DNA of 64,000 nt from Mya arenaria (taxonomy: Eukaryota; Mollusca; Bivalvia; Myida; Myidae): positions 4,456,713 to 4,520,712 of the forward strand of contig NC_069124.1 of assembly GCF_026914265.1 (NCBI RefSeq), read 5' to 3'. The notes below the pieces were generated by a model. The model saw only the letters and a program-made list of their open reading frames with translations, was not told where the DNA came from and searched no databases. The translations under genes were made by a program, and so were the position numbers. Shown here in pieces: positions 1 through 64,000 of this stretch (position 1 is the first letter of the stretch; every line of letters begins with the position of its first letter).

Positions 1-3000
1 GAACCACAACGTGACGGAGCTGTTTGCCATCGACGCCGAGACCGGGGATTTGATCCTCACACGGGTGCTGCACGCAACTGATCGCCAGATATACAACATT
101 TTGCTGCGGGTCGAGGACAAGGGAAACCCTAGCTTGTATGCCACCACTTCCATGAACGTTTTCATCGTCAGAAAGGTTCGACCTTCTCCGGTAACCGACA
201 CAAAAGGTGAAAACTTACTGATTGCCATCACTTTGGGAAGTGTGACCTTCGTCCTTGTTTTCACTATCGTACTTGTCCTGTGTATACTCAAGAGGCGCTG
301 GAATAACAAACGAAACGAGTCCGGCTCTGAGGATGAATTTTGCGGCTCGGCCAAACCCGGGAGAAGAGTCAAGTTTGCCGACACTGTGGACGATAAATCT
401 CCGAGTCCCGTACGTGACCACGGGCATCCTCCGCTGAACTCCATGACGACATTCAGCTGTGACGGAAACGAAAGTCGCGACTCGGATATGACGTCATCAA
501 CGGTTGACCTAGAAACACCGATCCTTGAGAAGCAAATGGTAAGTGTAATAAGAACAGCAATTATTGCAATTAACTTTCGAATTTGCAATAAAAGTAATTC
601 AAATAATGTATTTGCTTTCGTGGGGCATCTTTCTTTTTTTTCGAAACAAATTGGTAATATTAGTACCTTGGTCTATTTTTTCTACTTAATTATTGTTAAA
701 TGAATGGACAGGGGGTCATAACTAGGAAGCCAAATATAGTTATTGTCCATATTTATCCCAGGAAAGCATGAGTTAAGAAGTTTGAAGTAATTGTAGATAT
801 AATAATAAGTTCCCGTGACTAATCTAGCCTGGCCTTTCATGTCGAGCTATTATATCGGCAAGCCCATATCTGAAATTAAATCTTTTAAAACACTGTCAGG
901 TAAATTGGTGAGAGTTTCATTAGAGTAGATTTAATGCCTCATCATGGAAATGGAAAAAATAAGTAATTGGTGATTTTTTTACCAAGTGAATACGGTAAAA
1001 CAAAGATGAATATTACAAGAGCATTTTTCAGGATGTCTCTGCCCTACTTTTGAGAACACGTTAGTGGCAACGTAAGCGTTAAATGTGTACTGAACTTGAG
1101 CGAAGGGTTACCCTTAAATGTTGAACGAAACAATCAAATAACCCTTACACTTAATTTCATTCAAATAAAGAAACATAAAATTACTAACTCTTACGAACTT
1201 AAGATCTCAACATCTTTCAACTGCATCATACCACAAGTGTTAAATTTAACGACCCAATGCGAAATAAAATTACTTTCATATAATGCAAGAATGAGCTTTC
1301 ATCCTACCCTTATTCAATTAAGCTACACTTTTTATTGCCAGATTTTAAACCTAAGTTTGAAGTTCAGTTTGTAATTGAAATGTTTCATGTAATGCATGGT
1401 TTTAAATACTTCTGAATCTTGAGATTGGGTCGCATTTAATGTGCTCTTAATTTTTCATTATTATTTTAATTGTTTGACAAAAACTTTAAATCCCCAAAAA
1501 TAGTTTACTAAAGGCCTTTCATATCTATTGATGTGGCACACATGAATATAGTTTTTCGATGTTCAATATCAATTACTCACAGTTCCATAAGAACGTGTAT
1601 GTTCCTTCAAGGAATAGAAGACACAGTTTAAGTATTTTCTGTAAGGCAAAAATCGAACTCCAGCATCGATCAGTTGTTTTATCTTTACATATTAAGCATC
1701 ATAAAGCGACAATTTAGTGAAACGTAACCTCAGAAGGTGAGCATTTCTCATCTATAATTGATCATCATGGCCGTCTTGGTTCTGTTCCATCAGCAACATT
1801 GGTGCACATAGGAAGTAAATATTTACTTGATGTTTTTATTTATTTCATTTTCTGCATGATTCAGTTAGATGGAACTGTTGTTTTATGAATACAGCACTGC
1901 GTTTAGTTGAAGGTCGTTCATTGTAGCCTACTTGAGCTTTCACTTAAAGCCATCATGAACCCACCAAAAGAAGCTAACATTAGTTTTCATTTCTATGAAT
2001 GAAGTACTAGAAAGGAAATCTTAAGTGTGAGAATTTTGTTACAAACTACTATACAAGACTGGTGCAGAATACTTAACGACCCCTAGGATTGGTAAAAGTT
2101 TTAGAACTGACCCCACTCTGCTCATAAAATGGTAAGGAAGTCACATTCTGTTAAGAGCCCTAGTAATAACTGGGTGTCCTATCCACTTTGTATTTCAAAT
2201 ATTAACGGAATAATAGGCAGAGCTAGGAAATCAATTAGCGATCGTGTCGCTGTGTTTAACTTTCACGCCTTTCACATTTAACTATTTAATATTACAATTA
2301 ATAAATACAAAGGTACAAGACTCATATGAGCAGATGATTAAAGTGATGCATTTTTATTTGACTGTGAAAATTAATCTTTCATCACTCGTCGCAGTGAGCC
2401 CATTGTACAGGCTGGAAGAAAAATCTATGGGCAAAATTGGGTTCCATTGTGGGCATATAATACAGCTGGGGTTAAGCAAATAGAATACGATGCCCTCAGT
2501 ATCTCAACCAGACTTTTATATTTCATAAAACTTGTTTATTACATTAACATTTTATTCTGATATTTTAATTAAGAGGTTTCGGTATATAACTGTCACCGAC
2601 GTGCTCTGTAAATTGACTTCATATTGGACATCATAAAAAGTCGATTTCCTAAGCTTTTAGGAAAACTCTACATTTCTTATTTATATAAATATTTATGTTC
2701 AATGCTTGGCCGCATTACCTAACACATAATCTGTATGCGATTTTAAGGGTTACAAAAACAAGAAAATACAATGACCATACAGACTCTTAAAGAAGTAAGA
2801 CATATAAAAATATTGCTTATTAATTGTACCGTATGACCGAACTGTTGTTATCATTTGAATACCGATAAATTTTCAAATAAAGCTAATCATTATGACTTTC
2901 TACTTCAGAATATTTCGAAAGACAGTGCTTCTCCGTCTAGAAGATGTGACGTTTTACCTGGTATCTCGGAAAGGCGGGAAATACATCATTCCACGCCTCG

Positions 3001-4175
3001 TTCCGGTGACAACCAGTCTCGCTTTGAAAATCAGCCTCGATCTGACTACCAGCTACAGACTCTCCAATCCCATAATTCCCTACTCAACTCCACAGTCAAG
3101 GTATACATAAAATAATCCCAAGCTTTTTAAAAAAACATAATATTTCCAATATAACAACAGCCAATTTTACTCTGACATAGATCACAGAAAAATACTCTGG
3201 TAATGTTGCTGTAAAATTTTGATTGCAAACGACACACCGCTGTAAAAATATAAACATCTTTAAGAACACTATTGGAACAAACTATTACATAAATTGCGTG
3301 TCTTGAACTTTTGCACATTCACAAACTTCTCTAACCATTATTACAGCCTGGAAGCAGTGTATTCGCGCATGACGACAACCAGTCCCAGACTTCCGGTGAG
3401 ACGGCCACCAGCGACAGTGGACGCGGTGGCAGCGAGTCAGACATCCACAGTGCCAGTCTCTCACAGTCACATGACTCGGGTACGATACTTAATGAAAGTT
3501 GTTAAAAAAAAATAATATTAAAATAAAAAAGAATCAAAACCTTGTATACGACTATTTTTTGTTGTATTAACTTTTCAATTGTCGACAGTTTCTGTCGAAT
3601 CATAACTAACATCTTGTCATCCTGAAACACCCCCAATCAAGCCTCTTTACATCACAGCTGTATCAATATATCTTTTGAACGTAGTCTTATATGTTTCAGA
3701 CGTGAAACCCACGGCAGAAATGCGGTACCTAGACGGCCCAAAGCACAGTACCTTCATAGACCCGCCCAAACCTTGGTTGAACCTGGCAGATCTCCAATAC
3801 CACAACTGCAACAAACTTCCAGTTGTCCAACAGCTCCACGATGACCGGAAACACCGCCTCCAGCTCCGTAACCTTGGCGATAGGAGAAGCAGCCGACCCG
3901 CATACACACCTTCAGAACATTTAAAGACCGCTCCAAGAACACAGAGCGATCGGAATTTCGACAGGAATCGACTTCCGGGAATCGCGAAACAGGTGCACCT
4001 GTTTCCACCTCCTCCTAGTGACATTGACCGGAGTTTTATGACGTATGAAGAGGAGGAAGATGATCTCTCAACTACCACTTCCGGTAGCTACACGATTGAC
4101 CACGACGATATTAGTCTCGATTTTAGATCGCCAATTTCAAAGAACGGTTCGGGTCTTCGAGGATGTCTTGTATGA
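1..4175 (+). CDS. Protocadherin-like cell-adhesion protein, 3' portion (5' end outside window)
   Basis: Four coding exons fit in frame: 1-538, 2909-3100, 3347-3479 and 3700-4175 (TGA at 4173-4175), with phases 0, 0, 1 and GT-AG introns. The first exon is open to the window edge. It carries the end of an extracellular cadherin repeat (FAIDAETGDL, then VEDKGNPSL), a single transmembrane helix (LLIAITLGSVTFVLVFTI, about codons 75-97 counted from base 11) and a basic stop-transfer KRRW. The rest is cytoplasmic and contains a Ser/Gly/Asp stretch SDSGRGGSESD, which I associate with invertebrate protocadherin tails, then an acidic EEEEDD run near the C-terminus. Role by family: calcium-dependent homophilic adhesion at the plasma membrane. 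The number of cadherin repeats and the start codon cannot be seen. The GTG at base 11 is an internal valine, not a start. Only the orthology remains uncertain. Confidence 0.9.
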
Positions 4176-5075
4176 TGACGTTATTAAATTATAGTGACGT
4201 CATATGGCGGGGCTGAGTCGCTGGCGCTGCAGGTTGAATTCAAAAGGATCTCCCTCAAAGAGAATGATCTAACTTATTAAGGTAAGATCGGTTTGTTATG
4301 TTGTAGTAAAAATATACAGCAATGATAATGAAAATATAAAAGTTAATGGTGCTTTTTATGAACATACACCTTACATGTACATGTATATCAATTTAACATT
4401 AAATCAGAGTATAACAAAAATGCACGTTTCTGTCCCCAGTCAACTGAAAGTGTTACAGCGATAGTTAAAATTATGAGAAAAAAAATCAAATTGATACGAT
4501 ATCATAATTATATCTTTTATTTAAATGTGTTCCTATTTGTCTTTCAGAAATCAGACGTTACGAGAGGGCAAGTGGCGATAACTCGTGTCTGGTAGAGGGA
4601 GGGATTCAACCTTGTCGGCTGGCCGGCGCTGGGTGGCTCATGTGCAATATAGACTGTATCTCTCGTGGTGCTCGGATTGTCATTATGATGGACAATGTTA
4701 CTATTGGTGTAAAACAATAACAAGACAGCTATAGTGTGTTTATTTATTTTTGATATGTACACCAAAACCTTCCCCTAGCAGAAGGATTGAGACGTGGGTA
4801 TATTCTTTGAGTACGTTAATTTTCTATATAGTATAGTTTTCGAGAGAGTGATAACATATAGTACTAGTTTACATTTTCTATTTTATTTTCAGGGTATCTC
4901 ATTTCTTTAATTGTATATTATTTAAGATGTGTTCATATTGTACATTGTACTTGCATGATAATGCTAACATTTATTGTTATTTTGTATTTATTTTTCTACG
5001 CAATGTATTGTTACCGTTGTTAAAGATTGAAGGATGATAAAACAGTGAATAAAACTTATAAACATGTATAAGTGT
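4176..5075 (+). terminator. 3' UTR of the protocadherin-like gene, with a UTR intron and polyadenylation signal
   Basis: After the TGA at 4173-4175 no coding potential is seen. A good donor (AAG|GTAAGA, GT at 4282) pairs with a pyrimidine-rich acceptor (CTTTCAG ending at 4547), giving a likely 266-nt intron inside the UTR. AATAAA lies at 5048-5053, so cleavage is expected near 5065-5080. The splice sites are read directly; their use is inferred. Confidence 0.6.
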
Positions 5076-5131
5076 TATTGTTATCAACAAGAAAGGTGAA
5101 GGTTAAAAAGAGTCACGATTGACAACAAACA

Positions 5132-5359
5132 GAACACGGTAGCCCGAACATGGTAGCCCGAACATGAGAGCCCGAACATGGTACCCCGAACATAATAGCC
5201 CGAACATGATACCCCGAACATGATACCCCGAACACGGTAGCCCGGACATGGGAGCCCGAACATGGTACCCCGAACATGGTAGCCCGAACATGATACCCCG
5301 AACATGGTAGCCCGAACATGGTAGCCCGAACATGGAAACCCGAACTTGGAAGCCCGAAT
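5132..5359. repeat. Minisatellite, 14-bp unit, about 16 copies
   Basis: Tandem copies of a unit close to gaacatggtagccc, with small changes such as gaacatgatacccc. It starts about 60 bases after the expected 3' end of the protocadherin-like gene. Because 14 is not a multiple of 3, open frames here are artefacts of the repeat. Confidence 0.95.
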
Positions 5360-8300
5360 ATATAGGTTTCCGGCAAGACAGGGCCGTTTAGTTTCCACTA
5401 ACAACTTTGTTTGGGTGTTCAAGTTTTATAGGGTCAGACATCGACAAATAAAATTTCGTGTGAAATGTGAACAAAATGCTTGTCAAAACACAAGTTAAGA
5501 AAAATTCTGTATCCAATTGTATAGAAGGTGGATAAATTATCCATATCTAATCTGTTGGCGAGTTTGCCCATTTAAATGAGTTCATTAGTCAATATTAATA
5601 ATTGGATATATACATGGACATGCATTGACAAATCAATGAACATTTTGGCTAATTTTGACCAAACGAAAACGTTAGTCCTAGACAATTGGCTGCTTAACAT
5701 ATATTGACAAATGTCGTAAAAATGCTTTATTTTGCCGAAAAGCGCCAGCAAAGCAACAGAGAGTTATGGCTGAACACTTTAGATGAGAACCTTTAAGATG
5801 CTGTTTGGTGGTTGTTAAATACATGTACATCAACACTAACACAGTTTAATTGTCGCCAATAAAAACAGCACGTAAACCTGTCCCTTTAAAGGTTTTTAGT
5901 CTGAAAAATAATGATTTTAAGTATGTGTTTTTCTTCCTTTTAATCAAATCGTCGAGGGTGGCAGTGTTTATATATTCCCCGTTATTGTTTCTGTGTCGTT
6001 TATAAGTCTGTCAATTACACCTCTCCTATTATTGCTGTGGTCACTTTACACTTACTGCAGTTCGAACGAAGTTCAATACCTCATAAAACTTGGACTTAGG
6101 CGACAAAAGGAATATAAAGATGACCAAATATTTAAATGTACAGTTCTAAGGTGTTTGTTGTCTTCTCAAACCCAGGTTTAATGAGTGTCAACCATGTAAC
6201 TCGAGAAGGCGCGAAAATGTCGTCTGCAGGAAAAAATTAACACTAAAAATGTTTCTAGAGCCCTAAAAAAACCTGTAAACGGAAACTCTGATTCACCAAC
6301 ATGGTCTCCTATTCATATGCGCCCCTTTTTGGACCCTAGCAAAGCCTGATGGGGGTAGAAGAAATTAAACTTGCTATTTTATGACTAGATTTTTTGACGA
6401 CGCACATCTGTTTCGATGGGCGTTTTCCAGGAGCATTCGTCCGTTTGATCAGGGTGACATAGGTGCTTATTGGGAGACGTTGAAAAACCGAGTGTGGGCT
6501 CGCACTCAAATAAATAGCAATAAAACCTACATAAAAAGTGGTTTCTTTGTGAAATTCAATTTCGGAGGCCGTATCAATGGTCTAACGCCATGTAATTAAA
6601 CTTTTAAAAGTTTATGTTTGTAGTAAATTCAGGTCACCTGCAAAATTTGTTGTGACCACAAACAACAAAAATGTTGATGCCTTTAAAGTCAGTTTAGTTG
6701 ACAAGTATGAAAGGTTATACCTGCTATAACGTCCCTGTATTTTGAATTTCTATTTAGGTCTGCCAGGAAACTTAATACTGTGCCTACGTGCTACTCCTTT
6801 AATAAACGCATTGACTTCTTTTGTCATCAAAATATTTCGCAAATTAGTCAACTCATAATTTTCAAATCGAAACGTAGATTTTCTGCCTAATCATTGAAAT
6901 TGGCCAATTGGTCTTTACGACAAATTAAACAATTTAATTTTTGTGATCAATGTTTCATAATGAAAACTGTTTCTTTGTAGTTTAGATCCAAAATCGATGT
7001 AATTACTATTTTTACGTTTTCATTTTAGTTTATTTTGTTCATATTTTGTCGGTAGACGCGTATGATTAGGCGTTAAATTTTATAAATTTAAGAGCGTACA
7101 TTATGAATTCATTGGAAAAACAATATTTGGTTCAAACATCCCAATGGAACCAAGCAGCTGCAAAGCTTTTAAATTGATTTGTTGGACAGCTTTAAAACCG
7201 AATAATAAAAGAGATATTCATGCAACAAAGCACATGTGGCTTTAACCTTCACACGAAAAAATGAAACGTTTACTCGAATGAAATGTTTGGAACCAGATTC
7301 AGCCAATATATTTACTTCTAAGTAACATCGTCGTCGGTCATTATTCATTAGAGGTGTTAGGAGAAGCCTTGGATCTGTCTAAGAAGACATATACGTGTAT
7401 CCCGTCCAACTAGAAAGACGGGTCTAGCCTTGTTCATGATCAAATGCAGACTTTTATGAAAACACAATTAACCAGACAGGCAGGTCAACTGTGTCCGACA
7501 AGTACATGTTTAAGATATAGCAGTTTATTTTGATTGCCTAAACTTAAAAGAAACTTATTAGCCGGTGATCATTTGTGTGGACAGGAATGCTAATTGCTGC
7601 TGGTGTATGATGAGATGGTAAAGGATGAGATCAATCGAGACGTTGGAATGAAGGCCCGGGCCGGGGCGCGGGCAAGGCGCCTCTGGATATGAATAGGACA
7701 TCAGTACGGGCCAGTATTTGTATGGCCAACACCTTTGTACGTTAGAATAATTCATTCGTAATTAAACAAGGATTATTGAACTCCTCCAAATGAAGCATAT
7801 ATCTGCATGTACTGCTATGTATTGGTACTGAATAAAGGTTCTTCTATGCCAACGGCACATCCTGGTAAATAAATTGGCTACAATACCTGAAGCGAGGTCC
7901 TTCTTGCATTTCTCTAGATGGATATGTAGATTGGTTCTGTTCAAGTGGCACATATAGTGTAGCTCATGGGTATATACTCTGCTTACGGTTTGCAAGTTTG
8001 GTTTAAGAAACAAAGATGTCCTCGTATAATATACTGGTATAATGTTAAATACAACAGTTAGATCCTATGTACGATGCCTCGGTGGTGCTCTATTCATCGA
8101 GGTCCGTTTTAATTGACTAATATACCTTTATTAGAAGTAAAATGCATACAAAGAGTACTCAAGTTTAGTGGGCCCTTGTATATTTCAAGTCCATGTTTGA
8201 ATACCTGTTTTTTGCGTTATGCTAATCACAGGTGCCCGACGAAGATAACCCTTCTTATAACGCGCCGTAATTGACTGTCAATGATATACCAAATATCGCT

Positions 8301-8777
8301 TTAAAGGTAATTATTATGTTTTTTATGATCATTTACTGACAACTAAAGCTTGATCCCTATGATCTTCAGTTTTCAATAGCAAAACTGTAAAACGACCAAT
8401 GCGCAGTGAAACGTACATAATAGAGGCATAAATATTTAATATATGAGAGAATACGGAGAGCCCGGGCTTAACAACCCAGCAATTAATTCGGGTAGGCGGT
8501 GTGCCCGTTCTTTGAGCGGCGGGGATCTAACCCAGAATTATAGCACCATAAACTGGCTAAATTAAGGGCCAGTGGTGTCGAAGACGCGCGGTGGTCAACA
8601 CAGGTAATGCTTGATCCACAGCGTGTCTAGTGTTTAATACAGCTGACCTTCAAGAAAGAATATGCCCATGAAAAGGTTGATATGGATTGGAAGAGAAAAG
8701 AACAGATGCCCCATTCCATTGTTGATTTATTGTTTTAGTATTAAAGATGATACAATTGCCTGAAGGGTATACGTAGT
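5360..8777. other. Intergenic DNA, no gene recognised
   Basis: AT-rich sequence on both strands with only short open frames that show no domain, signal peptide or convincing splice structure. A small GC-rich patch near 7651-7683 (ggcccgggccggggcgcggg) stands out by composition but is not tied to any feature I can see. Confidence 0.6.
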
Positions 8778-10151
8778 TGAACATCATATCACACGGAAAT
8801 GTCCACTGACAGAAGTTTAACAGCATATCACACGGAAACGTTCAATGACAGAATATACACATAATGTTACACGGAAATGTCCAAGGACAGAAGTTTAACA
8901 TCATGTTACACGGAAATATCAACATCATGTTACACGGACACGTTCAATGACAAAGGTTTAGCATCATAAAACACGAAAATGTTCAATGACAAAAGTTTAA
9001 CATCACATCACACGGAAACGTTCAATGGCAAAAGTTTAACATAATTTCACACGGACACGTTCAATGACAAAAGTTTAACATAATATAACACGGACCCGTT
9101 CAATGACAAAAGTTTAACATAATATAACACGGACACGTTCAATGACAAAATTTAAACATCATATAACACGGACACGTTTAATGACAAAAGTCTAACATCA
9201 TATCACACGGACACGTTCAATGACAAAAGTTTAACATTCTATCACACGGAAATGTTCAGTGACAGAAGTTTAACATCCTATGACACAGAAATCTCCAATG
9301 ACAGAATATACATGTAATGTTACACGGAAACATCAACATCATGTTACACGGACACGTTTAATGACAAAGGTTTAGCATCATAAAACACGAAAATGTTCAA
9401 TGACAAAAGTTTAACATCATATCACACGGACACGTTCAATGACAAAAGTTTAACATTCTATCACACGGACACGTTCAATGACAGAAGTTTAACATCATAT
9501 GCCACAGAAATCTCCAATGACAGAATATACACATAATGTTACAGTGCATGTTGAACATTACATCACACGGAAACGTTCAATGACAGAAGTTGAACATCAT
9601 AATTATAAAACGAATACGTTCAATGACAGAATATACACATCATGTTACACGGAAATATCAACATCATGTTGCATGGACACGTTCAATGACAGAAGTTCAA
9701 CATCATATCACACGGAAACGTTCTATGACAGAATTAGAACATAATATTATACAGAAATGTTAAAACAAAAGTTTAACACCATGCTACTCGGAAATGTCCA
9801 CTGACAGCAGTTTAACATCATATCACACGTAAATGTCCACTGACAGAAGTTTAACATCATATCACACGTAAATGTCCACTGACAGAAGTTTAACATCATA
9901 TCACACGTAAATGTCCAATGACAGAAGTTTAACATCATATCACACGTAAATGTCCACTGACAGAAGTTTAACATCATATCACACGTAAATGTCCAATGAC
10001 AGAAGTTTAACATCATGCTACTCGGAAATGTTCAATGACAGAAGTTTAACATCATAATACACGTAAATATCCACTAACAGAAGTTTAACATCATATCACA
10101 CGTAAATGTCCACTGACAGAAGTTTAAGATCATATCACACGGAAATATCAC
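8778..10151. repeat. Minisatellite, about 39-bp unit, roughly 35 diverged copies
   Basis: Tandem array built from the words cacacggaaatgt, caatgacagaag and tttaacatcatat. The left part (to about 9770) is heterogeneous, with cgttcaatgac variants and partial units. The right part (9790-10150) is more uniform, suggesting more recent expansion. 39 is divisible by 3, which explains the repetitive open frame on the minus strand; it has no independent sign of being a gene. Confidence 0.95.
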
Positions 10152-10603
10152 AACTGTGTAAGTATTTGGACGAATTTATAAAGCAAAAAAAATATCGCAA
10201 TTTGAAATGAATCATCATTATGATAATGTCATACACAAGAAGTATCAAAATGCATGTATATAAAGGACCTCGGCCGCCATCTACCTCAATTTGCTTATCA
10301 TAAATATGTTATAACGTGTATAATTGTGTAAACATTTTCATATGATAAATAAACCAATTGTTCTTTATGTTTTAAAACGCAAAACTCGTATAATATTATG
10401 GAATAATTTAAGTATTTTTAACTCTTATGTATTTCACTTCACGTTAAAATGAATAAGTTTCTATTAAAATTAAAATTGGTCTCCCTATGCCCCAAGAAAA
10501 GGTGTCACATTGATGTGTATTATATTAAAACATATCTTCATATTTGGTGAATATATTTTGTTGATGCAAGGAGATGACCGATACTTTGAATCCGTCAAAC
10601 CTT

Positions 10604-10700
10604 CTACAGTATGGTCTACAGTATGGTCTACAGTATGGTCTACAGTATGGTCTACAGTATGGTCTACAGTATGGTCTACAGTATGGTCTACAGTATGGTC
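10604..10700. repeat. 12-bp tandem repeat, 8 perfect copies
   Basis: Eight uninterrupted copies of ctacagtatggt. Their identity suggests a young, possibly length-variable array. Open frames crossing it on both strands come from the 12-bp period. Confidence 0.95.
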
Positions 10701-11387
10701 ATGCAGCTTTCTATTTAATTGCAACCCCCCAATGACTGAGTATATCTCATACACTTGCTGAACAAATGATAACTAAGCTCCATAGTATATATGACTGAAT
10801 ACGTTCATACATGTAGAAGGATTTGTTTTAAGATACTAGTATTTTAATGTTGTTGTTTTTTGGTCATTTAAATGCATCACTATTTTAATGTATGCAGATT
10901 TGTGATATATTTCATAGGCTTTAGAATGGCTAATAAATGTTTAATAAATCATAAGGCTATTTCCATTTAAATCTGCCCCTTTAAGGCACATGCGATAGCA
11001 ACAGTGTGATGAGTTTAGATAAAATAAAATAAGGTTCATCTTGAATGACAAGAACACTAATAATTGCACTTATATATAGCCGATACAAGGATATGAATTT
11101 AACAAAAAAAAATCGACTTATTCGAGATTAGCTATATTGTGCACCGACAATAGGCAGATTTATAAAGATGAGGTACTTGTGTTTTAAAAGCACTGTGAAA
11201 ACGAAAACACCAAATCTAATCTAATGACCCTGAATGAGTAAGAAGTAACAAAACGGTACGTGTTTGTGCAGCTCGCACATAAACATGGAACCGACTTCTA
11301 CACTCAATTATTCATATACAATACACATGTTGATATATATATATATATATTCTGAAAAAAATATTATATAAAATTCAACGCCAATGT
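10701..11387. other. Intergenic DNA with a (TA)n run
   Basis: AT-rich, no gene seen. A TA dinucleotide run occupies about 11331-11350, just beyond the 3' end of the minus-strand CCP locus. Confidence 0.6.
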
Positions 11388-11393
11388 TTTATT
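11388..11393 (-). terminator. Polyadenylation hexamer overlapping a stop codon
   Basis: On the minus strand the stop TAA (11394-11392) is followed by TAAAAC, so AATAAA begins inside the stop codon. If used, the 3' UTR would be only about 10-30 nt. I saw no other AATAAA on this strand down to about 10.9 kb, although an ATTAAA lies near 10843. Confidence 0.5.
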
Positions 11394-12548
11394 ATACAGA
11401 GCTTTCCGTGCTTGATGTACGGTTCATCATTCTCTGGATGGCGGACAGCGTTCGGCTTTGTTCGACGCCGGACACAGGGCGGCTTGGCAGCGGCGTATCC
11501 ATCTCGTGGCAATAAACGCGCTGAATGTAGTCGAGGTTGTCAGATTGTAGCATGATGGGCGTGTCACCCCGACCCAGCTGGATCTCTATTGGCGTAGAAG
11601 TGGTCGTTTCCGGGAGCGACAGGGATCCGTTAGAGGCACTCGTGTCAGTTGGCGGCCTTAGCGGCTTCCGTTCTTCATCTTTGCGGCGGCGCTTCCGGCG
11701 CGTTTTGCCCGTCTTTGACGGAGATTTTGTTGGCGTAGATTTTGTAGGAGATTTTGGTAGCTTCTCTGGAGCGGTCCTAGGGGATAGCGCCGGAAGCCTC
11801 ACGGCGGCTAGGGGAATCTTCCTTGCCGGAGTCCCGACATACTCAGGCAAATTTACAGCTAACATTTCTGGGGCAGAATTTTCAACAATCGCACCGTTGT
11901 TTTTATCAACGGATGGTGTAGACAGCGCCCTGCCGTGCAGTGATTTTGCATTGAATGTTGTTTTAGTGTTTTTATCAGACTCTTCGTTTAGCAATAAACT
12001 TTTACTGTTGGTGACATCTGGATTGACGGTATTGAAGTGTGACCCAGCCGCTGGAACAGAAACATGAAATGGTTTATATATATCCTTTGCATGGTCACAA
12101 GTATAAACTCAAGCGAGGTAATTCAGTCGGTACCCTAGGTGCATTTTCTCAAAGTACCTCAAAATGGCCACAAGTAAATATAAGGTAACAACTATAACCC
12201 ATCAATGGTCATTTAACGATGATTAGGAATTTATTTTAGTCAGACAAATTAGTTGTGTGAGTTGTCCAGCATCCTCTGCCAATTCTGCCATCATTGTTTA
12301 TGAAATTAAAATTTACCTTATTAATGATAATAACTCAAGTAAATGTTTACCCCCGTTGGGAATGATTGCGGCCGATACGCGATACCGCTCCTTCCGGTAT
12401 CGCAGCCAACAACAGGCGGCGGTAATGGCGAGGGCAACAAGGAGCAGCAACACGAGCACCACAACCGCTATGAAGGCCGGCGGCGGAATGGACAACACTG
12501 TGTCGTCCTGAGACTTCCGGGGTGCAGGCGTCGTTGGCTCGATGTAGT
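11392..12548 (-). other. Transmembrane/tail cassette 2 (distal)
   Basis: Exon 12548-12351 encodes a Pro/Thr-rich stalk, a hydrophobic helix (FIAVVVLVLLLLVALAITAA), two cysteines and a basic stop-transfer (RYRKERYR). It ends in phase 1 and joins exon 12050-11392 to form an Ala codon. The tail has IPLAAVRLPAL, a dense basic cluster (RRKRRRK) and LQSDNLDYI, then TP before the C-terminus. The first and third motifs recur in the proximal cassette (24006-25032), so the two cassettes are paralogous. The basic cluster resembles a nuclear-localisation signal, but that is only a resemblance. Confidence 0.85.
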
Positions 12549-15500
12549 CTGGAGAAATATAACTTTAAATATAAAGATCAAAGGTGTTTTTGTTGGTAGT
12601 AAACTAGTTTTTGTTTTATACCGGTTTCTCAAACGGTGTATATGTTGTGACATTTTCACTAAAACGAAAGCCTTAGGCATTATTTCTGAATTTATTCAAT
12701 AGCCCGTTTACATGCAGAATAATGCCGTTGAAGCGGTACACAAAACCATGCATTTGTTACTTCAAACGAAACTTTCGAAACCACCGAAACCCTTGATACC
12801 AAAACTGAAACTAGTTTGGTATCAACAAAAACGCTCTTAATAAAAGTTCAGGGGAGAATACTGTTATTCAGGAAACTTTTGAACTAGTCACCCATGCTAA
12901 AATGTTTGAAACTGTTAAAGGGAAGTAATACAATATATTTCATTTTAAACAAAATCAAGTAGTTATCTCCTATTATTAATCATACCGCATCTAGGGTCGG
13001 TGCCGTTCCAGCCGGTGCCGTCCGTGGAACAGAGGCGGAAGCCGCCGCCCACTAGCTCGTACCCTGAGTCGCACGTGTAGTTGACCGCCATCTCCCCGTG
13101 CATGAGCACATAACCGCCGTTTATAATAGCTTTGGGCGGGTCGCAGACTGAAAAACGGCATTTGAAATGTTTAGATCAGCACATAAATAATTGAAATAAT
13201 CGAAACTTTATATTCATACTTAATATGCTTAAACATCCGGATACTTAAAACAAAGAGGGCACGTTAACTCTTTCCAAAGCTATAAATCTGCTATGAAAAT
13301 GTACATTCTTACCACAGAAGGGGTTCGGGAGGTCCCAGTCACCGTCCGTGCCACATAAAGTGACGGTGGTCGAATTGGTGCTGTAGCCCGTCACACACCG
13401 GAAGCTGGCAGACGTAACAAGGCCGTCCGTGCTTAAGGTCACACTGCCGCTTGGTGGGTCGTACTTCGTGGAACATAAGACTGAATAATATCGAGTAACG
13501 CATTAACACATCATGTTGTTAGGCAACGTTCACAGTGGCGTGATTATAGGAGCTCAACTCCATCCAACCCGAATTCCCTTTCTTACATGTCATAAAATGA
13601 AGGAAAAAAAAGGTTATGGTATGTCACAAACGGGAATTTGTGCTTGATGGACTGTTTCGACTTATGAGTTCAGCTGCTATCTTCAAGCCACTGTGGCATC
13701 GTGGTAGTACATGCAACGCTTGTCAACTGGTTTGGGTAGAACTCCGTGAACTAAGTTGATGCTGTGTTGGTATTTGTAGAGCTGTCTGAATTTGTTTCGA
13801 AGATCTTTAAACATTTTTAATATTTAGTTTCGGGCGTTAATCAAACGAAAAAGATTTACAACTGTAAACCGGTTATGGATGACATTACTACTTACCACAA
13901 ATAGGCTTTTGGTGGTTCCACACTCCCGTGGATGTACACGTGTGCACGTGCTCTCCAGACAACGTGTAGTTCAAGGCGCACGCATATAATGCACGTGTGG
14001 AACTACCGTTTGTGCTTTTGACAACCGTCAGCTCTGGTGTTGTAGTTATTGTATCGCATGAAGCTGAAACGAAATAATATTCTGAAGTTCAAAGTGTACA
14101 TACGGAAAAATATCTACAAAAACGAACATTGACTCAATCGGTGAGTTTGCAACATTTCCCGCTGTCGCAGAAGTTCTAAATAAAGAGTTTGAAAGAACTA
14201 ACCATCGTTTCTTTTAAAACTATAAACTTAAATCTGATAAGGTTAATGGTTTTATGTCGTTGTTGAAAAGCAGTCTTACTGCATGAAGGATCCACATCCT
14301 CCCAGCCACTAGCATCATCAAGGCAACGCCGCTGGGTTAGGCCGGAAATGCTGTAACCAAGGGCGCATCCGTAGTTTGCCACCTGGAAGCCGGAAGTCTC
14401 CGTGATGTACATACTACCGTGCAGTGGCGCACCCGGTGAGTTACATTCTGAATGCAAATAAAATGTACTTTGTACAATGGAATCCAAATTTGATAAATAT
14501 TAGAAACTCCAGAATTTGGGGCCTGGATTAGCATGCAAGATATACGACCAGACAAAAAAGAAGGTAATAATAGTCCGCAAACTTCACGCCGCTAGGCCGC
14601 TTACTTCACGCCGCTAGGTCGCTAACTTCACGCCGCTAAGCCGCTAGGCGGCTAACTTCACGTACATAAGGTCTTCTTAAACAAACCTGGTATGCCGGTG
14701 ACAAAGGTTTAGGACCAAACTCTCTACAGCAAAGGTCCATTATACATGGAGCTTATCTTAGTGCATAATTAATCAACATACTGCATGTGGGTGAGGGGTT
14801 GCTCCATTGACCAGCTGAAGTGCACGTAGCGGTCCGCTGTCCACTCAGGTAATAATCGGCATCACAGGCGAATGTCGCCATCGTCACCAGCGTGTTTGAG
14901 GTCAACGACACGTTACCGCTTGCCGGGCTTGAAAGTGTAGGACAGGAAACTGCAAAAAACACAATTTCTTAGAATGTATATTTACTAATACTAATCCGAC
15001 ATGTTTTTTCTATATATTTAGACTAGTTCAACAGATAGGAAAATTCAGAATAACCATTCTAGTTTTTTTAATTCCCTAAAATATTTCTTATATTGTAACA
15101 CATAGTTATGACCAAAACATTAAATTCTCACTATTTTTTCTCAATTTAATGTAATGTAACAACATTTGCAACAATATCAACATCAAAACAAGGACGTACC
15201 ACACTGTGGCGGACTAAAGTTCCACGTCCCGTCTCCACGGCACGTTATAGTCACGTGACCGTTCAACGTATAACCTTGTATACAGGTAAATGACGCCGAC
15301 GTTTCCACGCCGTCAGTATCGAGAATCACGGCGCCGCCACTTGGGATTGAGATCGTCAAGCATGTTGCTGAGGAAAATAATATATGAATATGATTGACCA
15401 TTGTATGTTACACGTTAACTGTTTGATTTATTGATCGGTTAATTGATTGATTTCTTTCACTGATTGATCAATCGAAATATAGTCTATTACATTTCGTTAA

Positions 15501-18500
15501 GCAAGAAAAAAATAGACAATCATATAATAATTTTGTAAATGAATCGTCACGATGATCATGATGATGATCATCAAACACCTACTGCATTCAGGGTCAGCTC
15601 CGCTCCAACCGGAACCGTCATTTGCGCATACACGCAGATGGTCGCCTTGCAACGAGTATCCTACGCCGCACGTGTAAGTCGCGTGGGAGTCGTTTGCCGT
15701 CATTGATCCGTGCTGTGGCACCGTCGGGGAGTTACAATCTACATTAAAATGAAATCGTGCTTGTACGTCAAAGTTATGTCTTATCTAATAACTGATAAAA
15801 ATATCCAGCTGTAGGAAATACTCTAGAACGGGTGTAAATAATCGTCGAAGAGGTCAAGGTCACACTCACATTACTAGCAACCGCTGCCAATTGGGAAAGT
15901 GGCTATTGAAATTAAAATACAAATTGTATGAGGGTGTTATTTACGTCATCAACATATGTGTTCTTACAGCAAGATGGCGTTTCCAGGTCCCATGATCCGT
16001 CTACTTGACACACCCTCTGTCTCGCCCCCGCCAGAGTGTAGCCCAGAGCGCACGCGTACTTCGCCAGGGTGGCGTAACCCGTGGACGCCAGGTCAACAGT
16101 CCCGCTGTCCGGGGTTAGCAGCGGATGGCACATGGCTTTCGAACGAAAAGTAAGGGGAAAACCGTGAAATGTGGAAAAATGATTTAGTTTTGTTTTTGAA
16201 AATGGACACACATCTAATTTCGATGGAATTTTAGACACGAAAACAGTAGCAAATCTGCTACAAAAACAAATATCCAGTACATACAACATGTGGGTGGTGT
16301 CTCCCAGGCGCCGCCACTGCTGCTGCAGTACGTCTTGCTTATACCGGACATGGTGTAACCCTTTTCGCACGTGAACAGTGCAAACGTCTGTGTGCCCGTT
16401 GAATTCAATGTGTAGGACCCGCCATTGGGGGCTGCCAGGGGGCTGCATTGCGCTGTAAAGCAGTGAAGTGATCTCATAGAGGTCATATTAATGTAAATAA
16501 GTTTTGGTCTATCTGAGGAGATCGAAGCACTTTAAAACTGATATATTCATCAACACAACTAGATGTACACGGCAACTATCATGAGTCTATAAAATTCTAT
16601 TGACTGTGATTTCATTTTTTGGTGTTCTCTTTTGCGGTGCTTTAATGGATGCAAATTATATCTAAAAATGTATGGTTACTGCAAACTGGATCGGTGTCGC
16701 TCCATCCGGTCCCGGCAACGCTACAAGTGCGGATTATGTGCCCTTGAAGCGCATACCCGACGTCGCACGTGTAGTTAGCTGTTTTTCCGTCAGACACCAT
16801 GGTCCCGTGCAGTGGGGTAGCGGGCACCTCGCACTCTGTGTGAAATCAAATAATTAATTGAAAGTTACTATGCAAACTTTATCTACTATAAGTGGCTAGT
16901 TCACATTTTTATCGCTGTTGTTATAGTTGTTGGTGTTGTTCTATTCGAAATTAAGTATCTCTTCATAGTTATTTTATAATTTGGATTATTTTGATAACCT
17001 ACAGATAACCAGTCAGATAAAACATAACCATGCTCATAAAAAATGCATTCGTTTGCCTGCGTACCACATGTGGGTGTCAATCCGTCCCATACGCCTGTTG
17101 TGAGGCACACACGCGTTGCCGCGCCTTTCAGCGTATATCCGGTCGCGCACGAGTAAGTGACAACGCTCGTGACTCCGTCAGTGGTCAGGTCCACAGATCC
17201 ACTTGCTGGGGTCCCAGGATTAGAACAATATGCTGGAAAACGATCAAAGGAGTTCAGCTAATACATATGATCAATAATCAGCTTAATGTGTATTGCTATT
17301 TGTACAGCGGGGACTTATCGGTCCAGCCAATCCCATGTAAAATCCCCGCCCTGCGGAAACAAACTGCTGGTATAATCCCCGCCAAATGCCCCCGGACTCC
17401 AGGGACATCCTAGGTAAGGCTCATTTCCCAATCACGGCCCATTTCCCCCGCTAATACCCGAGACCCCCCCCCCCCCCCCCCCGGACCGGGGGTGTGGGAG
17501 CGTGGTTACAATTGACTGGTGCATAAATATATTACAAATCATGAAGGAGAAGAAGGAGTAATCTTTGATGATTGTACAGTTTTGGCAGGTATAGTATTAT
17601 AATAGGTCGCCCTTCATCTGTTGACCCCAAACTAACCAATGAAAATACGATACGGCAATGCGTAATAATGATAATGACTAGAAACGAGCGTTTGACGACG
17701 ACGACGCGGGACAAAGAAACGTCATGCAGACGACAGAAAGACATTCTGAACAGTGAAAACGCTTCCCGGAGAAAAAAAAACACAACAACATGGACTTACC
17801 ACAAGTTGGTGCCAAGGGTTGCCACGAAGTGTCAACCTGGCAGACCCGGATGTTGGACCCCTTCAGCGAGTATCCCACCACACACGTGTAATTTGCCGTG
17901 GTTGTCTGTCCGTCTGTAGACTGCGCAACACTGCCGCCCGTCGGATTGGAAAGGCTGGTGCAGCGCTCTGAAAAAAATAGATTTGTAAAAACCGTTACAA
18001 AGAATTTTCCAGAGGCAACATGGCTACACAGAGGCAACATGGCTACACAGAAGCAATATGGCTGCAAAGGCAACATGGCTACATCTATTTCACTATTTTG
18101 CACGAAATGTCGGTATGTCACCTGATAAACGATACATACTTTGCTACCAAGAGAACACAAGTTATAAACTTGACGGAAATCTAGCGACAACGTTACGGAT
18201 AAGTGGTTATAACGTTCCGCGTCTCGAGCGCAAATACCGGAAGTGTTGTTTCACGATTTCGACTCTAATGCAATCTACACCACACTTGGGATAAGTTAGT
18301 TATTGTGACATATATTTTCACACTGATGTGAATTATGTGCAATCTACCGGAAGTAGACACACTCTTACTTGAACAGACCCTGAACCTTGACTCACCGCAC
18401 GTGGGATCTGTCGCCTCCCAACCCGTTCCGTCATCCATGCAGCGTCTTGTGCCTAAAGCTGATATGACGTAGCCGAGATTGCACGTGTAGTTGGCATATT

Positions 18501-21500
18501 GACCAAAAGAGTTGTCATCAATTTCCACGCTACCTTGAAGCGGAGCAGATGGCGCCACACATCCTGTGAATAAACTGAGCCTTAGATGTGTTTTCATAAC
18601 AATATCATACATTATAATCACGTGGGGATGTGGCTCAGTGGTAGAGCGTTCGCTTTGCATGTGAAAGGCCCCGGGTTCGATCCCCGGCATCTCCAAATCA
18701 TTTTTTAGTCGCAAGTGTTTCTCTCTTATTCTTGCGGAATATGGTAAGGCGGCGTCCATCCAATGAAAGACGTAAAAAATCCTTTAAAATGCTCAGCGAT
18801 ATTGTGACAACTTAAAGCTGTGTTGTGAAACCTGTCCTCATCGACCTCATCGTTAGATAAACTTAAAAATTTACAAAATTGTTCAGTGCATCTATTCAAT
18901 ATAGATAAGGGGATACGGCTCGGTTGTAGACCGTTTGCCCTGGATGTGAAAGACTCCACGTTCCATCACCGGCATCTCCGGCATATTTCTTTTCTGAAAG
19001 ACCTAAGTCGACGATATATATTTTCATAACTATACAAAATTTTAAAATGTTTCCCGAGATTGGTACATATATTTTACTTCTTTCCTTTACTTTGAAAAAC
19101 TTAATTGAATGCGAAAATCAGATTTCCTTTTACCCGTGTTTTTATATTATTTGTAACACTTTCTAAAGGCCTTACTGCACACAGGCTCGTTGTATCTCCA
19201 TAAACCTGAAGTAAGGCACGTGATAGTTTCCGTTCCGCTCAGGAAGTAACCAGGGAGACAGCTAAACGTGGCCTTAGTGGTCATGGTATCCGTCGTCATG
19301 GTAACGTCGCCACTCGTTGGGACGTTCAGGATCGGGCATGTTTCTGAATAGTCAATGAAGGGTGTGTGTCAAACTATACTACAATCTATAATCTATTTAC
19401 GTTTTACTAACACACTATTGATTATTTGTATACATAACTAAATGAAATATTTAAGACCTATCTGAATGTAGTACAAGCTTCTAAGACTCTTCTACGCTTA
19501 TAAAACTCCACTCGGGTCTGATCCGGGCTCGTCGATGTTTTAGTAAAAAGCATAGTTGTTTTTCTTTAAAAAAGACTTAACTGAAAAGAAATAATTGTTA
19601 TCCCGACATGTAGTAAAATAAGCGAGTGATGGGGTCAAGGCTATAAATGGTGGCCAGTCAGCAAAAAAACTATTAAAGTCACGCTAATCACGACTTATCT
19701 AAATATAGCGAACAAGAAAATGCAGCGACATTGACCTTTAAAAGTGAGAACAGAACACATTTTATTGCAGCAAGGCAAACCATTGTTGGGAAATGCCAAT
19801 GTTGTTTCCCCAACATATCCTCTCGCTTACCACAAACCGGCTCACTGAAGTCCCAGGATCCATCACTTCTACAGGTGATGTTGCCCTGGCCATTCAGGGT
19901 ATACCCCACCGTACAGGTGAAGGACGCGGTTGTCTCAAGGCCATCCGTTGACAGAGAAACCATCCTTCCGACAGCAGTTGAAATTGTCTGACAGGGCGCT
20001 GTAAAAATGAACACCGTTAAAAATACTTTCTTAAAGAATAAAGGGATAAATGTGCACATAGAGCGAGAGAGAGAGACGCAAAATAATTGGAGATGCCGGG
20101 GATCGAACCCGGGGCCTTTCACATGCAAAGCGAACGCTCTAACACTGAGCCACACCCCCACACATAACAATGATTTACGGATCACGGATTTACAAAATAT
20201 TATTATTATCTATTATTTTTGCTCAGTTATCTGAAAAAATAACAGTGTTGCAACATGTCTGTTACGAGAAATGAGAACTTTGAATAGTGCAGACAACTTG
20301 TATAATTATATGACACCACTACATCTATACATTAATTTGATACATACTGCATTCAGGGTCTGTACCGATCCAACCGGAGCCGTCATTTGCGCAAACGCGC
20401 ACTCGGTCGCCTTCCAGTGAGTAGCCAACGTCACAGATGTACGTCGCGTGAGAGCCGTTAGCCGTCATGAAGCTGTGTTGGGGCATCGGAGGGGAATTGC
20501 AAGCTGGTAAAAGCACATTTCAACATATACATAATCAAGCAAGGAATTCTATATTAGTAAAAAGTCAATTAAACATTGAATTTCACATTGAGTATTTTTT
20601 AATCAAATTAATAAAGAGCTCTAAATATGAAACAGGAGTGTATATAATTTACGGCCAATATGAGGCTACAGTGTTGAAAACTAACATAGGTGTAGCTTAT
20701 GTGGAATGCATAAAATTATAACATAACTGTTCTGTGTCTTGTTTTTAAACGAATTATTACTGCAATTGTATTATTTAACCAGCTTACAACATGTGGGTGC
20801 TGTCAGGTCCCATGAGCCGTCATCCCGGCAGGTGCGAGTTTCCGTGCCCTGCAAGCTGTACCCAACGTCACAGATATAAGTCGCTGACGTCACGAGTGCA
20901 GTTGTCGACAACGTCACGTCCCCACTGCCAGGTGGCGGAAGAACGTCACACAGAGCTGAAGTTAGTGAGCAGTTACAGTGAAAGAGTTTATGTATTGCCG
21001 CAAATATATGACTGCGGTTGTCTTGTTTTGTGTAGCTTACATTGGATGGCAGTATTGTTTCAAATACGAAACGACTAATTTAAATTTCCAATTCTTTTAT
21101 TTTTTAGCAATAACGTCTATATATGAAAACAGCATACTGCAAGTCGGTAAGGTATCCCAAACGCCCCCGTTACAGTATACTCTGACGTCACCAGACAACG
21201 TGTAGCCTACGTCACAGCTAACGTCAGAGAACGTCTGCACACCGTTGGCTCCCAGCACGTGGTTTATGCCTGCTTGAGCAGCGGGCGGACCGCAGCTCTC
21301 TATAAAGCAATTTCCATTTTTATTATATTATTTCTACTTAATAAAAAGAAAAAGTAACATGTTTCCATACAAATTCTTCACCAGCGTTGAATGATAGTGC
21401 AACATTTTTACACAATACAAGCAAATTAAAATGTGCATACTATCTTAAAACTACTCTAATGTATCAAATGAATAAGGCTGTCCTAAAATACATCAATTTA

Positions 21501-23343
21501 TAAGCATCCGATATATTATCACGTTACCACAGGTTGGGTCACTGTCGCTCCAGCCCAGTCCGCCAGACTGACACGTGCGCATGGCTGACCCGGCCAGTGA
21601 GTAACCCTGACTGCACGTGTAATTTGCTGTTAGTCCGTCAGCTACCACGGACCCGTGCTCAGGTTGAGTGGGATCGTTACATTCTGAAAGAGGATGTTTT
21701 TGCGTCTTGGAACTCATACCTTCGTAAAAATGTCTATAACATGTGTAATACATTGATCCATGCTTTCTACCATTACTGTTACATATCGAACGCTACAGTG
21801 TCATTATTAAAGAGACGTTCTCGGCGAATGCGATCTCATTTGTGTATACAATGTATTAGGATTGACAATATAACAAGCTGTTATGGACCTTCAAAACACG
21901 TTTCATTTATCAAATACAGTGTGTGTATACCACGTGATAAATAACGTCATATATGCTACGTCAGAAGGCAACATTTTGCTTAAAATGAAGACTTAAATCA
22001 AAGATAACTTTTCTTTAAGTACACCATTTTGAATGAAACAAAGGGCAGTCTATGCCGCTTAACGAGCCACGCCTTCGTTTTATTACCGGAGTTTGATAAG
22101 ATGATAAGTTTCATCAAACACTTCGACAAATTTGTTTCCAAAATAATGTTTTGACAGTGCTCCGTCAGACGGCCGCATTGCGAAAAGGTTTGTCGAAGTG
22201 TTAAAAGAAATTACACTCTCAATCAAACTCTGGTAAAAGACCAAAGGCGGGCCTCTGTAAGCGGCGTAGACTGCGCTATGTTTCCTTTAAAATGGCGAAG
22301 AAATAGGAAAGTTATCTTTGTTTAAAGTCTTCATTCGAGGCAAATTATAGCCGACGTAGCATTTATGACGTAATTTATCACGTGGTATACACACACTGAA
22401 AGAGCTGATAACGATAAATGTCGACAAAATGATAGCTGTTTTAAGTATGTTTAAACCGTCTAAAACAAACCCTAAAACGTTCAGATGCTGACAAATGACG
22501 TCGCATTTAAGGACTTTTATATGCCATATAAAATACAACTGCAATTTCCCTCCGATGCCCCAACAACTCAGTGGCGTAGACAACAAGTATCCTACTTACT
22601 TTGTTCTCCTCTATTTTTCAACGATATCTTTATATTTCATTTCTAATCCTATTGCCTAAAGGTGATTTTATATATTGCCCGAAATACAGGCAAGCTTATT
22701 GGGCTTTGTCATTAGTTAAAATTACACTATTGTACACATACCGCATGCTGGTGTTGTTCCACTCCACACTCCTGACGTCAGACAGGTGCGTGTGACGTCA
22801 CCAACAAGGTGATATCCAAGACCACACGTCGAGTTTGCTTGACTTGTAAGTCCGTCCGAAAACAATTTTACGTCGCCACTTGAGGGTATCCCGATATTAG
22901 CGCAATATACTGGAAGACCAGTAAGTAAAGTGAAAAGTTAAACTAATTACATTAACGTGCTTTTATAAAAAGGAATTATAAGCCAAACTGATGTTTCCAT
23001 CACGTCGAACCGAACCATTTGATCGTCATGCGACCAAAGACATGCTTTATTTTTCTAATCTCTAAAAATTCACATTAACAAGATTTATGACACATTTACA
23101 TCAAATCGATGTAAGGATTTCAATTGTGTCCATCGGAAGGTCATAGGATAAAAATTAAAGACCTGTACTTACCGCATGTTGGCGGGTCTGCCGGTGACCA
23201 GGAGCCGCCTGGTTGACACTCCCGGAAGTATGCTCCGTCTAACGTGTACCCCACCACACATGTGTAATGGGCACTTGTCGTTGCCCCGTGCTTGGTGGCC
23301 GTCACAGTTCCACCGCTAGGGTGTGCAAGGGACGCACACCTGT
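11392..23343 (-). CDS. Distal 3' block of the CCP locus: 21 CCP/sushi exons, transmembrane helix and cytoplasmic tail
   Basis: Exons in transcription order: 23343-23173, 22909-22742, 21683-21528, 21299-21138, 20955-20788, 20503-20348, 19998-19831, 19343-19176, 18563-18396, 17967-17800, 17232-17065, 16835-16680, 16452-16285, 16135-15968, 15738-15583, 15367-15200, 14949-14782, 14447-14280, 14063-13896, 13480-13313, 13147-12986 (one CCP each), 12548-12351 (transmembrane) and 12050-11392 (tail, TAA). Every CCP exon is phase 1-1, 156-171 nt, open, bounded by AG and GT, and encodes four cysteines plus the tryptophan of a sushi fold. No start or signal-peptide exon exists between 23344 and the stop of the upstream cassette at 24006. 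The block is therefore either a distal alternative 3' part of the locus starting at 38760 or a headless paralogue. Intact reading frames favour the first. CCP arrays bind extracellular ligands; the ligand is unknown. Confidence 0.82.
14581..14662. repeat. Short tandem repeat in a CCP intron, about 24 bp x 3.5
   Basis: Repeats of acttcacgccgctagg with gccgctaagccgctaggcgg near the right end, which can fold back on itself. It lies in the intron between CCP exons 14949-14782 and 14447-14280. Confidence 0.85.
17464..17482. repeat. Poly(C) tract of 19 bases
   Basis: Uninterrupted C run (G on the transcribed strand) followed by ggaccggggg, in the intron between exons 17967-17800 and 17232-17065. 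G-rich sense RNA here could form a quadruplex; the length may also be a sequencing artefact. Confidence 0.9.
18011..18083. repeat. Short tandem repeat, about 18 bp x 4
   Basis: Imperfect copies of aggcaacatggctacaca just upstream (in transcription) of CCP exon 17967-17800. Intronic, no coding role seen. Confidence 0.85.
18624..18695 (+). tRNA. tRNA-Ala (anticodon TGC)
   Basis: 72-nt cloverleaf. The acceptor stem GGGGATG pairs with CATCTCC (one G-U). The D arm is GCTC-AGTGGTA-GAGC, the anticodon stem TTCGC/GTGAA with loop TTTGCAT, and the T arm CCGGG-TTCGATC-CCCGG, with discriminator A at 18695. The D and T arms contain the internal polymerase III A and B box sequences. It lies antisense inside an intron of the minus-strand CCP locus, between exons 19343-19176 and 18563-18396. 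Confidence 0.92.
18909..18980 (+). pseudogene. Degenerate tRNA-Ala-like copy
   Basis: About 214 bases after the intact tRNA-Ala ends, the sequence runs ggggatacggctcggttgta and ends accggcatctcc. It keeps the acceptor ends and overall spacing but has a broken D arm, a changed anticodon loop (CCTGGAT) and a damaged T arm. Read as a dead tRNA copy. Confidence 0.75.
20088..20159 (-). tRNA. tRNA-Ala (TGC), possibly a pseudogene
   Basis: Minus-strand copy almost identical to the tRNA-Ala at 18624-18695: same anticodon loop TTTGCAT, same T arm and discriminator A. Differences are GGGGGTG in the 5' acceptor strand (adds a G-U pair) and AGTGTTA instead of AGTGGTA in the D loop, which removes one of the two conserved Gs. 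That change could weaken folding or the A box. It lies sense-oriented in the intron between CCP exons 20503-20348 and 19998-19831. Confidence 0.75.
21917..22398. mobile_element. Palindromic MITE-like element, about 482 bp
   Basis: The left end CAGTGTGTGTATACCACGTG and the right end are reverse complements. The two arms stay alignable for about 200 bases each, through AACGTCAT, GAAGACTT, AAAGATAACTTT, GCAGTCTA and ACTTCGACAAA, around a loop of roughly 60 bases. No transposase is present. A TA precedes the left end but AA follows the right, so a TA target duplication is only half supported. It sits in the intron between CCP exons 22909-22742 and 21683-21528. Confidence 0.8.
22539..22572 (+). 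pseudogene. Inverted fragment of a CCP exon
   Basis: On the plus strand, tgcaatttccctccgatg followed by ccccaaca matches 25 of 26 bases at the start of the minus-strand CCP exon 20503-20348, in the opposite orientation. Similarity stops on both sides. It lies about 140 bases from the palindromic element at 21917-22398. Confidence 0.7.
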
Positions 23344-23588
23344 CTGTTGTTCATTTGATTAAGAAGTCTTATTAACATACGCAGTCGACAAAACACACGT
23401 AAATGACATTTTGGGACAAAAACAATGAAATGTCAACTTTGTTGGATTTTTCAAAAGCGTTAGACAGCACACTTCAAGGAAGTCTTAAAACTGATCTTAG
23501 TGTTTAACGTAGTTATGTCAGCGAAACTCAATCCGTTTTAACGTAATTCGTTTATGTCATAACGCATAATTACTGGGATGAAACATAG

Positions 23589-23715
23589 TTTATTTTGAAA
23601 ATCTACTCGGTAAGGTGTCCGTTAAGGATGATACGTTTGAAGAGCTTCATTCTCACAATTAACTTGTCATTTATAACGTGATCAGAAAAAAAGGGTATAG
23701 ACTTTGAAATTTATT
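23589..23715 (-). terminator. Candidate polyadenylation signals for the proximal tail exon
   Basis: Minus-strand AATAAA hexamers lie at 23715-23710 and 23594-23589, about 290 and 410 bases past the stop at 24006. Use of either would end the short transcript before the first distal CCP exon (23343), consistent with an alternative 3' end inside the locus. Confidence 0.5.
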
Positions 23716-24005
23716 AACAATTGCACAGTGAAATATAGAATATACTAAACACGAAAACAATAATACGTTACAAATGATACATTTTTTCTTTGTTTTCAGC
23801 AAATTTAATACATGTATTACATTTACGGAAGTAACAGTTTAGATCATGGCGGTTGGGAGCATTTGGTAGCATGCAGATGAACACTGGAAACACATACAAC
23901 AGAAAACTATGGCTCGACAAAGATATTACAGTAATAATTAAAGTATTTTGTTCGAAATGCGTAACTAATTGAACAATTTTGTTCTGACTTGTTTAGTAGA
24001 CATCT

Positions 24006-25032
24006 TCAGGCTACCCATTGATCGTTTTGCACAGTATTCCCATGCCCTGTCATTTCAAACCCAATATTAATTTCATGTTCTTTTCTCGTCTCCGTAGTCT
24101 CCGGCTTGTGCCTTTTCCCGCTCTTTCTCCGCTTCCCCTTTCTCTTCACCACCATATCCTTGTCAGGTGGCGTTTCTATGTCATACACATACTGAGGCAG
24201 TATGTAGTTGAAATTCTCCGACTGTAAAAGCTCAGGGGTCAATACGCGATCCCTTCCTAGCTCCTTTAATTTCTCAATCGGCGTCTTTGGTCGCTGATGT
24301 TTTGGTTTACTGGTCTTTAATTCGCCAATCTTCTTCCGCTTCGTTATCCGTTTACTGTTGACTTCATGTCCTGTTGGTGGTTTGCTGGCCAAGGACGGCA
24401 GCCGGACAGCGGTTAGCGGGACGTTGTCACCCGTACGGTCAAATACAGAGTTACCGTTCGCGAGAAAAATGTCTGCGGCGCTGGCACTGGAATCAGGTCT
24501 CGTCGACGAAACTGGGCGCCGCAGTCGGGCGCTGTAACTCATTCGCGAATCCGAGGACCGTGGCGGAGGGAGCGTGTCAATGTCTGCAAATATATGTACA
24601 ATGAACAACAAAATGTCAAAATGTTCATGGGAAGTAAGTGTTAATAAGCTTAAGGAAATATATCAGAAAGAGGCCGCTGCCGTTATTAGAATTAATTATA
24701 TATTTCAGAAATATCACTTTTAAATTATACATGACAATCCGTAAAATATCTTATTAACCATTGGAATGAACATATTGTTAAAGTACCTAGAGGCGGTCTA
24801 TTAGCGTCTTCAATCGCCTTCAAAGCTACACTAGTAGACGACCCGGGGCGACGACCGGATGCGGAGGCGACTCGCGTCGTACCCTGGCGGAGGCGAAAGT
24901 AGAGATGGATGAACACCGCCATGACAATGGTAACGGATATGAGAATCACCAGGACAACGACAATGATGGCGATATACAGTGTAATGTTGTTTCCGGGGTC
25001 CTCCTGGCTCTGGCCAAATGCAGGGTCAACAT
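24006..25032 (-). other. Transmembrane/tail cassette 1 (proximal)
   Basis: Exon 25032-24787 begins after a run of eight Cs. It encodes a short stalk, a helix (ITLYIAIIVVVLVILISVTI, continuing to AVFIHLYF) and a basic stop-transfer, and ends in phase 1. Exon 24583-24006 encodes the tail and stop TGA. The tail has VPLTAVRLPSL, LQSENFNYI followed by an ETPP motif, and two basic clusters (KRITKRKK and KRKGKRRKSGKRHK). VPL.AVRLP.L and LQS.N..YI are shared with the distal cassette. All phases allow joining to any CCP exon ending in phase 1. Confidence 0.87.
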
Positions 25033-28000
25033 CTGGGGGGGAGGGAGTAAGGCAACAAGGTTTAAATAAAAGTGTATACTGTAAAAAAAAATTCAAGTAA
25101 AAGTCGATACAATTCAGTAAAATTAAACGGATTCAAAAAGCTGCACTCCATGTACATTATATAAAAATCCTAATTAGCGCAATTATACTTATTCTACATG
25201 ATTTTTCATTCAATTGAGAATAAAAATGGTGTAATTGTTTATGTATTTGCGCTAATTAGGTACTGGTGTATATAGACTACTTAAATTCAATGAACTTACA
25301 TGAGGGAGCACGAGGACAGGAAAATCCCGAAAACGGGGCCATAATTTCAACTGCAAAAATCGCGTCAGCCTAATTAGCGCAAATCACCTGAAACAGTTTT
25401 AAGGTTTGGGAAACACTGCAAAAATGCGATGACTTGAAGGACCTGATGTTTCTTACCGCACGTTGGGGCGAGGCCGCTCCATCCGGTGCCGTCACTTTGG
25501 CAGGTGCGTGTTTCAGAACCAACCAGAACGTAATTGACGTTGCACGTGTAGCTCACAATAGCAAAATCGGCAGTAACGTTGAAACCTCCGTTGGTCACCA
25601 GAGGTGGTGATGAACAAACTGAAAGCGAAGCAATCATTAACAAGCTTCTTTCATGACGGATAAGTGTCAAGATGGCGCATGCATTTCTAGATCAACAGAT
25701 CTTGATATGGCGAAAGTATGTATGCCGAACTCGTGTTTTACCACGGTACGATTTTTTTGAAAACGTACGCAGCAGGGCATCATAAATTATCATTTAAAAT
25801 TTGACAGTGAAAGTAAGATTTATTCTAAACATACACACCGCAGTTCGGACTCGGCAGGTCCCACGTTCCGTCACCGCCACAGGTCAAGGTTGCTGTTGAC
25901 GTCAACGTGTAGCCAGTCACGCACGAGAACGTTGCCGTGGTTGCCAGGCCCGAGCTCGACAGTGTTACAGAGCCGCTGTTAGGGTCGATGAGCGTGTCGC
26001 ATGTAACTTAAATTTAATCAAATGTAACATTTTCATTAGTTTTAATACTTTTTTTTACAATTAATTTGTTAAAAGAATACTATAGCACCTGTACGTGTTA
26101 GTCCTCTCATAGCGGAAGGATACATTTTTGTTTCAACCGACGTCTGATCAAGATCAATAGACAAGATAAAATCGATATTAACGAATGTAGTTTTTTACAT
26201 ATGAAGAACACTTTTATACCACATGTAGGCGGGGCGTTATTCCAAGTGCCATCTGACTGACAGACGAGCTCGCTGTTGCCTTCTAAGGTCGTTCCAACGT
26301 TACATGTAAACGTCACTTTAGTGTTGGTAGAGCTCGTACTCAGACTATACGTCCCGGCCGTCGGGGTTGAGATGGTCTGGCACACAACTGTTGCAATACG
26401 TGTGAATGTAATGCACATTGCAGAATGAAAAACATAATGAACACAAATATGGCATACAACTCAGGTGAGCTATCCGTGTAATAGTTTCCTCATACGCATT
26501 CTTTAGACAATTTACTTGATGGAAATAATTGTTTTGTTTTATACAGTATGACTCCATAACATTGCATGTGACCTTTCCGAAAATACGGACCACTGACATA
26601 TAGTTATACGATAATATTCTATTTCAAAATTAAGAATTTCACTGGTGACTTAAACAGATAAAATGTTTAACATTATGGTAGGATTATGTTGTTGTGTTGA
26701 TCACAAAAAAATTGGTCTATTGATAAATTCACAAAAAGCAAAAAGACTTACCACAGATGGGGTCGGCGCCCTGCCATCCGGAGCCGTCCGCCATACAGAG
26801 CCTGCTGGCCAGTCCCGACAACGAGTAGCCGACGAGACAGCTGTACGTGGCGGTGGTTCCGCCGGTACTGTCGGACACCGACACCGCCCCATTACTCGGC
26901 GTCGAGGGGAAGTTGCACTCTGCAGAGATAACATGATATTGTAACTTGCTTTGACGTTCCATGTAGGAATGAAACTTAGTATGCATTTGGTATAAACTAC
27001 CCAACAATACCAAGCCGGCATGTCAGGTCATGTATTATTACCTTGTGTACGTTTACCTTTGAATGTAGAACTAGTATGATGATGAGCAAATTGAAACTTA
27101 AACGTATATTTTGATACACATGCAAATAATACATACTGCACGTGGGTGATGTGTTGTCCCAACTTCCGGTTGTCTGGCACGTGAGCAGATAGTTTCCGCT
27201 GATATAATATCCGGTCTGGCACGCGTAAGTCGCAGTGGTAACGCCTCCTGTCGTACTGACGGTGACAGTACCGCTTCTTGGATCTGACAGGTCCGGGCAT
27301 TTCGCTGAAAATTAATATACTTATAAGCATCATAACAGAAATACTAACATTACTCACAGTCAGGTCATCACTATTGACATTTTTTCACGGAAACTGGGTT
27401 GTTAGAATGGACCTGTCGTTGTACATGGCGGGCAATCATTGGAGCCACAACATTTTGTTATGTGTTGAAAATGCTCCAACGCGTCTTCCATTATAGTGCC
27501 AATGATTGGAATATGGTTGTAAACAGTGAGTATGGTTTCTTATTTTTCATTTTTAAAGGTTTATACGAGTAAATTAAAAAAAAAATGAAGAATGTAGTTC
27601 CACATAGTTCCTGTAGTCAGAAATGGCTATTTTAACTTTTATTCAGAACTTTTATATTTAGAACAACTCACAGCCATTCTTATGTGAAACTACATTCTCC
27701 AATTTTATTTTTGTTTCGTATATCCTCTAAAAATTAAAAATAAGAAACCATACTCACTGTTTACATCCATATTCCTATCATTGGCATTATAACGGAACAC
27801 GCATTGGAGTATTTTAAACACATAACAAAATGTTATGGCTCCTATGATTGCCCGCCGTGTTGTATGGGCGTGGAACTCCATAATTTTAGGTTGGAATGAT
27901 ATATAGTGATGCACCATCCTTGGAATGTCGTCAAAACACAGTTTTCTTAGACAGTGGTGAATCATTTCCGGCCCGATCAATCCTACCCCCATCCCCTTAC

Positions 28001-31000
28001 CGCACATAGGCGCCGCGAAGTTCCACGTGCCGTCGCTGCGACAGGCGATTGTTGCGGCACCGTTGAGCGTATATCCAGAGTTGCACGTGTAATCGGCCTG
28101 CGTGTTTATGCCGTCGGTGCTCATGCTTACACTTCCACCGGTAGGGTAGTTCAAGGTTGCACACACACCTGACACAATAAAATATGTTAAAACATTTGTT
28201 TTGCCGAGTTCATACTACACCTATATATGTTCATAGATATGTCGACAAATCTGCAGGGGCCGTGTCATAAGTCTAAGCAAAAGTTTGTTTAAAATGTTAT
28301 GTTTATTTACATTATATGGGACAATGAGAAAACAATATTGCTGAAAATTGAACCACAAAGGACAAAATAGTGCTAATTTCAACAGCATTACACGTTTTAA
28401 TCACGTACTGCAAGAGGGGTTACTTCCGGACCAGCCGCTGCTGTCTGTGCCGCACGTGCGCGAAGAAAGTCCGGCGAGGGAGTATCCCAGGTGACAGGAG
28501 TAGCTGGCCGTGGAGCCGTCATGTGTCATGTCGCCATTTGCAGGCGTCAGCGGGGCCTGGCATGCTAGGAATGAAAGGAAAAACTAATCAAAATCAAGAT
28601 GGTCTTTTCGAAAGACTCTCTCTCATTCCAAAGTGGCAGATATAGAAACGTTTCATTTCAAAAGTTATACTTGTATGAAAAAATACTGCTTGTAACAAAG
28701 GTTAGTACTGCCTGTAACAAAGGTTAGTACTGCCTGTAACAAAGGTTAGTACTGCCTGTAACAAACGTAAGTACTGGTTGTAACAAAGGTAAGTACTGGT
28801 TGTAACAAAGGTTAGTACTGCTTGTAACAAGGGTAAGTATTGCTTATAACAAAGAAAAGTACTGCTTGTAACAATGGTAAGTACTGCTTGTAACAAAGGT
28901 AAGTACTGCTTGTAACAAGGGTAAGGTAACAAAGGTAAGTACTGCTTGTAACAATGGTAAGTACTGCTTGTAACAAAGGTAAGTACTGCTTGTAACAAGG
29001 GTAAGTACTGCCTGTAACAAAGGTAAGTACTGCCTGTAACAAAGGTAAGTACTGCTTGTAACAATGGTAAGTACTGCTTGTAACAAAGGTTAGTACTGCT
29101 TGTAACAAGGGTAAGTATTGCTTATAACAAAGAAAAGTACTGCTTGTAACAATGGTAAGTACTGCTTGTAACAAAGGTAAGTACTGCTTGTAACAAGGGT
29201 AAGTACTGCTTGTAACAAGGGTCAGTACTGCTTGTAACAAGGGTCAGTACTGCTTGTAACATGGGTAAGTACTGCTTGTAACAAGGGTAAGTACTGCTTG
29301 TAACATGGGTAAGTACTGCTTGTAACAAGGGTAAGTACTGCTTGTAACAAGGGTAAGTACTGCTTGTAACATGGGTAAGTACTGCTTGTAACAAGGGTCA
29401 GTACTGCTTGTAACAAGGGTCAGTACTGCTTGTAACATGGGTAAGTACTGCTTGTAACATGGGTAAGTACTGCTTGTAACAAGGGTCAGTACTGCTTGTA
29501 ACAAGGGTCAGTACTGCTTGTAACAAGGGTCAGTACTGCTTGTAACAAGGGTCAGTACTGCTTGTAACAAGGGTAAGTACTGCTTGGAACAAGGGTAAGT
29601 ACTGCTTGTTACAAAGGTAAGTTATGCTTGTAACAAAGGTAAGTCGTCATAAAAAGTTCAAAGGAGATTTCTTTTGTACATAAACTTTACAATATAAGAC
29701 ATAGTTTTTGCCAAACAGTTTTGTACATTTTGTACATGTTATTGTCATTTTCTATAACAGTTGTATTGCTACTAAAGAAACATACTGCACGTGGGAGCTA
29801 CGAGGCTCCAAGTACCGTCCGAGTTACACAGTCTGATCGTGTTTCCGTTGAGGTTATATCCGGACGCGCATGCGTATGTCGCACTTGTTTTCGAACCGGA
29901 ACTCGTCAAAGCAACCGTGCCGCTGGAGGGATCCGTCAGTGTAGGGCATTGTACTTTTGGAAAGTGAAAAATAAAATGTCAAAATTGAACAGAGTTATCT
30001 TTTGTTAACATAGACTGAGGTCTGATCTGGAATCGGATAGTTCTTTTTGTATAGTAAATATATGGTAAATTCAACCATGAAAAAATCGCATCAAATAACA
30101 ACTTCAAATCTCACATTCAGTTACTATGTATCAATCCTTTGACAAAAGTATGTCAAACAAACAACCTAAAAGAGGCATTACCACACTTTGGCTGTACGTT
30201 ATTCCACGAACCAGACGACTCGCATGCGATGGACGACGCGCCGTCAAGTGAGTAACCGACGTTACAAGTATACGTTGCTGACGTTACCGTTCCTGACGTC
30301 ACCATTGTGTAAGATCCTCCGGTGACGGTGGTCAACGTCTGGCACAATGCTGGAAAATACAAACAATATCAATATACGTATTATGATAATAAGCATACAG
30401 CTTGTTTTGGGGGTCAGTACATCGACAGCAACCACGGTACTTTTTTCCATTACACTCCGTGCATACGCAACGAAACATGGCGCAGAAGTGTATCGGGGAT
30501 ACTAGACGATGAGGTCAGTATAACGTACGAGCGTGCATGACAGTAAAATAGTGTGATAAATAACTAGAGGGTAGGGTGATACAGTGTAGGTGTCCACCTC
30601 TCACCAAAGACGACAAGGGCTCGAGTCCCACTAGCCACAATTTCTCATGTCCTCTTGTAACGGACACCAGCACTGTTGGGATTTAAAACTATCAAAGAAA
30701 GTCACGAAGGGGCTAAAGAAATCAATATAAACTAAATCAAAATGTTACCAGGAAATTAAGATATAAAATACATGTATATAACTTACTGCAAGTTGGATTA
30801 GCGCCGCTCCAACCAGAACCGTCCGTCTGACAGTTGCGCGTCGACGGGCCGTTGATGGTGTAGCCCTGTGTGCAGGTGTAAGTGGCCACAGTACCGTTAG
30901 ACCTCACAGTTCCGCTGGCAGGCGCGGACGGGGCATTACACGCTGTGTATTGCAACGTATAAAGTCATGCGATGCAAACAAATGTATCTTAAATCTAAAA

Positions 31001-34000
31001 TACACACTTTACACACTTTCCTACTCAAATAGCCATTTATCTGTGGACAAAACGAGCAATAAGTGTATTTGATACAGTTACAGCAAAAAAGTTATAAACA
31101 ATTTTATTAGAAAATTGAAATAAAGACATTGCTGTTATTTACTGCATGAAGGCATGACGCCTGTCCAGGAGCCGTCTAGCTGACAGGTGCGCGTGTCGTC
31201 GCCTTCTAACGTGTACCCGCTGCTGCACGCGTACGTTGCCGTGGTGACGCTACCGTCTGACGTCGACGTCAACGTCCCACTGGCTGGGTTAGTGAGCACG
31301 TCACATATAACTAGAAATCACGAGGACACTCACGTTTAAAACATTAATATGAAAAAAAATCAATTAAAAAGAGGTTAACTCTCACATGTATAAAATTAAA
31401 CCAGTAACAGAACCCATATGGTGTTGACTTGTATATCACCGTTAGAGGTCAACGAATCTAAGGAATGAATTGCGGGGTTGATGTCATTATTGGACCCGGT
31501 ATAAACACAATTAGGCTGGTCAAAGTGTGTGGAGTCCGAAGAAATCCACACGTACTTTGACCAGCCCAATTGCGTTCAAATCCCCGATAATGACATCAAC
31601 CCCGCAATTCATTACTTATATTTACACAAAAAGTTCTTTATTTCATTCAAGAATTGTTATAAAAATAATTTATTTCAGTTAAGAAAACCTTTCAGCAACC
31701 CTCTCTTACCCATTCTGTAAATAGAACGACCTGACTGTAACCGGAAACATTTTTTTCAAATGCCGTCACAATAACGCGGGAAAAGATCAACCACTTGAAA
31801 TCACTTTAAAACGTAAAATCGATACCCTTATGGCAACAATACATTTAAAATATAATAAATTAACACTTTCTAAAATGTTGATTTAAATTAACGGGACCTG
31901 CTGACACAATAGTTTTCATCTATGTTGTTATGCGATGAATTGCGATCCGAAATTATCCGAAGATGTTGCGTTCATCGATTGATAAACGCAATTGCCGAAA
32001 GGCAGTTAATTTAAGGAAGGGAAGTTGAGATGTTGATATAAACATATGTATACATACTACAACACCAGTCTACACTTGATAGCAAATAGCAACATATTGA
32101 GTTTGATTTCCTTAACATTTTATTCATTTTCAATATACGCAAATTGAACTAAGACCAAGTCATTATTGAAAATGAACACAAAATTGAGGAAATTAAACTG
32201 CGTTTACCGCCATTGTAACGTTTATACATACATGTGTATTTGATAAGATTAATAAGATTATTGAATTTACGAGGTCGATCGTTTGATGAAACGAGCCCTC
32301 TTTCAGTATAGTATCTTAGTTGTAACGTCACACGTGCCAAATACTTGGTTTTTGTATAGTCTAAGTTGGTTGTGTTGAACACTCGCACATATATGTAGCA
32401 TAACGAAACATATGACACTAAGATCATTTCCATTTATAACTAAGATCAACGGCGATCTTTATGGAAACAGACTCATGGCTCTCAACCAATCAGATTCGCG
32501 AAAGCGCGACAAGTTCATGGTATTAGTACTCATTAATGAAACCATTCATTCGTCATGAACCTCAGTGCTTGTAAAAATGTTCTGTCTTCCAACTGAATAA
32601 GAATATATCGCTATCCTGGCACCAAATGTAATGACCGCATACATACCACATTGAGGTTGAAGTCCATTCCATTGCCCCGAAGATGAGCACGTGAGCTGTA
32701 ACGTTCCGTTCAGCGTGTATCCCTTCGCGCACGTGAAACTCACGGACGTCATTGTGTTGTTTGTTGACATCACTGACGTCTGTCCGGTGACGATTTGCAG
32801 TGTATCGCATTTCACTTGAAAAAATATTGTTTTTACAGAAAAACTAAAACACTAGACAGTAACAATGAAGTAAAATCATTTCAGAGTTACAGTGAATCTC
32901 TTAAGTAGAAGCTCACCTGTCAAATGTGCTTTTAACAACTCTAACAGGCCGCATTATAAAATTTTATCTTCCTATGTTAAAAAACGTACGGTAATAAACC
33001 CATATAGACGTACCACACCCAGGGTCTGCATCCTCCCATGCGTTACCGTCTATACATGCACGTGTAGCGAGCCCCGACAACGTATACCCCAGCTGACACG
33101 TGTACGTCGCCGTACTGCCGTCCGTGGATACCGTCACAGCACCGTTTGCAGGGACTGGCGGGCTCGCACAATCTAGATTGTGATTATGTTTTTAAAATTG
33201 CCCTTTTTTAATTTTCCTTTCCCCATATAGTTTTGAAAATAAAAGACATACATACAAAGCAATCATATCATTTGGAAAAATAATACATTAGTTCTCTTTG
33301 AGTCAGTTTTTTTTTTTTTAATTTCAATTTGAGTGTGATTCAAAATGTGCATAAATGATTTCTAAAATACAGAGAAAAAACTCATACTGCAGGAAGGCTT
33401 TGATCCAGACCAGGTGTCATCTGCTTGGCATACCCTCGTGTCATCTCCCCACAATGTGTAGTTGTCTTGACACAAATAAACTGCTGACGTCACCGCCCCT
33501 GTGGTTGTCACAGTAACATTGCCTCGTTCTGGGCCCTCCACTGCTGGGCATGTGGCTAGATATTGAAATAGATCAATGTATTTCATGAACGGGTTACTCA
33601 TATATTACCTCTATATAAAAAGTTTCTTTACCAGTAAGATCTTCCTCATAGATATTGTTTTAAACCAACAAGTTTACGACTAATCGTTAGTGATTATTTA
33701 TTAGGCTTGTGAACCGTCTTTCAAAAACAATAAGAAGTTTATATTTGATAAAAAAGTATAACCAAACGCTACTTACGGCAGGTCTCTGTAAAGAGTATGT
33801 GAACAGACTTATTAAAATTTGCATTTAAATTAATACCAATGCAGTGAATACAAATGCAAAACAGTCATCCACTAACGCCCAAATAACAATAATAGAGAGG
33901 AGCCCATGTAGATCCCTGTTGAACACCGCGAAGCAGCGAATGGAACGAGAATTGATTACGCCCAAATCTTAAAATGAAGTTTGATTAATTAAATGACATA

Positions 34001-37000
34001 ATAGGTTGTTCATGTACACTTCGTTCTAATGGATAACTCTGTGTGAATAGCGAATAACAGAATAAACACTATCAAATGCTTTGGTAAGATCAAATTAGCA
34101 TTGCTCAACATTTCACCTAACAATGCATGCAAGTAATGTTGAAGAACTAAATATTGATCAAAACAGGAATAAATAATATAGTTTTTTTTTTATTTCACTT
34201 GCAGCTTTACTGATGGTAAGATTCTAGTAGATTCTAAATAACACTGAAAACCAAAACATGCTACATTTTGATACAAATGGTTGTACAAAGGTTGTATCTT
34301 ACTACGCACATCAGATATTTAAAAAAATAACGGAGTTAGAATTGCAAATTCCGCTTTTAGGTTGCCTGATGATTTGACAGATAAGTGGATCACCTTTGAT
34401 TATCTTAAATGAAAATTTGCTGAAACGGATAAAGTGTGTACCTTTTGCTGCGCCAAATTCCAGTTTTGAACCAAGATTATTACCGCTTGCTGTCTGAGCG
34501 AAGTCTGTCGGAATCTGGTTTGGTCGACAATACATTGGGGCCACGGACGCTGCGCTGCTATCATCCGATATTGCCTGTATTGACGAATAATGGTAGGTCA
34601 AGTTTTCGGAATATTTATATGTTCCTCTGAGATTAAAGTTAAGCATTTGACAGTGCTTGTTTAACGGGAAGTAGGAATTATTCAGAAGATGAAATGTTAG
34701 ATATCGTAGTCTTTAACAGCATTCGGACATTTTGAAAGGGCATAAAAATAAAAGGGTTTTATTTGATGGTTATCGGACCATTATACATGCAAGCTTCAAG
34801 CTGCCTTCAGAATTTTGTTGTGATCATTTTGTTTTGTGCATGCATATAACTTGTCCATTTTTTCACGTTTTATTGCCAAAATAATCCTTTAATTATGATC
34901 AACCTTTTAAAACTGAAAATTGATTTTTTTTTAAATAATTAGTCTCAAACTCATTTGAGAATGGCGTACCATGCACGTAAATTTGTAGAAATCGACATTG
35001 TCAATCAAGGCGTCATTGTCGTTGCCGTTAAACAACATCACGTAGTTTGTGTCCCCATCGGAAACTGTGTTCACACACCATACTGTGTCCGACTCTGTAG
35101 TATAGATATTAAACAACCTTATAAATAGGAAACATTAAAGAGGTGTCACATGGGAATATTTCTTTATTAAACATTCAAAGTTTGTTTGCCAACTTTGTTG
35201 GTGATTCACAAGCTTCCTCAGGACTTATACGAGACAACACTAGTTCAAATACAATTAGTGTCTGGAATATATGTTACTTACGTGAATATGAGACTCTGGT
35301 TGAGCATGCGGTGTAATCAAAGGTAAATTGTTGCGTATCTGAACAGACGCCAAGATCGGAAGTTGTCAGATCGCATGACGTATCACCTGATGACGTAGTA
35401 TACGTGTAGCCATAGCGACCAAGGAGCGGCCAGGGGCAGTCGACCTTTGCTTGTTGTTCAGTTCCTGAATCAATTAAGGCTTAAGACTAGTACAAATCTA
35501 CATACAATCAATTATTTGAAGAGCTCTTCAATTAGTTATAGACCTCTTCAATCGACACAATGCCGATAGCGATATGGTTACATCTACAGTGTCAGGTGAC
35601 CCCTAAGTAAGGGCCCTCCGACAAGTACGTAGAAGCAGACGATAATAATACAGAGGCAATTCTTGACGATGAGAAAAATGCATGGAACGTGGTAAACATT
35701 GCAATAAAAGCAAGTATATCATCCAATAAGTATATTATTATTATTACTTGAATGCAGTGTATGATTCATGTAGAAATAGTTTTATGTCTAAACTTTGAAA
35801 TGATTTCTTCCTAAATAGCTTCGGAATTTTGTAACAGTTAAAACTAAGGGAAATTAAACGTGTATTAATTTCCTTTACGAAAGTCAACAAAAACGACGTT
35901 TGTTTAGCTCAAATGGTAAAACGCAATTAATTTCGCTGTTTTTCTTCCTTTCTCCATTTAGAATCACCTGCTTTATATAAGTTTAATGGATTATTATTAT
36001 TGATATAAGTTCCTTAATGATTCTCTCAATGTATTAATATCCATATTAAATGAAATGCAAAACTGTTCTAACCAGCAACAAAGAAGTTAGAAATGATCAT
36101 AGTCATAACAAATGCACAAGTTTATACTTTGACTTGTGGCATTTACGAAGGTGATTTTATTTTATCTATACGTATACACTTTCTGTGACCTTAAGTTATA
36201 TGATATTAGATATTTCATCTACATTTAAAAAAAATGTAACTCAACTGAGTTGTCATCTCCTCTAATAGTATGTCCAAACAAACTTTCTCTAGTCCTTGAG
36301 GATAATATTTTGTATTAAACATATAGAAAAGAGCGTGATTACACTATGGCTTGACCCCGTTACATCCCCATGTGTGACTTTAACAAAATTTTGAATTCAA
36401 CCAGAGTAGTTTCCTAGCTCTGACTATTGGAGATGGTATAAGTGCAGAATGTCGGAGGTAATGGTGTATAGCAACGGGCAACTGATGAGCCCCGCCTAAT
36501 CTGGACACTGATTGGTCAGTCAGGTATCGAGAAACTAGTTTGATCCAATCGAGTTAATTATATTAACATGAATTGAACTTAGAGATCTCTCCAAATCCGA
36601 AGTTTGTGCAGAGAGCACCGCAATTCAATTGTACATGTCTCCAAATCAACTGAATTAGGGCAATTTATCATCCATTTAATTAGAGACCACTCTTATTCAA
36701 TAAACCGTGATAGAGTCGATTTATAAATTTGGCCGTGTTGTCATATTACTGCTACCTGATTTTAAATGAGCTGTCACTGCCTTGGAATGCTTGTGTTAAC
36801 GATACTAGAACTATAACTTAAACATAGTACTGGTGTTGGTATATGTCAGTCGTGTCATCTAGTCCTACCTATCCGTACAAGCATCTGGTACTCTCCACCG
36901 GAAGACCCCAAGTTTGTTGAGCAGATTGTTCCCTGGTCCGTGAGGCTGTTCACTGGGTATATGAACAGCCGCTCGTGATTTAAGTTCGTCTCTATTCCTG

Positions 37001-38760
37001 CAACAGAGATACATAAATGTGGATGCATTTGTGGTTGGAATGTGCGGGAGGAAGGGGACGTGTAGTCGTTTTAACGATTGTCTTTTAAACGAAATCGTTT
37101 GAACTTTGAACGAAATGTTAAGATAGAATAGAGTATAATGAAAAAACATGCATGCTTCCGTAGCTTTGTATAATCCGTTCTTGTGCATACCGCCGTTGAT
37201 ACGAGGCATATAGAAAATGTAATGCATTCGTGATAAAACCCGTATTTGTTCGTACTATGGTTAATGTAGTACATGTACGAGGCGGAGGTCACGGAGGTAA
37301 TGGTGATACACAGGTAGGCGTAGTACTGTTGGCTGAACAGGGGAAACGTCTGATTGGTTCTGAAATGTACATGTACACAGGGTGTGTCAGACACTTACAA
37401 CAAAGTATGCAAAATGTGGGTCGAAAAAGAAAGAATTTCAAAGGTATATTGTCAAACGAAGCGTGAAATTAATATGGTAGAACTTCAACTCAAACAAAGC
37501 AGGTGTTTAAGAATGAGTATGGGCCATAATGTGGGTTAGAAGTTGAGAAAGTGCTTGAACAAACAATTAATGCAGAAGTAATTCGAAAAACTATAAAGCA
37601 GTTTCTGTATAAAACGTTAAAGCATTGAAAATAAGATCGATGTAAACCTGTCCTAAAGGGCTCATTAGTGTTGACTTAGTTTTTGTTTGGTAATTTGTTA
37701 AATGTTTAAAAAACTTTTATACAAATAATTGGTATATAACCACTTACACCATCATTATGACACCAGAGGACGAGAACGCGCTGGCGGACAGACATTCCCA
37801 CCTCGAGTACACATCACCAGAACCGGCTGTCGGCTCGAAAGCCCAGCCTTCCATGGTGGTCGTGAAGAATGTGAGGGCACCCCGGGAGCTGTCGTAAAAC
37901 TGGGAGTCTCGGAACTCCGTTGGCCACATGCATGCGCCATCACCTGCAAATACATGTAGACGACAAGTTGACTTTTGTTCGATTGGATCTAGTATTTTAA
38001 ATATTGTATGCTGACCCCATATCGAATATAGATCAACGTAAAGTCAGAGATGAAAGGATGTGATGAATGGTTGGGATGTGCGGTAAGCATCCCCGAATGT
38101 GGATGTATTATGTATGGTGGCTGAGTTCTGCCGCTTCGTGCTGGTGTGTTATGAGAGGTATCGGTGCCCAAGATTAATTACACACTTGATCAGGTCCCTA
38201 AATGTGTTCAATTATCTCGTTCAGACAGTCGTTCCTGGTGCTTTATAGGTTTCAAACCAGCTTCACATGACTCGTATGTCATTTTTATTCGTTTGTAAAC
38301 TACGCACTTAAAATTGCTAATCTCAATAGTGATTACTATTTATAACTTTTCATAATTTTAAATTTAATGTACTAGCTGAAGACCTTGCATGGTAGCGTAA
38401 AAGACTTTTCTGACTTAATCTTAGATTATAAAGTTCAAGTCCGTACAGTTAAATAAAAGTAAATTGTTTACAATTATGTGGTGAACGTATCTTTTAAACA
38501 ATCCCATATTAAATTCCTGTTTTGAATCTTTCGATTATATAACTGGGTTTTTTTACATCAAGAACCTCAATTTCAAACACAAAGTCTAAATATATGATAA
38601 TTTATATAATAATAATCTGAACCATTAACTTATAATATTTATAAGTTTACACAAATATTTGTTAAGGCTTGTTGTATGAAATATACTCACCTTTTCTAAA
38701 TAAATGCACTCCTAGAAACAGAACAATTGAAACTAATCCATTCTTATTTGAAATCAACAT
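24006..38760 (-). CDS. Secreted-entry CCP receptor with cysteine-rich N-terminus, 14 CCPs, transmembrane helix and tail
   Basis: Exons in order: 38760-38691 (ATG, signal peptide, core VSIVLFLGVHLF), 37943-37748, 37359-37256, 36997-36869, 35464-35282, 35094-34970, 34574-34442, microexon 33785-33777, CCPs 33555-33388, 33172-33014, 32814-32647, 31310-31143, 30942-30787, 30349-30182, 29953-29786, 28564-28409, 28168-28001, 27304-27137, 26919-26752, 26387-26220, 26006-25839, 25618-25457, then 25032-24787 and 24583-24006. Phases agree throughout. The N-terminal region opens with C.WP and has CPWPLLGRYGYTYT with regularly spaced cysteines. It resembles the invertebrate DUF7042/7043/7044 group, an attribution from memory of the pattern. 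Type I membrane protein by topology; likely extracellular recognition, ligand unknown. The transcript may also skip the last two exons and join the distal block (11392-23343). Confidence 0.85.
25169..25382. repeat. Three copies of a 14-mer, one inverted
   Basis: cctaattagcgcaa occurs at 25169-25182 and 25369-25382 and inverted at 25247-25260, in the intron between the last proximal CCP exon (25618-25457) and the transmembrane exon (25032-24787). The 25169/25247 pair could be the ends of a small (about 90 bp) inverted-repeat element. Confidence 0.7.
27420..27875. mobile_element. Second palindromic MITE-like element, about 455 bp
   Basis: The left arm (from about 27420: tacatggcgggcaatcattgg, then gtgagtatggtttcttattt and gaatgtagttccacata) is repeated inverted in the right arm, ending at gattgcccgccgtgttgta. 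The arms are about 190 bases with a centre near 27645. It has no open frame of note and is unrelated in sequence to the element at 21917-22398. It lies in the intron between CCP exons 28168-28001 and 27304-27137; exact ends are uncertain. Confidence 0.75.
28684..29645. repeat. Minisatellite, 22-bp unit, about 43 copies
   Basis: The unit is made of gtaagtactgcttgtaaca plus a variable agg/tgg, with blocks of identical variants. It lies in the intron between CCP exons 29953-29786 and 28564-28409. Almost every unit carries GTAAGT on the plus strand, antisense to the gene. Long open frames in all phases are a by-product of a stop-free unit. Confidence 0.97.
31460..32035. repeat. Dispersed repeat, copy 1 (with internal hairpin)
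   Basis: Starts aaggaatgaattgcgggg and ends cgaaaggcagttaatttaag. It shares long stretches (tgatgtcattat, cacaataacgcgggaaaag, gatcaaccacttgaaatcac) with 61680-62045. This copy also holds the inverse of its own first about 80 bases (31544-31612), making a hairpin absent from the other copy. Intronic, between CCP exons 32814-32647 and 31310-31143. Confidence 0.85.
33777..33785 (-). CDS. 9-nt microexon of the long CCP gene
   Basis: On the minus strand TTTACAG|agacctgcc|GTAAGT. It is phase 1-1 and adds three residues (E-T-C before a P completed by the next exon), including a cysteine, between the N-terminal region and the first CCP. The support is its exact counterpart in the plus-strand paralogue (44726-44734): same length, phase and Cys position. 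Too short for ordinary gene prediction. Confidence 0.75.
34442..38760 (-). other. Cysteine-rich N-terminal region, seven exons (detail)
   Basis: Exon sizes in order are 70, 196, 104, 129, 183, 125 and 133 nt. Recognisable pieces: signal peptide; C.WP...FRDSQFYDS with RGALTFFTTT; a YYAYLCITIT strand with YMYYINH; CSTNLGSSGGEYQ; CPWPLLGRYGYTYT with CDLTTSDLGVCSDTQQ; WCVNTVSDGD with LFNG; and MYCRPNQIPT. The plus-strand gene at 41669-44464 has the matching exons (70, 184, 107, 132, 186, 110, 133 nt) in identical phases. Acceptors chosen by this match: 35094 rather than the AG before 35117, and donor at 37256 giving YYINH before GTACGA. Confidence 0.8.
35465..36868. other. Intron, no further feature seen
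   Basis: The intron between exons 36997-36869 and 35464-35282 is AT-rich; I find no exon, RNA gene or clear repeat in it. Confidence 0.55.
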
Positions 38761-39250
38761 CTTCGGAAACTTTTATTCGGTATAAATACATAGTTTTATT
38801 AATATGTTCCTCATTATTTCACAACATGAGTATACATTGCCCAGTTCGTCCGTTCATGTTTTCGGTATTGTTCTGAATTACCTACGAAGTAGAAATTCCC
38901 CATTGTTTTAAAACATTACCCGCAAACAATAGAAAATCCGTGCATGAAAAAAAGTGTTTTGTTTTATTGTTGACGATAGATAAATGGCGAATATGAATAG
39001 TTTATTGAGTATGTCCTTTCAATAACGGATAAAGTGATTTTCAGTGATTTGCGAGATTAACTATGTATTAGTCAAATGGATAAGCAGTCGCGGATTAATC
39101 ATTCAATACGTTTTGTAGGAGAGAAACGTTCACGACTTGGACAAACGATATTGAATTCCCATATGTGACGAAATAATTTAGTCAGAAGTCAATCCAATAT
39201 TTAAAGTGCCATACCCCTATAATTCAATGAATCGATCAAGGAAACAAGAA

Positions 39251-39274
39251 ATCAATCGATCAATCGATCAATCG

Positions 39275-39373
<99 letters not shown>

Positions 39374-39472
39374 AATCAATCGATCGATCGATCGATCGAT
39401 CGATTAATCAATCAATCAAATTTCTCAAATTCAGTCAATCACTAAGTCAATCAATCACTAAATCAATCAATA
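39251..39472. repeat. (ATCA)n microsatellite with GATC-rich ends
   Basis: A long run of atca units, with atcgatcg units on both sides of a pure central block, then broken units to about 39472. The Gln-Ser-Ile repeats of the open frame are an artefact. Confidence 0.97.
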
Positions 39473-39617
39473 TTCCATCAATATTTATAAAAATATTGCA
39501 CCCACTTAAATACCTAAGAGTAGTGGAGCATCTTTTTTTTAAATAAGGTAATAGTCTTTTTATCATGGCTGGCAGCAGACTTTATGTTTGGCCATGGCAT
39601 ATTTTATAGAATAAATC

Positions 39618-41530
39618 TGTGACAGTCTATATGTCATCCTATGATGCACAATCAATCGGTGACAGTCTACATGTCATGCCATGATAAAGGATATATCGGT
39701 GACAGTCTACATGTCATGTCATAATATAGGATATATCGGTGACAGTCTACATGTCATGCCATGATATAGGATGTATCGGTGACATTCTATATGTCATGCC
39801 ATGATATAGGATATATCAGTGACAGTCTACATGTCATGTCATGATATAGAGGTGACAGTCCATATGCCATGCCATGATATATCGGTGACAGTCTACATGT
39901 CATGTCATGATATAGGATATATCGGTGACAGTCTATATGTCATGCCATGATATAGGATACATAGGATATATCGGTGACAGTCTTCATGTCATGCCATGAT
40001 ATAGAGGTGACAGTCCATATGCCATGCCATGATATAGAGGTGACAGTCTATATGTCATGCCATGATATAGGATATATCGGTGACAGTCTATATGTCATGC
40101 CATGATATAGGATATATCGGTGACAGTCTATATGTCATGCCATGATATAGGATATATCGGTGATAGTCTATATGTCATGCCATGATATAGGATATATCGG
40201 TGACAGTCTATATATCATACCATGATATAGAGGTGACAGTCTATATGCCATGCCATGATATAGAGGTGACAGTCTATATGCCATGCCATGATATAGGATA
40301 TATCGGTGACAGTCTATATGTCATGATATAGGATTTATCGGTGACATTCTATATATCATGCCATGATATAGGATATATCGGTGACAGTCTATATGTCATG
40401 CCATGATATAGGATATATCGGTGACATTCTATATGTCATGCCATGATATAGGATATATCGGTGACAGTCTATATGTCATGCCATGATATAGGGTATATCG
40501 GTGACAGTCTATATGTCATACCATGATATATCGGTGTCAGTCTATATGCCATGCCATGATATATCGGTGACAGTCTATATGTCATGCCATTATATAGAGG
40601 TAACAGTCTATATGCCATGCCATGATATAGAGGTGACAGTCTATATGTCATGCCATGATATAGTATATATCGGTGACAGTCTTTATGTCATGCCATGATA
40701 TAGGATATATCGGTGACAGTCTATATGTCATGTCATGATATAGAGGTGACAGTCTATATGTCATGCCATGATATAGGATATATCGGTGACAGTCTATATG
40801 TCATGCCATGATATAGGATATATCGATGCCAGTCTATATACCATGCCATGATATAGGATATATAGGATATATCGATGACAGCCTATATGCCATGCCATGA
40901 TATAGAGGTGACAGTCCATATACCATGCCATCATATAGGATATATCGGTGACAGTCTATATGTCATGCCATGATATAGGATATATCGGTGACAGTCTATA
41001 TGTCATGCCATGATATAGGATTTATCGGTGACAGTCTATATATCATGCCATGATATAGGATATATCGGTGAAATTCTATATGTCATGCCATGATATAGGA
41101 TATATCGGTGACATTCTATATATCATGCCATGATATGGGATATATCGGTGACATTCTATATGTCATGCCATGATATAGGATATATCGGTGACAGTCTTTA
41201 TGTCATGCCATGATATAGGATATATCGGCGACAGTCTGTATGTCATGCCATAATAATGGATATATCGGCGACAGTCTATATGTCATGCCATAATAATGGA
41301 TATATCGGCGACAGTCTATATGTCATGCCATGATATAGAATATGTCGCTGACAGTCTATATGTCATGCCATGATATAGAATATGTCGCTGACAGTCTATA
41401 TGCCATGCAACGCTGTAGTATATAGCGATAACAGTCTTCTATGTCATGCCATAATATATCATAATTATATTGGTGACAGTCTTTATGTCATGAAGTTATA
41501 TAGGATATATCGGTGACAGTCTAAATGTCA
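39618..41530. repeat. Minisatellite, about 40-bp unit, roughly 48 copies
   Basis: Units read ggtgacagtctatatgtcat then gccatgatataggatatatc, with 28-bp deletion variants (tatagaggtgac). The core atgtcatgccatgatat is nearly self-complementary. The array lies in the divergent intergenic region and ends about 140 bases before the proposed start of the plus-strand gene. Confidence 0.97.
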
Positions 41531-41668
41531 AGACAATTACAGTGTTCGTTTGTAATCAAACACTTTTGGCTATGAACTTATTGTTCTGCATAATTAGTTG
41601 TTTCTGATTACGTTTCAAATGTATATTTATACATGTATGTTTAAATCTCTAGGCCGTTAAGTAAAAAA

Positions 41669-44600
41669 ATGAAAACTTTGGATATCATATCTACTTGGAT
41701 ACGTATTGTGATTTTTTCAGACATCTTAAAATCAACAGGTACATGTAGAAAATATTAAAATTTCGAAAAAAGTATTTTGTCGAACGTAAAACAGAGAAAT
41801 CACAACGTTCACGGTACTTGTATTATTTAAGAATTTAATTTCTCGCGATTAGAAAGTATATCTTGCAATACATACATGCGATTTAGACCAATTTAAGGGA
41901 ATTTAAGATACCGACATGTTTGGTTGTTGTTTGTTGAGAAAAACTATTTAACAATAGGTATTTTCCAGGTTGTACGTGTCAATGGCCGGATGGTCTGGCG
42001 GACAGCACATGGCTGGACAGTGAGAAGGGTGAGCTCTTGTTTACGTCAGACCACGTGACCGGATATGACGTCACGCATGTGGTCACTTCCAGCACATTTG
42101 ACACGTGGGACTGTTGGATTTATAATGAGACAGGCGACATTCTCGTCATGAGGTAAACCTGGGGTAAAGGCATACAAATTAGTTTGCCCTTCTTTGTTCG
42201 CTTATGAAATCGCTATATTACATTTGAAACGTGAAAGTTATTTCTCATAAAATTCCAAGACGCCTGGATTTACACGATCAAACTGAATTGCGTTCGTGAC
42301 AAATAGGTCACACTACAATTTTGTTATCGTTCATATTTTTAATTTTATGGAACATATCAATGAGCAAAATTGTCACTATCCAGAATATGCCATATTTTTC
42401 AAGTTTTAATGAAAAGATGGCTACAGAACAAAACGATGAACTACGTTTCTAAAAGAAATAAAGTGATTTCAAATGTGTTCAGGTACCAAATTGTATTTTA
42501 ACATTATACTAGTTTTGCATAAACGATTGCTTCACATAGAATAATAAAATTATATGAAAAATGCCGATACAATGATTTGAATACAAACGGAATTATATGC
42601 AATAGTTGATTTATAAAAGAAGAATAGTACACCAATAAAACAACAGACAGAGCAGAACAGAACCGAACAAAATAACAATATAAAATCCCTTCTGTGTGAT
42701 TTCTACATTTTCATTATCATCAAATATTGTTGAATCGTGGATCATCATCCTCTGTATGAAAACATTGTTATCTTATTTTCCAGATCGGTCGATGCATTTG
42801 CTCCATTTTTCGTGACATTTTCTACAACATACAGATGTTTGCAACTGAAGAAAATTACAGATAACTCCTACAGATATTACGAGCTATCCCGTACGTATTA
42901 CTTCCCTTTGCCCGAAACTCGCCAACCCCAAGGCCCGGTGGTAATGTTTGCGCACTCAGTCATTCCGGACGTTACGGAAATGGCATATATTATCTTATTT
43001 TGAATTGTAATTGCACTTCATCGCAATAGCTTTCACACAAGATGTGCAGTATTTTATATTTGCTTTAAATAATTCAAAGCGTATTGCTCGACAGCAATTC
43101 AAGAAGACATGGAGAACGCTGAGCGAATGTACGTCAACGAAGCAAGTGACGTCACGAACATGGCAGAGCTGTGTTCACGTGACCTAGGGGCAAGCGGGTC
43201 AGAGTTCAAAGTCATGATCAAATCGGGTTGGATGTTATTATTGATTGTTTGTTTTTTATAGATTTTCTGCAAGCTCTAGTTCACGACTGTGATTCGGTTG
43301 TAACGAATGTAATGTCTCAAAAGACTTCTTTTTTTTATTTGATAAACCGACCCAACTTCAAACGTTTACCAACATAAAAAAGAACTGTTTCTTCCATTTC
43401 CTCCAACTTTTTCTTGTCAAACATTGCTTTAGTTATTCACAAATGTCGCATCTCATAATAATTGTGAAACAAGTTATGTTCCCGAATACCAACTACCTTT
43501 TTTAGTCTTACAAAATCCCATACACACAGGAAGCGAGAGTGCTGCACGTGTAACGTGTCCATACGCCCTACTGGCGGACTATACGTTCACTTACACGTCA
43601 AGTGACGGTAGCGTTACTTGTAGAGCGGATGATGTCGGAACTCTGGGAATGTGCGCCAACACGGAGGAAGTGGCCGTCACAGCGCCGTCTTGTTCACGCT
43701 ATCCACTCTATGCTAGTAAGTATATGGTTCTAGTATTATTTCGACAAATAAGTATATGAAAGTTAACATCTTGTCACGAATATTGTTCTGGCGATTTCTT
43801 TAAAATCAGCAATTCTAGCTACTATTACGAACTGAGCATAAAATTCTTTTTTTTTAATTTATCATTAATTGAAAGAAATAAGACTGAGTGTTCATGCCAT
43901 TCTTTGCTGCCTTTGCTCTGTGGAAACCAAGTAATCTTTAAACTAGCTTGTTTCTGTTGTTTACGGTAGGTAGCAGCACGAGCGTGTGTGTTGACGTTCT
44001 GGAGGTCAGTGGCCACACGTACACCAGTCTCTTCAACGGCGGCTCAACGTCTACGGACAGCGCATTGTTTGCATGCGTGGTACGGCGACTGAAGTTATTA
44101 GTATGACACGGAGATTTTCAGTGGAGTCTCGCGTGTCAATCATTCATTTTGAGTTTCGAGTCTTTAGCTTGGAATGTAGTGTTCAAGAAGGTCTCAGCTT
44201 ACAATGAAATGTACTAATTTGAGTTTTTAGACTTATTGATAAAGCATGATGCATTCAAAAATTCAAATACGAAAACGGGAAAGATCTAATACGTTCTTTA
44301 TTATGTTATCGTTTTTCTGTTTACCTGGTAGGGTCTGAGTGCTGACGGACTCTCACTGTCCGTTTCGCCCCTCTACTGTCGGAAGAATCAGGTTCCCACA
44401 GAACTTCCGGTTGCCAACACAGGGGCCAATATAGGGGCTGTGCTCAACCTCACTGCTACATCCGGTATTGAATTTAGTAAATTTGTGTCATGTCCTTTCT
44501 ACAAGTAAAATTTAACTGTCAGCTTTATGCAAGTCGAATACTTATCTTTAATAGTTTTCATTCTATGTCTAAAAATCAGCCCATACTATTACTCAATTCC

Positions 44601-47600
44601 TGGTGGATTAGGCGATAATTATGGCATTGGAGGCATTTCATAGCTTTGTTTGTAATATCATATTTCACAATGTGTATAAAATGTGTATAATTAATAAAAC
44701 ACGTGTTTCCGCTTTCTCCTTTCAGCACCTTGCCGTGAGTATACAAATGTTATATTGTTAGCTGTCTTTTCAATTAAGCATAACGACTTTCAACCATAGA
44801 CTAATTTTATTTTGTCAAACTTCATTTTGCCTTTATCATCTTCTTGTAATAGCATAAACGTTTATACTGGGGTGCGTGCATCATTCATTCCAGCGCCTTG
44901 CCCAGTTCTAACTGACCCTTTCAAAGGAAACGTTTCCAAAGGAACAGACGGTTCTGTTACTATGGCAACATACACATGTGAGAACAATGCAAGCCTCGTC
45001 GGGAACCCGACCATGGTTTGTCAGGTTCAGTTGGGCGCTTGGAATGGAACAGAGCCACGTTGCTGTAAGTCTTTTAACGGATTAAGGTTAATACCCGAAG
45101 GTTTTTAATCTAATTGGGTTGGCTGGGTAGGCTAACAGGTTAAGTATTATTAGTTTTGAAAATGGCACAAATGAAACATGTGAAAGTTTAATGTTTATTT
45201 TACTGATGAACAAGTATGTATTATTATTCACTTAGCAAAGTGGTATTGACCGCATTTTAATGATCTGTCAACTGTCTTTGTGTCGCTGTTTTTATTGGGG
45301 TTATACGTCCATAACCTATATTCACAATTACAAAGTAGATCAGATTAAAACCATTTTTAAATTATTATCCCTTTCTATTTTAATTATTGCATTATTGCAA
45401 CTAGCTTGCCCGTTCCTCAACGATATCGAAAATGGGGTTGTGACAGTTGACGAAGCGTTTTTGACAGCGACGTATGTGTGTGACGTAAATTACACGTTGA
45501 CGGGAGGCGTATTAAGGACGTGTGATAAGTCAACGTATATTTGGTCCGGATCAGAACCATCCTGTGGTAAGGACAAACATACATATGCGTCTAAACACTT
45601 TACCTATCAAAGAAACACACACATTGAAGTCACTAGTTGTCAATAACAGTATAAATAACGTGCCTTAATTTATGCACAGTCACTTTTTCTTAACCAAATT
45701 TGTAAAAAAAAATCATAACGTATTAATAATACTTAGATTTAAGTTACATTGTATGTGTGCTTTTGGTTATTCTTGTTTTAATTCTAAATATGTCCAACCG
45801 ATAATATGCTTATCCTGAGTTAATGTCACACACGGACAATGGATAAGTCCAATGTCACACACTGACGATGGATAAGTAGAATGTCACACACCGACGATGG
45901 ATAGGTGGAATGTCACACACTGACGATGTATATGTCCAATATCACACACCAGCGATGGATATGTTGAATGTCACACACCAACAATGGATATGTCGAATGT
46001 TACACACCGGCGATGGATATGTTTAATGTCACACACTGACGATGGATATGCCAAATGTCGCACACCGACGATGGATATGTCCAATGTCGCACACCGGCGA
46101 TGGATATGTTCAATGTCACACACTGACGATGGATATGTCCAATGTCGCACACCGACGATGGATGTGTCCAATGTCGCACACCGACGATGGATATGTCCAA
46201 TGTCACACACAGATGATGGATATGTCCAATGTCGCACACAGACGATGGATATGTCCAATGTCGCACACCGGCGATGGATATGGCCACTGTCGCACACCGA
46301 CGATGGCTATATCCAATGTCGCACACCGGCGATTGATAAGTCCAATGTCGCACACCGGCGATGGATACGCCCTATGCCGCACACCGGCGATGGATAAGTC
46401 AATGTCGCACATCGACGATGGATAAATCCAATGTCGCACACCGGCGATGTATATGTCCAATGACGCACACCGACGATGGATATGCCAAATGTCGCACACA
46501 GACGATGGATATCACTAATGTCACACACAGACGGTGTATATGTCCAATGTCGCACACCGACGATGGATATGTCCAATGTCGCACACCGACGATAGATATG
46601 TCCAATGTCACACACAGACGATTGATATGCCCAATGTCACACACCAACGATTGATATGCCCAATGTCGCACACAGATGATGGATATGTCGAATGTCACAC
46701 ACCGCCGATGGATACATGAAACATGCTGTTTCTATTCTCTCTTGCAATACTCGTGACTCTCAGTTGCAAAAATATTTGAACCTTTTCTTATCTTCTTCTG
46801 TTACTGCAATTTCTTATTCAGTCATAGAAGAAGCCACGGGTGGCGGAGCCGAGGCCACCAGCGGGGGCACTAATCTACTTCCAGTGGTTATCGTGTTTGC
46901 GATTCTCACTGTTGTCTTCGGCGTGGGGTTTGCCGTTGCTCTTCTTTACATCTTTAAGCTTCGCAAAGGCAAACACAACAACAAGAGACCAGGTAAAGCT
47001 TTGGTCATTGAAGTATCGTGTTATCCATACGTTAACCTATTTCAAATGTATCGATAACTGAAAGTATTCATCTTGATGTATTTCAATAAATAGTCGGGTA
47101 TTTTACAATACCATCAAAACCGCAAATTCACCTTCGTTACACAGCTATTTATAGTAAAACAATGCATTGTTTCAGAAAACCACCCACCACCCAATTTTGA
47201 CGCCAACCATTTTAAGTCCTCCAAAACCTCTCCACGTAGTAACGGCACGGACGACACAAATAGCCTTTTAGCAGGCGATGGCAGGCTACACAGCTTCCAG
47301 TTCCTGTCGCGTCCGCCCATGGAGCACCGCCAGCATCTCCTAACTTCCGCTTCCTCCGCGATCCCACGGTCCTCACGAGCGCCACATGGTCACATGAATC
47401 TGGGGTAATGCTATAACTTTAATGTGGTATTGTATTGTTGTTATGCAATGTATCATTATTGGGTGTCATGTATAACTATCTTGTAGTTTAGTCACTCAAT
47501 ATTCTTGTTTCCAAATGGTAAACTTCTTATACGATGTTCATGCAATTCATTATTTATTGCTGTAGTATTTTTACCGTACACTATAGTTTCAAAAACGTTA

Positions 47601-48048
47601 CTTTTATTATTTTCGTGGTAAGCGAAATGGTTTAAACAATCTTGTTCAGTATCTTTATGATTTTTATAGAAATTTTCCAAAAGGGAAAACGCAGTCGGAT
47701 ATATCTGCTGGAAACTTGAATCTTCATCTTATTCGTGAGACTACGACAAGCTCCATATATTCAGGCAATCCTGCCCCTTGGAGTAAACACGGCGACAACG
47801 ACGCCCTGGAATCCTCCATGGATTCCACAATCATTAAATCGCACAAAAAGAACATACTTCCTGCCATCATAGAAAAGAAAAATAATTCAAAACCGTTATC
47901 TAGCCCTCGAAAACACAAGAAAGAATCGTTCGGAAGGCGACTGAAGCGTCAAAACTCTGTAGGAACGACACACGGAACGGAGTTGTCCCTCAAAGACGGG
48001 CAAGGTGAAGTAGTGTTGGGAATCGGACATAAAACATACTATCGATAA
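41669..48048 (+). CDS. Short paralogue: cysteine-rich N-terminus, two CCPs, transmembrane helix, cytoplasmic tail
   Basis: Exons: 41669-41738 (proposed start and signal exon), 41969-42152, 42784-42890, 43095-43226, 43530-43715, 43970-44079, 44332-44464, microexon 44726-44734, CCPs 44894-45064 and 45405-45566, 46822-46992 (transmembrane), 47176-47404 and 47670-48048 (TAA). Phases agree at every junction and match the minus-strand gene. The N-terminus begins CTCQWPDGLADSTW and holds CPYALLADYTFTYT, the same fold as in the neighbour. The helix is LLPVVIVFAILTVVFGVGFA, then basic KLRKGKHNNKR. The tail is Ser/basic-rich (SPRKHKKESFGRRLKRQ) and lacks the LQS.N..YI motif. The donor after 43226 is weak (GTTGGA). 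The first exon is the least certain: its size (70 nt) and phase match the paralogue's signal exon exactly, but its hydrophobic core contains an Arg. Confidence 0.82.
44726..44734 (+). CDS. 9-nt microexon of the short paralogue
   Basis: CTTTCAG|caccttgcc|GTGAGT, phase 1-1, encodes A-P-C plus the first base of a Pro codon. It is the counterpart of the minus-strand microexon 33777-33785. Confidence 0.75.
45832..46722. repeat. Minisatellite, 29-bp unit, about 30 copies
   Basis: Units read tgtcgcacaccgacgatgg then atatgtccaa, with variants cggcgatgg and cacacagac. It fills most of the intron between the second CCP exon and the transmembrane exon of the plus-strand gene. Because 29 is not a multiple of three, all frames read the same peptide in turn; none is a gene. 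Confidence 0.97.
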
Positions 48049-48224
48049 TTGGTTTATGAAACCGGTCAATGATCGATTATTTATCGATTTACTTATTATT
48101 TAATGATCTTTCTGTACAGTCGTGATTCCTACTTTTTGACATATTTATCAGCTAGGTATATATTAATAATTCTATATATATGTTGTAAGTTAAAGGGTTA
48201 GATTCTAAAACTACAGTGATCTAT

Positions 48225-48230
48225 AATAAA
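48225..48230 (+). terminator. Polyadenylation signal of the short paralogue
   Basis: AATAAA about 180 bases after the TAA at 48046-48048, followed by gcacattctttgacg. No intron is needed in this UTR. Confidence 0.65.
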
Positions 48231-48850
48231 GCACATTCTTTGACGAGTACTTTGCTTGTATAATGCAACAACTAGCTGTTTATTTTATTTTGATTGAGTC
48301 TAAACAATGTCATGTCCAAATCTGTCTGTGTTTGTTTGAAGATTGAACACATCTTAAACAACAATAACCTAATTAAAAGAGTCCGCTAAAATATTCATTC
48401 ATTTAAAAGGAATCGCTCAAACAAACAGTTGAGAGTGTTTTATGGCAAAATAAAGGTGACGAAACCAAAGAAGGCTGCAATTACAGAACATCGATCCAAA
48501 TTACGTTGTATTAGGTCATTGGAGTAATTAACCAATTAGTGGCATTGTTTATTTCTGGCTGACACGAAAAAGGATGCCAGCATTTGAACAAAAACGCTCT
48601 TTGCGTCACAACTGTGTTTTGGTCCAGAAATTTGATTAAACCTGCAATTAAATAATAAAAAAGTAAAGAAGAAAACTGCTGACGATTAAAAAACTGTTTA
48701 TCATGATCAATACCGGTTCTTGTAAATGTTGTTCACTGAATTGAGGCATATGAATCAAACAGAAAAAGGATATAAACCATGGTACATAACGATCTAAGAC
48801 GAAAGTCTCCCAGAGAATTTTTAGAATATTAAAACCATCGAAGATGGCAA
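48231..48850. other. Intergenic DNA, nothing recognised
   Basis: AT-rich, short non-homologous open frames only. Confidence 0.5.
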
Positions 48851-50840
48851 ATGGTGTCGATAATATCACTCTCGAAGAATTCCAGGCTTGTTTTTAGTCA
48901 CCTCAAGTCAGATGTTGATTCTCGTGATAATGATGACTATGATTATTTTGTAGGTCAGTTTGATGAAGATTTAGAACATAATGTTACGTTTGTTTCATTG
49001 GATGCACCTATCTCTAATGATGAAATAAAGAAAGCAAGTGGAGAATTAGGTTAAAATCCTCTATTGATCATGTGTTATACGAGTATTTTAAGGTATCAGT
49101 TCCACTAATTATTGGACCATTGAATTCCCTTTTATCATATATTGGACATTAAGTCGTTTTTATGGCTTGGGCGTCTGTCGTTATTACCCCAATCCATAAA
49201 AAGGGCAACCAATCAGATCCTAGTAATAACAGAGGGATAACCTTAACCAGCTCGGGCTTATTCAACCTTATTTACTGTTTAATTAATTGAAAGATTTAAA
49301 ACGTGGGCTAAGGACAACAGTATATTAACCGATGCTCAGTTTGGGTTTAAAAATAAGTACGCACTGTGGATCTTTTTTTTTATTTTGCACGTATTGATTC
49401 GAAAACAGGTTGAAGGAAAAAGAAGCTGTACTGTTGTTTTATTGGTTATAAAAAAAAAACTTACGATTGCATTGATAGAAGCAGACTCTGGTATAAATTT
49501 ATAAAGTTGGGACTTGATGGTAACGTTTTGTCCCTAGTAAGAGCTTTCTATAATGTGGTGAAACTGTGTGTAAAATACTTGAGAACAGATTTATTTATAG
49601 TTAGATTGGCCTGTTTCAAGGGGATATAACCTCGCCGATATTCCTTTTCCTTTATGATATTTAAATGCATTTACAAACAAACCTGGACTTCGGTATTAAC
49701 ATTGACCATTTATTTGCTGCTTTTTTGCCGACGATGCGATTATTGTATCAGAGGCTAAGGCAGGATTGCAGAACTCTCTAAATAGTTCACAATCCTGTTG
49801 TCGCAAATGTAACCTCACTAGTATCATAGATTAAACTAAGGGTATGGTTTCCAGGAATGATGGAAGATTAATGATAAATGGTTTTATAATAAAAAGGAAG
49901 TGGAAATTGTTAGCTCTTTCAGTTATTTACTAGTGGTGGTTTATTTATGCAAGCTACAAAAACTTTAGCTTGAAAGGTGTAAAAATCTCTCCTCTTTTTG
50001 ATTGCGCGTAATATCAAAGTTCCATATAACTATTATCAGTTCTTTACTTCAGTTCCGAAGTCTGGGGTTATATGAATTTGGAAGTTGTAGAAAGACTCCA
50101 CTAGAAATTATGTTAATAGATGTTGAATGTGAAGCAGACTACAATTTGTTTGGCTTTGTATGGACAGTTGGCCAGGTTCCCTTTGTATATTGAAAGATAT
50201 GTTAGAATGGTGAAGTATTTCTTAAAACTTAACTTAGTGAACCACGATAATGGTATTTTAAATGCTACAGTACATGATCAAATTTATCTTGTTATTCTTC
50301 TACAAACTGGGTACAAAAGTTAAGGAGATTGTCCAATTATCTGGTCTTTATGAAGTATGATATACCCCGGGTCTGTAAAAATTGGGTGTGTTCCCGTACT
50401 AAAAAGTAGATTCAGAGAGATTTATATCAGCAATATCAGCAATTGGAGGTCTGAGTAAGACTCGCCTTCTTCTCTTGATGTATTCAAAGAAATGAAGACC
50501 AGCTTTGAACAATCCTCATATCTCAGCCTGGTAGAAAATGCACAGTATATACATAGTTTATTTTAAGTACGCTTATCATCCCATAAACATAATATTGAGT
50601 TTGATCGACACAATGATGTTCCGTTGAATGAAAGAAAATGTATAATCTGTAATATGAATGAAATTGAGAACGAGTTTCATTCCTACCTTATATGCCCCGT
50701 ATATGCAGACCTTAGACGTCAATATATATTCCGAGGTACTACTACACTCACACGAGTTTGGTGAAATATGTTGTTTTAATGCAAAGTTATAACCAAAGGT
50801 TAGCCCTCTACTGGTATAAGTCCTTTCAATTACGTGATTC
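48851..50840 (+). pseudogene. Decayed non-LTR (LINE) retrotransposon, reverse transcriptase region
   Basis: Translating across frameshifts and stops gives reverse-transcriptase landmarks in order. LNSLLSYIG and ASVVITPIHKKGN...NNRGITL come at about 49120-49250, then DAQFGFKN (about 49331). KTYDCIDRSRLWYKFIKLGLDG and CVKYLRT follow (about 49455-49585), then a relic FADDAII (about 49730) of the catalytic YADD. Last is the C-terminal zinc-knuckle-like ERKCIICNMNEIENEFHSY.ICP.YADLRRQYI (about 50630-50735). Domain order and strand are consistent with a single plus-strand insertion. No 5' endonuclease region is recognisable, so the copy is truncated or eroded and inactive. Confidence 0.85.
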
Positions 50841-50932
50841 TTGATATAATATTATTATATTATATTACATTATATTATATTATATTATATTATATTATAT
50901 TATATTATATTATATTATAACATATTATAATA
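50841..50932. repeat. (ATATT)n microsatellite at the LINE 3' end
   Basis: About 85 bases of attat/atatt units directly follow the reverse-transcriptase relic. Non-LTR elements commonly end in short tandem repeats, so this probably grew from the element's tail. Confidence 0.85.
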
Positions 50933-53216
50933 TGAAATATATATATCTCACTTCGCTTGCAGAGATGACTATGAAACATGTTGTTTTGTTGATTGTGTCA
51001 TAAACTGTAGTGATCAAACTTTGATTTGTAGTTCTTGGAAACATACATATTAAAAGATAAATAAACATATACATATTGTTATTGATTTCATAAATCAATG
51101 ATATTCTAATACAGTTAGTCACAAAATTGTATGTAACTTTCATCATGAACCTTGTGGTTGTACAAATTAGCCGTGAAACAGTATACACATATTCACTGAA
51201 ATAAATATCTACATATTATCAAAATCATAACCCATTAACTTTACATATTATACCTACATATGACAACATTTTTATATCTTTATGTTTATATACGTATTGT
51301 TATGGCGATGAGCTTTCAATGCTTAAGTCTAATAAAAGTTATGTTTTGTTCTGTTCATAACATCAAGGCTAAATGATCGAATCCATTGAAAGGATTTACT
51401 TTAGAACATTTAAGAAGGCATTAAGTAACATTTGATAACAGATTATACGAACTTTATGTTTTTGTCTGTATATATAGGGTTTCAAAGATATCATTCAGTT
51501 ATCGCAAGGTGTATAATTTGTTTTGTACACATATCACCAGGAGGTATTAACCTCATTGCAAACTCTTTTTAAACTTGATAAGAACAAAAGAACCACTACT
51601 GAAACCCTTTAAATAAACTCTCGAGCGCTAAATTAATAGACAAATAATGAAACACTGTTTGAAACTTATCGCAACTACAAACATGACCCTAGCGTGTTTC
51701 GAGACAGAGTGTTAATAGAGTTTCCTTGTCCTCGTTAAGCAAACATCTTGGGCCATCTAGAACACTAGAGCGAAGTCGTACAAGAAAGATACATATTTGG
51801 TTGACAAATATTTGGTCAACTTATAACAGAAGTGGTCAGTATGTTACTAAAAATAGCATTACATGGTTACAGTATGTGTGTTTGACCACCGCTGACAATA
51901 AACCGACAAAACTGGGAGAACTTGGTTCATTTGTATCAAATAAATGGATTAATGTCTTTGCATTGCAATTTTAATGGAGTTATAACTATTTAATATCTTA
52001 ATTAAACATACATACAGTCACTGACCCAGAATGAAATGTAATATGCCAACCACGTTGAGACGGTTTCGTAACAATGTACTTTTATTTCTTTAAAATCATG
52101 TCAAAATCTTGGACCGATTTTCCTTTTATAAATCACGTTTTGAAAGCTTACTCATACACGTAAAACTTTATTTCTTTTATATTATTTTACTTTGAGCTTA
52201 CCACATATCTTTACACTCAATTATATCATAAACTGGACTAGTCTTAAAGACTTTGTTAATCTGTTTATCAGTTGTCAAATTGTGCATTGATTTCAAATGA
52301 ATGATGTTTTGATAGCAGTCAACAAAGGGTGTGTTTGGGTTACACAATTATAATAATTAAAGAATCTGTTTACCACCGAAGAAGTATGTAAATGGGAATC
52401 ACTGTATGCAAGACCACGATCTAACCACTCCGTCAGTGGGGGGTGGAATCTTTGACGCAGATAAATGTACGTTACGCTTTTTGAGGGATGGATGAATTAT
52501 TTAATGGAATCGTGTGTCTGTAGAAAAGGAAATGTCAATGGAATCCGCCATTTTTCAACGCTGTGTTGTTGTTTGACTGGTTCATGACTGTATGCCGTGG
52601 AATTCATTTTGTTCAAGTATCAGACATGCAGCTGCATGTAAGCATATGTGTTTCAGTCTATTCGTCCTCCCATTCGTTTGTTTATTACGTCAGGTGCTTT
52701 GATTGGTCATGAGAGGGGAAGGTGTGGTGACGTCATTAATTCGCTTCTCTGAAAAGTTCCTTTTCGACAAGAGTTATATTACCAATTCATCGTTTTCACA
52801 ATCCTCTACATTTGTGGTGATTTAATCGAAGTATTATGTGTCCCTCACTTTAATGGTTTAATTGTCATTAATGTCATTCAAGTTGCTTACGAAGATAGTC
52901 ATAAAGCATTATGATTTGAGTAAAAAGTTCACTTTAAAATATACAGGGAACAATTTGTGAGCATATTTACTTGAGTATATTGCCTCTTTAGTGCAGAAAG
53001 GTGCCAACTAACGTTTTTTTTCCCAAAATGACGTTTTGGCGTACTACAATACAGTAACCTAATATCTACTATGGACATATAAACAATATGAATTGTCCAC
53101 CTGTAAATAATACTTGCAACATCAAAAGCAAAAGGGTACCAAGTGATAAAGCATCAAAATTATCGGTGGAAAAGGGTCGCACATGACATTATGGCACCTT
53201 TTGGCAATGAACAATA
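50933..53216. other. Intergenic DNA, nothing recognised
   Basis: AT-rich with scattered short open frames (for example 51726-51974) that show no family signature. No RNA gene or clear repeat seen. Confidence 0.5.
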
Positions 53217-56200
53217 TGTTGGATGGAAATGGTTTAGGGTATGTAGGTGCAATATGTTGTGAAGGATGGAAATGGTTTAGGGTATGTAGGTGCAATATGT
53301 TGTGAAGGATGGAAATGGTTTAGGGCATGTAGGTGCAATATGTTGTGAAGGATGGAAATGGTTTAGGGCATGTAGGTGCAATATGTTGTGAAGGATGGAA
53401 ATGGTTTAGGGCATGTAGGTGCAATATGTTGTGAAGTATGGAAATGGTTTAGGGTATGTAGGTGCAATATGTTGTGAAGTATGGAAATGGTTTAGGGTAT
53501 GTAGGTGCAATATGTTGTAAAGGATGGAAATGGTTTAGGGTATGTAGGTACAATATGTTGTGAAGGATGGAAATGGTTTAGGGTATGTAGGTGCAATATG
53601 TTGTGAAGGATGGAAATGGTTTAGGGTATGTAGGTGCAATAGGTTGTGAAGGATGGAAATGGTTTAGGGTATGTAGGTACAATATGTTGTGAAGTATGGA
53701 AATTGTTTAGGGTATGTAGGTGCAATATGTTGTGAAGGATGGAAATGGTTAAGGGTATGTAGGTGCAATATGTTGTGCAGGATGGAAATGGTTTAGGGTA
53801 TGTAGGTACAATATGTTGTGCAGGATGGAAATGGTTTAGGATATGTAGGTGCAATATGTTGTGAAGGATGGAAATGGTTTAGGGTATGTAGGTACAATAT
53901 GTTGTGAAGGATGGAAATGGTTTAGGGTATGTAGGTGCAATATGTTGTGAAGTATGGAAATGGTTTAGGATATGTAGGTGCAATATGTTGTGAAGGATGG
54001 AAATGGTTTAGGGTATGTAGGTGCAATATGTTGTGAAGTATGGAAATGGTTTAGGATATGTAGGTGCAATATGTTGTGAAGGATGGAAATGGTTTAGGGT
54101 ATGTAGGTGCAATATGTTGTGAAGGATGGAAATGGTTTAGGGTATGTAGGTGCAATATGTTGTGAAGTATGGAAATGGTTTAGGATATGTAGGTGCAATA
54201 TGTTGTGAAGGATGGAAATGGTTTAGGGTATGTAGGTGCAATATGTTGTGAAGGATGGAAATGGTTTAGGGTATGTAGGTGCAATATGTTGTGAAGGATG
54301 GAAATGGTTTAGGGTATGTAGGTACAATATGTTGTGAAGTATGGAAATGGTTTAGGATATGTAGGTGCAATATGTTGTGAAGGATGGAAATGGTTTAGGG
54401 TATGTAGGTGCAATATGTTGTGAAGGATGGAAATGGTTTAGGGTATGTAGGTGCAATATGTTGTGAAGTATGGAAATGGTTTAGGGTATGTAGGTACAAT
54501 ATGTTGTGAAGGATGGAAATGGTTTAGGGTATGTAGGTGCAATATGTTGTGAAGGATGGAAATGGTTTAGGGTATGTAGGTACAATATGTTGTGAAGGAT
54601 GGAAATGGTTTAGGGTATGTAGGTACAATATGTTGTGAAGGATGGAAATGGTTTAGGGTATGTAGGTGCAATATGTTGTGAAGGATGGAAATGGTTTAGG
54701 ATATGTAGGTGCAATATGTTGTGAAGGATGGAAATGGTTTAGGGTATGTAGGTACAATATGTTGTGAAGTATGGAAATGGTTTAGGGTATGTAGGTGCAA
54801 TATGTTGTGAAAGATGGAAATTGTTTAGTATACGTAGGTGCAATATGTTGTGAAGTATGGAAATGGTTTAGGGTATGTAGGTGCAATATGTTGTGAAGGA
54901 TGGAAATGGTTTAGGGTATGTAGGTGCAATATGTTGTGAAGGATGGAAATGGTTTAGGGTATGTAGGTACAATATGTTGTGAAGGATGGAAATGGTTTAG
55001 GGTATGTAGGTACAATATGTTGTGAAGGATGGAAATGGTTTAGGGTATGTAGGTGCAATATGTTGTGAAGGATGGAAATGGTTTAGGGTATGTAGGTGCA
55101 ATATGTTGTGAAGGATGGAAATGGTTTAGGATATGTAGGTGCAATATGTTGTGAAGGATGGAAATGGTTTAGGGTATGTAGGTGCAATATGTTGTGAAGG
55201 ATGGAAATGGTTTAGGGTATGTAGGTGCAATATGTTGTGAAGGATGGAAATGGTTTAGGGTATGTAGGTGCAATATGTTGTGAAGGATGGAAATGGTTTA
55301 GGGTATGTAGGTACAATATGTTGTGAAGTATGGAAATGGTTTAGGATATGTAGGTGCAATATGTTGTGAAGGATGGAAATGGTTTAGGGTATGTAGGTGC
55401 AATATGTTGTGAAGGATGGAAATGGTTTAGGGTATGTAGGTGCAATATGTTGTGAAGGATGGAAATGGTTTAGGGTATGTAGGTGCAATATGTTGTGAAG
55501 GATGGAAATGGTTTAGGGTATGTAGGTACAATATGTTGTGAAGTATGGAAATGGTTTAGGATATGTAGGTGCAATATGTTGTGAAGGATGGAAATGGTTT
55601 AGGGTATGTAGGTGCAATATGTTGTGAAGGATGGAAATGGTTTAGGGTATGTAGGTACAATATGTTGTGAAGGATGGAAATGGTTTAGGATATGTAGGTG
55701 CAATATGTTGTGAAGGATGGAAATGGTTTAGGATATGTAGGTACAATATGTTGTGAAGGATGGAAATGGTTTAGGGTATGTAGGTGCAATATGTTGTGAA
55801 GGATGGAAATGGTTTAGGGTATGTAGGTACAATATGTTGTGAAGGATGGAAATGGTTTAGGGTATGTAGGTACAATATGTTGTGAAGGATGGAAATGGTT
55901 TAGGGTATGTAGGTACAATATGTTGTGAAGGATGGAAATGGTTTAGGGTATGTAGGTGCAATATGTTGTGAAGGATGGAAATGGTTTAGGGTATGTAGGT
56001 GCAATATGTTGTGAAGGATGGAAATGGTTTAGGGTATGTAGGTGCAATATGTTGTGAAGGATGGAAATGGTTTAGGGTATGTAGGTGCAATATGTTGTGA
56101 AGGATGGAAATGGTTTAGGGTATGTAGGTGCAATATGTTGTGAAGGATGGAAATGGTTTAGGGTATGTAGGTACAATATGTTGTGAAGGATGGAAATGGT

Positions 56201-56525
56201 TTAGGGTATGTAGGTACAATATGTTGTGAAGGATGGAAATGGTTTAGGGTATGTAGGTACAATATGTTGTGAAGGATGGAAATGGTTTAGGGTATGTAGG
56301 TGCAATATGTTGTGAAGGATGGAAATGGTTTAGGGTATGTAGGTGCAATATGTTGTGAAGGATGGAAATGGTTTAGGGTATGTAGGTGCAATATGTTGTG
56401 AAGGATGGAAATGGTTTAGGGTATGTAGGTGCAATATGTTGTGAAGGATGGAAATGGTTTAGGGTATGTAGGTGCAATATGTTGTGAAGGATGGAAATGG
56501 TTTAGGGTATGTAGGTGCAATATGT
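53217..56525. repeat. Minisatellite, 43-bp unit, about 77 copies
   Basis: Highly uniform units of gaaggatggaaatggttta plus gggtatgtaggtgcaatatg plus ttgt. Variation is confined to a few sites (gggtatg/ggatatg, gtgc/gtac, aagg/aagt), and the variants alternate in blocks, pointing to recent homogenisation. Both flanks carry atggcacctttt (53192-53203 and 56529-56540). Confidence 0.98.
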
Positions 56526-56540
56526 CATATGGCACCTTTT

Positions 56541-57555
56541 AGCATTCAGTAAATAAGAAAATGCTTCTATTTTAAATGCTCCATATGTAAGACGCTTCCT
56601 TTCCCACTATACTTCCAAGAAATGGTTTAATGATTAAAAGTACCATAACACAAAAGTGATAAAATATGCAAAATTAATGATGAGGCTAGCCATATCATAT
56701 TTCTTGGATATGTTAAACAACACCATGCCATCAACCATACATATTTTATTGCAATATATTCATGTTTAGGAAGTAAGCATTTAAATGCGGTTTTCTCGAA
56801 ACCATAAAAAAGTTTTTAAGCCAATTTTTATTGCGCTACGTGGCGTGATATTTTTAGAAACTCCCGAACTTTATCGGCATCGCGGACAACTTGTTATTGA
56901 TCGATCATTCGATACAATAATGCCATCTTCATTCAAAAGCGAAATTCCTGTTTTATAATTAGTTGGAAACTCAAAATTAGAATCAGAATTCTTATATAGT
57001 AATTGAGACACAAAGGTGGCATTGTCTGGATCCAGGAACAACTTGAGATACTTAACAGCGAGTAGGTTTACAACCTCTTCCCTTAAGGAATCAATACCCA
57101 ATGACAGTTTTTCTATATCGGGTGATCAAGTATAAACCCAGGATGACACTTTCTTTTTATCAAGCAATCAAATATTAACTATGCTCATTGTAAATGCGTA
57201 TTTGATACTTCATCTATAGGGGGTCGGTACAGAAAAAAATCCTACCATTACAAGTTATTTTCCGACTACTTGAAAATTACTGTTTTATTTTTCAAGGAAA
57301 GAAATTGATATTGAGTAATATATATATCGTTTGCGTTTCGATTCCATTAATGGGACAAACTTAAAACTTTAAAGCACTTTACCATTCGTTAACTTTTAAA
57401 TGAAAGTCTTCCTTGTACGTGCGTGATGGGTGTGTCGTCAGTTTTCGTGATTGTTTTTAATGTACGAAATAAATATTTTCGCTGCCATTTGATTTCCGCT
57501 CATATCATGGGCTGTATAATTTTGAAATGTTTTAACTAAAGGAAAACTACTTAAT
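56541..57555. other. Intergenic DNA, no gene recognised
   Basis: Contains one minus-strand open frame (57101-56871, 76 codons) without recognisable motifs. It might be a fragment of an element, but nothing supports a gene. Confidence 0.45.
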
Positions 57556-57669
57556 ATGTCGTCTGAACGTTACATTACTAATGCTTTTAGAAAAAAACAA
57601 CAGGAGAGAGCCTTAAGATTTGTATGCAACGACTACAATGTAACATCTGAAGATATTCTAGATAAGTAA
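57556..57669 (+). pseudogene. LINE reverse-transcriptase C-terminal fragment, left part
   Basis: Encodes FRKKQQERALRFVCNDYN followed by VTSEDILDK and a stop. This resembles the Q.RALRF.Y.DY...YE.LL block near the C-terminus of reverse transcriptases of molluscan non-LTR elements. The stop is created where the minisatellite at 57664 begins. Confidence 0.75.
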
Positions 57670-60600
57670 TAACAGTGCATCTAAGTAGCCAACAGTGCAT
57701 CTAAGTCGCCAACAGTGCATCTAAGTAGCCAACAGTGCATCTAAGTCACCAACAGTGCATCTAAGTAGCCAACCATCTAAGTCGCCAACAGTGCATCTAA
57801 GTAGCCAACAGTGCATCTATGTCGCCAACAGTGCATCTAAGTCGCCAACAGTGCATCTAAGTAGCCAACAGTGCATCTAAGTCGCCAACAGTGCATCTAA
57901 GTAGCCAACCATCTAAGTCGCCAACAGTGCATCTAAGTAGCCAACAGTGCATCTAAGTCGCCAACAATGCATCTAAGTAGCCAAGCATCTAAGTCGCCAA
58001 CAGTGCATCTAAGTCGCCATCAGTGCATCTAAGTCGCCAACCATCTAAGTCGCCAACAGTGCATCTAAGTCGCCAACAGTGCATCTAAGTCGCCAACAAT
58101 GCATCTAAGTAGCCAAGCATCTAAGTCGCCAACAGTGCATCTAAGTCGCCAACAGTACATCTTAGTCGCCAACAGTGCATCTAAGTAGCCAAGCATCTAA
58201 GTCGCCAACCATCTAAGTAGCCAACAGTGCATCTAAGTCGCCAACAGTGCATCTAAGTCGCCAACAGTGCATCTAAGTCGCCAACAGTGCATCTAAGTCA
58301 CCAACCATCCAAGTCGCCAACAGTTCATCTAAGTCGCCAACCATCAAAGTCGCCAACAGTGCATCTAAGTCGCCAACCATCTAAGTCGCCAACAGTGCAT
58401 CTAAGTCGCCAACAGTGCATCTTAGTCGCCAACCGTCAAAGTCGCCAACAGTGCATCTAAGTCGCAAACCATCCAAGCCACCAACAGTGCATCTAAGTCG
58501 CCAACCATCTAAGTAGCCAACAGTGCATCTAAGTCTCCAACAGTGCATCTAAGTCGCCAACAGTGCATCTAAGTCGCCAACAATGCATCTAAGTAGCCAA
58601 TCATCTAAGTCGCCAACAGTGCATCTAAGTCACCAACCATCCAAGTCGCCAACAGTGCATCTAAGTCGCCAACAGTGCATCTAAGTCACCAACCATCCAA
58701 GTCGCCAACAGTGCATCTAAGTAGCCAACAGTTCATCTAAGTAGCCAACCATCTAAGTCGCCAACAGTGCATCTAAGTAGCCAACAGTGCATCTAAGTCG
58801 CCAACAGTGCATCTAAGTCACCAACCATCCAAGTCGCCAACAGTACATCTAAGTCGCCAACAGTGCATCTAAGTAGCCAACCATCCAAGTCGCCAACAGT
58901 GCATCCAAGTCGCCAACATAGCATCTAAGTCACGAACCATCCAAGACGCCAACAGTGCATCTAAGTCGCCAACCATCAAAGTCGCCAACAGTGCATCTAA
59001 GTCGCCAACCATCTAAGTAGCCAACAGTGCATCACAGTCGCCAACCATCTAAGTAGCCAACAGTGCATCCAAGTCGCCAACAGTGCATCTAAGTCACAAA
59101 CCATCAAAGTCGCCAACAGTGCATCTAAGTCACCAACCAACCAAGTCGCCAACAGTGCATCTAAGTCACCAACCATCCAAGTCGCCAACAGTGCATCTAA
59201 GTCACCAACCATCCAAGTCGCCAACAGTGCATCTAAGTCACCAACCATCCAAGTCGCCAACAGTGCATCTAAGTCGCCAACAGTGCATCTAAGTCACCAA
59301 CCATCCAAGTCGCCAACAGTGCATCTAAGTCGCCAACAGTGCATTTAGGTCGCCAACAGTGCATCTAAGTCGCCAACAGTGCATCTAAGTCGCCAACAAT
59401 GCATCAAAGTCGCCAACCATCTAAGTCGCCAGCAGTGCATCTAAGTCGCCAACAGTACATCTAAGTCACCAACCATCCAAGTCGACAACAGTGCATATAA
59501 GTCGCCAACAGTGCATCTAAGTCACCAACCACCCAAGTCGCCAACAGTGCATCTAAGTAGCCAACAGTGCATCTAAGTAGCCAACCATCTAAGTCGCCAA
59601 CAGTGCATCTAAGTAGCCAACAGTGCATCTAAGTCGCCAACAATGCATCTAAGTAGCCAACCATCTAAGTCACCAACAGTGCATCTAAGTAGCCAACAGT
59701 GCATCTTAGTCGCCAACAGTGCATCTAAGTAGCCAACCATCTAAGTCGCCAACAGTGCATCTAAGTGGCCAACAGTGCATCTAAGTAGTCAACAGTGCTT
59801 CTAAGTAGCCAACAATGCATCTAATTCGCCAACAGTGCATCTAAGTCACCAACCATCCAAGTCGCCAACAGTGCATCTAAGTCGCAAACAGTGCATCTAA
59901 GTCGCCAACAGTGCATCTAAGTCGCCAACAATGCATCTAAGTCGCGAACAGTGCATCCAAGTCGCCAACAGTGCATCTAAGTCACCAACCATCCAAGTTG
60001 CCAACGGTGCATATAAGTCGCCAACAGTGCATCTAAGTCACCAACCATCCAAGTCGCCAACAGTGCATCTAAGTAGCCAACAGTTCATCTAAGTCGCCAA
60101 CAATGCATCTAAGTAGCCAACCATCTAAGTCACCAACAGTGCATCTAAGTAGCCAACGGTGCATCTAAGTCGCCAACAGTGCATCTAAGTAGCCAACAGT
60201 GCATCTAAGTCATCAACCATTAAAGTCGCCAACAGTGCATCTAAGTCGCCATCAGTGCATCTAAGTAGCCAACAGTGCATCTAAGTAGCCAACAGTGCAT
60301 CTAAGTAGCCAACAGTGCATCTATGTCCCCAACAGTGCATCTAAGTCGCCAACAGTGCATCTAAGTAGCCAACCATCTAAGTCACCAACAGTGCATCTAA
60401 GTAGCCAACGGTGCATCTAAGTCGCCAACAGTGCATCTAAGTAGCCAAGCATCTAAGTCGCCAACAGTGCATCTAAGTCGCCAACAGTGCATCTAAGTAG
60501 CCAACAGTGCATCTAAGTATCCAACAGTGCATCTAAGTAGCCAACAGTGCATCTATGTCCCCAACAGTGCATCTAAGTCGCCAACAGTGCATCTAAGTCA

Positions 60601-60692
60601 CCAACCATTAAAGTCGCCAACAGTGCATGTAAGTCGCCAACAGTGCATCTAAGTCGCCATCAGTGCATCTAGGTCGCCAACAGTGCATCTAA
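57664..60692. repeat. Minisatellite, 20-bp unit (with 16-bp variant), about 155 copies
   Basis: The unit is aagtcgccaacagtgcatct; the shorter variant lacks agtg (ccaaccatct). Sites alternate cg/ag/ca after gt. Read in the frame of the flanking LINE fragments, a unit encodes KSPTVHL, exactly what is expected between the DILDK left of the array and the RRMRSMAFETF right of it. Confidence 0.97.
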
Positions 60693-61000
60693 GACGAATG
60701 AGAAGTATGGCTTTTGAAACGTTTACAGTTATAAATAACCATACATCACCTGTCCTATCAGCTGGAGTTGATCAAAGAAACTCATCTTTTTTATTTATGT
60801 ATATGAAAATTCTACATATACCTCAGGGAAAAACAACAGCGATTTAGATATGTGGCTACAGAACCCATTTTCGTATCACTATAGAAAATGTGAAAATTTT
60901 GCTCTCATGGATTGTCAAAGAATGTACATGTCCTGGTCAATTAAATTTGATTTATTTTCTTCTGTAAATATCCCTTCAACATGGTAAAGCCTAGTTTCTT
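60676..61000 (+). pseudogene. LINE reverse-transcriptase C-terminal fragment, right part
   Basis: Continuing from the last repeat unit the plus strand encodes VHLRRMRSMAFETFTVINNH, then TSPV, then IPQGKTT and, after a frameshift, a relic of the G..SFRY segment. This is the usual order after the RALRF block in non-LTR reverse transcriptases. Together with 57556-57669 it is one element split by the minisatellite. Confidence 0.75.
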
Positions 61001-61679
61001 TTTTCAAGAATTGTTTTTGAGAGTTTGGTGAGACCTCGCGTATTTGGATAGCAAAAACATGGTCTCCCCAAACATCATTTAAGCTCAAATCTTCATGAAA
61101 TGCTATGTTCGTTTTTATATTGACTATGTTTACATAGAAATACTACAAGTCAAATCGCCAAAAAAGCTAGAGACCTTTTTATTTACATATAATTGTACTT
61201 AAAATGGTATCCTGTTATGGGGGTCAGGTTCATTCCCGGTGCCCTGCGGGTTGATTCAGTTTCCCAATGGAAGGTGCTCCAGACTGAGCGCGGTATCTTC
61301 TCGAGCAGTTCTTGCCTTTTCCTGGCAAATTATTTAATATTATTGTATCGCCAGTCACTATTTATTCATAATGTTATTTCATGTATCTAGTATGAGATTA
61401 ATTTTCTTTTTTACTTTATTATAAATTTGCATATGTTGAATTTACTGTGATAATTTTATTGTAGATTATTATTTGTCTAAATGTATTTCAATCATTTTTA
61501 TATTATATTCATTGTGTCTAATTATCGATTGAATATGAATGTAGTATATCTGTCTTATCTTGTATTGTGTGCATATGATTCTAGTTTTTAGTATATATAT
61601 CTTAATAAGTTCCATTCCTCTTTCTACTAAGGAGTTATACATCAGTTGTTACTACAGTATATATAATGTTAAAACATTT
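61001..61679. other. AT-rich DNA, possible LINE 3' remains
   Basis: No gene seen. The stretch may be the 3' end of the split LINE, but I find no diagnostic motif. Confidence 0.4.
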
Positions 61680-62045
61680 AAGGAATGAATTGCGGGGTTG
61701 ATGTCATTATCGGGGTATGAACGCAATTGGGTTGGTCAATGTGTGTGGAGTCCGAAACATTTTTTTTTCAAATGACGTCACAATAACGCGGGAAAAGATC
61801 AACCACTTGAAATCACTTTAAAACGTAAAATTGAAACACTTCTGGTACCAATATATTTAAAATATAATAAACTAACACAAATGTTGATCTATATTTTACG
61901 GGACCTGCAGACACAATACAACCAATAACAAGATCAATCGCGTTCAGGTATATTGTTATGCAATGAATTACGATCCGAACATATCCGAAGATGTTGAGTT
62001 CATCGATTGATGAACGCAATTGCCGAAAGGCAGTTCATTTAAGGA
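61680..62045. repeat. Dispersed repeat, copy 2
   Basis: Same ends and core as 31460-32035 (aaggaatgaattgcgggg, cacaataacgcgggaaaag, cgaaaggcagttcatttaag) but without the internal hairpin half. Here gtccgaa joins directly to acatttttttttc. ttaaggaatg occurs at both ends, which may be a target or terminal direct repeat. Confidence 0.85.
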
Positions 62046-63002
62046 ATGGAAGTTGAGGTGTAAATATAGTCGCTTTAAGATTGTTTATTGTGTCTTGCCA
62101 TGCCGACACTTCATACACATTAACTTATTTTATGTACTATTAGATATTAGTCTATGTTTTAAAATTAAAGAAAATTGTTCTGTGACAGAACTTGGGACTT
62201 TCTATGGTAGAGTGTGTAACTCGAGCAGCTGCTCCAGTTTCTTTCTCCTGTTTGAAATGCATTATACAATATAAGTGTTCTTCTGTTTGCACAATGTGAA
62301 ACACGTTTACTTACATCATTTCGGAATGTCTTCCTTTTGCAACCTTTATTAGTTCAGGTCTATGGGTGAAAGAGTGGAAAATATTGGTGAATAACCAGTT
62401 GATCATTTCACTCTGGCTGAAGTAAAATAATAACAATTTCACACTGGCTTGAGAAGAACTACTTTTTACAAATAGTTGGTATAAACGCATTTTAAACGGA
62501 CTTTTAAATGATTTTCTGTTTGCTGAAGCAAATTAAGTGCCTTTCTATGCTAGAGACATTTTGTTTAAAGACCTTCTGATATCCATCTTACCTTCTTTTC
62601 ATTCCTGGATTTTGTTTAACTTTCTGACTGTTTTTATTTTTTGACAAGCATTCATGATTGTGACAATGCACAGACTTACGAATAAAGCCAAATGCACTCT
62701 ACATTTTAAGGAAGCCCATCTTTATCGTATTTAGTTTAGTATTCCATGCAGTTTTCATGTTTAATGAATAATGATTATTTTCCTAACATTTCATCGTGAT
62801 TTAGCACTTTTCCTCTGCGGATGTTTTTTTTAAATTAATTGTTGAACAAGACTTTGGTCGAATTAATTAAATAATAGTCCAACTTTAATTGAATAAACCT
62901 CGATTGTGAAAGTAAATTACCTTGAAATCGTATCATGTGCAAAATGTGCAAAAATCAAACATTAGTGACTAATAATGTGACAAGGAATATAACTTTTCTT
63001 AT
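62046..63002. other. Intergenic DNA, nothing recognised
   Basis: AT-rich, short open frames without motifs. Confidence 0.5.
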
Positions 63003-63534
63003 TGTAACAGTCCGCTGTATTCGGCGGATGTGCGTTCATAGTATAACATTCCGTTAAAGACGGAAGTACGTTCATTGTACGTATGTTTACTTGGTTGGTA
63101 ATATGCAAAATATCAAAGCCCGGGTTCTGTGTGGATTGAGGATTTACTGTATATAAAGACCAGTGGACCCCTTCCGTATCCAGCATGCTTTTTCTGAAGG
63201 GATCTGTTGCGTCTTAGACGCCGCACGTTACAAATGGTGGTAGCGGCGGGAAATTGACAACTGACGAATTTTCCAGGCCAAGATGAGTCAACTCGGATGG
63301 GAAAGTAATGTAACGGTCCGCTGTAGGCGGATTTGCGTTCATAGTATAACACTCCGTTTGAGACGGAAGTACGTTCATAGTACGTTGATGTACTTGTTTG
63401 GTAATATGCAAATAAGCAGAGCCCGGGCTCCGTGTGGATTCAGAATTTAGTGTATATAAAGACCAGTGGGCCCTGCAGGGTCGAGCATTCTTTTCCCTGA
63501 AGGGATCTGTTGCGTCTTTGACGTCGCACGTAAA
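63003..63534 (+). mobile_element. Miniature LTR retrotransposon (two LTRs, about 76 bp between them)
   Basis: LTR 1 is 63003-63232, starting TGTAAC and ending GTTACA (perfect 6-bp terminal inverted repeat). LTR 2 is 63309-63534 with the same start and an eroded end (GTAAAA). Each holds tgcgttcatagtataaca, acggaagtacgttcat, a TATA box in tatataaagaccagtgg, and gaagggatctgttgcgtct. The 76 bases between them open with aatggtggtagcggcggg, the position and style of a primer-binding site of Ty3/Gypsy-type elements. They then give an ATG (63282) that runs into LTR 2. There is no gag-pol, so it can only move in trans, if at all. Confidence 0.8.
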
Positions 63535-63572
63535 ATTATGATTGAATAATGTTAAGGAAAGTTGCAACCATA

Positions 63573-64000
63573 TCGATTTTGAATGTCCAATGTCCACATT
63601 CATTTTTCAAATCCCAATGTCCAATGTCGTGCTGGCACGACATTCATTTTTGAATGTCTAATGTCCAATGTCGTGCCAGCACGGCTTTCGATTTTGAATG
63701 TCCAATGTCGTGCTGGCACAACTTTCGATTTTGAATGTCCAATGTCCAATGTCGTGCCACCACAACATTCGATTTTGAATGTCTAATGTCCAATGTCGTG
63801 CAAGCACGGCTTTCACTTTTGAATGTCCAATGTCCAATGTCGTGCCACCACAACATTCGATTTTGAATGTCAAATGTCCAATGTCGTGCCAGCACAACTT
63901 TCGATTTTGAATGTCCAATGTCCAATATCGTGCCACCACAACATTCGATTTTGAATGTCCAATATCCAATGTCGTGCCAGCACAACATTCGATTTTGAAT
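63573..64000. repeat. Minisatellite, about 44-bp unit, continuing past the window
   Basis: Units of ttcgattttgaatgtccaat plus gtccaatgtcgtgccaccac plus aaca, with single or double gtccaat and ccagc/ccacc variants. About nine copies are inside the window. Confidence 0.95.

Follow-up and report, generated by a model that had tools for sequence, protein, structure and literature searches.

A clam locus with one DUF7042-CCP receptor head and two membrane-anchor and tail ends, a candidate for 14-CCP and 35-CCP isoforms

Background

In the human CCP receptor CD46 (MCP), alternative splicing determines which cytoplasmic tail the protein carries, the number of CCPs being constant whichever tail is used. 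In the immunoglobulin mu heavy chain, as in other genes with alternative last exons, an early polyadenylation site competes with splicing to a downstream 3' end, and the outcome is either a secreted or a membrane form. The long homologous repeats of human CR1 (CD35) have a period of seven CCPs. According to PMC5845983, CR1 is a membrane receptor, and its stalk of some 30 CCPs falls into four long homologous repeats.

Where a gene has alternative last exons, what is exchanged is usually a tail or an anchor; in the locus of the soft-shell clam Mya arenaria described here, the exchange would bring 21 further extracellular domains with it. Our literature search found no paper containing "DUF7042", and among the matches listed on alternative last exons with CCP/sushi domains, tandem or partial duplication with such exons, CCP receptors of molluscs, sushi proteins of Mya, the annotation of the Mya genome, the genome of Mactra antiquata, and CR1 repeats, none names this locus or this design in the portions of text available.

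Results and Discussion

Organization of the locus

The window, i.e., the whole analysed stretch of 64,000 nucleotides (NC_069124.1, positions 4,456,713 to 4,520,712), was scanned for phase-1 exons bordered by AG and GT and carrying the CCP cysteine pattern, a criterion to which CCP exons in other phases are invisible. Two CCP (sushi) exons were found on the plus strand; the minus strand has 35, exactly where an initial annotation of this DNA had placed them, in a block of 14 (33555-25457) and a block of 21 (23343-12986). AG/GT borders and a length divisible by three, both demanded by the scan, are present in 35 of 35 minus-strand exons. Each block is followed by its own transmembrane (TM) exon and tail exon, such that two complete terminal exon sets, both with stop codons, are situated at the locus. 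That all junctions are phase 1, as the same annotation had it, holds for the CCP exons (for which the scan required it) and equally for the TM and tail exons, and common upstream exons are hence phase-compatible with both ends. The features are as follows:

38691-38760, minus strand: likely signal-peptide exon (MLISNKNGLVSIVLFLGVHLFRK/G), from the start scan, with the phase-1 donor AAG/GTGAGT
34437-37950, minus strand: N-terminal head exons including DUF7042 (Pfam PF23069; tblastn of P0001)
about 37950-37801, 37373-37257, 36998-36867, 35477-35280, 35098-34994 and 34574-34437, minus strand: head pieces (tblastn or ORF spans, exon ends inexact; the one at 36.9 kb read by eye)
25457-33555, minus strand: proximal block, 14 CCP exons p01-p14 (CCP-exon scan)
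24787-25032, minus strand: TM exon 1 (open reading, phase-1 joins)
24006-24583, minus strand: tail exon 1 with stop, homologous to the tails of P0002 and P0005
23344-24005, minus strand: 662-bp gap without a start-exon candidate (start scan)
12986-23343, minus strand: distal block, 21 CCP exons d15-d35 (CCP-exon scan)
12351-12548, minus strand: TM exon 2 (open reading, phase-1 joins)
11392-12050, minus strand: tail exon 2 with stop, C-terminus TESSV, AATAAA at 11393

The head, hand-joined from ORF pieces, matches DUF7042 in Pfam (PF23069, E 1.7e-12, 47.8 bits vs. a cut-off of 27) and has no match among PDB sequences. Neither tail exon matches any Pfam family at E 1. The architecture fits that of receptors with a DUF7042 head, a CCP stalk, a TM segment and a basic tail, which we call, descriptively, DUF7042-CCP bivalve membrane receptors; the product would be a type I membrane protein with signal peptide, head, stalk, TM segment and cytoplasmic tail. 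The public Mya model P0001 does not begin with the exon at 38760-38691 but elsewhere, with MGNFYFV (38903).

The two tails are homologous (two-sequence BLASTP, E 5e-6 or 1e-5 depending on direction), with 46% identity in a stretch of 39 positions or 29% in one of 133. Tandemly repeated modules may be misassembled, and the two ends might accordingly be two haplotypes or misplaced copies set in tandem by the assembly; however, they are too diverged for alleles, and Dreissena, in a single model, and Mactra, in two consecutive ones, show the same order (see below), which leaves such an artefact extremely improbable.

Joined and separate blocks in related species

The Dreissena gene model P0038 comprises DUF7042 (just at the cut-off, 27.0 bits vs. 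27), 35 CCPs (35 Pfam Sushi stretches) and tail 2, and passes directly from CCP 14 to CCP 15. Its array corresponds to p01-d35 of Mya without gaps and one to one: the mean on the diagonal is 0.595, whereas it is at most 0.454 at the other offsets between -12 and 12, and the best single match lies on the diagonal in 27 of 35 cases (26 of 35 in the reverse direction). Over the whole distal block, Mya and Dreissena share 52% identity. Several transcripts named sushi/VWA/EGF/pentraxin, a name that P0038 bears, are highly expressed in Dreissena mantle according to passages of PMC9210306, in which P0038 itself is not specified.

In the gene models of two venerids, Mercenaria (P0039) and Ruditapes (P0040), both of which end in tail 2, a p14-like CCP is joined to a CCP that matches d24 best, followed by p04 and d15. 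These junctions were read from best matches instead of from the array alignment, which cannot represent duplications and puts a second p07-p14 set of both models on d15-d23. In venerids, a third end may have come from another duplication, of p07-p14. An expanded group of 14 Sushi/SCR/CCP genes in Mercenaria is mentioned in an excerpt of PMC8905726.

The short form is found in P0005, a 1218-aa protein of a relative, with leader, DUF7042, 13 CCPs (p14 has no counterpart), TM segment and tail 1. Its contig is intronless, because 4551 bases encode the complete short form, and is probably a cDNA. Mactra possesses two models whose locus tags are consecutive and whose contigs are listed with the same length: P0002 contains DUF7042, 14 CCPs and tail 1, and P0042, which is leaderless and starts within a CCP, contains a TM segment and the beginning of a type-2 tail. 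In a tree of the terminal CCP triplets of five species, proximal (7 rows) and distal (5 rows) triplets are split at 100/100. The C-terminal motif TES[SN]V, similar to class I PDZ ligands, is kept in four of the four tail-2 sequences that reach the end (Mya, Dreissena, Mercenaria, Ruditapes), P0042 and P0063 stopping short and being left out of this count.

In Mya, the public models P0001 and P0003 cover the proximal and distal parts separately. P0003 gains a start only by means of a 59-base intron, the shortest intron between CCP exons at the locus being 149 bases, and it is devoid of the TM2 exon. According to portions of PMC10663159 and PMC11978232, published annotations of the Mya genome drew on RNA-seq from six tissues. 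A protein search aimed at the p14-d15 junction gave 31 listed matches, among which none was named Mya and none exceeded 41% identity. The search that yielded P0038 admitted candidates of up to about 2523 aa and scored those sharing most words, such that a full Mya model, the complete long form being estimated at about 2530 aa, would just have been missed.

The region between the blocks

That public models number two in Mya as well as in Mactra, and that the two ends separated long ago and differ as paralogous genes would, would both suit two separate genes, the distal block having its own promoter and an unrecognised start exon that is far upstream, non-classical or split. The start scan, which also recovers the exon 38760-38691 proposed initially, gave, under the criteria used, no candidate in 23344-25456 that resembles a signal-peptide start and has a phase-1 donor, and the d15 frame has no ATG before a stop. 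The absence of a start between the blocks is not striking in itself, since shuffled DNA mostly yields none either (a candidate appeared in 17 of 200 shuffles of 662 bases and in 25 of 100 of 2113 bases). The initial annotation had found no start exon upstream of the distal block; the gap, of 662 rather than 663 bases, is indeed free of candidates, but further hydrophobic ATG candidates are situated inside the proximal block (32433/32427, 30450/30396 and 27881) and could in principle serve the distal one. Against two genes stand, moreover, the leaderless distal models of both Mya and Mactra and the joined blocks in the Dreissena, Mercenaria and Ruditapes models; on balance, we hold two genes to be unlikely.

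Downstream of tail 1, AATAAA is found at 23715 and 23594 and ATTAAA at 23809. The polyadenylation signal that the initial annotation had noted before the distal block is thus present, but it is weak evidence because AATAAA is common across the span (18 in 21,993 bases, i.e., about 0.5 expected per 662 bases), and it was dropped as a decisive argument.

Splice sites give a mixed picture. Among 39 acceptors, that of TM1 is the richest in pyrimidines, but its matrix score is middling (16th weakest); the TM1 donor is the weakest of 37. The d15 acceptor ranks third from the bottom among the 39 matrix scores, a trait that might suit a regulated site; those of p04 and p05, inside the proximal block, are weaker still. 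A weak d15 acceptor would also be in line with the distal block being a silent relic of duplication in Mya. Yet its 21 CCP exons, TM2 and tail 2 are all open with AG/GT borders, which bears out the initial description of an intact block with its own tail, and both the identity to Dreissena across the block and the retention of TES[SN]V in every complete tail 2 render a relic very improbable.

CCP types and the history of duplication

The CCP exons had been assigned to three types, A, G and B, recurring in fixed order and without loss of register across the first TM and tail exons. The periodicity is pronounced: similarity at lags divisible by three exceeds that at other lags by 0.126, a value reached in none of 5000 shuffles (mean 0.0002, sd 0.0075, maximum 0.051). 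The short G type is clear-cut, but A and B are ambiguous for d15, d16, d24, d25 and d33. The three best proximal matches of d15 are all A-type (p07, p10, p04), and in a tree of the CCP exons d15/d24 and d33 fall outside the B group of eight rows, whereas d16/d25 group with the G side. Across the two blocks, the register proposed initially scores highest (0.424, the two alternatives giving 0.298 and 0.313; 98 pairs each).

Compared with the proximal block, the distal block has its best diagonal at offset 21 and looks like a tandem duplicate of the 3' part of the proximal block, beginning near p03. The matches d30-p09, d31-p10, d32-p11, d34-p13 and d35-p14 are best matches, d33 having diverged, and d15-d23 and d24-d32 constitute a 9-CCP repeat (similarity 0.515 at lag 9 vs. 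0.285 at lag 7); a 7-CCP period as in CR1 is therefore not seen in the distal block. The register is unbroken because the distal block was duplicated from the proximal 3' part, and in the venerid models it is broken (G then A) at the joined block boundary. As an argument for a single gene it is therefore weak, and it was dropped as a decisive one.

The register would be kept equally well if p02, or another early exon, were spliced either to p03 or to d15, such that the 3' modules were mutually exclusive and the distal product contained at most 23 CCPs and never p03-p14. A p02-d15 splice, giving 23 CCPs, would rebuild the parental order, all junctions being phase 1 and the p02 donor being good (11.4). 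Nevertheless, none of the six mapped models shows p02 joined to a d15-like CCP, and in gene models from three other species a p14-like CCP is followed directly by a d15- or d24-like one; we consider mutually exclusive modules quite unlikely.

Proposed mechanism

One gene with two 3' ends, which yields a 14-CCP receptor with tail 1 or a 35-CCP receptor with tail 2 by alternative last exons, is the likely explanation of the locus. This reading had been proposed at the outset and gains support from P0038, P0039, P0040 and P0005, its exact 35-CCP product being extrapolated for Mya. An old tandem duplication of the 3' part of the gene, comprising the CCPs from approximately p03 onward, TM segment and tail, would have placed a second complete 3' module downstream, which would later have gained its internal 9-CCP repeat. 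The distal module appears to possess no start of its own and would be expressed only if the pre-mRNA passes the polyadenylation region of tail 1 and an upstream donor, most likely that of p14, is spliced to d15. Use of TM1 would give the 14-CCP receptor with tail 1, whereas skipping it would give the 35-CCP receptor with tail 2 ending in the conserved TES[SN]V. We infer this choice in Mya, its default outcome and the function of the receptor; the choice would set the reach of the ectodomain together with the partners of the tail. At about 3.5 nm per CCP, the ectodomains would perhaps measure 50 nm with 14 CCPs vs. 120 nm with 35.

It is conceivable, if tentative, that such a two-ended receptor gene predates the split of the Mya, Dreissena, Mactra and venerid lineages and has been conserved since then, and that its splicing switch couples ectodomain length (14 or 35 CCPs) to a tail without or with TES[SN]V, as a molecular ruler with matched signalling ends.

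Other loci of the Mya genome

Searches of the Mya genome with tail 1 (E cut-off 0.001) and tail 2 (cut-off 10), a loose first pass, returned this locus only, and thus provide no second two-ended locus as a control. DUF7042 has 17 matches in the genome, eight of them over the cut-off and the present locus (L016) among these eight. Within the loci of about 3.2 kb around the 17 matches, one credible CCP exon was found, in L024, but such flanks are too short and would miss most CCP exons, L016 itself giving none; the scan matches in L017, L022 and L025 resemble cysteine repeats of other kinds. Two wider neighbourhoods were covered, 12.24-12.34 Mb, which holds L024, and 11.465-11.555 Mb, which holds L017 and L022 and contains no CCP exon in its 90 kb; the 10 kb at 4.52 Mb contain none either. 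A paralogue with a run of 114-123 CCP exons was found in passing; its public models, matched by eye, likewise cut this one run into leaderless pieces.

Implications

If the proposed choice exists, a single splicing decision would govern both reach and signalling. The switch would have arisen when a 3' module was duplicated in its entirety, in a gene with a stalk made solely of phase-1 exons, and would illustrate how a modular gene may acquire a switch in a single step. Among the public models of this clam family, some are probably faulty in a systematic manner, with genes split and a membrane anchor lost, and such faults would distort counts of bivalve sushi genes as well as expression studies.

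Comparison with known systems

CSMD3 and SVEP1, the names borne by P0001 and P0003, possess many CCP domains, as does the clam gene. Concerning the further domains, i.e., CUB in CSMD and VWA, EGF and pentraxin in SVEP1, none is found by Pfam at E 0.1 in the relatives P0005 and P0038; the names are misleading for the clam models. CSMD and SVEP1 do not occur in the available portions of PMC10663159 and PMC11978232. The locus is similar to human CR1 in encoding a membrane receptor with a long CCP stalk built of repeats, but it differs in its repeats of three and nine CCPs, its DUF7042 head and its two anchor and tail ends. Compared with CD46, the choice of the tail would add 21 CCPs to the clam receptor. 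Unlike those of immunoglobulin mu, the two ends of the clam locus are both membrane-anchored; they are homologous to each other and would stem from the duplication of a whole 3' module.

Organization of the locus

The scaffold C3, which carries the window at 4456713-4520712, comprises 93,038,574 bases; the genome of Mya arenaria is put at 17 scaffolds and 1.22 Gb in PMC10663159. A scan for phase-1 exons with the cysteine pattern of CCP (sushi) domains yielded 35 exons on the minus strand and two on the plus strand of the window. The former are arranged in a proximal (p01-p14) and a distal block (d15-d35), each closed by a membrane-anchor exon and a tail exon (TM1 and tail 1, TM2 and tail 2, respectively). 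The head domain DUF7042 is found in the exons 5' of p01 (47.8 bits, cut-off 27; the query consisted of hand-joined pieces). Exon scan, TM and tail exons, and start scan agree with the coordinates of the initial annotation, and the conceptual proximal protein is 97% identical to the public model P0001 ("CSMD3-like protein [Mya arenaria]").

Features of the locus and its neighbourhood
38760-38691, minus strand: likely signal exon (the stronger of two candidate starts within 33556-40000)
33555-25457, minus strand: proximal block, p01-p14 (phase-1 CCP exon scan)
23343-12986, minus strand: distal block, d15-d35 (phase-1 CCP exon scan)
42773-48048, plus strand: divergently transcribed neighbour gene (exon scan and protein matches)
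42773-42991, plus strand: its head-type exon, weak match (E 4e-4)
44894-45064 and 45405-45566, plus strand: its two CCP exons (CCP exon scan)
46833-46988, plus strand: its TM (match to Ruditapes P0062)
47722-47961, plus strand: its tail, matched span (match to Ruditapes P0062)
28684-29644: minisatellite, 22-base unit
39605-41530: minisatellite, 40-base unit
45822-46714: minisatellite, 29-base unit
53221-56525: minisatellite, 43-base unit, 97% matched over 77 copies
57671-60693: minisatellite, 20-base unit

The head-to-head pair of neighbour and receptor gene may be conserved in Ruditapes, because P0062 and P0040 each sit on a contig of 221,581. One of the five large minisatellites lies between the two divergent genes and another in the p07-p08 intron. 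The final part of a cadherin-like gene occupies 2-703 on the plus strand (cadherin domain with E 3e-6 and 28.0 bits, slightly below the cut-off of 28.8; Cadherin_C_2 weak).

Origin of the CCP array

The fixed order of three CCP types (A, G, B) described initially is upheld by similarity peaks at lags divisible by three, the observed contrast being reached in 0 of 5000 shuffles, but A and B are ambiguous for d15, d16, d24, d25, and d33. Within the distal block, similarity is highest at lag 9 (0.515, 12 pairs), and the CCP tree, whose fine detail is limited (6 of 32 inner branches starred), pairs d15/d24, d16/d25, d18/d27, d20/d29, d21/d30, d22/d31, and d23/d32 within this block, and p13/d34 and p14/d35 across blocks. 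The best diagonal between the blocks joins p(i) with d(i+21) (0.465, 14 pairs; runner-up 0.438), and the two tails are homologous. We infer that the distal block arose when the 3' part of the proximal module, beginning near p03 and extending to the end of the tail, was copied, and that it was probably lengthened later by a duplication of nine CCPs, which fits the 12 CCPs (best hits) that the venerid models P0039 (presumably Mercenaria) and P0040 (Ruditapes) possess where Mya has 21. The unbroken register across the TM1/tail 1 exons would then be an outcome of duplication and no proof of splicing.

Start and splice sites

Concerning the claim that a start exon is missing before the distal block, 23344-25456 indeed contained no candidate for an ATG-opened hydrophobic leader with phase-1 donor; this absence is not striking in itself, however, because most shuffled sequences give none either (candidates in 17 of 200 for the 662-base gap and 25 of 100 for the 2113 bases of the whole interval). 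The reading frame of d15 meets a stop just 5', without an ATG. Over 12000-44000, the scan returned 15 partly overlapping rows, including ATGs within the proximal block (32433, 30450, 27881), which could conceivably serve as starts for something. The public distal model P0003 (20 CCP matches) obtains its start MSFT solely via a 59-base intron, the shortest CCP-CCP intron in the locus being 149; read by eye, it omits d19 and the TM2 exon altogether, and d22 and d27 in part.

The d15 acceptor is the third weakest of 39 under a leave-one-out matrix (p04 and p05 are lower still), the TM1 acceptor combines the top pyrimidine content (0.90) with a middling score (4.6, 16th weakest), and the p14 donor is good. 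At most, this mixed evidence suggests that tail 1 is the default outcome and the long form the regulated one; a splice from p02 to d15 would be an alternative, less probable route into the distal block. The TM1 donor (TAG|GTACTT, 24787) is the weakest of 37 scored and may lead to a further, truncated tail, with intron retention as a conceivable source of a short alternative tail.

Comparison with related species

Both ends recur among the relatives. In Mactra antiquata, two consecutive models correspond to the two blocks: ACF0H5_010181 (P0002) comprises DUF7042, 14 CCPs, and tail 1, and ACF0H5_010182 (P0042), whose start falls inside a CCP, comprises 20 CCPs, TM, and the first part of a type-2 tail. 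The relative P0005 (1218 aa on a 4551-base contig; source code 'lgn', which we take to mean assemblies of public reads) has leader, DUF7042, 13 CCPs without a p14 counterpart, TM, and tail 1; it is probably a cDNA ending in tail 1, because a gene interrupted by an intron at every CCP would be too big for a genomic contig of this size. When the three terminal CCPs of five species are placed in a tree, P0005 left out, proximal (7) and distal (5) rows separate at 100/100, such that both ends seem to predate the split of these lineages.

The long form is represented by the Dreissena gene model P0038 (2376 aa, 35 Sushi stretches, DUF7042 barely at cut-off, tail 2 at the end), whose CCP array aligns with p01-d35 without gaps. 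The best single Mya match lies on the diagonal for 27 of its 35 CCPs (26 of 35 reciprocally). Six of the eight others (15, 16, 17, 18, 20, 22) fall in the 9-CCP repeat's first copy; all of these except 18, which matches p06, match the other copy in register. The last two exceptions are 13, matching p10, and 28, matching p07. P0039 and P0040 (33 and 32 CCP matches) likewise end in tail 2 and join a p14-like CCP to one best matching d24; both contain p07-p14 twice, the register being broken there by a G-to-A step. The Ruditapes gene model P0063 (16,738-base contig) joins p09-p12-like CCPs directly to a d35-like CCP and a type-2 tail, either a joining permitted by the phase-1 design or an assembly fragment.

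One gene or two

The best-supported reading for Mya is a single gene that has two 3' modules as alternatives, and we consider it fairly probable. The two Mya models seen, P0001 and P0003, are separate, which weighs against it, as published annotations of this genome drew on RNA-seq. This objection is softened by a paralogue, leaderless pieces of which are also modelled as genes:

G000:C3:12284582-12341534 (L033-L038, L049), plus strand: DUF7042-type head, CCP exons, single TM/tail (exon scans)

It contains 123 CCP-like phase-1 exons in a relaxed and 114 in a stricter scan, all on the plus strand (the stricter scan gave 0 on the minus strand), and possibly encodes a single receptor of about 7000 residues. 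P0043, P0017, and P0004 match pieces of it by eye, all without head and the first two also without anchor; its TM and tail match P0004. In this family, a CCP model without a leader can thus be a fragment of a single long gene, and P0003 appears to be a further such case. Elsewhere on C3 (11471093-11519947), DUF7042-type exons occur at several places across about 50 kb, with 0 CCP exons in the surrounding 90 kb scanned.

Sushi domains alone do not establish a complement role for the receptor. In Mya (exon 11392-12050), Dreissena, Mercenaria, and Ruditapes, tail 2 terminates in TESSV or TESNV, i.e., in all four sequences with a complete C-terminus (P0042 and P0063 break off before it); tail 1 has no such ending, its C-terminus differing in each of three sequences. 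The TES[SN]V ending presumably resembles a class I PDZ ligand.
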